Positions 1 to 64,000 of a stretch of 64,000 nt of DNA are shown here, piece by piece. Source of the DNA: Heterotrichella gracilis (lineage: Eukaryota; Sar; Xanthophyceae; Tribonematales; Xanthonemataceae). Below the pieces are notes generated by a model. That model worked only from the letters and a program-made list of their open reading frames with translations. It did no database searches and was not told the DNA's origin. The stretch's first letter is position 1; the number at the start of each line of letters is the position of its first letter. The position numbers and the translations under genes are program-made. The DNA lies in NCBI GenBank assembly GCA_032358255.1, contig JAULBX010010656.1:1-64000 (forward strand), in the 5' to 3' direction.

Positions 1-255
1 GCCTGGGTGGGAGGCTGCAGTGGGGGGTGGGGGAAGGCGGGGCAGGGGGAGAAAGTGGCTGAGGTGAGGATGGGTGAAGTGGGGAGGGCAGGGGCGGGTG
101 TGCAGGGGGGGATGGAGGCGCAGGGGGCTCCAGTGGGGGAGGAAAGAGCTGCGGGGGGCGGTGTGGGTATCAGCACCTCTCCAGGGGTGGGCAAGAAGGA
201 TGATGTCAAGGGGAAGTCGCCGAGCAAGGGCAAGCCACGTCGCTCTGTGGTCTAG
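1..255 (+). CDS. 3' end of a GC-rich gene entering from the left edge (partial)
   Basis: The frame is open from base 1 to a TAG at 253-255. The encoded tail is rich in Gly, Ala, Glu and Val and ends in a basic stretch (KGKSPSKGKPRRSVV). The first 240 bases are much more GC-rich and G-skewed than the DNA that follows, which fits a low-complexity terminal exon. No domain is recognisable and no acceptor site can be fixed because the upstream part is missing. It could also be non-coding G-rich DNA that happens to lack stops. Confidence 0.35.
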   Translation, partial: AWVGGCSGGWGKAGQGEKVAEVRMGEVGRAGAGVQGGMEAQGAPVGEERAAGGGVGISTSPGVGKKDDVKGKSPSKGKPRRSVV

Positions 256-1284
256 GTTGCAGCAACGTGTGTCTTGGAGAAGGCAGTGGGGCCTTGTAGG
301 ATGTCTGAGTAGTGAGCTTAAGAGGAGCATTGTAGGGTGAGCCGCAGTAGCGTGACTTTGCGTTAGCTTTTTCAAGAAAAGATCAGTAGCTGCACTTGAT
401 TAATTGACGCATCGAGACAGGAATTGCAGTTGGCTCCAACCGTTGACAACATTACCAACGGCAGCACATTTTTCTACTGTTGCAGCAGTTTACGTACTGC
501 ATACAGCATATACTGCACAGTCATGCATCCCCACAAGTGCGAGGTGATGCAAGCATGGGCTGCAGTCAGTTATACTTGTTGCAAGGGCACGCATACATGC
601 TGCAGCTGAAAATCTTAGAGTGTGGTATTGTATAATGCTCCTGGGGATGTGCACCCAAATAGCGGAATATTGTGTGGCACACCGATCTGGCAGCACATCT
701 GGTTGAATTGCGATGTTACTGGACCTGAGCAATCCCAGGTGGGATATACACATGGCCGGTTTCAAATGTGGTGGCCCTTAAAGAGCTGTCCATCTGGATT
801 TGGAAGCGGGGTGTAGGGTTTTGGGATAACCCTAACATAGGGTTTCTCATCAACATGCATGCATATAAACTGAAAATGCATGCATGCATACGACATGCAC
901 AGGCACGACGCGAGAAACCGCTCAAACGACCTGTTTAAGACCTTTAACACACAAGGTATTTTCACTGTCGACGACTGGAACATCACTCGCCAACGATTGG
1001 CCACAAATACCCGTTTTTAGTTTTCGCAGTGTCCGCTGAGTGATGTCAAGCAGGACATCAATACGATAGCTAAGCGAGAGCAAACAACAGCGGCAGTGTA
1101 CGTACTGGACAGCCATGCGTTCATGACAATGAACCCACCTAAAGCTGTTTCCTCGTGAACAACAGTGGGCTCACGACTATAAAGGGTGTCACAACAGGCT
1201 GAACAACGCCCAGCTGGTACACTGCTCCGCCTGCCCGTTCCTGAGGCCCCTGTCTGGCTCCCATAAAACTGCCAGCTTGGAGCT
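256..1284. other. Intergenic spacer, no gene seen
   Basis: Only short unconvincing frames occur here. The notable content is a cluster of alternating GCATGCATGC blocks around 853-895 flanking ATATAAA. The same GCATGCAT motif recurs just upstream of several genes of the array (13766, 30327, 46231, 56196), so this may be the promoter region of the gene starting at 1285. That is an inference from motif position. Confidence 0.4.
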
Positions 1285-1571
1285 ATGGCACGCCTCGTGC
1301 TTTCACCAGCCCTATCTGCAAGGGCTGTGGTCTCGGGGTGAGTTGGACCTCGTGCTGGCATGTGGTGTTGACGCAGCCTGAAACCTAGACTGGTGTTTGT
1401 GTTATGTGCTTTGCTTGAGGAGTGTGGCTGCGGCCAGTGTTTGCATTGTGTTTTGCTCCCCTGTTTATATCATGCTACCGTGTTTTTGACCTGCAGGCTC
1501 TCTGCAAATATGTTCAGCACAAGGATCCGGTGCGCGCCAGCCAGACACCACTCTACCAATCCCTCCAACCC

Positions 1572-4374
1572 GCCGGCTGCTCCGACCCCCTCCCGCCGCG
1601 AACGTCTCAAACCGGCCGGCGGGTTTGGGGACTACGACAACTGCACCTCACCTTCCGCCTTCGAAGAGCGCTACAAGTGGGCATCGATGCCTCCTAAAGA
1701 GCGTGCAGAGGTGTTCAAGGCGCGAGGGGACTCTGACGACGATATTGCACAGATGTAAGTGGGTGCATATGGGCCTGGGTTTACACTGGTGCATCAAAAG
1801 TGCTCGCCCTGGGTGCACAACGGTGCCACATGCAAAGCGTTTGCATTACTTGCCTTGGGGCTGATTAAGTGCCCGCTGCTGTGTGCCTTTTGCCTGCCCT
1901 CGTGAGGACCTGCCTGTGCTGCTTTTGGCTTCTGGAGCAACAACTTTGGGGGTTGTTGGTGTGCGCAACTGTTGCCCAAAGTCTGTGTGTTGTTACTGTG
2001 CCTGCTTCCCTTGCACACTGCCAGCACTGGCTGCTGAAGTCACTGACTTGGCTGCAAGTTGCTGCAGAGCGTGCTTCTGAAGGGTGCTTTCCTCTGTACC
2101 CAGGGACCTTGTCTACGAAGAGTTCTTGGCAAACTACGCCAGAGCCCAAGCAGAGCTCATCGCTGCTGAATTGACCACTGCCTCCAACCCAGCGGCTGTT
2201 CCAAGCAGCGACCATGCGTCTAGCAATGACCCTCTGCACTGGTTCAAAGAGCGCCACCTGTGGGCGACGATGCCTCCCAAAGAGCGCGCGGCCGTGCTTA
2301 AAAAGAAGTACATGTGGTTGGACGTAAACATGCAAGATTTGTAAGTGGGTTCATGCTCGTGTGGGCCTGAGTACACATGCAAAGTGCTTGCCTGAGTGTC
2401 ACACGTAAGTTCCTGAAAAGTACCTACTGCGGTTTGCCAGCCCTGTAGACCTGCCTCTGTTGTTCCCGCTGGGGGCTGTTGGTGTGCGCAATTGTTGCCC
2501 AGAGTCTGTGTGTTGCTACGGTGGCTGCTTCCCCCTGCACTACTGAGGTCATGTGTTGTAGAGCGTGCTTCTGAAGGGCGACTTACCTCTGTACACAGGG
2601 ACCTCGTCCATGAACAGTACCTGGCAGAATATGCCAAGGCCAAGGCGGAGTTCGTCTTTGCTGACTCGACCACTCCCTTTGACCCACCGGCAGATCCACC
2701 CAGCGACCACGCGTCCGACTATCGCAAAGACCCATGTACGCCTTCAAAATGGGCCGCTGGTGGGCAGCAATGCGTCCCAAAGAGCGTGCAGCCGTGCTCA
2801 AAGAGCAGGGGTTTTCCGACGATTACATCTCAAAAACGTAAGTGGGTGCATATGGGCCTGGGTCTACGTGCATGAAAGTGCTCACTCTGATTACTCTGAT
2901 GACATGCAAAGCTTGCCCCTGGGCCAGATGTCACACAAAAGTGCTGGAAAGTACTTACTGCGCTTTGTCTACCCCTGTATGAACTGCATGTGTTGCTTCG
3001 GTTGGGGATTGTTGGTGTGCGCAACTGTTGCCCAAAATCCGGGTGTTATGGCGGCTTCCCTTGCATGATGCTAGCACTGGTTGCTTAGAGTTTGGTGTAG
3101 GAGTTGTAGTGCATGCTTGTGATAAGTGCTTTCTTTTTATCTTGTACACAGGGACCGCGTCTATGAAAAGTACCTGGCAGACTATGCTAGGGCCAACACT
3201 CAGCGCTGCTGACTCTACCACTCCCTCCAACCCACCGGCTGTTCCAACCAGCGACCATGCATCCAGCCATGACAGCAACCCCCTGTACCCCTTCGATGTG
3301 TGCCGCCGGTGGGCAACGATGCCTCCCAATGAGCGCGCAGCCATGCTCAAAGAGCGGGATTGTACCGAGATTACATATCAAAAATGTGGTGGCCTCACAT
3401 CTCTGAAGTGTAGTCGTCAGGAAACCCACGCTCCTTGAGCATGGCTGGGTGCTCTCTGGGTGGCATGGTTGTACAGGGCCTGGGTTCACAATCACGAAGG
3501 TGCTTGCCCTAGTGCACCCTGGTGCCACATGCAAGGCGTCTGTTGGGGGTTGTTGGCGTGCGCAAGTGTTGCCCAGAGTCTGTGTGTTGTTACTCTGGCT
3601 GCTTCCCTTGCTCGATGCTAGCACATGCTGCCGGGGTCATCTGTTGTAGAGCGGGGGGCTTTGAGGTGGTAGAGGCAGCAGCGATAAGCTCTGCTTTGGC
3701 CTTAGCGTAGTTGTTTGTCAGGTATTCTTCGTAGATGCGGTCCCTGGCTACAGAGGAAATCTGAGGACCGCGTCTATAAAGAGTACCTTGCAGACTACGC
3801 TAGGCCCAAGCGGAGCTTATCGCTGCTGACCCTACCACACCCCTCACCCCACTGGCTGTTGTTACCAGTAACCATGCGGCAAGCAATGGCAATGAACCCC
3901 TGTATGCCCTTGAAGTTTGCCACTGGTGGGCAGCGATGCCTCCCGAAGAGCGCGCAGCCGGGGTCTTCTGAGGATTACATCTCAGGAATGTAAGTGGGTG
4001 CAGTTGGGCCTGGGATCACATGCATGAAAGTGCTTGCCCAAGTGCCACATGCCATGCCTTTGAAAGCTTGCCCTGGGTGTCACATTTAATTTAATAAAAA
4101 ATGTAAGTCCTAAAATGTACCCATTGCGGTTTCCCTGCCCCTGTAGGGACCTGCCTGTGTTATTCTGTTGGAGGTTGTTGGTGTGCGCATCTGTTGTCCA
4201 GTGTCTGTGTGTTGTTTCTGTGTCAGTGCCAGCACAGGCTGCAGATGTCATCTGTTGTAGAGCATGTTTCTGAGGGGTGCTTCCTCTGTACACAGGGAAC
4301 GCATCTACAAACAGTATCTGCCAGACTGTGCTAGGGCAATAGCGGAGCTCATTGCTCCTGGTTACAAACGCTGA
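1572..4374 (+). repeat. Tandem ~80-codon exon duplications with their introns
   Basis: The unit of exon plus intron recurs about every 500-650 bp. The introns are related too: each starts GTAAGTGGGT(G/T)CAT, carries a stretch like GTTGTTGGTGTGCGCAA, and ends CTCTGTACACAG. The copying therefore involved whole exon-intron segments and not retroposed mRNA. The first unit (from about 1572) lacks the N-terminal helix, and the last (4296) lacks the W-x-x-M-P-P-K-E-R half. Confidence 0.75.
3655..3870. repeat. Inverted exon copy abutting a forward exon copy
   Basis: The reverse strand of about 3655-3757 encodes the unit start (DRIYEEYLT..NYAKAKAELIAA) preceded by an acceptor-like CTCTGTAGCCAG. Directly next to it, from about 3766, the forward strand carries the same unit start (DRVYKEYLADYARPK). 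The two form an imperfect inverted repeat of about 100 bp per arm inside the tandem exon array. Confidence 0.65.
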
Positions 4375-6007
4375 ACGGCAGCAAACCACATTCTGGTACC
4401 TAAGGCTGGATAACTGTGGGTGTTGGGAGACACTGGGTGGGTGGGTGAGGGGTGGTGCTGTGGCTGGGGACACCTCCCACGAGGGATTCAGAGAAAATGT
4501 TGGAAGTGCCTGGAGTGACTCGATTTGGTGAATTGCAGAGACTCACAGCCAGCCAGAAATGTGCCTTGCTGCCAAAGGCGCAGTGCGGCAAGTTGTAGCG
4601 CGCAAGCTTGAGGCATCCAGACAGAATTTCGTACCTTATCGGAGCTAGGAAGGGGAAGGGTGTGTGGATGTGCAGCGGGGTGGGCGCGGTGGGCGCCAAG
4701 GCTACCAGTGGTGTGCAGCTGATGGGGATTAGATGTGGTGAAGTTCTGCTTTATTAGGGCAGTGGTCGCCGTGCCGGTGGACATTGGCACAGACTCACAA
4801 GGATCTTGAGGGTTTCAGGGTTTCATGATGTCTGTAAGTAATTACGCACTGAACCGACAGGCAAATGAGCTGCTTTGAAGTAGGAACGCATTTCCAAGGG
4901 CCTTGCCTTAAAACAATTCAGAGTCGTTTGCTAATTTCCTCTATCAGAATATATTAATAGATATTATCCGCATGGTCAAGCTGACTATTTCTCTAGTCTA
5001 TAGAGCCTATAGGAGATGGTGCTAAAGTAACTTCTGTTCCCGGGTTGTCGCGCACAATGTGTGATGTGCGAGGCGAGCTGCCTTGATGTAGATTGTCTAC
5101 ATCTTTTTGGCCGTATTGGACTTGTGTAAAAATCTGGCAACTATCATAATGACTGTAATTTGATATCCATTCGAATATACAGTTGTACAGGTACAACAAA
5201 CAAGGACTGAGGCTGAACATACCCAACATGATTGGAGTGCTATACCAATGCTCCTCGTCATGCAAAGAACCATTGACCTCAAACTATGCACGCACCATCC
5301 GAGAGTTACTCTGTTGGCCTTGCAACACAGCGCACCAACAAGTCGCTCAAGTTTTAACCTAGGTGCACAAGGACCCGGGGTGCACAAGCACAAGGGGCCC
5401 TGCCTATAGCTAGGCACCATATGGCAGATGAAAAAATTTCAGCTTTTGCATATTTACATGGCAACAAAAAGATGCGCTGCCGGCACTGGCATGCAAAATG
5501 GACCAGGTGTACACAAAACAGTTCCACAGATACTTCTGGAATTATTCTATTCTACTATTATAAACACAGACTGCACAGCCTACTGGTAGGTGAAACAGCT
5601 GAAGATGAAACAAAAGAAAACCGTGACACATCTTTTTACCCAAGGCATCCAACACAGCGCTAGCATTTGCACATGCAATTGTACAGCTGTTGTACGTCGT
5701 GAAGAAGGTCCACCAATGCCACCAACATCAGGATTTTAAATTCAAAATGGCACCAATACAAGGTGTCCACTCTCGGATGGTGCTTGCAAGCATCAACTTA
5801 CAATCAACCTCATTGACACCTGACAGTGTCAAACCCTTAACATAAACCCTAAACCCTAAAGCACATCTCAAACTACTCCAAGGTACATTGGATCCATTGC
5901 TACACGCTCAATGATATCATATACCGTAATTGGCAGGAAACGTAACAATAGATGATGTGAGCCCGACACCAACCCTGCAGCTGTCATGGACTAATCACTT
6001 CCCTACC
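4375..6007. other. Intergenic spacer between the repeated-exon gene and gene A
   Basis: No convincing coding exon is visible on either strand. The only recognisable element is a short telomere-like run (two CCCTAAA units, about 5844-5860) roughly 150 bp beyond the 3' end of gene A. Confidence 0.5.
5844..5860 (+). repeat. Interstitial telomere-like repeat (CCCTAAA)2
   Basis: Two consecutive CCCTAAA units preceded by a partial one (ATAAA). This is the complement of the plant-type TTTAGGG telomere unit. Confidence 0.7.
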
Positions 6008-6097
6008 CTATGCCGCCACACACATCATCAAGGTCTGGCCTGGGAAGAGGTCGGCAGGGATCGGGGCGCCATTTGCTAGCTTCTTGCCCAGAGGGCA

Positions 6098-9000
6098 CTA
6101 GGTGCAGCCCTTGGTGGGGTGGCAGCCCTGGCAACCTAGGAACAGAGGGCAGCTGGCGCAGTTGATCATTGCATTGCCTTTGCCGTCCCGGTCCACTGAT
6201 GCAAAGAAATTTGTTGCACAGCCGGTACAACCCTTGCCATCCACGCACTTTGCGCAGCCGGTGGGGCAGGGGGTGCAGGAGGTGGGTGTACCTGGCAACT
6301 TGTAGTACCCCTTGGGGCAGGTCTTGCAGCCCTGTCCAGCACAGTCATTGTCAATTGCCCATGTTGGTCAAAGCATACACTTCAAGCAATACAGCCACAT
6401 TGGCAGACAATCCTGTATATGCAGCGCCAAGCAGTTCTGTGCGAAAATATGTACGCCAATCAATGCATGGTGGGAAGAAGGGATCAATGCAGTATGCTCA
6501 CAGTATGGCCACAGAGCTCGACCTTGCCCAGATGCAAAAGTAAGTTGTGCGTTAGGTCCCAAGGCTGGGGTCGGGTGGACCCCAACCTCCTCATCGTGCA
6601 CAGGAGTAGTGCATCGTTCAACGCGGCATTGCCCATGGGTGCGACCAGGACACACAGCGTTAATGCAATTGCGCTCCTGTCATTAAATTATATACCTTTA
6701 ATTATGTAATGAGCTATATAATTAAGCTACTCATTAGGTCCATTGTCTAGCTTCAGGAAATCCTCCTCTAAACCCCTTCCTAGTCACTACATCAAATATC
6801 AATTAGTGAGGTCTTTGCGCACTAGTTAGCTGACCTGGTTAACTTCACAACCATGAATGGATTAGAATACTCTTCTGGAATGCAACCATTTCCAGTACAC
6901 AACACAATGGCCGCGCCTCAAGCTGCTGTGGCATTGCCCATCGCGCACGCATACCTTGATGGCGTCGCAGTTGGTGCAGCCCATGTCCAACACAGTGCAC
7001 TTGCTGCAGGTTGGGGATCCAAACATATCATGATTCAGTGGGGAGGTTGAGGGGATGTGCACGTATCCCGCTGGGCACTTGCTGCAGCCCTTGCCATCCA
7101 CACACACCCGCGCCACGCAGTCTGCCGCTGTGGTGGACGGCACATCAGGGGAGTCGTTGCAGGGCAGGCACAAGGCGCCCCAATTGTGTGATCGCCACCT
7201 ACAATTGCACGTGCACCAAAACGCTTGGTATGCAGAACATGCAAAGACAAGTTACTGTAACGTATGACATTAATGTTGCAATTGCACAAAATTGCACCAG
7301 GATACTTAATGTTAAGTATCCTGGTGCAATTGCAACTGTTCAGTCAAGGACATGCGGTATGGTTGAAACAATGTGTTGGTCATCATTTTTTAATAATTGA
7401 TGGCTAAATCCTCTTCCTTAACCAGCCTGTTCAAGGACAGGCTGCGTAGTAATTCACTAAAAACCAACACCTTACAGTCTGAGAAACATGCAATGTCTGT
7501 CAAACATTGCAATGTATTTTGACATGTTGTAACAGGTTGACAAACTTGTGTCAAGACACCTTTCGACACACAGTAAATCAATCCATTCCAAAACACCAAA
7601 AGACAGCCACACATGACGAGATGTGCCCTATATGGTCACAAGCCACCAATGCCGGATCTTGCCGCACTCACATGTAGTACCCTGGCTTGCAGGTAGTGCA
7701 GCCTGATTGGGTGCAAGTGGCACATCCATCTGTTTTTTGGTAGCCAGAGGGGAAAGCAGACCATGGAAGGTTGTCATCCGAGAAGGATTTGCATGTGGGG
7801 CACGATGCATAGGTGCTGCTACCTTCCACCTGCCATGGGGAAGCATCTTCTGGTTTGAAGAAGTAGCCAGCCTGCAGCGAAAGGGTTATAGTTGTTGGGT
7901 ATGGTGTTGACATAGCCAAGGGATGTATGAACACCCTCTGGCAACCAGATCTGCGTTCATAAGTTATACCACCCAGCAATCAACTGTCAAATAGCAGAAA
8001 TTTCACTTTAAGTTGCCCTTCACACCCGTTTTGAACAGCGGGAATTTCACTGTAAGTTACAACGCTCCTGTCAACAAAATGACACTGCAATGTACAGCTG
8101 TACAGCTGTATCTAGATCACTTCTGTAGTACATGCATTTCCAGGCTAATGTTGTTACGTATGCATTGTCCCCAGTTTATACATTTGGCAAGAGACAAGTC
8201 TCTCCTGAACTCTGTGCCAGATCATCACCATTGAATGGTAATCACCACGTATGTTTGCTTGGCACCTACCACCAGCATGACTAGTTTTTTAAATATCAAC
8301 TAAGGATATGAAATAAGCTCCTATAGTGTAGGAGACTAAAAAGGTCTCCCAGATACTTTAACTATTAATTAAGATATGTAAACTTACTTCTTTATATATA
8401 AATTTCAAGGTTCATGTGGCTTCAGCCTATTACCACTTTACAAAGGCTACGTGAATGTCTGGAAACCATTCCAATGCTCACCTTGCACTTGAGGCACCCC
8501 TTGTTTGGCACACAGGCTCCCGCACAGCCAGTGGGGCACTGCACGCACACGTTGATGCTGCCATGGTAGTGCGGTTCCTGCGCATGTGCATGCATTAGTC
8601 TGAGTCAGCATTGAATTATTTACAGAAAGAGAACAACCACAGGTGGCAGTCCAGGTACACCATACATGCATGAGCTGCATCGCACCTTCTTTGGGAAGTA
8701 ACCCCCTTTGCATGACGTGCACCCCTTGGCATCGGACTTGGCGCAATTGAGGCTGGACACAACAGTGCAATGCCCATCCGAAACAGTACTATTCTGACTG
8801 TCCCCGCCTTGGTAGATGTACCCTGGCTTGCAGGCTGTGCACCCTTTGTAGTCCTTACACTTGGCGCAGTTGGAGGGGCACTTACGCATGTAGACCTTAT
8901 CATCTTTCATCTTGAAGTACCCCTTGGGTGTCACCGCTGTGCAGCCAGTGTTGGAGTTGCAGGCGGAGCAGCCCACACCAAAGGAATCCTGCACACAGTG

Positions 9001-12000
9001 GCGGGTAGATGTTAGCAAGCACTGTGGACCTGGTGGCCATACTATGCTGCTGCATGTTCAATGCAATTTCAACAGATGCCTAATTGCAGCCACAGAAAGC
9101 ATGGTGCGCACGTAGCTACGCTACGTATACCTTTTTTCCTACCAATGCGCAATGTATAAAACCACTCACCGGATCATTGCAAGCGCTGCAGGATTGACCT
9201 TCAAGGTAGGAGCCCTTGGTGCAAGTGAGGCATCCGTAAGTATTGCATGTCGCGCAGCCATCTGGAGCCTTGTTGCAGCTCTCACACTTGAACTGGCCAT
9301 TGGCTTGGTAGCCAGAGATGTAGGGGGACCAGGCTGGCATGTCTTGCAAAAAGCCGCCCGCCTTGCATGCGGTGCATCCAGTCTCTGGCACGGCACTTGC
9401 ACACAGGCTGTTGCCAAAGTGCACGCATGTCTTCAGGCCAGCCAGAGAGGGGTGTTCCTGCGAGTTCTGGACAATGGCTGAAAAGGAGTCGGCTGCACAA
9501 GAATGGACAAGTAAGGCGGCTGGCCGTTGGCATGTAGACACATCTACGCATGTGTTTTGCTGGATCTAGCTAATCTAGCTATGGGGATGCACTGGGGCAA
9601 CAAGGTACCCTGCCTGTGGGCGGATCAGATATTTTGTTTTGACAGCCAAAAGTGACACTTTTATCAACAATACTAGCATTTATTAAACTTAACACGAGCA
9701 CTGTATGTGGTCACCAAGCCACTGTAGCAACTTTAAAAAACAAATTATGACAGCAGGGTCCAGTGTCAAATGAATTATTTAATGCCGAGAATGATTTACA
9801 AACAAGTGAGTCAACATGCTGGCGAGTGGTACGCAATCTTTAAAATGCACTGATGGTCTTCCTGGTTGATAATGTTCAATCAGGTTGGAAGGTCATTGCG
9901 TGATGATCTTGCTACATATAATGTGACAAATAACAAAAAATCCCTGTCCACCCTGCGATGATAACCGACCTGGACATGTGCTGGTGCACCCTGTTTTTGC
10001 ATTGCATTCCTTGCATCCCAAAACCTCCTGGCAGCTGCGGCACACCTTGGACCTTAGGGTACTGTTGAGGTCACGAAGCAGTAGCAGGAAATTCTTGGGA
10101 CAGGAGGTGCATCCCTCAGCAGAATTGCACCCATTGGCACACCTGAGGAACTCAAGGGCCAGTCAAGAAGGGCAAGTCGACCAAGCAAGCAAGATAATGA
10201 AGTTTAACTTGGAGCATTCAGCACAGTGGCCCTGCCCCACTTGCAGAAATGGGCTCTTGTTCAATCTGAGTGATCACACTGAGCGTGCATTGCAACATCT
10301 GAAGTGTCCACTTAGTGACAATGTGTCCTGCAAGCGTGAATCATACGGCGCAAGCCTGCCATTGCATGACAATAAGTAGTGCCGCTCCTCAACCACAGCT
10401 TGCAGCGCTAGCCTCAGTCACTTCACATTCCATGATGGGGTGGTGCAGCGCTTGCGGATCATCTGGTTGTGCAAAAACTGTTGCATGGAACCACAGTGCA
10501 CGGCATGCCAGCTACCTGCCGTACTCCGCACAGCTCTTGCATTGCGTATTGGCCAGGTTGAGTGGCAGGCTGTACGATGCCGTTTTAATGGTCCTGCTTG
10601 GATCGGGCAGCGGCTGGTACATCATGTAGCCCTGGGTGCACTCTGCGCATGCTCCGTTGGAGGCAAATCGCCTGTACAGTGCAAAGCCAGTGACTCTGTT
10701 GCAAGCCTGCGGCCGCTGATTTTTGAAAGCAAGGTATGCAAAACAGTCTCCAGCACGTCAGCAATCTCTGGGCTTAATGCTTCTGCTTTGCCAGAAGTGT
10801 GCCGAAAGATGCACGTTGTGACATTGCACACACTTGTGATTCACTGGCAAGGACTCACTTGCAGTTTTCCTTGGTCAACCTAGGCGGGGTGATGCAGGTG
10901 CGTGCTGAGATGGGCACCTTGAGGTTTGCGCTGAACCCTAGGTACTTGCCAGCAGGGCAGGAGGTGCATCCAACTGTGTCCTTGCAGACAGCGGCGCTGC
11001 AGCCCAGCTTGGAGCAGGGCACGCAGGAAAACCCTATGCAAGGATAAACACATGAGATCTTTGACTATTTACCATCATCATCATTTTCACACATTTGGAA
11101 CCAAAAATATTGCCACGATGGCCATTTGCCAATGATTTGGCAATCAAGCAAGCTCTTAAGATTGTAGCATCAATCGCATGCGGCTTGGGAGCAACTTAGT
11201 CTACTTCCCTGCAGTTTGTGTAAGATGCCTCATGCAGGGCTAGCACACCATGGCTGGCCTTGTCGTTTATCTTTTTTCCGGTACCCACTCGGTCTACAGG
11301 GCCCCTGTGCAACACTCACGTCATAATATTTTCCCAGTCCCCAATATTTTCTCGGGACCACTCCCCAATACCTGTTGAGTAAGCGGTGAAATTGATGGCA
11401 GGCATTCCAACCAGATTTGGAAAAGCATCTGCATCGTGGTAGTATGCTTGCAAGACCCGGGATGAGCCTGCAGCAATGGGGAAAGAAGGTAGATGAAAGG
11501 GGGAGGGGAGTGAAACCATGGGTGCAACCATATATTCAGTTTGAATACAGTGGGGTCCAATGGATGGATACGGTGGGATAAAACAGACCTCCACATGGCA
11601 CGCTCTAAGCTCACCTGCAGGGCATGCGGTACATCCCAGGAAGTCAACCGCTGTGTCGCATCCCAACAACATGGGCTCCACGCAGCGCTGAACCCTTGCA
11701 ATCTCTGGACCACCACTGCTATCTTCAAAGAAAGTAGTGACCAGCTCCTGCATGAGTATGTCCCCAGCTGCACATCGGCTGCAGCCAAGACCTGTATGGA
11801 AGGTGGGGATGAGCAGCGGACCATGTCAGCAGCTTGTTATTCAACAGGGGCCGGCAAAGAGCAACGTATTTTGTTCCCCTTGTCTCATGCCTTGGTCATT
11901 GTACAATCAACCCCTGGTGCACACTGTGTAGCTGCTGACATGGCAAAACTTCCACCACTGGCCACAAAACAACTCTCTTACGCAGAAACGTGACACTTTG

Positions 12001-13102
12001 CTGTTATGAGATGCAAAGGAGCCTTGTCTACCTAACCAAGAGAGTATGACCATCCTCCCAGGCAGGATTTGGCAAAGGCCCAGGCTTAGATGCACGGCAT
12101 CACAAGCACCCTCTGAGCCAGGGCTTGGCACCCACAGGAGGTTTTCAACTCTCGGTTGCTGAAGGGGTTTAGGGTTTAGGGTTTAGGGGGCGCACCTGGT
12201 GCACATGCTCCACTAGGGCAGTGCAAGTCCTTGCTGCAGTTGAAGCACTTAGACCAATACTCGGTACTGTCAGCACCATCATAGATCATGCCAATAAGTG
12301 TGTACCCTGACTGACATCTGCGCAAGTGGAAAATTGGTCTCGAGGCCTGGTTTAGCAAAGTGCCAAAGGTTGAGAGAGGACGGCACGTCAGGGTTATGGT
12401 TGTGTCCAGAGTCCTAGCTCAGCAGTGGTAATGGCCGAATCTAGGTGTCGCTTCCATCTGACCCCTTCATAGCTATAGTGCATTCTGAACATATGGTTCT
12501 TCAGATAATGCTGGTGAAACCCAGCCCGGTGGCCAAGATGGGCTGATACAATGACAGATCACTTGCCATCTAAACCTTTACCATTTAATCAGTGTGGCAG
12601 GGTGCAATTGCATTGCACGCCTCTTTGTAATGCCGCACCTGCTGCACACGCCCTTTGGCATGCACTTTGCACACCCAGCACCTCCGGCCTTGCAGGTGGT
12701 GGTAGCAGCAAGCACACGCCGCCCTGTAACAATCTCCCCAGCATCCAGGTGAGCTTGGCAGACCACCAGGATAACCAGGAGCAGCGGCAGGCCTAGAAGG
12801 CATGGACAGGTCAGGCATATTAGGTTCAATATGGATGATGCTAGTATAATGGGACACTAGAGTACTCACAGCACAGTCACTACCAATAGCAATAAAGAAA
12901 ATCAAAAATATGTATGTACTTGTTTTTCCAAATCAGCACTTCAGTAATGTACATGTAGATGTGAATGAACTTCCACCGCGAGTACCGATCGCAGGAAGGT
13001 TGCGTCACACTTGCAGGTTGCAGCGCCTTGTTAGTGCATCCACGAGCAGAAGGGCGTCTCACCTTCTACCTGGGTAGGACTACACCTGCGGCCAGCTGTC
13101 AT
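6098..13102 (-). CDS. Gene A: secreted cysteine-rich repeat protein, truncated by a premature TAG
   Basis: Fourteen exons: 13102-13063, 12792-12639, 12317-12196, 11791-11615, 11467-11372, 11033-10859, 10671-10516, 10142-9970, 9492-9170, 8988-8686, 8577-8482, 7871-7672, 7198-6955 and 6331-6098. Every junction is GT...AG, and phases match the paralogues. The start exon reads MTAGRRCSPTQVEG and runs in phase 1 into the hydrophobic core LPLLLVILVVCQA. Cys-rich modules follow, with typical text such as GCTSCPAGKYLGFS, CQEVLGCKEC and CPTGCAKCVDGKGC. In the last exon GGC TGC ACC is followed by TAG (6098-6100) where the paralogues have a codon for Ala, Val or Glu. The frame continues open to the ancestral stop at 6008-6010, so the loss is 30 codons including the conserved PGQTLMMCV end. 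The product would be 830 aa instead of 860. It may still be functional if the tail is dispensable. It pairs head-to-head with gene B. Confidence 0.8.
7290..7331. repeat. Perfect 20-bp-arm palindrome in gene A intron 12
   Basis: The arms ATTGCACCAGGATACTTAA and TTAAGTATCCTGGTGCAAT are separated by only TG and extend one further base pair. It lies in the intron between 7198 and 7672. It could form a cruciform or an RNA hairpin. No function is evident. Confidence 0.8.
12164..12190 (+). repeat. Interstitial telomere-like repeat (TTTAGGG)3 at a splice donor
   Basis: Three TTTAGGG units sit just inside gene A intron 3. On the coding strand the donor GTGCGCC (from 12195) runs directly into CCCTAAACCCTAAACCC. 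The same position carries the repeat in genes C and E. Confidence 0.8.
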
Positions 13103-13961
13103 CGATATCGCTGTAGTATGTTGGGCAATTGCAGTCGCGTTTGGTTACGTGTGGGCCTGCAGCAGCAGACCCATCAGGATTGATAGAATGGCACACAAAA
13201 ACAAGAGGTTTATGAGGCCCTGCACGCCACTCCAGTACCGACAGTTGGGCCACATATGCATGCATTGCACCGGGCACATGCCTGCATGCCAGTGACTACG
13301 CGTTTGAGAGAGCCGCACACTCAGCAAACTCAGCACGTGTATGCGTTCGTAAGTGGTACGAGACAAGCCGCAAAATAATGTACACCCGACGGCGTGCTGC
13401 GCTCTTGCCTGCTTACTTTTGGCGAGGTCAGCAAGTCCTGCATCGGCTACTGTTGTGGGTTCGTACCTCATAATCATGAAGCAATGAAACGCAGTGGCAT
13501 CACTTTATTTCGCTTTTGACATCGCCCTAATACATAGGCACTGCGGCGTGTGCAAGTAAAGCTTGACCAGGGTCGACGTGTCATTGTGACACCGCAGTGA
13601 CGTCTCCGATACGGTATCGGTTCTAAAATTTGTCGTCAAGCAACGTTGGAAGCCGCGGACAACCCTGATAGCGACATCAACATCTGTAGCTTTTGGACAC
13701 TGCAACTTCTCGAACCTGAATGAGACGCGAGAGGTGGCTTTATTCCAGCTTAATCGAGAGGTGGCATGCATGCATTTGAAGGCATTGATGCATGCACTGT
13801 AAAAACGCATACGAAGCTAATAAGCAGGCGAAGGCGAGATTGTTTGGCTCCTTGTGTTCAGCCAATAGCTCCTTGTATACAAGGTTGCATCAACCCACTG
13901 CGCTCACGGCATTGTACCTCTAGTGCATCTACTATTCTAAGAGGACAACAGGCACCCAGCC
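13103..13961. promoter_or_regulatory. Divergent promoter region of genes A and B
   Basis: This 859-bp spacer separates the two start codons. At 13587-13620 it holds a block shared with the two other divergent spacers: TGACACCGCAGTGACGTCTC followed by a GATACGGTATC palindrome. A second shared block (AGCCGCGG) lies at about 13651. TGACGTC resembles bZIP-type sites, but the factor is unknown. A GCATGCATGC run (13766) lies on the B side. The promoter role is inferred from position and conservation. Confidence 0.6.
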
Positions 13962-16900
13962 ATGACAGCTGACCGGGGGTGTAGCCCAACACTTATTGCA
14001 GGTGAGGTGACCACCTTCTTTCTGTTGCAAAGAAAGAAAGAAAGAAACAGAACGCCCCCACACACGGCGGCAAACCACAACCACCAATGTTGAAAAACAC
14101 AGACAAGCCGGGCAGCAACCAGTGGAACATGGCGTGGGTAACAAGGGCATAGCACCTAAGCATAGCCCCGATTAATGTCTGTCAGTGTACGAGTCACGGG
14201 GAGCAAAGTACGAGCTGGCGGTGGTAAAGCGGGGACGGGTGCGGCGTGAATTATTAGGCTGGGCTGACGTTGCATAGGAAAGGGCACTGCAGCTAGCGCT
14301 AGGCCCTCTGCCGGTTGAATTGGTTGACATCAAGCACTCACCTGGTGGTGGATATATTTGTGGGCAAGAGTTTATAAATTAGGTGCATGTCTCTGTGCTT
14401 GCATATCCCCACACGATTGCCACTGCATTACCACCGGGGTCACCAGCACTATTCCAGATGTTTCATCATTTAATTTCTTTCGATTCACTGTCGTGGGTGC
14501 ATTTATTCAAGCTGCACACAACTACATTTGCTATGATGTGGGAAGGGCGGGGGTCAGGAGGTCCTGCAAGTATCTTCCCCTGTGCAGCTGCGAGTATCCA
14601 GTATTTGACATGTTGTTACATCACGACTTTATTTTTGGCTTTTATATTGATTAATATGGGCTCACAAGGCTGGTAAAAGGAGTGCATCACACTGCTCACA
14701 AAGGACTTTTGCTCCGCTTCTAGAATTGCATTCTTGTTGAGTACAAAATCACTCTGTAATGTACAAATGTCTGCCCTAAAGACTAGAAAAGTCTGCCCTT
14801 GAGCTTATACATATATGTCTGCTATTGTCCAGGCCTGCTGCTGCTTCTGGCGGCATGCCAAGCTCAAGTAGTTGCGGGAGAGGGGTTTGAGGGTGGTACA
14901 GGGCGGCGTGTGCTAGCTGCTGCCACCTCCTGCAAGGCCGGAGGAGCTGGATGTGCAAAGTGTGGCATGGACGACAGTGACATCGGAGCAGACCATCCCA
15001 GCGTCTTCTGCAGCAAGTATGCCGCACAAATTACATGTAGTAATATGTTCAAGTTGCCGTAGGAACTGGCCCAGATGGTCATAGTGTATCTGTCTTGTAC
15101 AATCAATCGACACCCAGCTTGCTTGGCATGGCATGCATTCCTCTGCAACAGGGCGTTTGGCACAGCCATGCCCCGCCCCTCCCTTACCTTTCTCAGTTAC
15201 TGAATGAACGGACCAATCCTCCTTATGCACAGGTGCAATCCTGGGTACACATTGGTTGGAAACATAGGTGGATACTTCAGCGGCAGAGGGAACAAGTGCT
15301 TCAGCTGCAGCATGGACCTGCGCTGCCCCAGTGGAGCCTGCGTGCCAGGTGAGCACCCTAACCCTCCCTAGCCCATCTAAGCTAGCAACCATTCACGGAA
15401 TTCTTGGCCACCGGCATGAGAGTCACCTGGTCACCGCAGTATGGTGACTAGAACAACACCCTCAAGGGCTGTGACTCCAGGCGGTCAACCGCTTTTCTGG
15501 TCACAACGTGCTTGTGATGCGCTGTGAGGGTCCAGGGACCCTTTTGTTGTGTTACATTCTTGTACAATACCTGACATTGAATGATGGAAAGCGTGTTCAC
15601 AACCTAATGCAGGTAAGCTAGGTAAGCCTGTTGACGTAGCCATCCTCAGAAGATGATCCCATCATCTATGGCCCCGAGCGCCTAAGGCCCTGTCTCTTGG
15701 CACTGAGTGATCAACCCCCTTGGGCGACTTTGCAACATGCCCCTGTTGATTTATCTCCCTGTCAGGTCTTGGCTGCAGCCGATGCACCACTGGGGACATA
15801 CTGATGGAGGAGCTCTTTCCTGTGTCTGTTGAAGACTACGCCGCTGTGCCAATCAAGGCACGGGTCCTCCGCTGCGTGAAGTCCGCATCCCTGGGATGCG
15901 CCACAGCAGCTGACTTCCTGGGCTGTATAACATGCCCTGAAGGTGATAACGGAAGAAAAACCCTAAATCGTAAACCCTAAAACCCCTGGGATATGCCACA
16001 TGCGAAGATGATAACGGAGGAAAACCCTAAACCTTAAACCCTAAAATCCCTGGGATGCGCCACAGCGGCTGACTTCCTGTGCTCTACCGCATGCGAAGGT
16101 GATAACGGAGGAAAACCCTAAACCTTAAACCCTGGAATCCTGGGATGCGCCACAGCGGCTGACTTCCTGGGCTACAACACGCCCTGCAGGTAAGAATTGA
16201 TTAAGAATTGAGGAATGCATAAAATGTGTAATCAATGCCATATTCCTGCAAATGCGTACAAAGGAATAGTCCTGACATGTGAGTGTACCTCCGTTGCAAC
16301 TGCCAATTATCGTAACCAAGAGTAAAAAAAAATATTATTATTTACACTTGAGAGTAATTGGGATGTAAATAGGAAGCTTATGAATTTCAGCGTTGTAGCC
16401 AGCTTGGCATGCCCAGCATTGAACCGGGGTAATGCCTTACCCCATTCCATGACCAAGACTTGTCTGACATTCTTTTTAGTGCGGCGCCACAGTCATGGGG
16501 CTTTTTGTACTATTGTGACATCCATGAACCTGACTTCACTTTACACGCTGGCCCCTGCTACTCTCATGGCATATGTACGTGTAACATATATTTATGTCAA
16601 TGCTGCAGCGTGCATTTACACAGGTAAGCTTGCATCTGCCGTTAGTTGCCACTTTAAATTCCACGAGATAAGTAATGCCACCATGGCATGTATGCACATG
16701 AAAGCCATTGCAGTGCATCATCAGTAGGCATCTCTAGGATGCAGATGTCAACATCAGCTTGCACGTTCGCACATGGAGTAGCAAAGGTACCTTTCACATA
16801 TTCTTCCGCAGAGAGTCTCTATTGTGGCGACATCGGCCCCCCGTACACACATTTTCCTCGTGAAACCCCTTACCACAGGTGCATCCCGGATGCTGGCGGC

Positions 16901-19900
16901 CTATTACTACAATGCATATGTCCTTGAGGGGAGTCCAGGCATGCCCAGCATCGACTTGCCAAATTACTCGAGAGGTACCGGAATCTGAGAAAGGAAATGT
17001 AGTGATTATTTCTACTGTTTGTGGGAGGAAAAGGGAATTCTGTGAATGTTCTACTACTTGTGGGAGGAAAAGGGAGTTTTATCAATGTTATATAGAAATC
17101 ATGCCATAAAAGCGCTGCCAAGAGATGATTAACAAATGGCCACTCTAGGCATTGAGTCCTATCTCTGCAAAGCTTGTTGCCATACACTGTTAGGATGCAG
17201 TGCAAATTAGCATTTGCCAACTTGAATGTTGATTAAAGTGGCTGGCGGTACTGGAAGGATTTGATGCCAAGTGCCATACATCACGATGGCTCGATTCATG
17301 CGCAGGTTTTTCCTGCATACCCTGCTCCAAGCTGGGCTGCAGCTCTGCTGCCTGCAAGGACACAATTGGCTGCACCTCCTGCCCTGCTGGCAAGTACCTA
17401 GGCTTCAGTCCTGACTCTAAGGTGCCCATCTCCACACACACCTGCGCCGCCCCGCAGCCGTCGACCAAGGCAAATTGCAAGTGAGTGCATAGCAAAAAGC
17501 AATGCCTCAGCTTACATAAATAAATACTTATGTAAAACAGATAATGCTCGTAAAGCAAGAGCAGCAAGAGCTACAACATCTTACTGCTGTGCCTGGGCTG
17601 CCTTCAGAGTTTGAACGGGTGCAGGCTTATAAGCAGATAACATACTATTTATTACTCCCTGTGCAGGCGGTTTGCATCCAGTGGGGCATGTGCTCAATGC
17701 GCCGACAGCCACATGCTATACCAGCCACTGCCCGTCTCAAGCAAGACCCTAATTGGGGCATCGCACAGCCTACCCCTAGACCTGACCAATACGCAGTGCA
17801 GGAGTTGCGCAGAATACGGCAGGTGGGAAGCAATGTGATGCAGCGCTGGTGGATGGCAGCCAGTCACTGCTGGACACAAGGACTTAGGGTTTGGGGTGCG
17901 CCAGGGTCGAGGGATGGGTGTGGACACAAACATTATGCACCGTCTCACCAAAGAATATGCTGCGTCCTTTGCAACTGCCAACCACTATGTTGAACAATGA
18001 TGCCCAAGTGAAGTGTGATTATTCTACACTTTTTTTATTGTATCCTTACACAGTCGAATGCTGTGATGCGGGACCATGGCTGGACGCTCCAAGTGTTTCT
18101 TGTTCCCTGGCCTTATTTTTATCCCTTGTATGGTATTGCCACAGGTGTGCCGCGTGCGACCCTATCAAGGGTTGCACCTCCTGCCCCAAGAATTTCCTCT
18201 TGTTGCCTGACTTCAACAACACTCTAGGGTCCCACGTGTGCCGCAGCTGCCAGGAGGTGCTTGGTTGCAAGGAGTGCAATGGGAAAACAGGATGCATCAG
18301 TTGTCCAGGTGAGGAAAAGTGACAACCGTTGTCGAGTATTTTTAAATTGCGGTGGGCAATTTTCCAGCTAATTTTAATGCATTTTAATCATAGCGTTTTT
18401 CATCTATGTTTGTTTTGGATCAGCACAATTACTCAATTTGTGACCTTGCCATGACGTTACAGCATGGCTCTGTCATGTTGATGAGTTGGTAATTGACCAT
18501 ATCTACACGAACACCAAGAAATATCTCATGGTGGATCACATACTGTGTCACTGCATCCATATGGCAACACTTCAACCTCAGACATTTAAATGGGAGGTGT
18601 CTTGTATCCTTGACAAGGCAATAGATGGCCACATTGCTGTACAGCTGTGTCTAGGCATGCTATGTATCAGGTATCTATAATGATGTGCAATGTCTTCCTT
18701 CCCACCAGTCCACTCTTGTGCAGCCAACGCCTTTTCAGCCACTGTCGAGGGGATCGGGGAATTTGACGCCAAGTACGTATACTTGTCACTGAATGGTCTC
18801 AAGACATGCATCAACTTTGGCAATAGCCTATGTGCAATCTTCAAGCCAGAAATCGGTTGCACCACATGCAAGGCGGGTGCCATGTTGACGGAGATTGATA
18901 CTACTTTGCCGTCCAACCCTTACACCACCTACATCTACGACTACAGCCTCAAAAGGATGAACAAGTGTGTGAGCTGCCGCGAGGCGCAGTGCGCAACGTG
19001 CAACTCCCAAGGCTGCCTCACTTGCCACAAAGGCTCCTACCTCAAATATGCCGACGCTTCCTCCCCATTGTCTTGCAGCACATGCAAAGAATCGGTGAGG
19101 GGTTTAAAAGTTGATCGCGTGGGTAGGAAAGCAAGCAGGTGTAGCTGGTGCCACCATGCATCTGTGCTTCACAACTTAAGGGCATGCAACAGCCTAGCAG
19201 GGCATCCTACAAATACTTATTATCTATTAATTTGCAGAATATATTGCTATCATTGGCAGTACGTGCTTGTCTTTCGGCCACTTTGCTATATGACTTATTA
19301 TTGCTGCTGTGTGCATGTACAGTTTGGCGCTGCCTGTTCTGCCTGCAATGCCAACACTGGCTGCACATCTGTGACCCCCAAGGGGTGGTACAAGTTGAAA
19401 GATGACAGCGGTCTGCTACACCTGCAACCGTGCCCTTCCACCTGCGCAAAATGTGATTATAACAAGGGTTGCACAGCCTGCAAGCAAGGGTACATCTACT
19501 TCGTCCCATACCCTGACCAAGACAGTGTCTATACTACTGTTGCTATTGGCCGCTGCATTGCCATACCCAGTCTCAACTGCGCCAAGTCCAATGCCAAGGG
19601 GTGCACGGCATGCAAGGGGGGATACTTTCTAAAGAAGGTGCGCAATTCACCTGCCATGCCTGTTGTGCTGTGCACCCTCATTGGTAGTTCCAGCAATTCT
19701 GGCTTGTAAACCAACCGTTCCGTGCAACGGAGCTTGTAAGGCGCCTCCCAAATCTAGTCCAATGGGGAGCGGCGCTTGCCGCAAATACGGTAACAAGGTT
19801 GCCATGAATTTATGCAAATTAATTGAGTACCCCACGAGCCTTGCCAAGTGAGCCCACTGGGGTGATGCAATTGTAGACAACCGATGCCATTTGCTTTTCG

Positions 19901-21949
19901 ACAGCATTCCAATGCTTCAGACCGTGCCGTAATTTGTGCTGACTGTTGTATGCATATGCGCAGGAGCCTTTCCAGCAGGCCAGCATCAACGTGTGCGTTC
20001 AGTGCCCTACAGGCTGTGCCGATGCTTGTGTGGCGGAAAAGGGGTGCCTCAAGTGCAAGGTGTGCAGGGTAGTGGCAGACAAGCTCTGACCCATTCAGCC
20101 TTGTCCATCAGACTTGATCAAGATTGCATGCACATCATGGCCATAAGTTGGTAATTATTCTAAATGCAACCAATCCTTCTGACAAAATTGATCCTTTCTA
20201 ATGGTTGTGTGCTGGGTACAAATGGGAAGTGAATAGAAAGAAACAAGATGTCACATTTAAAAAGCTCCCAAGGCTTGGCGCAATAGAGGCTTGGCCATGT
20301 AACTGAGTTATAGCAAACCCAGCTTGATCTGGGTAAAATAAATTTGTGATTTACTTTGTTTCAATGTGGGATTATACTTTTTACATGCTTAACAGAGGTA
20401 AGTTGATGACAAGAACTCTTGTGTACGTGCATTATGAACGTGACATGCATCTGAATTTTACAACTAGTCCATTCACAAGTTCCATGGATGGTGACATGCA
20501 ATGGAGATGTCAGCAAGATTGTACTGGTCAACAATATATATCCTCTTGATGCAGGCCGGCTACTACCTCGATCCAGGCGAGTATTCGCCCTGGCAGGTGG
20601 ACTCCAGCAGCACATACTCATCATGCGCTTCATGCAGAAAGTTTTCAGCTGGCATGCTTGAGGAGGATCAGTCTGAATTCCCCTCTGGCTACCAAAAGAC
20701 AGATGGGTGTGCTACTTGCACCGGTGACCAGGGCTGCAGTTCCTGCAAGCCAGGCTACTACAAGTGAGTGTGGCCAGTGGTCCAGGAGCAAGGCATTGGT
20801 GCATGAGGGCGCAGTGTTTTGTACCATTTGTGTAGATGTTCTGCCGGGTATGTGTGACTGTATTATGTTGACAAATTGCGTGGAGATATTTGCAATGAGT
20901 GCATGGTTCACAACTTGTTTTGCTTGTCTATCAGAATGGTTTTCCACCTTGAGCGTGATAACTGTTTCATTCGTAGTTGGCCGGCCTATCCTCAATTGTA
21001 CCCAATTTTCTGTACGTACAAATATAGGTGGGAAGCTGATCAAACCTTGTGCCTGCCCTGCAACGCCTCCTTTGATGTGCCAACAACCACAACGGCAGAC
21101 TGCATGGCTGGTGTGTGTGTGGATGGCAAAGGCTGCAGCAAGTGCCCGGCGGGATACGTGCATTTCCCCAGAATAGTCACCAATGGGTGGAGTTATCCAC
21201 CCATCTGTGCCAAATGCACTGTGCTGGGCATGGGCTGTACCAACTGTGACGCCATCAAGGTACGCTTGTTGGACGTTGATTGGGCCATCATGTGGGTGCA
21301 GTGCAATGCGGTTGTGCCATGATCGAAGTTGGTCTCACATTTTCTCTACTGTAGCATTGAGGCCTGCTCTCTTCATGGTTGTGGTAAGAACAATATGTCT
21401 GCGTTTTGACATTATAAAAAAACTATATGGGACACTAATCCACTGGAAAGCAGGGCAGTGCTGACACTGCCACAAATAATTCTGCATTTCATGCCAAGGG
21501 CGGTCTTTGGCCTGATTCAATGCACTGCATGTGCAACTATCCGATACCCAACAAGCAAGCAGAGGTTGACTGAGGCTTGTGCTTGTCAATGACAGGGTTG
21601 CAAGACCTGCCCCAAGGGGTATTACAAGATGCCAGGCACCCCCACCACCTGCGGCCCCTGCCCCACCGGCTGCACACAGTGCGCTGATGGCAAGGGCTGC
21701 ACCAGCTGTGCACCAAACTTCTTTGGATCAATGGGCAGCGATAGCAGCCAGGTTCCAGTCTTTCGGTGTGCCAGCTGCCCTCTATACCTTGGTTGCCAGG
21801 GCTGCCACCCCACCAAGGGCTGCACGGTGTGCCCTCCAGGCATGAAGCTGGCTGAAGCAGACGTTCATATGTATACAGGGATATCAAATGTCTATATTAA
21901 CCAGCTCCCAGGCCAGAAGCTGATGATGTGCATTGCACAGTTACCGTAG
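13962..21949 (+). CDS. Gene B: secreted cysteine-rich repeat protein, intact
   Basis: Fourteen exons: 13962-14001, 14833-15016, 15233-15348, 15766-15942, 16879-16974, 17306-17480, 17667-17822, 18145-18308, 18724-19094, 19323-19637, 19964-20059, 20555-20763, 21028-21259 and 21596-21949 (TAG). The joined frame is 895 codons, so 894 aa. The start exon MTADRGCSPTLIAG joins LLLLLAACQAQ in phase 1 to make a signal peptide, and a GTGRRVLAA stretch follows it. The rest is Cys-rich modules with the C-x2-C-x5-GCTSC-x2-G(Y/F) rhythm, ending QLPGQKLMMCIAQLP. There is no membrane anchor, so a secreted or extracellular-matrix product is likely. Exon 8 is one codon shorter than usual (GCISCPG for GCTSTCPG). 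Exon 9 is long (371 nt). The exon 4 donor GTGATAACGG is chosen because reading on hits a stop, although decayed copies of this exon end follow. Function unknown. Confidence 0.88.
14030..14290 (+). repeat. Dispersed element copy 1 (gene B intron 1)
   Basis: A GAAA-rich start, an ACGCCCCCACACACGGCGG block, an AAGCCGGGCAGCAACCAG block, a CATAGCACC.AAGCATAG block and a TTGCATAGG end recur in the same order at 31246-31550 in gene D intron 2. The two sites are in different introns, so this is not simple paralogy. It may be a non-autonomous transposon. No coding capacity or clear terminal repeats are visible. Confidence 0.55.
15943..16191 (+). repeat. Decayed tandem copies of the exon 4 end joined by telomere-like DNA
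   Basis: Directly after the exon 4 donor come three diverged copies of the exon 4 tail (GGGATGCGCCACAGCGGCTG...) at about 15988, 16052 and 16141. They are joined by GATAACGGAGGAAAACCCTAAACC-type linkers rich in CCCTAAA. The last copy restores a CCCTGCAG/GTAAGA donor. Unspliced read-through reaches a TAA in the first linker. Confidence 0.7.
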
Positions 21950-22441
21950 GCATCGAAGCGGCTACCTCAGTTGTGTCAGTCAGCTGGTGGATTGTTTTGC
22001 AATCGGTTTGGGGCCAACAACTGTTTGGGCCACCAAATGTTTTGCTATATAATTGCGACTTTGTTATTGCTCCCCAATCTCAACGTCAGACATCCAACAT
22101 CCAACATTCATGTGACAATGCTGGCTTTCTTATCCATTCATTGTGATTCAATGGTTCACCTGGATTAACCTACCACGGTATCAACAATGTCATTGCCAAA
22201 GTGTCCTGCAAGCGACCGTCATCACCACGCAAAAAATGTTGACTGGGTGCAAGAAAGTAAATGTTGTTGACGAATAAACAATGTTGAGCAGAACTCCAGC
22301 ATCAATATTATTATTTGGGGGGTATCTGGCTTAGCAAACATACCATGCATTCAAAAAAGTTAAACATGGATTACCTTCCAGATAATTATTTCCACCCCAC
22401 CCCAATGTTTTCTTTGCCTTGCTCCCCTTGCTGCACCCGCC
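21950..22441. other. Tail-to-tail spacer between genes B and C
   Basis: This 492-bp AT-rich spacer must hold both 3' UTRs and polyadenylation sites. No exon, RNA gene or repeat is apparent. Confidence 0.55.
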
Positions 22442-23607
22442 CTACCCTGACACACACATCATCAGCGTTTGCCCTGGCAGGAGGTTTGCAGGGAGCCAAG
22501 GGTACGCATTTGCTAGCTTCTTGCCGGGTGGGCACTCAGTGCAGCCCTTGGTGGGGTGACAACTGCCCTGGCAATCCAGAAACAGAGGGCAGCTGTTGCA
22601 CTGAATCTGACTACCATAAGCAATGGTGTCCCAGCTTCGTGACGCAAAGAAGTTTGGTGCACAGCTGGTGCAGCCCTTGCCATCCACGCACTCTGTGCAG
22701 CCGGTGGGACACGGGGCGCAGGTGGTGGGTGTGCTTGGCCGCTTGTAGTACCCCTGGGGGCAGGTCTTGCACCCCTGTCAAACACACGTCTGATCTCAAT
22801 CATTTATTGTGTTGTGCTTGGCTATTTCTGAGCAGTTGCAGTGCATTGCAGCATTAATGATTGCGTTGCGCGCAAAAGCATTATCCAGCAATCTGACCCT
22901 CTTTGAACTATTTGAACTTCAGATCTGGAGGTAATGGTTTCCCAGAGTAATCTGACTCTCTCTGAACAACATAGGTAATGACCAACCAGTTTACTTACAA
23001 AAGTCTCAGTTTTAATTAACAGGTTCACCTATACAATTGTTTAACCCTTGGAAACCATGTACAAAGAAGTACAATAGTGACCAGCTTAATACGATATCCG
23101 CAAGTATTAAAACAGCAAACCGCTGTCCCATGCTGCCGTGTCGTCCAGGTGTCAGAAATACATACCTTGACAGAATCGCAGTTGGTGCAGCCCATGTCTG
23201 CTATAGTGCACTTGGTGCAGGCGGGCGCAATGTATATTGCGTTGTAGTCTAGGTATCGGGTGCTGGGAATGTGCACGTATCCCGCTGGGCACTTGCTGCA
23301 GCCCTTTCCATCTGCACATCCCCGTGCCGCACAGTCTGCTTTTGTGGTGGTTGGCGCATCTGGGGAGTCATTGCAGGGCAGGCACAAAGATTCAAAGTCT
23401 AATGTCCACCTACAATAGCACATGCATACATATCTGTGGTGTTCCTGCATTGCGGTGGTGTGAAGTCGTGGAGAGGTGAACTACAATGCCCAGGACTGAC
23501 CAGCCCAGGTGCAATGGTGAAGGGCAGTCGCGGTTAGTTTTGAAACCGTTGCTCAAAGTACACCACAAAAGTATATACTACATAACTTAATAGTCTATAC
23601 TTTACGT

Positions 23608-23620
23608 AAACCCTAAACCC
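23608..23620 (+). repeat. Interstitial telomere-like repeat in gene C intron 12
   Basis: AAACCCTAAACCC, nearly two CCCTAAA units, in the intron between exons 12 and 13 of gene C. Confidence 0.55.
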
Positions 23621-26600
23621 TTATGCAGCCACTGACTAACTGAATCCTAATAGGGAATTAAGGGCAGGGTTGTAGTGTGTAGGCAAGTACCTCGCCAGCA
23701 GCATGACAGTGTCATGCTTTTCATCGCAAGTGCCTTTACATCTTTTCAGATCCAATGACAAAGCAGGCAATTTACACACAGTCACCTCTGGTCACACTCA
23801 CTTGTAGTATCCTGGCTTGCAGGAAGTGCAGCCAAAAGTATAGCCCCCCGGCGGGTCGCAAGCTGCACAACCATCTGTCTTTGGATAGCCCACGGTGACA
23901 ACGGGAAATATAAATCGTAAATTGGGGTCAGTTAACCAGATTTTGCATGTGCCGCATGACGAGTAGGTGCTGCTAGAGTCCACCTGCCATGGCGAAGCCT
24001 GATCTTGAATGCGATAGTAGTCGGCCTGCAGCGGAAGGCTCGGGTTTGTTGGTACTGCTCTGTAAAGAGCTTGATGTGAATACTGTAGTCAATAATAATA
24101 TGTGATTCAATCTGTAATAATCAGATCGTATGCTATGCCCATTGCATGCGAGATTCCATGTATCATATGTATACAGGACGCAGTCCGCAGTCTGCACATA
24201 TATATTCAGGATCCAATTTGGCAGTCAAATGCTGTACATTGCAATGTATGGATTGGCTGAAGTGCATCATGCACATGATGCACATATGCATACGAAAGGT
24301 TTCAGAGGCCAGATTAGCGTTGCTAAAAGGGCCCTACTTCACAAGCCAAAGGTTAACAGTGTGGCAGATCCATAACATGGCAAACCATTGATGCCACATA
24401 GTATGTATAACACAATGGACCCAACTCTATCCATGGTCCCTACACAAGTCAAATACTGCGTCATGTTGTTGTTTTAGTATTCAATTTTGGATTTATTATG
24501 TATTCCATCAGGGTATGACTGTCTACTACTGCACTGCACACCTTGCACTTGAGGCACCCCTTTTGCGCCACACAAGCACCCACACAGCCGGTGAGGCACT
24601 GAACGCACACAGTGATGCTGCCCTCATAGTACGGCTCCTGCGCATGGACATGCATCAGTCCGCCAGTGACCCTAAAACGTGCGTAAGTGTACATTGATAA
24701 ATGCACATGCTCTGTCAGCAATCATGGGATTTCTTGAAAGCCCCATCGCCGTCCCCACACATTGAATGCCATCAGCACAAAACTATTGCTTGCATGCATG
24801 TGAATTGCCCTCACAGGACTTACATAAACCATTTCCAGGGAGGGCACCTGCTGAGTGGGAATGCCACAGGCCGCTGTGGAACAACCTTTATGTTACAAAC
24901 GCTGCAACACCAGCAAATATCTGTGACGTGCCTGGTCTACCAGCATGGATGCATGGTTAGCATGGCCCCACACGTGTGGCATGCAACGCACCTCCTTTAG
25001 GAAGAACCCAGCCTTGCATGACGTGCACCCTTTGGCACCTGATTTGGCGCAATTGAGACTGGACACGGCAATGCAGCGCCCATGCACAGCAGAACCATAT
25101 CGGCTGTCCCTGCCTTGGAAGATGTAGCCTGGCTTGCAGGCTGTGCACCCCTTGTTGTTCTCGCACTTGGTGCAGTTGGAGGGGCACTCTTGCACGTGCA
25201 GCAACCCGTTGTCATCTTTCACCTTGTATTGCCCCTTGGATGTCACGGATGTGCAGCCAGTTTTGGCACTGCAGGCGGAGCAGCCAGGCCCAAACTGCAC
25301 AATGTGTCATGTCATGCACGCAGTGGGGGATAGGTGACAGCATTGATGATTGCATATGCTCCTCCATGCTAGGCTGCTGCATGTCCTCTGCTAAAGTATC
25401 TGAACGCTATCAATGCGATTGAGTCATTGGTAACACTCTTTAAAGTGCAGCACCTAAGGTGATCTACATGCCATTTTCCTACCCACACACGCGGTTTTGA
25501 ACACCACTCACCGATGTGTTGCAGGTGGTACAGTACTGCCAATCCCCCCTGTAAGGTTCCTCAAATTGCAGGTAGGAGCCCTTAGGGCAAGTGAGGCAGC
25601 CATTGCGCCCCGTGCCTAGGTAGTTGCATGTGGCGCATCCAAGGTTGCGCCCCCAAGGTGCTTTAACAAGGTCATCGCAGCTCATGCACATGGTCAGCAA
25701 GTAGGAGTTAAAGTTGATGTAGGGAGTGGAAGGGTTGTAGTAGGTCAACATGCCAGCCCCTTTGCATTTGGTGCATCCATTTTCAGGCTTGGCAGTTGCA
25801 CACAGGCTGTTGCCAAAGGGCGCGCATGCCTTGAGGCCAGCCAGCATGGGGTAGGCTTGGTCAGTCTTGGAAGCAGTGGCTGGAAAGGTGTCGGCTGCAC
25901 AAGGGTGGAAGCATGGGAATAAACAAACCCTTCAGCCTCACCAGAAGTACTACACAGTGTATGCTCCGCTGACTCTATACCCTACTTATCACTATTGTAT
26001 GCGCTGGAGATAATTCCTGTTTAGATACGTGGACTATGCATATATGAATGCATCAGATTTTGAGTGCAGTTACTGCATTGGCTGATGCCAGTAATTCCAG
26101 GGACACAGATGTATCATGCTTGTGAGTTAACCTTGTTGTATGGTCACTGATTGGTGAAATTCTTTGCAAGCAGTCAGTGAACACTCCATGGTCAATTCAT
26201 TTTGGATATGGCGTACTACAAGGAAACCCGCATTTGTCACCTGGGCAGGTGCTGGTGCAGCCTGTTTTCCCATTGCACTCCTTGCACCCCAGCACCTCCT
26301 GGCAGCTGCGGCACAGCTTGGACCCTAGGGTATTGTTGGAGTCGGGCAGCAGCAGGAAATTTGTTGGGCAAGAAGTGCACCCCTTCATCGGGTCGCACTT
26401 GGCACACCTGCGGCGATCCCGCACAAGGGTCGGGGAGATAGGTCAAGCAGACACATAGGGTCATGATGATTGGCACCCATGTCAGATCATCACAAGGGGG
26501 AGAAAGGGTTCTACCAAAGAGGGGAGCAACCTTGAAAAGAGGCATCCAGCACCGCAGCGTTTGCATCAGCATGGCTGGAGTTCTATCAGATTTAAAGTCT

Positions 26601-28810
26601 TATAATCACACCTTTACATGGACTGCAACAGTAGAACAATGTTGCGCTCTGCATTATGCCATCAAAATTTTATTATGTGTTGGTGCTTTATCTTTATGTT
26701 TATCTTTATCTAATTGCATTTTTAGGGTATTGTATAGATTTTGACAAATGATAGCAGGAGCACAAGCTTCCCATTGCAGTGGCATTTACTGCAATATTCT
26801 CACCACAAAGCAGCTTACAATGTTGCAATATAGCAGAGCAGATAGACTGGTTGGGTCCACACAATACCAGATGAAACAGAGTGCCCACCCACCTCCCATA
26901 CTCCACGCAGCTTCTGCACTGCTTGTTTGCTAGGTTAAGTGGCAGGCTGTACGATGCCCCGGCTAGGGTTGGGCCACTGGGTGGCAGCGGCTGGTACATC
27001 ATAGTTCCGTCATTGCACTGCGCACATGCTCCGGTGGGGGTCAACCGCCTGTACAGTGGAATGAACTCGCTATAAGCTTTAGGCTAAAACGCTCGCAGAC
27101 TCTGAATCCAGCATAGGCAGGACTGGCAGCTACCCTATTCCCAGGAGTGGTGTTGCTTTTCCAGCAATGTTCTTGATGTATCACTCCGTGTGACCCGCAC
27201 CATTGTGGCGTGGCATGCAATCCGCTATTCAACACTCACGTGCAATTGGCCAAGGGAGGAGTGGCTACGCAGGTGCGCACAGAAATGGGCACCATAGGAT
27301 CTGGGCTGAACCCTAGGTAGCTGCCAGCAGGGCAGGAAGTGCATCCAATTGTGTCGTTGCATGCAGCAGTGCTGCAGCCCAGCTTGGAGCAGGGCACACA
27401 GGAGAAACCTGTGGAAGGGTCAAACCTTGGTAACTTAGCCTCGGAGGAGATTTGCTCACCAACACTCAGTGACAAGTATGCACACAATGAACATTATTCA
27501 TACTCATTTCGTCACACTAAGCATGCCATTACTACGGCATATAGTTTGTCAATTAATGCCTTCAGGTTGATGGGTAGACTTTTCGGATTTAGAATGGAAT
27601 CTCACTGTATCCTCCCTGCAAACTGCATTGGCACTTGCCCCTTGTGTGTTAGTTTGGGGCGATTTGCAAAAACAGCATGTCACAGTGCGCGTTCAGAGCG
27701 AGTGCTGCAGCAGCGCATTTTGCTTATGTGTTATGTAATTGTGTGTGCACCTTCAAGTAACGGGATCACAAGAAAAACGTGGAAATGCTAATGAGAGGAC
27801 TGCTGTTTCCTCCCACCCTCCAGCACCTGAGTAAGCGGTGAAGTTTCCACTTGGCGCCTGAATGGGTTTGACTGTAGGAAGACTCCTTGGCTCGGCGGGT
27901 TCTCCTCGAAGGGCATATGCATTGTAATTATATGCCTGCAGGATCCGGGAAGTGCCTGCAAATAGGGGATTGCATGGGGGAAAAATGGGGAGAAAGGGAG
28001 GGGGGGAGGGGGAGGGGAGGCATGGGTGTATGGGTACGAGGAAGAGTATATCGAAGCTACATGTGCATACCATTTGCAATGGCAACATGTTTCACATCTG
28101 CAGGAAAGTTCTGTAGAACCATGCGTTTTCCCCATGCACATATTGTAAAAGCTGCTGTGGCCAACAGTTGCAAGGCAGTTGTCCACACATGCATTGCTTG
28201 GCTGCAAAGGGATGCATGCATGGTACTCGTCAGTGGTGAGATCCGGGACCGGGGATTCAAAATTGATCCTAATGAAAAAGTTGGGACAGAATCGGTCACA
28301 GGCTTTTAGACAGAAGGGAGCAACCACCCAGATGTCACCCTCTTGCGCCCATCTGCACAGCATTCATTAATGCAATAACACACTTTATTTCATTGCTTTC
28401 CTCATCACCTGCAGGGCATGTGGCACAGCCCAGAAAGTCAGCCGCTGTGGCGCACCCCAGGGATGCAGGCTTCACGCAGCGCTGCACCCGTGCATTATTT
28501 GGCCATTTGGAGTAGTCGACATAGAGTGCGGGAATGATCTCCTGCATGAGTATGTCCCCAGCTGCACACCGGCTGCAGCCAAGACCTGCAAGGGAGGGGG
28601 GGATTCAGCAACGGTGCATGCATAGCTACACGCACTGCACCGTACCAGGAGGGTGACTGCACATCACCCATGCAGGACGAGAGACGTAAGAGACATTAGG
28701 GCCGAAGATAGACCATGCAGCGCTAAGGAAGGAGCAGGGCCGTGACAGGGTTGTCACCTGCCTGATCTACTGCAGGCACCCTAACGCCATCCTGTCATGC
28801 TTGGGTAACA

Positions 28811-28824
28811 TTTAGGGTTTAGGG
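28811..28824 (+). repeat. Interstitial telomere-like repeat (TTTAGGG)2 at the gene C exon 3 donor
   Basis: On the coding strand the donor GTGCGCA is followed immediately by CCCTAAACCCTAAA, the same arrangement as in genes A and E. Confidence 0.75.
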
Positions 28825-29708
28825 TGCGCACCTGGCACACAGGCTCCGTTGGGACGCGCAGGTCCTTGCTGCAGCTGAAGCACTTGAGGGCAAAAGAGTT
28901 GGGACGGTTGGTGCCAACCAGTGTGTACCCCTAGTTGCACCTATACATGTGGAACATTGGCGTCAGCAGTGCAACCACGCACAGGGAGGGCAGCCCTCTG
29001 CCAAAACCCTTGTTTAGGGTAATGGTTGTGCCGATACCCCCTAGAGCATAGTTAGCCAAGCTTGGGTTTTGCCTTGGGTTTCTGGTGCTAAGACTTACAC
29101 CTACTCCATGCTGAAACATTGTTAAGCCTGAATTGCGCCAATGGGACAGAAAGATCGTGGTGTTGGTATGATCGTCCTTGGAATGCACTGACAAGGGTGC
29201 AGTTAAAGTGCAGACCACGCCTCTGGTACAACCCCGCACCTGTTGCACATGCCGTTTGTCGCGCAATCTGCACAGCCAGGCATGCGGGAGGTGGTAGCTG
29301 CTAGCACCCGCCTCTCTGTACCAACCTCAAACCCCTCGCCATGGCCGGCATCTGGCTGAGCTCGGCCGTTTGCCGCAGCGGTATGGCACACCACTAGCAG
29401 CAACAGCAAGCCTGGACAGGCATATCAGTGTCAACACTCACCATCACAAGTGTACATATACAGCTCCAAAGGAGAAGACTTCGTGTCTTTAGCAACTAGG
29501 GTGCCTTTCAGCAAACTCCCTTACACAAGTCTGGATGCGTGCACTGGAAGGACATACTAGCGATACCGGCACCTCAGAAAAGCAATATATAGCTGCACTC
29601 CAACAAAGGCAGGTGGCAAAGCAGATTACAGTGCCCCTGCCACTGCATGAGAGTACAATTTCACCCACCTGCTACCAGTGGTGGTCTACATCTCCAGCCA
29701 GCTGTCAT

Positions 29709-30491
29709 CGCAAATGACGGTCCTCCACTGCGCGAAAGGATGCAAGGCTTGCAGTATTCCAGCGTTTCACGTGCCGTCAATCTGCAGCAGACCGTTCGCC
29801 AAGTCATATGTATATCCACAACACAAAGTACGCATGCATGCATGCCAATTGCAATGTTCAGCTGACACTTTTAGTGAGAGCCCTAATAGCAGTTCTCCAG
29901 TGATAAAAGCGAACATCAAAGCCCTTGGATGCGTACTGACCTCTTTTTGCCTAAGGCTTACCTTTGGTAGCCAATAGCCTATATGGCAGTCTTGATTCGT
30001 ATTACTATCTGATGGGCCGTAAGAGAAAGAACGCATTAACGATGTTTGGCATCACCCTAGTACAGGGAAACACCCCTTCCGGTAAGCTTAAAGCTTGTCC
30101 GCGTACATGACCCCGCCCAGTTGTACTGCGGGGTCTGCGGTGACACAGCAGTGACGTCTCCGACACACCATGATACCGTATCCGCCGACAATAATTCTGT
30201 GAACAGGAACGCCGCGGGCAGTAGGTCTTTGCGACTAGCCTTAACACTACCACTAGTTCAATGCATCTGCCGCACTAAGGGAAAGTTGTTGTTCTGGCAA
30301 AGTGTTCAGGCAAAACACTCACTGGCATGCATGCATGCATAATGCATGTAGCTTGCGAGCTTGGCTCTTTACAAGCGTTTTGAAAGTCCATCTTGGCTGC
30401 AAGGTTTTCATTTGTCATATTCACAACATTCTACCGTTGGCCATAGTGCAAGCGCTGCATCCATTCGCTCAACAAAGGACCGCCATGTGAG
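29709..30491. promoter_or_regulatory. Divergent promoter region of genes C and D
   Basis: This 783-bp spacer carries the shared block TGACACAGCAGTGACGTCTC at 30141-30160, with TGATACCGTATC just after it, and GCCGCGGGC plus AGGTCTTTGCGAC at about 30211-30234. Nearer to gene D are GGCAAAGTGTTCAG (about 30297) and GCATGCATGCATGC (about 30327), both also upstream of gene G. The 5' leader of D (GCTGCATCCATTCGCTCAAC, from about 30455) matches the gene F leader. It contains a minimal ATG-TGA upstream frame at 30485-30490, two bases before the true start. Confidence 0.65.
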
Positions 30492-33400
30492 ATGACAGCT
30501 GGCTACTGGCGTTCCCCTTCTGCACTGGTGGCAGGTGAGGTGACATACCAGTTGCTGAAGCAGCAGAGCGAGCGGTAGGCCACCTGCCGTAGGTGCCCAC
30601 GTAGCCCACGTTGAAAATTCGGCATCGGTGCCTTGCAAGGGATTTAATCAACTTTTCAAAACCCGTGCCCACTGGGTTTTGCAGCTGGCACACCGCGACT
30701 TGTATATTTTGCAATGCCTTTGCAGTCATTGTAGGCCATATGAAGAGACCCTGCGGACCACATGAGGGAGCCCGCTGTGCATTCTTGGGACGCGCTGAAC
30801 AGGGTCGTTGAACGCTGATGGCAATGCTGCATCAACAGGCACTTTGTTTGGACAGTCGTGCAGGGGCTCAAAAACCAACATGTACTCAGGGGCTGTTTGA
30901 AGGAGTGCATGTTGGTTTATAACCTCCAAGCTTGCTTAGTAATTCTTTCAAGCGTTCTACATCCAAAGAGGAACACTGCTTAGCATTGTTCACCTTCATC
31001 TGCTGGGGGAGTGTGTATCATAAAATCGACTCTGATTATTGCCTTCTTGCACTATCCAGGCTTGCTGCTTGTCCTATTGGTGTGCCAAGCTAGCCAATCA
31101 CAGCCAGATGCTGGAGAGGGGCTTGTGCTTGGCACAAGGCGGCGTGTGCTCACTGCTGCTACCACCTCCTGCAAGGCCGGAGGAGCAGGGTGTGCACAGT
31201 GCAGTGAATTCGATCACAACATCTGCGGCAAGTATGGCTTTGCACTGGAAAGAAATAAAGACAATACATATAACGCCCCCGCACACGCGACGGACCATGA
31301 ACTTTAATGATAAAACAATGTTGCAAACCAAATAAGCCGGGCAGCAACCAGAAGAATATGGTGTGGATAACAAGCCATAGCACCAAAGCATAGTCAGCAT
31401 ATGTATCACGCGGCAAAACAGCGGTGGCAATGCGGGCGCATGGCAGTGGCTGAGCTGATGGACCATCGAGCGGCAGTAAAGTTCAATTATGGGGATAGAA
31501 TAATTAGACATTGCCAGGTTATACCCATAACAAGTTGCATAGGGGTTGGGCATTGATACTGGAGGCGCACTGCAACATGCCTTGCTTATACTAACAAACA
31601 TTGCAATGTACAATTACCTGCTGTTGCATCGACAAACTTCAGCTCTAGCAGGACTGGAGTAGGCCTATATTTTAGGGTTTTTAACCGGTCCGGGTTTAGG
31701 GTTTTTATCCGGTCCCCAGTTCCTGACCATGATCCCCACACAACCCACCTCTTCACAGCCAAATTCACTCCATAATGGAGTTGATTGTCACTCAAATGGG
31801 GCCATCCTTTAAAGCACTGAAATTCCAATAGCTATTTTCCAGCCAGTTGCATGAACACCTCGTCCCATCTGTTTCCTACATGAGCGCAAAATGAAGTCGT
31901 TAGACCAACTATATTTATAGCCCTATCTTCGAGGAGCAATTCTTGTTACAAACAAATTCTGCTGCTCTGGCTTGCTACTGAAAAGGGCCCAATCCTCCGT
32001 GCACAGGTGCCAGTCCGGGTACACATTGATCGGCACTCCGACCAATACTGATAGCAATTCTCAGGGGATCTGGTCCAAGTGCTTTAGCTGCAGCAAGGAT
32101 CTGCACTGCCCCAGTGGAGCCTGCGTGCCAGGTGAGCAACCTTATGCAACCACTAAACCGCGGCCGAGTGACTCCTTCCCAAACCCTACCGCAAACCCTC
32201 CTCAGGCCACGGTGACCGAGAGTGACCCCTTTTGAACGATCAGACTCTTTGTGCACTGGACCAAAGCCCCTTTCTTGCCGAAGTTACTGGAGGCGTGAAA
32301 TTCTTAGCCCTAGGGCACCTGAAATATAACTCGGAGATGATCCACTAGACTAATGTCATTTCTGTGAAAACCCTTATTGAAAGGGTTTTTTTGGTTACGT
32401 CCTGTTACGACGGCAAGTTGCTACTGAGTAGAGATCGAAACATGATTTTACAGAAATAGACGTAAGGAGTTCAACTTCAAATTCAACCTCAGAGGCCTGA
32501 ATGCCCCCAGGCCTTCCTGTCTCGTCTCCTGCCTTGGCCCAGTGCAGCCATCCCCTTGATGCACACTGCAAGCATGCTGACACACCCCTCTATTGATTTA
32601 CTACCGCCCCCTTCCTTGCAGGTCTTGGCTGCAGCCGATGCGCAAGTGGGGACATCCTCATGCAGGAGCTCATCCCTACGCTGATTGATTCCTCCGGATT
32701 GCCAGAAAATGCACGGGTGCAGCGCTGCGTGAAGCCCGTGTCCTTGGGATGCGCCACAGCGGTTGACTTCCTGGGCTGTGTTGCGTGCCCTGCAGGTGAG
32801 CACAGGGGACTCCAATGGTTGCCATATGTATGTGTCACACGCTAACACCTCTAGGCTAGCAAATTTACTCCACTGTAACAGTAGTAGATGTTGTATCAAT
32901 AAAACAAAGAATATAAATTCAGGTTTGCGCATGGACGGGACCCTCCACACAGCTTGCCTGTGCAATTTGTTGCCATGGCATTCATGCTTCCAGCCAGGCC
33001 AAACATGTGAAGCTTCAGCAGGCGCATACATAGCTTGCAAACTTCTATTACTCCTCCTGCTTCCTGTCCCACCCACAATATCCCATGTAAATCCCTTGTT
33101 GCAGGGAGTTCTAGGGTGCCGGAGGCGTATTACTACAACGTATATGACTTCCAGTCAGACCCCGTTGGCGAAGTGCCCTACATGCCCAGCAGCAACTTCA
33201 CTGCTTACTCAACAGGTATGTGGGGTGTGTGGAGTGGGGAGTTTTGCAAGAACAGAACACCTATGCACGCGATACCAATGCTTGGGTAGAAAGCCAGTCA
33301 GAAAATGATGATTGCAGCCATGGTCATAATCATGATGTGTGGATTAGCAGCCTGGGCTAGTGCTCTTCCTCATGAAGCTTGTGCACATAGATTGCGGAAG

Positions 33401-36400
33401 AATTTCAGCAATTTCAACCTGCAAGTAGCTGGTACCAAGCCACACTAATGTAGGGGCAGTGGCTCAGCCATCTGGTTGACACATGCATGGTCATTGTGCA
33501 AAATGAGTTTGAATGCCAGTGGCTGATAGAGTGTGCAATGATGGTGGAGTCAGCCTGCCAGACATCAAGAATAAGAAAGGAAGAAAGGGGACGCACAAAG
33601 GCGGAGTGAAGATAACTCAATCATTGCGCAGGTTTCTCCTGCATGTCCTGCTCCAAGCTGGGCTGCAGCGCCTCTGCCTGCAAGGACACAGTTGGATGCA
33701 CCTCCTGCCCTGCTGGCAAGTACCTAGGGTTCAGCGCGGACCCTAAGGTGCCCATCTCTGTGCGCACCTGCGTCGCCCAGCCTGCCTCAACCAAGGCAAA
33801 CTGCAAGTGAGTGCTTAGCAGGCATGAGGTCAGCATTAGGTAATCCAGGACTATTGCCGGCAAGCAAGAGCTGCACGAAATTTGCAAATTCGAGACTGGG
33901 ACAAGACTTGTTTCGCCTATGCTGTGGCCTGCCCTTGAACACACGCGTGCGCAGGCTTAATTGCTCTTGTCACCCAGCATGAAATTCCACTGTACAGGCG
34001 GTTTGCCCCCAGTGGAGCATGTTCCCAATGCACCCTGGGGAACATGCTGTATCAGCCAAAGACCACTGGCAACTGGACTCTAGCCGGGGCGTCATACAGC
34101 CTGCCAATCAACCTGGCCAACACGCGGTGCAGAAGCTGCGCAAAATATGGCAGGTAGGTGGCTTTTTTTATTGAGGTTGAGCACTCAAGACACATATAGT
34201 CCATCTGTACCGCCTGCACTGTAGAATGCTGCGTTTGTCACAGCTGCTATTTGGTATAGGAGCGTTTCTATTGTCATTGGAATGGGAGGCTCGTGCTCTT
34301 GCCATGCCAGGCACTCACTAGGGTTTAGGGTTTTCTTGCCATGCAATGCACAGTGTCACCACAACGTTCAAGCACAGAGTGCTTCTACAATTATCAGGGA
34401 TCCAACCCGGGAAATGCTTGTGTAGAAGGGACACTGTCCCCACTTGCAAAACCTGTGCTGCCCGGGGCGCTCCTGATTGTTGTGGCCATTTTACTTTCCC
34501 CAAACCCTTGTGTGATCTTGTCACAGATGTGCCAAGTGCGACCCTACCGAGGGTTGCACCTCGTGTCCCAAGAACTTCCTGTTGCTTCCTGACCTCAATA
34601 GCACCCTAGGGTCTCAGGTGTGCCGCAGCTGTCAGGAGGTGCTGGGATGCAAGGAGTGCAATGGGAAAACAGGGTGCACTAGCACCTGTCCAGGTGAGAA
34701 GACAATTTGTTTAATAGTGCGGCACTTGCAAGTATGATCAATCATGCCTCGATTGAAAGTAGTTAGTCTTAGAAGTAGACATTTTTATGTTATCCATGAT
34801 CACTTATAAATGGTCAATTAATGAAGCCTCCTTAGGATTGTCATCGCATGGTTGTACATGGCTTTATCAAATCCACGGCAAAGCACCTGTCAGGGCCATA
34901 GTGTGGATCTCATGGGGTACCTTGTTCCTGGCCTTGTCTAATTTAATAAACGAGGTGCCTCACAAGCACCTGCTCATTTACCTCGACATCAAGTCTATGT
35001 TCCACTAAGTTAGTGGAACATGCAATGTATCAAACATATTCCGTAGCGGAACATGCAATGTCAGATACATAGGATGAAGGTGCAATGCGCAAGCTATTTC
35101 CCCCCCACTTTTTCCCCCTTGCACAGCCAACTCCTTTACAGCCACTGTGGCTAAGGGCCACCTCTTTCTGGCTGGCCTGAAGACATGCGTGCATTTTGGC
35201 AACAGCCTGTGTGCAACCGCCAAGCCAGAAACTGGTTGCACCCAATGCAAGATGGGTGGCTGGTTGACCCGTTTAGACCTGCCCACCCCCTACAACATCA
35301 AGTACGGAACCTTCCAGAGTATGTGCAAGAGCTGTGACAGCGGCTGTGCGAGGTGCAACACTGGCGGTTGCCTCTCTTGCTCTAAGGGCGCCTTTCTGTA
35401 TGAAGACAGCGATGGGATCATGAAATGTGACATCTGCAGAGAACAGGTGAGTGGAGCACAACTCACGTGCGTGGTTAGACAAGCAAGCAGGATGCCAACA
35501 ACATAAGAGACCCTGTTATAATATATATAAAAAATTATGAATAAGTGTGACTAATATTAGTTGATTCGTCATGAGTTCATGTATTCCAGCAGAACGTCAC
35601 CCTTGCCCAGCCTGCGCCATCCTCATGAATATGTACATGGACTGGACCCTTAGATATACCTATGCAAGCGCTTGCGCAATAAAAACGTCCCTTTTCATAA
35701 GGCATTTAATATATGCGTAATTGATACACCGTATTTGCACGCATCCACATAGGTTTCATTTTATAGTTTTTTGCAAGCTATCAGAGCACTCCTTGATGTA
35801 CATACAGCAGTGTAGCATTGATGCCAGCAAAATGCACCACTGCCGCTCTCACATCCTCGCCACTGTGTGCCGGTGCAGTTTGGTGATGGCTGCTTTGCAT
35901 GCAATGGCAACACTGGGTGCACATCTGTACCACCCAAGGGGTACTTCAAGTTGAAGAATGATGACGAGCTGTTTTATCTGCACAAGTGTCCCTCCAATTG
36001 TGCCAAGTGTGAGGACAACAAGGGGTGCACAGCCGGCAAGCAAGGGTACCTTTACAATGCTCCATCATTTTCGGGTGCTGCTTATGGGGAGTGCATGGCC
36101 ATGTCCAGCCTCAACTGCGCCAAGTCCAATGCCAAGGGGTGCACGTCATGCAAGACGGGATACTTCTGGATGAAGGTGGGTTTGCAGCCCATATGGCACC
36201 AAGTGCATACGGCTCATGGTGTCATGCACACATTCAGGCTTGTATCAGGCTGATAACTTACCTCCATTGGTTTTGCCAACCTATTGTCTACTTTACCGTG
36301 ATGGTATGATAATGGCAGTGTTTTATAAAGCAGCCTTGCACCTGCAAAGTGTACTTCTCTCAAGGTCCATTTATCAGCCATGTGTGGCTGCCACGTGATG

Positions 36401-38414
36401 CAGACATCCGGCATGGAGGCTATTAGTTGCTGGCAGGTAAATTGTCAGGTGTCAGCTCGTACGCGTAATGCTTGCATGCATGTGTTTATGCGCAGGAGCC
36501 GTACTATGAGGGCAGCATCAGCGTGTGCGTGCAGTGCCCAGCCGGATGTGCTGGGCCTTGTGTGGCGCAAAAGGGGTGCCTCAAGTGCAAGGTGTGCAGG
36601 GGAGTGCGTGGTAGCCATGTAAACAGGCCATAGTCAGGATGTAGCCATTGTCCAACAGTGGTCCAGAATTTGCAAGCATACATGGCTTACTTATTTGAGA
36701 CAATGGCTTGCACATAGTGGTTGGCCAGCCTTTGCACTCATACAAATTGGTTTAAACCGGGCATACTCATCAACGCTAGCCTGGCATATAAGGACTGGAA
36801 CATGTGTGATTTAACCACCAAATAATACAAATTTAGGGCACAGTATTTGACCAGGCTCCAATCCAGAGTTTAAGTGTAGCTTTTTCAAAATCAATGGTAC
36901 ATGAAAGCACAGCTTTCCAGTCACTCAGAAAAGATTGTTACATGGCCATGTCATCACACTGCGTGTATATTTGAGATTATGTCCCATATCAATAACAGCA
37001 CTGACCAGCTTTGTGACTGGCACTGCAGACCGGTCACTACCTTGTTGAAGACCAAGTTAATTCTCAGGCTGCTCCTGGGGACGTGAATAGTGGCCCCTAT
37101 TCATCATGCAACACATGCCAAAACCTATCAGATCAGATGATATCTGGCAATCCTGGAGCCACTTTCTTCCCCTCTTGCTATGAGAAGACAGATGGGTGCG
37201 CCACTTGCACTGAGGGCAAGGGCTGCACTTCCTGCAAGCCAGGGTACTACAAGTGAGTGAGTGCTAGTTCTATCATGAAAACCAGTCTGATGCAATGTCA
37301 TTGTTGCATGGCTTGCTCAACTAATTTTACTGGTGTTTCATCTTGTTTGTGCTATACGATGGCATTATGATCAATCAACAGTGTTGCTGCAATCACAGCT
37401 TCCTTTAGTTTTCAGACAAGTCATTTGTTGCACCAGGACAGCACCAGGATGCAGCCTTATCAACAATTTGGTGCAAATGCAGGTGGGAAGTTGGTGAATC
37501 TGAATTAAAACCAGTGTGCCTTCCCTGCAATGCCTCCCCTGATGCGCCAACCACCACAGCGGCAGACTGCGTGGCACGGGGGTGTGTGGATGGCAAGGGC
37601 TGCAGCAAGTGCCCAGCGGGATACGTGCCCATGCCTCGAACCCCCATTGAGTATTATGGCGCATATAAACCCCCCACTTGCAAGGAGTGCAATGTGCCAG
37701 GCATGGGCTGCGCCGACTGCAATGCCAAGGTACGGCTGCCTGCTTATTGTATGGCCCAGCAGCTCGAGGCAGCGCTTTGCAGTTGTATGGTTGGTGATGT
37801 ATCGGCTGTCTCAGATGGATCTCAGAAAGTTGTGCCAGCATTCAGGGTTGTGCGCATTACAACATGCATAGAAGTTTGCAAGTAGGCACCTTGACAATAC
37901 TCCACATCGCAAAGTCCGTATGCGTCCCTTGTCATTGACTTGAGGTAATCCCTCAGGCTGTGTGCTCTGCACTGCATGCATGATGCAATTTGCAAATACA
38001 ACTTGACATCACCCCCTAACCCCGGCGGCATGTCGATGTTGACATAGCGCATGTGCTTGCCAGGGCTGCAGGAGCTGCCCCAAGGGGTACTACAAGATGC
38101 CAGGCACACCCACCACCTGTGTCCCCTGCCCCACCGGCTGCGCTCAGTGCGTGGATGGCAAGGGCTGCGCCAGCTGTGCACCAGACTTCTTTGTGTCATT
38201 GAACAGCAAATCAATAAACAATGGCAACGACAGTGGAGTAGTTCAGTGCGCCAGCTGCCCTCTGTACCTGGACTGCCAGGGCAGCTGCCACCCCACCAAG
38301 GGCTGTGCCGCGTGCCCTCCGGGGAAGAAGCTAGCCAGTGTCCAGACAGGCATTGATAACTTCCCTTTCACCCAGCTCCCAGGGCAGAATCTGATGATGT
38401 GCGTGGGGGGATAG
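30492..38414 (+). CDS. Gene D: secreted cysteine-rich repeat protein, intact, with an internal deletion in exon 12
   Basis: Fourteen exons: 30492-30534, 31060-31231, 32007-32131, 32622-32795, 33105-33215, 33632-33806, 33998-34153, 34527-34693, 35127-35446, 35879-36175, 36496-36591, 37068-37252, 37483-37729 and 38064-38414 (TAG). The joined frame is 873 codons, so 872 aa. The start exon MTAGYWRSPSALVAG joins LLLVLLVCQA to give a signal peptide. I count about 99 cysteines (11 percent), mostly in C-x2-C and GC-x2-C pairs. Exon 5 is the one cysteine-free module (AYYYNVYDF...NFTAYSTG) and has an N-glycosylation-type NFT. Exon 12 lacks the usual GYYL..G..SPWQVDSSS start but stays in frame. Exon 10 has GCTAGK where the others have GCTACK, so one cysteine of a pair is lost. 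No anchor is visible. It is convergent with E and divergent from C. Confidence 0.9.
31246..31550 (+). repeat. Dispersed element copy 2 (gene D intron 2)
   Basis: This copy shares ordered blocks with 14030-14290: GGAAAGAAATAAAG, ACGCCCCCGCACACGCG, AAGCCGGGCAGCAACCAG, CATAGCACCAAAGCATAG and TTGCATAGG. It sits in a different intron from copy 1, which suggests independent insertion. Confidence 0.55.
31671..31708 (+). repeat. Telomere-like motif duplicated within gene D intron 2
   Basis: TTTTAGGGTTTTTAACCGGTCC and GGGTTTAGGGTTTTTATCCGGTCC form a direct repeat of a TTTAGGG motif plus a CCGGTCC tail. Confidence 0.5.
34319..34333 (+). repeat. Interstitial telomere-like repeat in gene D intron 7
   Basis: TAGGGTTTAGGGTTT, two TTTAGGG-type units, within the 34154-34526 intron. 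Confidence 0.5.
34997..35021. repeat. Small palindrome in gene D intron 8
   Basis: The arms ATGTTCCACTA and TAGTGGAACAT flank a 3-nt centre. About 25 bp downstream the related GCGGAACATGCAATGT follows, so the right half is partly repeated. Confidence 0.55.
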
Positions 38415-39476
38415 GCGGCCGCAGCGGCCAGCATAACAGCCAGACCTGGGCTGTTATCAATCACCTTGTGGATAATCAAGCCTGAATCACAGATACTGGG
38501 CCAGAATTGTAGTTTTAATGTGTGCATGTATCGCATTGCTGCAGCGGTGATGGTGATGTACACCAGCTTTTGTATTGGCCCTTGTCTCGTCCAATGTCGC
38601 TGCTACTATCAATGCTGCGATTTCGAATCGTATCGATCAACGGTCAACCTTGCAATTGCTTAACCTTTTGGAGTCAGCTGCAAGTTTTGCGTATCTATTG
38701 CAAATTTGCGCAATTATTAGGTTACATGCATTGGTATGCAAGCATGAGCCATGCAGTTTGAACGCCTCAGGTTACCTCAGGTGATTGTGTTTGACATTAT
38801 CTATCTGGTCCAGTAGTCCACATTGATCGTAGACTATCATCAAAACAATAATCACATCGTACAAATATGCTCCACTGGCTATTAACTTTATCTTATGTGT
38901 TTCAAAGAATAGATGGAGCCTGGAAACCCAGCCCTCTCAAGTCAAGACTCTACAATATATGCATGGATGCCGCATAGTGACATAGGTGGTCAAAAATCTC
39001 AGTTGAGCAGCTAACTAAATGGTGTATTCTCACTGTAAATGGACATATCAAACCTGTAGCACATACTGCACTTACAGGAGGCAAATCCACAAATTGTGCA
39101 AAGGAAAACAAACTCATGCCAAAGTGGCTGCGCCAGTGGCCCGGGTGTACCTTGGGGACTGTGATTCACTGATTTGGAAATAAGAGAATTACCTGACCAC
39201 CAGCATTCCCAGGACACTATACAAGGTAGCATTGAATGCTACTCTTGAGAATTTCTCAAGAGTTTGCGCACTCCTCCAATGCAAAAATACAATCTGACGC
39301 CATGCTGATACCTCCTCAAAAGTGCTTCCACCAGTGTTTCATGAAATAAGCTACTTTGATAGGCTGATGAATTGCATGGCAGGAGCCAGTGCTACAAGTC
39401 TTAAAAATGTAACTAGAAATGAAACGATTTTGTAATACATATGTAAATACCACACCCGCCGATGGCTGTCCCTGGC
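38415..39476. other. Tail-to-tail spacer between genes D and E
   Basis: No exon is seen. It must contain both 3' UTRs. A perfect palindrome (ACTCTTGAGAA, T, TTCTCAAGAGT) lies at 39241-39263. Confidence 0.5.
39241..39263. repeat. Perfect 11-bp-arm palindrome
   Basis: The arms are separated by one base. It lies in the 3' spacer about 210 bp from the gene E stop, and could be a hairpin in the 3' UTR of E or D. Confidence 0.6.
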
Positions 39477-42400
39477 TTACGCCGCCACGCACATCATCAA
39501 CGTCTGGCCTGGGAAGAGGTGGGCAGGAATTAGAGGGCCATAAACAGAATACTCCGTGGAGTCTGTGAGCTTCTTTCCCGGAGGGCACGCAGCACAGCCC
39601 TTGGTGGGGTCGCAGCTGCCCAGGCAGTCCAGAAACAGGGGGCAGCTGGCGCACTGAATCACTGCATTGATGTCCCCATACCAGTCCATGGAGGCAAAGA
39701 AGTGAGGTGCACAGCTGGTGCAGCCCTTGCCATCCATGCACTGAGCGCAGCCAGTGGGGCAGGGGGCGCATGTGGTGGGTGTGCCTGGCATCTTGTAGTA
39801 CCCCTTGGAGCAGGTCTTGCAGCCCTGTCCACCACAGGCCTTGTCAGTCGTTGCATACAAAGGTACATGCATTCGGAATTACAAACCAGGTTGCCAGACA
39901 GCTTTGCACATGCAACGCCAAGCAGTTCTGTTCTGGCACTGTTTTGATTTGTTGCAAGTTAGTCGGTTTAGGGGATTAGCCATGTGCGCACAGGAAACAC
40001 AAAGGGATTGACCCTGCCATATGATGTAAAAAATGATTTTTGCATTAAACCATCTGACTTGCCTGGAATTTGACAAATAACCCTCAAACTATATGACCCC
40101 AGCTAGTACACGCAGACTGATTCACCCCACAATCTTAGCTCTGAAGGCTGGTACATTATGGTGGAATGAGATGATCCAGCACCCACAACATGAACAGCAC
40201 AGCGCTGCCAACAAGCTGCTGGGCACTCAGCGATCAGGTTCACATACCTTGACAGCATCGCAGTTGGTGCAGCCCATGTCCAACACGGTGCACTTGGTGC
40301 AGGTAGGAGCATCAAAAACGCCGTCATTTGACGTGGAGGGAGTGAGCACATATCCTGCCGGGCACTTGCTGCAGCCCTTGCCATCTACACAGCCCCGCGC
40401 CGTGCAGTCTGCCGCTGTGGTGGTTGGCGCACTGGGGGAGTTGTTGCAGGGAAGGCACAAGGCGCCCCAATCCTCTAATTGCCACCTGCAGTCACATGAA
40501 AAATGATGAAAAAATAGATTGAAAAGAATGCATTAAGAAATTGCAGTGCCCCAAAATGGTTGCTGTGCAAGCACATGCAGTGCTGTGGCACCTGAATGGC
40601 AAGACGATGCAGAACACGCAGCCAGCCACCACTGATGATTAACTTACTGCTCACAGTGCTAGCACACAAGAAGTCTATAGAATGGGATCCACATCGTAAA
40701 ACAACAAAATGCATTTATTTATTAACGCAGGACATGTACATCCTGCATTAAAAACGTTGCAAACTTGTCTCCGCACAGTTACTCAGTTCGTTTCAAGCAC
40801 ACATTTCAACCAAGAAAGGCACACACAGGAGAGCAGGGAACCCTGTACATTCAAGCACCAAAAGCTAGACCTTCTCGCACTCACACATAGTATCCTGGCT
40901 TGCAAGAAGTGCAGCCTTGGGCCTGGGTGCAAGTGGCACAGCCATCGGGCTTCTGGTAGCCAGAAGGGAAGGCCGGACCAGATCCAAGCCAGTTATATGA
41001 GATGGAATTGCATGGGGTGCATGATGTATAGGTGCTGCTCGAATCCACCTGCCATGGTGAAGCCTGGCCTGGGTTGAGGTAGTAGCCGTCCTGCAGCAGG
41101 ACAAGCATTGCAAAATGTTGGCTGCTGCTGTTGACACAGCAATCACATGTAGGTATGTGGATAGCAATGGCACGTAATGATACGTGGTAGATAAACCTGC
41201 CTTCATGCGAAATGCCCCTGGCTTAAATCTGAACTTTGATATCAACATTCAAATGATCAAACATTAAAACATTCGAATTTAAAATAGATTGGGCAAAATG
41301 ATGGGCCAAGACCTGCCTACAATCGCACTGCGCACCTTGCACTGGAGGCACCCCTGGTCTGCCACACAAGCGCCACCACACCCGATGGGGCACTGCACGC
41401 ACACGTTGATGATGCCCTGCTCTTGTGGCTCCTGCACTTGCAAAGAAAGCGACCAGTCTTGACATGCAGTGGAAAACACTTCATTCTTATTGGGTTCATC
41501 ATGAGAAGCTTTCACGGTCTGCATGTATGTCCCATGGCAGCCCCACACAGCTTGCACATAATATTCCTCCCATGAGAGGTGGCTGGGGGTGACCTGCCAG
41601 ACTCCCTTGGAAGGGTGCCACTACATCTGGAGGGGATCACCAGGCTTGACATAGCTGGTGTCGCAAGGTAGGTACAGGGCAACACAGGTATTGCCCGCAT
41701 CGCACCTTCTTTGGAAAGTAGCCCCCCTTGCATGACGTGCACCCCTGGGCGTCTGATGTGGCACAATTGAGACTGGATATGGTGATGCAGCGATCATCTG
41801 TGGGAGGATCAGATTGACTGTTCCCGCTCAGGTAGATGTACCCAGACTGGCAGGCTGTGCACCCCTTGTAGTCCTCACATTTGGCGCAGTTGGAGGGGCA
41901 CCTTTTCGTGTAGACGAAATCAGTTTGCATCTTGTAGTACCCCTTGGGGGGCGTGGATGTGCAGCCAGTGTCGGAGTTGCAGGCGGAGCAGCCAGCGCCA
42001 AACTGCACATGCACACACTGGTGGGTAGGTACCAGCAATGATGATACATTTGAGCTGCTTTAAACTGGTTCGTATTCAATGCCTGTTAGTAAATGCCCAT
42101 TTTACTCAATTCCAGAACAAGTAACACTTTTATTGATGGCATCTAGCTACACCTGTCTCAATTCAGAACTTTAGTTCAATATCCACGCCCATGATTTTGC
42201 AAAGCCACTCACCGAATCACTGCAGTTGGTGCAGTATACCCCACTGCCACCCTGTAGGTAGGAACCCTTAGGGCAAGTGAGGCATCCCTGGGAGCTGCAC
42301 GTCTGGCAGCCGTCACACCTCAGGCACACTCCTGCCCCTTGGGAGGAGCCTCGAGCAGATTTGTAGCCCGAGACGTAGGGGGTGGATAGTTGGTAAGAGT

Positions 42401-45400
42401 AGTCCAAAATGGCGCCCGCCTTGCATGCGGTGCAGCCAACCTCGGGCTTTGCGGTTGCACACAGGCTGTTGCCAAAGGGCGCGCATGCCTTGAGGCCAGC
42501 CAGGGTGGGAAAGATTTGGCTGCTGTTGGCGGCAGTGGCGGAAAAGGAGTTGGCTGCACAGGGCACGCTTTGAGAAAGGCTGGCCAGCTTAAGGTCCATC
42601 AAGACACTTGCATGTTCTAGTAAGGCTACCAATATTATATGTGCTGCTGCTATTAACCATAGTTATTCACTACAACATTTGAGCACCTTGCATGCATGTG
42701 CATCAAGCCAAAGTGACACTGACAATGGCCTATAGGCTACATATATGCCATCAAGGCAGCAATGGAAGCTGGACAACACCAGTTTTGTACAGTATGCGAC
42801 GCCACAATGCGGTGGCAAGCACTGAGGTATATGACAGGCGTGTTGTGAGGTAATTTGATTGATCATGCTGCCTCTCCTGCCATTTGATACGTAATAAATT
42901 TTCAATGCACTAATGTTCCTTCTCAGGACAAGGGCACCCTTTCCTCACCTGGACATGCGCTGGTGCAGCCTGTTTTTCCGTTGCATTCCTTGCATCCCAG
43001 CACTTCCTGGCAGCTGCGGCACACCTTGGACCCTAGGGTACTGTTGAGGTCACGCACCAGCAGGAAGTTCTTGGGGCAGGAGGTGCAGCCCTTGGCAGAG
43101 TCGCACCCATGTGTCACATTGGCACACCTATGCGGATGATGTAGGGTTTCAGGGTCAAGGGTATAGGGTTTAGGGTTGTTGGGGCAGGAGGTGCACCCCA
43201 AGGTTAGGGTGCACCCGTTGGCACGCCTGTGGAGAGTTTCGGGAAGGTAGAGCCTGTTTCAAACAGGTTGACCACTTGGCAGATGACCTACCCGAGAAAG
43301 GTTCAAACTGGAGCATTCAGCACCGCAGCATTTGGACCACACTATGTAACCACATTTGACATGCATTGCATTGCAACATGTTACTGTCACAGCGCCGTCA
43401 ACCCTGGCAAGGGCATGAGCCTGCCTTTGCAATGTCCCTTTGCCACACCTCCATCACACAGCACCTTGCGGTGGCTGATACACTCCATTGAGGGGCTGGG
43501 CCTAGAGCTTTGCAAATGCACTGATTGTGCCGAACGTATCACAGCTACCAAATGTGCCACCCACCTGCCGTACTCCGCACAGCTCCTGCACTGCGTGTTG
43601 GCCAGGTTGAGAGGCAGGCTGTACGATGCCCCATCTAGGGTCTTGCCTGAGGTTGGCAGCGGCTGGTACATCATGTTGCCCAGGGTGCACTGAGCACATG
43701 CTCCAGTGGGGGCAAACCGCCTGTACAGTGGGAATGGACGCTGCTTGTAACCTTATGCGCACGCACAAATTGCCGAGACAATGAGAGTCACCAGTGTTTC
43801 CTGAGAGCGTCGAGGTTGCAGCTAGAGAGAACAGCACGTTTTCGTATAGACTGGATGTATTGATTTAATGTGTGGATGCCGACAAAGCCCACTGACACTC
43901 ACTCACTTGCAATTTGCTTTGGTCGAGGCAGGCTGGGCGATGCAGGTGCGTGCGGAGATAGGCACCCTAGGGTCTGCGCTGAACCCTAAGTACTTGCCAG
44001 CAGGGCAGGAGGTGCAGCCAACCGTGTCATTGCAGGCAGAGGCGCTGCAGCCTAGCTTGGAGCAGGGCACGCAGGAAAAGCCTGCGCAAATTCGAATCAT
44101 CAGATGTCTGGCAGTTTAGCATCCACATTTTTGGCTTTTGCAGTCAACATTTACTGCACATCAATGATGTGACAATGGCCAGTTGTCAACAATGTGCAAC
44201 GCAGGCCACAAGTGCAGTAGCTTGCTAGCCTTTGACTGATAGGGTACCCGTAGTTGCAGCTTGGAAAAAATGTTCAATGATCAATGAGATGATTCTCGCT
44301 TCATGCTCCGTAGAGTCTGTGTCAAGGTGGTTTATGCAGGGCTTCATGCACACCATTGCTGCATTTGCCATTTCTGTTTTGTTTACACCACCCTGGTTGC
44401 ATTAATTGGCTTGGCATGGAATTTGTGCATCACCACCATCTCCCTCCCAATTGACACTACCTGTTGAGTAAGCAGTAAAGTTGATGGCAGGCATTCCACT
44501 CGCTGCTGGAAAGGGATCTGCGTTGTAGTAATATGCCTGCAGAACCTGGGATGCGCCTGCAACAAGGAAATCACATGCTGAATTTTGGAAGACGAGTGGC
44601 GCCATGGGCCACTTGTAATCATTGTTCGAGTCGGCAAAATTTAGGTTAGGGTTGGATGAGCATGAGCAATGGTGGCTTACTGGTCAAGGGTTTATGTGCG
44701 ACTGTGTCCTAGTATTTAAATAATGGGATTTTAGGGTTTTAAAACATAGGATTTAACGTGCTACGAGGTACAGTGATAGATGTGGTGGGGTTTACACACA
44801 TGCCCACAGCATTTCCTTGTGCTCACCTGCAGGGCACGTGGCACAGCCCAAAAAGTCAGCCGCTGTGGCGCACCCCAGGGATGCAGGCTTCACACAGCGC
44901 TGCACCTGGGCGTTGTATGGACCATAAACATCGTCCGCTACATCCCCAACAGGAAGTGGAATCAGCTCCTGCATGAGTATGTCCCCACCTGCACATCTGC
45001 TGCAGCCAAGACCTGCAAGAGAGGAGGGCATCAGCTACACAAGATGCACCAAGGGGTTGACCGCAAAGCGCCAAGGTATGAGGCAAAGGGGGTAGTGAGA
45101 TGAAAACTAAAAAGCCAGGAATAGGGAGTGAATTTATAAGAAAAAGGGGGCTTGGCGCGCATTGGAGGGCTTGCTCTCGGGTTTGAAAGGGATTTAGGGT
45201 TTAGGGTGCGCACCTGGTATGCAGGCTCCACTGGGACAGCCCAGGTCCGTGCTGCAGTTGAAGCACTTGGACCAAAGCTTGGTATAGCCGCTAACGTAAG
45301 CGATGGTGGTGCCAACGAGTGTGTACCCGGACTGGCACCTGCACAAGTGGAGTAGTATGCCTCCGCTTCAGCAGCAAGAGAACGGAGTGGATCATTGAAG

Positions 45401-46083
45401 TAATTAATTTATTGGGCATGACAAGCCTCCTGTGCACATCCGCACCTGCTGCAGATGCTGTTGTTGTCTTCCATGCACTGCGCACATCCAGCTCCTCCGG
45501 CCTTGCAGGAGGCGGTAGCAGCAAGCACACGCCGCCTTGCGCCCACCTCAAGCCCCCATCCATGGCCTGAACCTAGCTGAGCTCCGCTGTCAGCTGCAGT
45601 TGTGTGGCGCCCCACTTGCAGGAGGAGCAGCAACAGTAAGCCTGGACAGACAAGGCACGTCAGGGTCAAGTTGGTGTCATGCTCATAAAGATGTTGCTGC
45701 CCATTTGGTTGTGTGAACCCTCTAGGGTTTGTGGGTGTTGGGTAACCAGCTCACAGCCGTTACCAACTCACAGCCGTGGTACACAGCGCCAAAGCAGAGG
45801 GTTTCGTGTCTTAACCAGGAGTTGCAAACGGACTCTTTTACAAGCGGTGCGTTTCAGCGGACTGTCAAACAGAGCTGTGAGCCCGCACTGGTTCAGTAAC
45901 TGACTGGTTAGCTAGCCTATAGATAGTCTTGCAAGTGGGCTCAAGTTGGTGGACACACCAGCAAGGACTCCACATCAAGCCCACATAAAGTGAAGTTGCT
46001 GCACCTCTTTTAGCCACTGGCAGAGAGTGTGATGTTCACCCACCTGCAACCTGTGGTGGGCTACGCCTCCCGCCAGCTGTCAT
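39477..46083 (-). CDS. Gene E: secreted cysteine-rich repeat protein, intact
   Basis: Fourteen exons: 46083-46044, 45641-45446, 45338-45214, 45012-44827, 44556-44461, 44081-43907, 43720-43565, 43127-42949, 42553-42213, 42002-41706, 41431-41336, 41090-40885, 40485-40248 and 39824-39477 (TAA). The joined frame is 893 codons, so 892 aa. The start exon MTAGGRRSPPQVAG joins LLLLLLLQVGRHTTAADSG. Exon 2 is the longest of the family (196 nt) because of extra residues after the signal peptide. Exon 8 has an insertion near its start (CANVTHGCDSAKGC, versus CAKCDPTKGC in relatives). Exon 12 ends GT at the donor, so its split codon encodes Val instead of the usual Lys. It is the only gene of the array without a divergent partner. 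It lies in tandem behind F, and its upstream region lacks the TGACGTCTC block. Confidence 0.88.
43128..43230 (-). repeat. Partial duplication of the exon 8 start with telomere-like repeats (gene E intron 7)
   Basis: On the coding strand an acceptor-like TCCACAG is followed by GCGTGCCAACGGGTGC... and GGTGCACCTCCTGCCCCAAC, matching the exon 8 start. It then breaks off into CCCTAAACCCTATACCCT and related units up to the true acceptor (CGCATAG, exon from 43127). An upstream decoy acceptor is therefore present. Confidence 0.7.
45193..45206 (+). repeat. Interstitial telomere-like repeat (TTTAGGG)2 at the gene E exon 3 donor
   Basis: The donor GTGCGCA runs straight into CCCTAAACCCTAAA on the coding strand, as in A and C. 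Confidence 0.75.
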
Positions 46084-46553
46084 TGCAGTGGCGGTCCACC
46101 TATCGGGCAAACGGATGCAACTCTTGCATTCTGACCAGCGGAAGAATAGTTCAAATATGATGTAAGAACTGTTGTAGCCAAGTGGGTAGATATGCCGCGA
46201 GCCTGCAGCAGACCGTTCCTCAATTCATATGCATGCATGCATGGAAGTTCCAGTTACGCCCAGCACGAGATAGCTTGGAACTGCGGAGTTCCAGATACGA
46301 GTCACAAAGACCATATTTCCCGCAACTGCGCTCTTGCCTACGTCTGACGGGTCCAGCGGGTCCAGTGCAAGTGCAAATAGGCAAGTTCGAGTCATATCAC
46401 TGAAAGGAAAGCGACAGGAACGCACTGATAATGGTTGTCCTTTCGATAAGCTAGTCTTAAATGCATCTTCCACACGAAGAGAAACTGGCACACAACTAAA
46501 GTATTGGCAGGCATGAAAAGCATGCAAGATGCATGCGTGCATTGCAAGAATTG

Positions 46554-46584
<31 letters not shown>

Positions 46585-46841
46585 GCATTGCATAATTTTT
46601 TGCAGATTGGCTTTTGGGGCTATTCTGTGGTTGTTATGGAGAAGTTGGTTGTCTGCAAGTCCACACCTTTCCATTGCAGTGTTGATATATGTGATGCATC
46701 TGGGCGTTTCTACATCAAGTAGTGCGGTTTTTTTCAAGTTATTACCCAAGTACAATAAAGCGCTGCCCCAAGCTGCTCAGCCCGAGGCCAATCAATAACC
46801 AGGCAGAGTGCAATCAGTAGGCAAGCATCAGTGGCACTCCC
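46084..46841. promoter_or_regulatory. Upstream region of gene E (single, not divergent)
   Basis: The leader-proximal part matches other family members: AACGGATGCAACTCTTGCAT, CAGCAGACCGTT (46206) and GCATGCATGCAT (46231). The TGACGTCTC/GCCGCGG core found in the three divergent spacers is absent. Further upstream is a run of 27 T (46554-46580). Confidence 0.4.
46554..46580 (+). repeat. Poly(T) tract, 27 nt
   Basis: An uninterrupted T run, or poly(A) on the minus strand. It could be the tail of a decayed retrocopy or simple slippage. No adjacent spliced copy is recognisable. Confidence 0.6.
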
Positions 46842-46843
46842 CT

Positions 46844-47144
46844 TGACAGCATCACCGTGCACTTGGTGGATAAAATGTATCGCCATAGTCGTTTTCAGTG
46901 GGGGGCAATGTGCATTGCTAAATAGTACACCTTTAATATTAATAGTACCGGAGATTCAGCTGAGTGGAAACCACACTGATACTATACCACGCTGATTTAA
47001 ATTGCTGAATAGTACACCACATTAGATTTAATGGTATCCTGCTGGGCCCTTGCTGCAGCCCTTGTCATCCACACACACTGGGCCCTGCGCAGTCTGCAGT
47101 TGTGTTGCTTGATGACGCAGGGGAGAAGTTGCAGGGAGGCAAAC
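46844..47144 (-). pseudogene. Relic of a family exon 13 between genes E and F
   Basis: The reverse strand of 47144-47037 reads CLPATSPLRHQATQLQTAQ then VCVDDKGCSKGPAGY, clearly derived from the exon 13 text CLPCN.SP...AADC..GCVDGKGCSKCPAGY. A second piece (CACCAAGTGCAC...GATGCTGTCAAGG, 46866-46844) matches the end of that exon with the middle lost and the donor ruined. No other exon of that copy is recognisable. It lies beyond the gene F stop. Confidence 0.7.
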
Positions 47145-47623
47145 GACATAAAAGGAATGTAATGCCATCAAATGGATTGACACTGGAAAACCTATCAAAT
47201 TGACACTTGGAATCCGTGCCATGTCTGGAAACCCTGCACGTAGTGCACGGCAATGTGGGTGTGATCAACAATACTTAATTTGCCCCTCGGGTGCTCCAAC
47301 ATTACCATTAAAGTATTGAAACTCATATCCAAACTGGCACCATTTTTGCCCACCAGCTTCCTACCTGAACACCCATCCTCAATTGACGACTGGACCTCCA
47401 CCAGTGAAAATCTAGTACAATGCACACAGTTACATGTCAAAATTGGTGCTCCAGGTGCTTTTGGCAGCTGTAAAATGACCATCATGTGAAAAAGGAAAGA
47501 AAAGAAAACAAAAGCCAAAGGCGTGCATAAGGCGGCATAGCAATTACGCATAGCCTTATATGAAACGAGGCAGTGAACACCATTGGCCTTGCAAGGCATT
47601 TGCCATGACCTCCCAGCCCCACC
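47145..47623. other. Spacer 3' of gene F, nothing recognised
   Basis: This is AT-rich and unique-looking sequence. It should include the gene F 3' UTR. No exon-like homology to the family was found here. Confidence 0.4.
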
Positions 47624-50600
47624 CTACGCTGTCACACACATCCTCAGGGTCTGCCTTGGGAGCAGATTGATGGGAAGAAGAGGGACATCGTCCAAGACAG
47701 AGGCTGCATCGGCTACATTGGCTAGTTTCTTGCCCGGAGGGCACGCGGCACAACCCTTGGTGGGGTGGCAGCTGCCCAGGCAGTCCAGGTACAGGGGGCA
47801 GCTGGCGCATATCACATCTGCATTACCACCACTGGTGCCCTTTGATCCAAAGAAGTCTGCTGCACAGCTGGTGCAGCCCTTGCCATCCACGCACTGTGCG
47901 CAGCCGGTAGGGCAGAGGGCGCAGGTGGTGGGTGTGCCTGGCATCTTGTAGTACCCCTTGGGGCAGGTCTTGCAGCCCTGGCAAGCACAGGAATCGTGTC
48001 AACCAGTGTACTCAGCGGAATGCGACGATTTGCATTGCGTGCATAGTACAAAACCTACGAATTTGACATAAATATGGGAGATGCACAAACATCCCTTAGT
48101 GACATTTTCCTAGCAGATAGTAACTAGTGAAATCACTGGATTCCATTTGCCACTTGGAGAATAAAAAAGGTATGTTCTGTGATCAAATAGCAACGCCCTG
48201 GTGATAAGGCTTCGGTGCAGATTTTCACGCCACAACCTTGAATGCTAGCCTATCATTCTGGGGATCATTGTATAAAAGTGTCTTTTTCCTCCACAGTCCA
48301 TATGCATTAAAAACGCGTTGTCCCACGCTACTGGTTCACTATGGCCAGGCACACTCACCTTGACAGCATGGCAGTCAATGCAGCCCATGCGTAGCACACT
48401 GCACTTGACACAGGTGGGGGGGTCCTCCCACCCGTTGAAGTTGTTTTTGGGGATGTGCACATGTCCCTCCGGGCACTTGCTGCAGCCCCTGCCATCCACA
48501 CACCCCCGCATCATGCAGTCTGCCGCTTTGGTGGTTGTCACTTCAGGGGAGGAGTTGCAGGGCAGGCACAGGGTTGGACCATGTGGTTCATTCAACCACC
48601 TGCACAAGCACATGCACAAAAGTGGTTTGTATACCTGCATAGCAGTGTTGAGGCACACAAATTAACAAGGAATTAAATAGCTACACTCCTCAGCCCAAGT
48701 GAGGGCGCTGGTTGAGGAAAGGAGAAGGTGAGAGGGAGCAATTCTTGGAGACTGGTCAATCCCCGGGGTCCACAAATCGGGCCCACAAATTGGGCAATAA
48801 GTTGCGCAATGAGCTGTCATCTTTTATTTGGAAAGCAATTTAGCTTATGGTTTGACTCATTGTCCTATCACAGGCTGTTTAATCTAAAGAGTTGAATACA
48901 GAACACCATGCGAGGGAAAGACGTTGCTTCGTGCCATCATATACATGTTCTCAATAGAATATTGAAATACCAGCCGAGAAACCATACACAATAGGAGGGG
49001 AAACACGGTGACGGTGAACGCGCGATGTTCAACCAATGCCATGCCTAGGCTAGCATTAAGAATTTGTAAATTAGTAATACCATTGAATAATAATGACAAC
49101 TTTTTTATTATTGTGTTTATTTAGTAAAATTACTTTTGTTTTTATTTTAAAATTACGCACTCACTTGTAGTACCCCGGCTTGCAGGAAGTGCAGCCCTTG
49201 TCCCGGGTGCAAGTGGCGCAACCATCTGTCTTCTGGTAGCCAGGGGTGGAAGGGTACTCTGCACGTTGGTAATCTGACAAGGTTTCGCATGTGGCGCATG
49301 ATGAGTAGGTGCTGCTGGGGTCCCCCTGCCATGGAGAAGCCTGGTCTGGATCGAGGTAATAGCCGGACTGCAATGGGAGGCATTGTTGTGTTCTCAACAT
49401 GGCAATAAAATGTAGTGACGTGTGTTCACTGTTTGTTATTTTATGCTTTTATGTTTCAGTTTTTCAGTTTTTTCCACTGTATTTATTTCATTTTTTGCAC
49501 GCATCCTAGCATTCTCTGTCTGCAACTGTGGCGAATGATTATACATATTGCCAGCGTGACCTTGGTTTACTGGACGGTGTTCTACTGAATTTACCACCAT
49601 AATCTAGGAGAGATTTACAGAGGTCATTCTGCTACAGATGTTAGCACGATTTTGACTGCTTCAAATTGCGCTGCAGCAGGCACATATCAGCACACGTCAA
49701 AATGGGGGTTAGGTGAAATCTCCACCCCTGAACTCCGTGTCTACCCACGCATCAGACACTCACTCATTTAACCGTTAGGAAATAATGGACAGCAAGGGAA
49801 GCGCATTACCCTATGGGTACTACAGCTGCGAGGGAAGGGAAATGGAGGGAAATGACATTCAGGAGGGCAATGCTTTTCTCTTTGCTGGGTAAGACTTGGT
49901 TGTCCACCACTGCACGGCACACACACCTTGCATTTGAGGCATCCTTCTTCTGCCACACAAGCACCAGCACAGCTGGCAGGGCACTTCACGCACACATTCA
50001 TGGTGGTGCTGCCCGGCATGCTGGTGTCGTACGGCTCCTGCACATGCAGTCAGCCATTGAATCCCTGCATGGCACCTCGTTGGGTGATGAAATTTGACAC
50101 ATTGGATGCTATCAGCATGTGCGTGCAACGCAGGCTGCAACTGAGTATGGCGACAATAGAAAGCCTCCGCGTTTGCACGTGGCAGCCTCACAGGGCTTGC
50201 ACATGAACCTCTAAACCCTCCCATAGATGGCGCCTATGTGTGGTGAAGTAGGCTGCACCGCAGAATTAGGCCATTTATGATAGACAACCCCCTTGAAAAT
50301 GAGATAGCAGGCTCTCACTGGCTTGAAACATCTGACAGTGTCTACCAGCAAGTATACATGGCATCACAAGTTTGAGCTCCATCGCACCTTCTTTAGGAAA
50401 TAGCCCTTCTTGCATGCCGCGCAACCCTTGGCATCCGACTTGGCGCAGTTGAGACTGGACACCGCAATACACTCTACATCAGCAGGGCTGTTATCTGGGA
50501 CGGCACCTTGGTAGACGTAGCTATTCTTGCAGGCTGTGCACCCCTTATTGTACTCGCACTTTGCACAGTTGGAGGGGCACTTTCGCAGGTAGGTTATTCT

Positions 50601-53600
50601 GTCGTCACCCTTCTCTTTGAAGTACCCCTTGGGTGTCACAGATGTGCATCCAGTTTTGGCATTGCATGCGGAGCAGCCATAGCCAAACTGCACATGCCAT
50701 GCACACATTTGCTTGAAAAAAGAACATCTATGCCAAGGGCATGCAAAGGCGTCATAGCAACTACCCATGGCAGAATGAGAGCCGATGCATCACATGTCTT
50801 AATTGCGTGCAATAATCGTTTTGATGCTAACTTATTGTGTTTGATTGTGTCTACTAACTAACTAATTGACGGACCTTGATGAATGATACACCCACAGGCA
50901 TACGACCTTTTATATAAAGCTGGTTGGGGCAGACGGTTCAGGGGTTACCAGTTGTTCACTGCCAGTTGCATGTTAAACCATTTAGTGTACTTCAATCAAT
51001 TGCAGGTGACCAATTTCTTGCTTGCAGGTAGACATACTGAAGACACCGTAATGATGCCCTAATGCTTGCCTACCCATGCATGCATGTTTGAAACACCACC
51101 TCACCTCACCGCAGTCATCACAGTGCGGTGGGTTGCCAAAATCGTCACGATGCAGGTGGGAGCCCTTGTGGCACGTGAGGCAGCCCTGAGAGTTGCACGT
51201 CGCGCAGTCATGTTCATCACTAGTGCAGCTCTCACACATGCTCTGGGAGACGGGCGAGGTGTAGCTAATTACGGTCAACATGGCGCCCGCCTTGCATGTT
51301 GTGCAGCCAACCTCTGGCTTGGCGGTTGCACACAGGTTGTTGTCAAATTGAGTACACGTCTTCAAGCCAGCCAGCGAGGGGTAGACTTGGTCAGTCAAGG
51401 CAGGAGTTGATGAGAAGGAGTTGGCTGTATAGGAGTGGGGAAGGCTGGTCAGCTACATTAGCATTTCAAGAACTTCTTTATAGATTATGACAGGTTGTGT
51501 AGCTTGTGACGTTTTGGCAATTAAACGTCACAAGCTAACAATTGCTTGAGCATTTTGTTGTGCGCCCGGGTACATTTAATGTAATTTACATGATCTGCTG
51601 AATCCTAGCTACAAGGTATGCATTGGAAAGGTTGCTCTTGTTTAGGGATGCGGGATAAGGCGTCTTGCACGTGTGCGCATGATGCGATGATTGGGTGTAC
51701 GTGGCACTGCAACCAAAGGGATGTTGGAAATGCACTGACATGGGTGTGTGCCGATTTATGTGGTGAGGTTCAAATCATTTGAATCAATCCATTTGAATCA
51801 CTCACATTATCTCACACCATCCATATAGCAGCAATAAAATTCATTAAAGTATTTCATGTATTTGAAGCATTTACATCATCTGATGATGTAAATGCTTCAA
51901 ATACATGGAATACTTTAATGAATTTTATTGCTGCTATATGGATGGTGTGAGATAATGTGAGTGATCATGTTGCTATTGTCCTTACAAACAAGATTACCTG
52001 ATCAATCATGACATGATGAATAGCCCATCAGCAGCAAATGATATCTCCATGGCATGGCATTGCCCACTGGTCCACGTGACGAGAACACATTTCTCACCTG
52101 GACAGGTACCAGTGCATCCTCACCTGGGCACTTGCTGGTGCAGCCTGTTTTCCCATTGCACTCCTTGCATCCCAGCACCTCCTGGCAGCTGCGGCAAACC
52201 TGGGACTCCAAGGTATTCTTCAGATCTGGCAGTAGCAGGAAGTTCTTGGGACAGGAGGTGCACCCCTTGCCAGGGTTGCACTTGGAACACCTGTGGCCAA
52301 ACATTTGTTAACCCAAACAAACGTGTGGCAAGGTATGGTGGTCACTTGGGGAGCAGGAGCCTTTGAAAGGCACGTCATGTCACTCCACAAGGAGCGAGCT
52401 TGTACCAGGTTGTCCATCCAGCATCCCCCTGCAATCACTGTTATCTAAGCAGAAGTTCAACTAAGTTTATAGGCTCTTAAAATACGATGCTTACTTTAAA
52501 CTTTGGATCATGTTTGTGACAGGAATTACTTCATCAAACAAGCCCCACCAACGTTGGATGCAGCATCAATAGCTATATATACATGATCCAGTAATGATCC
52601 AAAAAATACATGTGGGCTAAATGTACCCACCCACCTACCTGCCATAGTCTGTGCAGCTCTTGCATTGCATGTTGGCCAGGTTGAGTGGCAGGCCGTGCGA
52701 TGCCCAGGCCATTGACGGGTCAGATGTGGAAGGCTGGTAATTCATGTAGCCCTGAGTGCACTGAGTACATGCACCATTGGGGGCAAAATGCCTGCATAGC
52801 AATATTTAGTGAGGCTTACAAATGTTCGAGCCTCAATGCAGCCCAGGCAAAGACTGTTTTGACCCCACTAAAACTTTATTGCTACTCTTGCTTTGCCATA
52901 AGAGCTTTTGCCAAACTCAATGCATCTACACCGTGTGTGTAAACGGTTTACACACACGGTGTATATGCATTCAATGCGTTGGTGCCAAAGCAACATCTGC
53001 TGGTAAGCACTCACTTGCAGGTTGCCCTAGTTGAAAGAAGGGGGGCGACGCAGGTGCGTGTGGAGATGGGCACCTTAGGGTCTTGACTGTACCCTAGGTA
53101 CTTGCCAGCAGGGCAGGAGGTGCAGCCAATTGTGTCATTGCAGGCAGCAGCACTGCAGCCCAGCTTGGAGCAGGACACGCAGGAAAAACCTGCGCAAGGA
53201 ACGAACCAGCAATGATGTGTACATTATGTTGCACATACCATCAACCACATCCACAACACAACTGATTTCATATATCAATGACAACGCAAATGCATTGCAT
53301 GGTGACAATGTCTGGCACATCCTCTTGGCAGCGCTGGTATTGGGGTGGCATTAGTGTAACACTCCAATTCACTCAAGACTACACCCCTATACCTTTAGAG
53401 TAAGCGGTAAAGTCGGTTTGGGTCATGCCTTCACTCTCCTCAAAGGCATAAGCATTGTAGTAATATGCCTGCAGGACTCGGGATGTGCCTGCAAACAAAA
53501 TTTGGGGTCACAAAATAAGTGCCAAGAAGTGTCAAGAAGGTTGGGATAGCTCCATGGGTGCACCTGCCCGAAGAAGGTCATAATGTCTCCCAACATCTGT

Positions 53601-56039
53601 ATCACCTGCTGAAAATGCACATGCACATGCGCACACCATGCATAGGCACCGAACCTCACAGCAACCTAACCTTGCGTGTGTAGTAAGTGTAGAACTTCTG
53701 AGCTGAGCGTGGCAAACTGTCCATTTGCACATGTTGCTACAAAAGCTATTATAGCTGGCATGTGCACATGCAGATGACATCCTCTGTGCTCCCTGGCGAA
53801 GCATTGATGACACACATGGAGATGGTACCCCCTACATATTGATTTTTAAACGTATATACCTGTAGGGCATGTAACACAACCCAGGAAGTCAGCGGCTGTG
53901 GCACACCCCAGGGATGCGGGCTTCACACAGCGGTTCACTACTGTATATTGTGGCCCACTATCATAGGACTCGTCGTGATGACTCACGTGGGTGAGATCCT
54001 CCATGAGTATGTCCCCAGCTGCACATCGGCTGCAGCCAAGATCTGCAAAGGAAAGATAGCATTAGCTACTCAGTATGAACCAGGAGGTGACTGCGCAGCA
54101 CAACTTTTAGACGAGACATCACTGCCCATGATGATTGAAGCTTATGGGCACTACGCATGATGCGTTATGTAAATATAATATATTATCCAGCGGTGTCATT
54201 CAGCGCCGATCTGCATTTAGGCCTGAGGCAATCATGGATTTACTACTATCTAAGTACAATGTAGAAAAAATGCTGCCTAGACCTTCAGCATTAATATCAG
54301 TACTGAGAAGTTAAAGAATGGGTTTGTGTGCCAACTAAGCCCACACAGAGGCTCAGCCCTTCCACAATTATTTGGAAAAAACCATAGTTTACCAAGTTGA
54401 AGCTGCCAACTAGCCCAGCCCCATATAACAATATCAGCTGTGGGGTGATAGAAATTATGCAAAGCAAGTCTCGCAGTAAGCGCCGATCAGGCAATCATGC
54501 AAAAGGACCTCGTCTACCTAGTAGCCAACTGGAATATTCCCACAAAATAGAGGGTCATCCTCCTCCAATTACATCCCAACTAATCCCAGCTATCTCCAGG
54601 CCTTGCCATTTATAGTAGCCACCCATGACTTTTGTAAAATTTGCAAATTATATTAAAATTATACAAAAACGATTGGCTAAAGTCCCTGGCTAAAACGGCT
54701 CCAAAAACGCATGCATGATGTATGATGATTTGACTCGCTTTTCTGGTGATACTATATGGTACAGGGTCAGACCGGGTCTCCTGGCCAACACTTTACAGTA
54801 GGGAGAGAGGTGGTTGCCCTCACGGCCTCTGTAAGGTGTAAGGTATGCACCTGGCACGCAGGCTCCACTGGGGCAGCGCAGGTCCTTACTGCAGCGGAAG
54901 CACGTGGGCGGCATACCCACCTGAGTTTCAATTAGTGAGTATCCGGCCTGACACCTGTACATATGGAGAGTTCTTGCTTTAGTTCGGCAATGTGGATGTG
55001 TAATACAAATTGGCCCAGTCCTGGCCCAGCAGTGCTTGAAGTCGTAGATACAACAGCAGGAATCTTTAGTATTGTCAGTATTGACAATTTTATTGTCCAC
55101 AAAGAAATTAAGTCAGGTTCATGGGCCACTGATGGATCGCAAAATCAGATCTTGGGTATTTTGAGTAGCAGTAGATTAGTGTGCTTGCACAAAATCCCAT
55201 GCCAGGCTATTGTGCAAGCCTCCAGTGTAGATATTCAAGCCCTTACTTGGCGCAAGCGTTCATGTCGTCTTCCTTGCACTGTGCACATCCAGTTCCTCCG
55301 GACTTGCAGGAGGTGGAAGCAGCTAGCATCCGCCGCCCTGTACCACCTTCAAGCCCCTCGGCATCTAGCCGAGCAAGGCCCACCACCACGAGCAGCAGTA
55401 AGCCTTGCAAGCACAGCATAGGGTCAACTCGGTGACAATCGGAAAAACAGCGTTGAACAATCCCAAAGACAAGAATTTGTTTCTGGAGCGACTGGATCGC
55501 GGTAGTACTATCCGTGTTGCAGGTGTTATATGTGAAATCATGGTGCCTACTATACGGATGGCCTTTTGGCACTGAAGCTTTTCCGCGCCATCCCACCAAG
55601 CACCGAAACTTCACAAGCTGGGCACACGGTGTGAGCACGCTTGTCAGGTTGTCAAACGTGTTCTCCCTCACCTAGTCTTGCAGGTGCCCATACGTGACAC
55701 AATAAGGGGGTCCAACAATACCAATAACAATGTACTGCACAAGCCCACACACCAATGAATGACAGCGACCAAATGGCAGGTGGCAAAGCAAAATAGAATA
55801 CCCCTGTCTATGCACGAGAAGCCTGTCTGATTCTGTGCGAATTCCTTCAGAATCGATCGAATTCGAAATCCCTGGTCCCCGGACACGATCCCGGCTGCGT
55901 ACATTCGTACACGAACGAACGAAGGTGTTGACAAATTCAATCATAAAATTCCTACAAGTCTATCCCGGTGGGGGCCATCCTCGTTGCAAGATCACTTACC
56001 TACAGGCAGATATGTTCTACGCCTCCTGTCGGCTGTCAT
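47624..56039 (-). CDS. Gene F: secreted cysteine-rich repeat protein, intact
   Basis: Fourteen exons: 56039-56000, 55403-55247, 54954-54851, 54042-53860, 53488-53393, 53189-53015, 52791-52639, 52290-52124, 51424-51105, 50687-50388, 50037-49927, 49367-49165, 48599-48359 and 47977-47624 (TAG). The joined frame is 868 codons, so 867 aa. The start exon MTADRRRRTYLPVG joins LLLLVVVGLARLDAEG. It is the most diverged intact copy. Exon 4 begins with Asp (acceptor GCAG/ATCTTGG), and its loop between the two Cys clusters is His/Asp-rich. Exon 11 is 111 nt instead of 96, with an inserted SMPGS-like segment. The tail reads LLPRQTLRMCVTA, where others have PGQTLMMCV. The introns carry three hairpins and a duplicated exon 8 donor. 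It is head-to-head with G. Confidence 0.88.
51500..51537. repeat. Hairpin with 15-bp arms in gene F intron 8
   Basis: The arms TAGCTTGTGACGTTT and AAACGTCACAAGCTA surround an 8-nt loop. The arms contain TGACGT. It lies 260 bp from the larger palindrome in the same intron. Confidence 0.7.
51797..51965. repeat. 169-bp near-perfect palindrome in gene F intron 8
   Basis: Two 84-bp arms (51797-51880 and 51882-51965) are reverse complements with one mismatch by my reading and a single-base centre. The sequence is AT-rich with no coding content. Such a fold-back could be a recent fold-back transposon, a template-switch product, or an assembly artefact. Confidence 0.85.
52098..52124 (-). repeat. Duplicated splice donor of gene F exon 8
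   Basis: The exon end CCCAG/GTGAGGATGC is followed 26 nt later by a second copy, CTGTCCAG/GTGAGAA, embedded in GATGCACTGGTACC. The first donor is used in the model because only it keeps phase 1. Using the second would shift the frame. Confidence 0.65.
52927..52963. repeat. Perfect 18-bp-arm palindrome in gene F intron 6
   Basis: The arms TACACCGTGTGTGTAAAC and GTTTACACACACGGTGTA are separated by one G. The flanks (ATGCATC / TATGCAT) continue the symmetry imperfectly. The alternating GT/CA core could adopt unusual DNA structure. Confidence 0.8.
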
Positions 56040-56868
56040 CGTGGGCGGTCCTCTGTTGGGCGAAAGGATGCAGCGCATGCACTATGCCCAGGTGCAGGTG
56101 TGTCTTGAACCTGGAGCAGACAGTTTTCAACATCATAATCATAAGACACGAAACTACAGCAGACCGTTTCAGAAGTAATTGTGTGCGGTACACGTGCATG
56201 CATGCCAATGGTTATCGATGTTGGCTGAAACAATAAAGGGAGCCGCAATGCATCTGCATCCAACTTGCAGTTACTTAGTCTACCCACTTGTATGAAATAA
56301 GCCGCAAAGGCCCTGTTGCTCTCCAACTGCGTGCTGAGCTTTCGGCTTTTGGCGAGTCTAGACCCCAATTGCAGGGGGCAATTACAACTGTGAAGGCATC
56401 AATATTTGTGGGTCATAAGCGTCACTGAATACAAAGTTTGGCATCACCCAACTATGCATGGAAGCGCTTCTTCTGCACGCTCAAGATAGTGGGACGAGAT
56501 ACCCGCGTATCTTGTGAGTTGCGTCTGCATGCAGTGACACCGCAGTGACGTCTCGGATATCGTATCTATGCAGACTATATTGTTATTTGAAGCCGCGGGC
56601 CACTAGGTCTTTGCGACAAGTCTTATCACTCTTCTATCGCTTACCTTTACAAAAAACGGAGTTGTGGTTCTATCAAAGTGTTCAGACAAGGACTTGTCAT
56701 GCATGTATGCATCAAGCAAATGCTTGGCGATAGCTCGGCATTCTGGGTTTCTACAGCGGTCTAAGAGTTCCTCTTTGCAACTCCTGGCTGCAAATTTTCA
56801 ATCTTTATACTCAAGTTATTCTAGTAGTACTGCTGGTGCAGGCGCCCAACAAGGGACGTCCACCTGCG
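56040..56868. promoter_or_regulatory. Divergent promoter region of genes F and G
   Basis: This 829-bp spacer has the shared block TGACACCGCAGTGACGTCTC followed by GGATATCGTATC (56535-56566) and AGCCGCGGGC plus AGGTCTTTGCGAC (about 56591-56617). TCAAAGTGTTCAG and a CATGCATGTATGCAT block lie on the G side. CAGCAGACCGTT and GCATGCATGC lie on the F side, as upstream of C and E. The F leader has GCTGCATCCTTTCGCCCAAC before its start. Confidence 0.65.
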
Positions 56869-59800
56869 ATGCAGCATGTGACAGCTGGCTGGAGGAGTAG
56901 CATCGATACACCGCTGGTAGCAGGTGAGGTACTTGCTTGCTGCATTCCTTGCTCAGACAAAACCACATATGCTGGCGGGTATGCTATCTCCCGTCGATAT
57001 TGACGTTGACACGGTTTTGCAAAGCCGGCATGAAAATCAAGGACGGTGGCCATCACAGTCACCACAGTCATGACCAGCAGTCACCGACTCGTTGGCTGGA
57101 CAGTCACGTTCAGGGAGCCAAAAGGCTAAAGGAGTACTTCCATATCAACTTAAATCACGTCGATTTTGGTGTAATCCCTTCAGCAGGGTTTCAGAGGCGC
57201 TAGCTAAGCTCCAGTACATTAAATTCGTACCTGCCATAAACCCTAGCAAAGGGTTGCAGCCTCAACTGGTTTCCGGTCACAAATAACTGAGTTGGGGCCC
57301 CCGGATGTCCCCCAACTACTTCAAAAGGGGGGATTTTCTATTGGCGTTGACCATCCCTGAAGTGTCACCAAACCAGTGCATTCTGATATGCTGCTCACGT
57401 TATCCAGGCTTGCTGCTGCTTCTGGTGGTGTGCCAAGCTCAGCTGAATGGTGCTGCAACGGGGCTGGAAGGTGGCGGAGGCCGGCGTGTGCTTGCTGCTG
57501 CCGCCTCTTGCAAGGCTGGCGGAGCTGGATGTGCACAGTGCAGTGAATTCGACGACAGTGTGTGCCGCAAGTAAGGATTTGCACTCGAAACCTTTATGGC
57601 AGCCTGTTATGTGTGTACGTACAATTATTGTAATGTCAATGCATTCTAACACCTTGTACAACATGTAAATAACATGTTTTAGAACACAGTCGGAGATATC
57701 TTTACCAGTCCACTGATCATAAAAACCAATACCCAGCTTGGCACCCTGCTGCATGCCTGTACAGGTACGCAGCAAGACATGTCCCCCAATTCAAAAGTCT
57801 AGCATCTGCCCGCGAAGGGGTCATAAACTTCCTGAATCCATGGCTTGCTGCGTTTTAAGGCCCACTCCCCTGCGCACCCAGGTGCCAGTCCGGGTACACG
57901 CTAATCGGCACTCCCACCGATTATAGTAACTATCACAGTGGCGCTTGGTTCCAGTGCTTCAGCTGCAGCAAGGACCTGCGTTGCCCCGATGGAGCCTGTG
58001 TGCCAGGTGCGCGCACTGAACCCTATGCGGGGCGCCACCTTCCGCGCCATCTGCCGCAACCCCTTCAAATGCTTCATACGCATGTATATCTATGGTGTGT
58101 GGGGTCTTGCGCCTAGCACAATGAGGGAGGCAGTCCTGAATTGAGGACAGGCTCAGGGTTATGAGGCTCAAATGGCTTGACATGTAGGACGCATGGCAGG
58201 TTACCAAAGTGTATGGTTTTTGGGCAGCTATTTGGAAAACATTCATGGGGCAACCCCTGCAGGGCTACATGGGTGCCCTTGTCACTATGGATTTGCAGAC
58301 TAAGAACATACGAAAGTGGTACAAGCAATGCCAGGACAGGAACAGGTGGCGCAAGCTTGTACCTGGCTGATTGCTGATCCGGCTTTTGTGCTGGAATGCT
58401 TGCAATTGACGAATTGATTAAATTATATCCAATGGTACTATTATTATGGTGCCCCAAAAACACTGTCAGCAAGTTCTTGGCTGAAGCTGGCTTGAATCAA
58501 TTAGGCCGTGGTTGCCCAGTCCTGGGGGCACTCAATACTTGAATTCATTTAATTGGGGATGACCTCTAGGGTTACTTAAAAATTCTGTTGAAATCAATGG
58601 AATCACTAGCAGTCATCCTGCGTTGTCTCAGCGTCTTCACCATAAAGGTACATTACTGATGTCACACTCTTCCTGGCAGGTTTTGGCTGCAGCCGATGCG
58701 CAGCTGGGGACATATTTATGCAGGAGCTCATCCCTGCGCTTGCCATTGATGGCAACGACGGTTGGCCAGACAACGCCCAGGTGCAGCGCTGCGTGAAGCC
58801 TGCATCCCTGGGGTGCGCCACAGCGGCTGACTTCCTGGGCTGTGTCACATGCCCTGCAGGTGAGAAGAGTTCAAAGCCATCTGCATGTGTGTACAATCGC
58901 CTTACTGGCAGTTGCTGGCCTGTGACAGTTATTAATGTACTATGCTGGACAGGTAATTACCTATTAATAATATATGCATTTATTAATGACAATTCTGATA
59001 AAACGAATCGAGTGGTTTTTTTTATGTGCATGTGTGTATATGCCATTACATTACATAACTTGTCAACCTGCAAGGCTTGTTGTGGTCCACGACTCTGGCA
59101 CGAGGCCACATGGCCAACCATGCACAACTTGCAGCGGGTACTATAGGGCATACATTAGCTTGGACATACTTTCTATTTGTTTAATTGATTACTTGAGCTG
59201 GTCTTTATGCCTGCCTCTCATTCCCCTTGTGACCCATTTGCTGCAGGCACATCTCGGGTGATGGAGGCGTATTATTACAATGTATATGCCTTTTGGACAG
59301 GCAATGAAGACTACTACAAGCCCAGCAACAACTTCACTGCTTACTCAACAGGTATCATGGGAGGAAAAGAAGTGGGAGTGCTGAACAAAACACCATGGCA
59401 TGCCATGCCATGCACATATATGCCAGGAGCGTTGGTCAGAAAATGACGCCGCCGCCAGGATGCTTGTGAAACTTTGTTGACACAGACAGCAGGGAGGATG
59501 TAGTGAGAATCCAAGTTGTAGATAGCTGGTACCCATCCTGCTCCTGACAGCATCATTCTGTATTGGTTGACAGTAGGGGTGCAACAATAGTGGAGCCATC
59601 AGGCATCAAGGTGTTACCAATCCTTGCACAGGGTCTTCCTGCGTGTCCTGCTCCAAGCTGGGCTGCAGCGCCTCTGCCTGCAAGGACACAGTTGGATGCA
59701 CCTCCTGCCCTGCTGGCAAGCACTTAGGGTTCAGCGCAGACCCTCAGATGCCCATCTCTGTGCGCACGTGCATTGCTACGCCTGCCTTGACCAAGGCAAA

Positions 59801-62800
59801 CTGCAAGTGAGTGCTCAAATTTGAGTTTAGAGAGCACCATAATTACATAAAGCAGGAGCATTGCAGGCCAGAGAAAGGAAGACGGAGGCTTTTGCCCTGG
59901 CTGCCCTCATAATTTCTTCGTACTTATTTATTCCTATATTCATTCATTTATTTATTTATTTATTTATTTATTTATTTGTTTATTTGTTTATTGATTCATC
60001 GTACTCAGGTTACTCAGGCTAACATACAGCGTTCGTTCTTATTGTACAGGCAGATTGCCGCCAGTGGCGCATGTGCTCAGTGCAATCAGGGCTACATGAT
60101 GTACCAACCGAAGCTTGCACCAGAAAGGACCATAAACGGGGCAACGTACAGCCTGCCACTCAATCTGGCCAACACGCAGTGCAGGAGCTGTGCAAGCTAT
60201 GGGAGGTAGGCAGGACTTGATGCAAGTTCAACAGGTTGCATGCGCACAGTCCATCCGCAAGCGATGCACAACCCCATACGAGGGTTGCGTAATGAAATGT
60301 TGCTGTAAGCTGTTGTGTGATGGGGGTGCGTCGACAAAATACCAACAACTGCTTTTAGCTTTCTACTGCTCTTTCTCTTCTATTTCTATGGCATTTCTGT
60401 ATGTATTTCTGTTCTATTTCTATGCTATTCTGTTCATATTTCTGTTATATTTCTATGCCATTTCTGTATCTATTTCTGTTCTATTGCTGTGTACTCCTAT
60501 TTCCCTCATTTCTCCTATTTCTTCTATTTCCCTCATTTCTCCTATTCCCGCTATTCCCCTCATTTCTCCTATTTCTCCTATTTCCCTCATTTCTGCTATT
60601 TCTGCTATTTCTCCCATTTCTCCTATTTCTGCTATTTCCCTCCTTTCTCCTATTTCCCTCATTTCTCCTATTTCTCCTATTTCCCCTATTTTCCCTATTT
60701 CCCTCATATCTCCTATTTCTGCTATTTCCCTCATTTCTCCTATTTCTCCTATTTCTGCTATTTCTCTTATTTATGCTATTTCTCCTATTTCTGCTATTTC
60801 CCTCATTTCTGCTATTTCTCTCATTTCTGCTATTTCTCCTATTTCTGCTATTTCCCTCATTTCTCCTATTTCTCCTATTTTTCCTATTTCCCTCATTTCT
60901 CCTATTTCTGCTATTTCCCTCATTTCTCCTATTTCTCCTATTTCCCTCATTTCTGCTATTTCTGCTATTTCTCCTATTTCTGCTATTTCCCTCCTTTCTC
61001 CTATTTCCCTCCTTTCTCCTATTTCTGCTATTTCCCCTATTTCCCTCATATCTCCTATTTCTGCTATTTCCCTCATATCTCCTATTTCTCCTATTTCCCT
61101 TATTTCTCCTATTTCTCCTATTTCTGCTATTTCTCTTATTTCTGCTATTTCTCCTATTTCTGCTATTTTTGCTATTTCCCTCATTTCTGCTATTTCTCCT
61201 ATTTCCCTTATTTCTCCTATTTCTGCTATTTCCCTCATTTCTCCTATTTCTGCTGTTTCTGCTATTTCCCTTTTTTCTCCTATTTCTGCTTTTTCTGCTT
61301 TTTCCCTTATTTCTCCTATTTCCCCTATTTCTGCTATTTCCCTCATTTCTGCTATTTTCCCTATTTCCCTCATTTCTCCTATTTCTGCTATTTCTGCTAT
61401 TTCTCCTATTTCTGCTATTTCTTCTATTTCCCTCATTTCTTCTATTTCTCCTATTTCTGCTATTTCCTCTATTTCTCGTAACATGGCAGGTTTTTTGTTT
61501 TTTTTCCGTTTTGTTCTTGAAGGCATCGGAACCCCGCAAGTAACGTCGTACGCATGTATCTCGAGACGACGTCGACAGGCATGAGAACTTGTAGTGGTCC
61601 GTGATGTACCGTAACAGTTTCGATCGACGATGAGATCCGTAACATGTGAACGCAAACTAGACAGAGAGACGAACGTCCGATGAGTCTGAACGATCTGTGC
61701 TACGAGCATACAGGTTGCGAGGCCGATGTACAACGGAATGCAACGACTGAACCCCTAAATGCGAGGATCGGGAGTTTTGAGAAATAGGAGAAATAGGAGA
61801 AATAGAAGAAATAGGAGAAATAGCAGAAATAGGGCCCGGGAGGGAAAATAGAGAAATGATAGAAATGACAGAAAGTGGAGAAATAGGAGAAATAGGGGAA
61901 ATAACAGAAATAGGGTTTTAGGAGAAATGGAAACAAGAGAAATAGAAATAAGAGAAAGCAGGAATATTTATAGACCCTGTTTCAGAAAGCAGGAAACATG
62001 CGAAATATTTCTTAGTATTTCTACACGTTCTATTTCTTAGAAATATGGCTATATTTCACAGTTGCATTTCCACCTCTATTTCTATGCTATTTCTCCTTAT
62101 TTCAGAAATACAAAAGTATTCCTTGGTAGTTTGTGGGTTTGTCAGTAGTGTCCAGCCCCTTTATACTATGTCTTGAAGCTGGCATCATGCAGTGTTTGCC
62201 CTTGTGCCATGCTGCATTGCAGGATGGACAGTAGTGCTGTCACAATGCATGTGGTTGGTGATTGGTGATTTTAAATTGGTTCCCATCCATTGTCAACTGC
62301 AAATGCTGTGGTACTGGACGTTCCAGGTTCAAATTTTATACGCCTGCCAGTGTGGTCAACCTGGTTTCTGCCCCCTGGCAATTTTATGATCCTTGTGTGA
62401 GATTGCCACAGGTGCGCTAGTTGCGACCCTGCCAAAGGCTGCACCTCCTGCCCCAAGAATTTCCTGCTGGTGCGCGACCTCAACTGTACCCTAGGGTCCC
62501 AGGTCTGCCGCAGCTGCCAGGAGGTGCTGGGGTGCAAGGAGTGCAATGGAAAAATAGGATGCACCGGCACTTGTCCAGGTGAGAAGAGGATGCTGATCAT
62601 GATTGCAAAGAGTTTTAGCAGTATGATTTGTGTAAAATGTATCCAATTATGATCCCATTTATCGTAATCGCTTGTTCCAACAAGGGGACAGTGTGTCACC
62701 CCATAGGGCCAACAGTGTCACTTCCACTCAGTGGTGGAGGCTTGGTGCAAGCACATGCAGATATACTATTTGACCGTGTAGGGACTGCACAGCCATATTT

Positions 62801-64000
62801 GCCTGGCTCTCGATTCCTGGCAGCAAAACAGTGGTGACTTACGATGTAGATGAGGTTGAGCTGCACTATAATTAACAAGCCTTCACCACGTGGTTCTTTC
62901 TTTGCAGGCAGCACCTTGCTAGCCACTGCCAGCAAGACTGACCAGGACTACCCCTCACTGGCTGGCCTGAAGGCATGTGTGCCCTTTGACAAGCGCCTGT
63001 GCGCAACCATCGATCCAGTAAAAGGCTGCACCACATGCAAGGTGGCTGGCGTTCTATCAACCTACTACAATTCCCCCACAACCTACATCTCTGCCTTCCA
63101 AAACACTTTTCAACGCACGTGCGAGGGCTGTGATCGTACTGTCTGTGCAATGTGCGCCAACGGAGGCAGCTGCCTCACTTGCGTTGAGGGCTCCTACATG
63201 CAGCCTGACATGGACGGGGGGCCTTACTGCAACGGCTGTGGAGCGGTGAGTGGTGTTTATAACTTGTACACATGGGAAAGCAAGCACATTATGCGCCATA
63301 ATCAGGTGCCATACTTACTCATGCCTGCCTGAATCATATGAATGTTGCTAAACTATTGTAATCCCTTCCAACTCATTAATTTTGGAGGGAATTTGATACT
63401 TTAATATATTTTCTCGAGTTCTTTCACCTAGCTACGCATCCTTTTTCATGGGGATTAAGCTGCTATGCTGCCTAAGAATTCAGGACATACAATGACATCT
63501 GCAACGGACATGCAAATGCCAAACCAGGCAGCCCACATCGTTGCTGACACCTAATCGCCACTGTGTGCATGTGCAGTTTGGCCCTGGCTGCGAGGCCTGC
63601 AATGTTGATGATGGCTGCACGTCAGTGACACCCAATGCCCGTAGTAAGGGGTACTACAAGTTCAAAGATGATGGTAATCGACTCGAAGTGCTAGGGTGTC
63701 CCTCCCATTGTGCCAAGTGCGAGGACAACAAGGGATGCACAGCCTGCAAGCCAGGATACCTCTTCCGCGGCGGCGTTGATCAATACACCAATGCTGCTAA
63801 TGGGGAGTGCATTGCTGTGTCCAGCCTCAAATGCGCCAAGTCAGATGCCAAGGGGTGCACGTCATGCAAGGAAGGATACTTTGTAAAAAAGGTGCGTGGC
63901 ATGCCGTGCCAGTGGTGTCATGTTTCCATGATGGTAGACCAGGGATTAAGACCTGCAAAAAGGGTGGCAACCCGCCTGTGCATTTAAAAGGCATAATTTC
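56869..64000 (+). CDS. Gene G: secreted cysteine-rich repeat protein, 3' end outside the window
   Basis: Ten exons are visible: 56869-56923, 57408-57570, 57882-58006, 58680-58859, 59247-59351, 59632-59806, 60050-60205, 62412-62578, 62908-63245 and 63577-63891. They give 593 codons in continuous frame, and exons 11 to 14 should follow. The usual start ATGACAGC has become GTGACAGC. An in-frame ATG two codons earlier gives MQHVTAGWRSSIDTPLVAG, joined to LLLLLVVCQA, so the signal peptide survives. Exon 9 lacks the usual ANSF start and begins GSTLLATASKTDQ. Exon 10 has an inserted NARSKG. Intron 7 is 2.2 kb, against 322-698 nt in the other genes, because of a minisatellite. It pairs head-to-head with F. 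Confidence 0.85.
59940..59992 (+). repeat. TTTA microsatellite in gene G intron 6
   Basis: About ten tandem TTTA/TTTG units, ending 58 bp before exon 7. Confidence 0.75.
60360..61486 (+). repeat. Pyrimidine-rich 9-bp minisatellite in gene G intron 7
   Basis: More than 110 tandem 9-mers of mainly three kinds: ATTTCTCCT, ATTTCTGCT and ATTTCCCTC. The left end (60360-60490) is a looser mix of ATTTCTATG/TATTTCTGTT-type units, so the array grades from degenerate to regular. The coding strand has almost no G apart from the CTGCT variants. The 9-bp period has no stop in most frames, which produces long spurious reading frames of SPISAISLI or LFPSFLLFL type. It lies wholly within the 60206-62411 intron. 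Confidence 0.92.
61774..62110 (-). repeat. Opposite-strand block of the same 9-bp minisatellite
   Basis: GAGAAATAG-type units (61774-61960) are the reverse complement of the main array unit, followed by mixed ATTTC/GAAAT segments to about 62110. They could fold against the main array, about 290 bp away. They are interrupted by a GGGCCCGGGAGGG segment at about 61829. Confidence 0.8.

Follow-up and report, generated by a model that had tools for sequence, protein, structure and literature searches.

Analysis of the window (the whole 64,000-nt stretch of DNA) revealed seven paralogous genes with 14 exons each, every one of which was rebuilt independently, together with three copies of a short promoter element and a remnant of one further exon. 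The features are given below; coordinates carrying the prefix C107 refer to the contig and include positions past the window end.

6008..13102, minus strand: gene A, broken by a TAG in exon 14; exons 1-14 at 13063-13102, 12639-12792, 12196-12317, 11615-11791, 11372-11467, 10859-11033, 10516-10671, 9970-10142, 9170-9492, 8686-8988, 8482-8577, 7672-7871, 6955-7198, 6098-6331 (to the TAG)
13586..13612, plus strand: promoter element (TGACACMGCAGTGACGTCTCSGA core), within the gap 13103-13961 that separates the heads of A and B
13962..21949, plus strand: gene B, intact, 894 aa; exons 13962-14001, 14833-15016, 15233-15348, 15766-15942, 16879-16974, 17306-17480, 17667-17822, 18145-18308, 18724-19094, 19323-19637, 19964-20059, 20555-20763, 21028-21259, 21596-21949
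22442..29708, minus strand: gene C, with damage confined to exon 3 (an in-frame TAG and loss of frame); exons 29669-29708, 29240-29411, 28832-28940, 28409-28585, 27827-27955, 27240-27408, 26893-27048, 26241-26407, 25512-25894, 24992-25294, 24542-24637, 23802-24025, 23166-23409, 22442-22774
30140..30166, plus strand: promoter element, within the gap 29709-30491 that separates the heads of C and D
30492..38414, plus strand: gene D, intact, 885 aa; exons 30492-30534, 31060-31231, 32007-32131, 32622-32795, 33105-33215, 33632-33806, 33998-34153, 34527-34693, 35127-35446, 35879-36175, 36496-36591, 37029-37252, 37483-37729, 38064-38414
39477..46083, minus strand: gene E, intact, 892 aa; exons 46044-46083, 45446-45641, 45214-45338, 44827-45012, 44461-44556, 43907-44081, 43565-43720, 42949-43127, 42213-42553, 41706-42002, 41336-41431, 40885-41090, 40248-40485, 39477-39824
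47034..47144, minus strand: exon 13 remnant, flanked by the tail of F and the head of E
47624..56039, minus strand: gene F, intact, 867 aa; exons 56000-56039, 55247-55403, 54851-54954, 53860-54042, 53393-53488, 53015-53189, 52639-52791, 52124-52290, 51105-51424, 50388-50687, 49927-50037, 49165-49367, 48359-48599, 47624-47977
56534..56560, plus strand: promoter element, within the gap 56040-56868 that separates the heads of F and G
56869..64000 and on to C107:66873, plus strand: intact gene G (888 aa), of which the window contains exons 1-10 at 56869-56923, 57408-57570, 57882-58006, 58680-58859, 59247-59351, 59632-59806, 60050-60205, 62412-62578, 62908-63245, 63577-63891; exons 11-14 at C107:64428-64523, 65409-65626, 65974-66220, 66547-66873

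The gene models were derived from seven-way exon alignments with common AG/GT borders. Thirteen exon blocks were found in all seven copies of the window, as was exon 1 (that of B at 13962-14001); blastn alone detects exon 5 weakly in three copies (E 0.0004-0.019 for B, C and F), although the exon borders do align. According to blastn, 17,258 of the 18,488 exon bases (93.3%) align between copies, versus 3,695 of 35,892 intron bases (10.3%), and therefore the shared exon pattern cannot be attributed to chance. The intron phases (1,2,1,1,1,2,2,1,0,0,0,2,0) are identical in A, B, D, E, F and G.

These models bear out an earlier note on this DNA as regards the seven 14-exon paralogues, their intron phases and gene A, which is in frame apart from its stop codon. 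Homology to exon 14 extends past the TAG of this gene to about position 6011. The same note counted five intact genes, which is correct for B, D, E and F. Since the window end cuts G, we infer that the fifth must have been C, and this gene is broken: 20 stop-free, frame-keeping alternatives with GT or GC donors were considered, none of which keeps more than part of the exon 3 family sequence, while the other 13 exons are open. The product of gene D, previously given as 872 aa, has 885 residues; its exon 12 begins at 37029, matching the start in the remaining six copies. The figure of 872 aa would result from an AG located 39 nt further into this exon.

The number seven is an effect of the window. 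The array spans approx. 100 kb, starting at 6 kb and continuing until the contig ends at 106.5 kb, and is comprised of 11 copies (the last one cut off) plus fragments. Intact frames of 867-894 aa over 14 exons are kept in six of the ten full-length copies, namely B, D, E, F and G as well as copy I, which lies beyond the window (C107:83537-90346; 889 aa, with the 13 family phases and GT-AG borders), while A, C, H and J are broken. Copy I was left out of the derivation of the models, and the border of its exon 2 was placed manually where the family has it (the script picked a shorter one). Genome-wide, there are at least 32 exon-14 copies of this cysteine-rich family, on 14 contigs.

The intact products (867-894 aa) contain 98-100 cysteines. 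GCxxC occurs 19-21 times per protein in the five proteins examined, compared with 1.0-1.2 in same-residue shuffles (at most 7 in 2000), and the same five contain 36-39 CxxC pairs each. Over six proteins (with a shorter model of I) the commonest cysteine spacings are 2 (224 times) and 5 (96 times), and C-x2-C-x5-C-x2-C is present as repeated modules. The cysteine content of about 11%, the signal-peptide-like start and the lack of a visible anchor described previously were upheld: by hydropathy and pattern there is an N-terminal hydrophobic stretch with a conserved MTA...GLLLL-like start, and no 19-residue window past residue 45 exceeds 1.59 in five proteins. In copy E the strongest hydrophobic window lies elsewhere than in the N-terminal signal region. 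Judging from these features, the products are probably secreted, and they are probably cleaved at RR[VM]L, a motif conserved in all six.

The suggested likeness to growth-factor-receptor and furin-type repeats was supported by our searches. Residues 587-659 of E matched the Fu repeats of R-spondin-1 (phmmer E 2.6e-5, over ~70 residues only), and a profile of three proteins gave E 2.4e-5 with R-spondin furin repeats. Pfam Furin-like_2 (PF15913) matched two of the three scanned proteins at E <= 10 (best E-value 0.0048), reaching on E 16.4 bits against a cut-off of 28; no other furin model matched, and no Pfam model at all reached its cut-off, in these three proteins (B, G and I lay outside the scan). 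Structure models of two exons, with mean pLDDT of 60 and 64 (too weak for a claim on the fold), both had R-spondins as top Foldseek matches (E 0.056 and 0.16, TM about 0.3), and neither of these poor models gave a match at E <= 0.001. C-x2-C-x5-C-x2-C modules are common to both groups. However, R-spondin has two repeats whereas the algal proteins have ~20 GCxxC modules in one 890-aa chain, in another order and with no receptor partner domain seen. As the earlier note had found, this module order is unfamiliar: the libraries searched contain no described family with it.

The proposed likeness to protist surface antigens, as regards those of the Giardia type, was not sustained. Variant surface proteins (VSPs) of Giardia carry a C-terminal membrane segment and a CRGKA tail, and they are expressed one at a time, with switching. 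The algal family resembles them in being CxxC-rich and multi-copy, with variable loops on a cysteine skeleton, but its genes have 13 introns. A VSP profile found no match at E up to 10 in the three scanned proteins (HMMER filters drop most weak hits), GGCY and CRGKA are absent from all six intact proteins, and five proteins show no C-terminal hydrophobic window above 1.6. On these results, a Giardia-type VSP identity was set aside.

Green algae possess multi-copy families of secreted extracellular matrix proteins, such as the pherophorins and further volvocine matrix families. The array products share predicted secretion and high copy number with pherophorins but have furin-like cysteine spacing, and the pherophorin model gave no match in the Pfam scans of three proteins. 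Trebouxia sp. A48, a chlorophyte whose genome is of similar size, is reported to have uncharacterised, predicted secreted proteins with >5% Cys and no annotation (PMC12712428). They resemble the array family, by description only, in predicted secretion, cysteine content above 5% and lack of annotation, although >75% of the uncharacterised secreted proteins of A48 are <300 aa (PMC12712428), against 867-894 aa here. Asterochloris is reported to have a 100-member family of unknown proteins (PMC6652019), a possible counterpart of the array family. Searches of an open-access literature library found no papers on furin-like proteins of Trebouxia or on growth factor receptor cysteine-rich repeats with the Chlamydomonas extracellular matrix. 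An exon-14 alignment gave 34 pattern matches in viral contigs and 73 in prokaryotic genome contigs, none of them confirmed, in collections that say nothing on other algae.

The family is under purifying selection, with dN/dS of 0.41-0.48 in 10 of 10 pairs. Among gap-free majority columns of five proteins, 97/99 Cys, 53/79 Gly and 28/68 Ala columns are invariant. The figure for Cys is again 97 of 99 with six proteins, and 38 of these invariant columns use both Cys codons, so that it is the residue, not the DNA, that is kept. Diversifying selection was sought by pN/pS in thirty-codon windows (with the shorter 876-aa model of I): the ratio is below 1 in all 64, the most variable being the N-terminal propeptide region and the loops between Cys pairs. 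Since dN/dS near 0.4 denotes constraint and not diversifying selection, a role of the products in recognition stays putative. Birth and death is the best reading of the evolution of this family; the tree backs duplication in pairs only in part, B grouping with F.

A new result of this analysis is the element found near the array copies. It is ~27 bp long, with two TGAC cores 11 bp apart, and this TGACGTC-core element occurs in all three head-to-head gaps and also before H, I and J; a GCCGCGG motif lies alongside in five of the six sites. The H site is weaker, with one mismatch in the 18-mer and only ~20 bases retained. The element was not found before E, which alone among A-J has its head opposite neither a partner nor a partner remnant. 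All five strict matches in the genome are on the array contig, no site with up to one mismatch was found on the other contigs that gave family matches, and many copies outside the array are without the element. Among the five strict sites, 5 of 20 gapped flank comparisons exceed 100/100 shuffles, and therefore part of the promoter likeness is due to common descent. The cysteine skeleton and the element are better preserved than the introns and most flanks. The distribution of the element suggests that it is a candidate co-regulator of the array genes.

The gene anatomy, the purifying selection, the broken copies beside intact ones and the distribution of the element are seen in the sequence itself, whereas co-regulation of the genes and, for the products, secretion, processing, disulfide pairing and a role in binding or cross-linking are inferred. 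Each product would carry a signal peptide and probably undergo trimming at the conserved RR[VM]L site, and the chain would fold into small cross-braced modules on C-x2-C-x5-C-x2-C, similar to those of furin-like and R-spondin-like proteins. Since no anchor is seen, release to the wall or surrounding matrix seems probable. The invariant cysteine skeleton would hold copy-variable loops that may bind partners or cross-link the matrix, which would make these extracellular-matrix, adhesion or recognition proteins rather than enzymes. Paralogues would be gained by duplication, partly as head-to-head pairs, and lost by decay, while the pairs may be driven from ~0.8-kb bidirectional promoters with one common array-specific element. 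As a whole, this reading (secreted, disulfide-stapled matrix, adhesion or recognition proteins that evolve by birth and death under paired promoters) has, in our judgement, about an even chance of being right.

Volvocine algae have sex- and wound-induced secreted matrix proteins, and on this model the array could encode a sexual or life-cycle-specific family of the wall or matrix (e.g. of the gamete or zygote wall), jointly switched on by its private element. The paired divergent promoters, the five strict matches confined to the array contig and the lack of near matches on other family-bearing contigs are consistent with this proposal, but many genome copies do without the element; we consider it possible though rather unlikely. 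Because the strict matches are so confined, the array may have a switch of its own, and a related, unlikely proposal builds on this. The alga, possibly a lichen photobiont, would use this array-specific bidirectional promoter element to turn on a recognition repertoire of the cell surface or matrix, made up of paired, diverged and disulfide-stapled furin-like rods, upon partner contact, mating or stress, paralogues on other contigs being wired differently, as a counterpart without common descent of the variable cysteine-rich surface arrays of protists and animals. Secreted defence or toxin-like proteins directed against fungi, bacteria or grazers, with many diverged copies as a broad repertoire, would also be cysteine-rich, probably secreted and multi-copy, with broken copies adjoining intact ones. 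Yet products of 867-894 aa are not small peptides, the Pfam scans of three proteins contain no toxin or lectin domain and no pN/pS window exceeds 1, which makes this a distinctly unlikely explanation.

The 36-39 CxxC pairs per protein would suit metal-binding or redox scavengers of the periplasm or wall, with CxxC pairs binding Zn, Cu or Fe. This seems improbable: the probable passage through an oxidising secretory path, the furin-like Cx2Cx5Cx2C spacing and the R-spondin likeness favour disulfides, and for the same reasons (secretory entry, spacing and likeness) a metallothionein-like reading was set aside. That the array is decaying and functionless, maintained solely by duplication, is in turn very improbable. 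Four copies (A, C, H and J) are broken and several fragments are present, but six of ten full-length copies keep their frames across 14 exons, dN/dS is 0.41-0.48, and the cysteine skeleton and the element outlast introns and most flanks; the intact frames and the dN/dS values also led us to set aside a pure-pseudogene reading.

There are 43 matches to chlorophyll a/b-binding proteins in the genome, and its CP26 best matches solved CP26 chains, which are green-algal; a chlorophyte green alga is the best reading of the host. The genome comprises 68.5 Mb and the GC content of the window is near 50%, values in line with those tabulated for Trebouxia (PMC12712428, PMC11126685, PMC11523091), which is the likely genus. 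Searches for the RuBisCO large subunit, the Trebouxia ITS primer and an 18S oligo found no match; the assembly may lack plastid and rDNA sequence, or the search may pass over frequent rDNA words. With some 28-32 or more copies of near 900 aa, none of the scanned ones reaching a Pfam cut-off, the family forms a sizeable uncharted part of the algal proteome, probably of the secretome. Should the alga be a lichen photobiont, these genes would provide a defined set in which to ask what it displays on its surface to the fungus. Most array genes adjoin an element nearly without matches elsewhere in the genome; this suggests surface or wall proteins that are regulated jointly and continue to evolve. 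The sharing of this element by divergent promoters makes the regulation directly testable. The clear exon borders should ease correct annotation of the copies.

The array of cysteine-rich genes in this 64-kb stretch, which is part of a 68.5-Mb assembly of 903 contigs, is real; the earlier note described it correctly in most respects and understated its extent. The genes belong to a family for which no model exists, and the array has a promoter element specific to it. Self-comparison of the window finds repeats at the positions where the repeated blocks had been placed, and block-by-block alignment of the seven copies (A-G) revealed 13 blocks with acceptor and donor sites common to most or all of them. 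Exon 1, located 0.26-0.83 kb upstream of exon 2, codes for MTAG/MTAD... (MQHVTAG... in G). The joined exons of B, D, E, F and G yield products of 894, 885, 892, 867 and 888 aa, respectively, each with a single terminal stop, and share the intron phases 1,2,1,1,1,2,2,1,0,0,0,2,0. The 872 aa proposed earlier for D had to be revised to 885 aa, since the start of exon 12 lies at 37029, matching that of the other copies. This gene has lost one conserved Cys in exon 10 (window 35879-36175; GCTAGKQGY vs GCTAC in the other six window copies), leaving a total of 99. Gene A contains an in-frame TAG within exon 14, while exon 3 of gene C carries a TAG and a loss of frame, its remaining 13 exons being open; none of 20 stop-free alternative splice choices for this exon retained more than part of the family sequence. 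The final four exons of G lie outside the window.

The use of exon profiles enlarged the seven-gene array reported earlier by four copies (H-K) and several fragments on the same contig (C107, JAULBX010010656.1, of which the window covers positions 1-64000):

67.3-68.1, 82.7 and 91.3-93.7 kb, family fragments
71.2-81.0 kb, copy H, with stops and frame changes
83.5-90.3 kb, copy I, intact, 889 aa with 100 Cys and the family intron phases
94.7-101.7 kb, copy J, with stops and frame changes
103.4 kb to the contig end, copy K, with an open frame in the four exons seen

Six of the ten full-length copies on this contig, I among them, are therefore intact; some of the frame breaks could be assembly errors. 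In a tree of ten copies, A joins E (support 1.00) and D joins G (0.997), in keeping with the duplication of gene pairs; pair duplication alone does not account for the joining of B (forward strand) with F (reverse strand; 0.918).

The family is also present elsewhere in the genome. Of 51 matches to exon 14, 32 had E <= 1e-10, these being spread over 14 contigs, and a query with exons 6-7 gave 57 matches, including 28 exon-6 copies at this threshold; both counts of copies are lower bounds. One copy, on contig C511 (7783-16756), has exons 1-14 in the family order; in it the end of exon 12 is repeated, and exons 3 and 4 have weak surplus matches. Additional copies of the final 46-48 bases of exon 12 were seen behind the exon at C511:4175-4341 and 15523-15568, with a spacing of about 120 bp where two are present, as if an end-of-exon-12 module were being multiplied in the C511 subfamily.

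The genes code for protein and are subject to selection. Alignments between copies cover 93.3% of 18,488 exon bases, vs 10.3% of 35,892 intron bases. The five intact window copies are 61-66% identical in protein sequence, with dN/dS of 0.407-0.482 in all ten pairs. Among the gap-free columns of these proteins, those with a majority of Cys are invariant in 97 of 99 cases (Gly, 53 of 79; Ala, 28 of 68). The Cys figure is unchanged when copy I is added, and both Cys codons are used in 38 of the 97; one of the two variable columns lies in the signal-peptide region and the other is Gly in D. In all 64 thirty-codon windows (computed with a shorter model of I) pN/pS was below 1, the highest values (0.77-0.87) being those of the N-terminal stretch and of loops, e.g. 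in exons 9, 12 and 14.

The six intact proteins begin with a short, mostly basic start and a Leu-rich stretch, followed by RR[VM]L; similar sites in plant propeptides are cleaved by S1P-type subtilases. Past residue 45, no 19-residue hydropathy window exceeded 1.59 in five proteins, and in E the strongest hydrophobic window of the entire protein lies outside the N-terminus, at residue 603. The commonest Cys spacings are 2 and 5, and GCxxC is 16-21 times as frequent as in residue shuffles. Among three proteins scanned, Pfam gave Furin-like_2 below its cut-off in two and a single chance-level match to UCR_Fe-S_N, and NCBIfam gave no match. A PDB search retrieved the furin repeats of R-spondin-1 (E 2.6e-5; 2.4e-5 with a profile). 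Structure models of exons 10 and 14, each taken alone, contained short beta strands and were weak (pLDDT 60 and 64); their structural comparison placed R-spondins first, at a non-significant level. The family therefore resembles a chain of furin-type repeats, yet by the Pfam cut-off it is not a member of Furin-like_2.

The start codons of the head-to-head pairs A/B, C/D and F/G are separated by 859, 783 and 829 bp, respectively, and these gaps have a 27-33-bp element in common, whose TGACGTC core presumably resembles bZIP/CRE sites; the C/D and F/G gaps can be aligned further (216 columns, 67.6%). A scan of 68.5 Mb with TGACACMGCAGTGACGTCTCSGA, allowing up to two mismatches, gave five matches, all exact and all on C107 (the three gaps, before I and before J), vs none for a control pattern. 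A looser 18-mer detected a sixth site before H, with one mismatch and about 20 bases kept. At up to one mismatch this 18-mer has 10 sites genome-wide, six on C107 and four, each with one mismatch, on contigs where family queries gave no matches (C407, twice, 23435-23685; C468:25619; C512:10128); at two mismatches it is at background (18 sites in all vs 30 for the control). No site was found before E; the 27-base scan is not a strict test of this, since it also missed the weak site of H. GCCGCGG follows the core by 19-44 bases in five of the six sites and is absent at H. Copies H, I and J face remnants, i.e. exon fragments on the opposite strand; exon-1 remnants lie at 82771 and, decayed, at 70370, and none was found facing J.

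The five strict sites agree in 23-27 of 27 core positions. When their 100-bp flanks were compared with gaps, five of 20 comparisons (AB-CD left, CD-FG both, FG-J right, I-J right) beat 100 of 100 shuffles and 15 did not, so some flanks retain residual common descent. The core is far better kept than the flanks, as if it were under selection.

Beside the observed gene anatomy, selection on the Cys skeleton, intact copies adjacent to broken ones and distribution of the element, we propose that the products are secreted, probably as disulfide-stapled rods let out into the wall or matrix, whose variable loops may serve binding or cross-linking, and that the gene pairs would be expressed jointly. 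A role in matrix, adhesion or recognition fits best; as rival explanations, the products could be wall proteins of sexual stages, act in defence or bind metals.

The presence of LHC genes and CP26 places this genome in the green plastid lineage. A link of the array to lichens is conjecture; the array would be of greater interest if the host were a lichen photobiont and contact induced it.

Several other repeats occur in the window. Degenerate repeats at 1550-4360, spaced by about 520-625 bp (long matches 66-69% alike), show no clear gene and no match to the array. Intron 7 of G contains a CTATTTC-rich minisatellite (60494-61475; periods 27 and 36, 27-36 copies), which accounts for its length of 2.2 kb and for spurious open frames of >380 aa on both strands. 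Intron 4 of B (15939-16064) and intron 2 of D (31670-31720) carry short telomere-like stretches (AAACCCTAAACC / TTTAGGGTTTTT).
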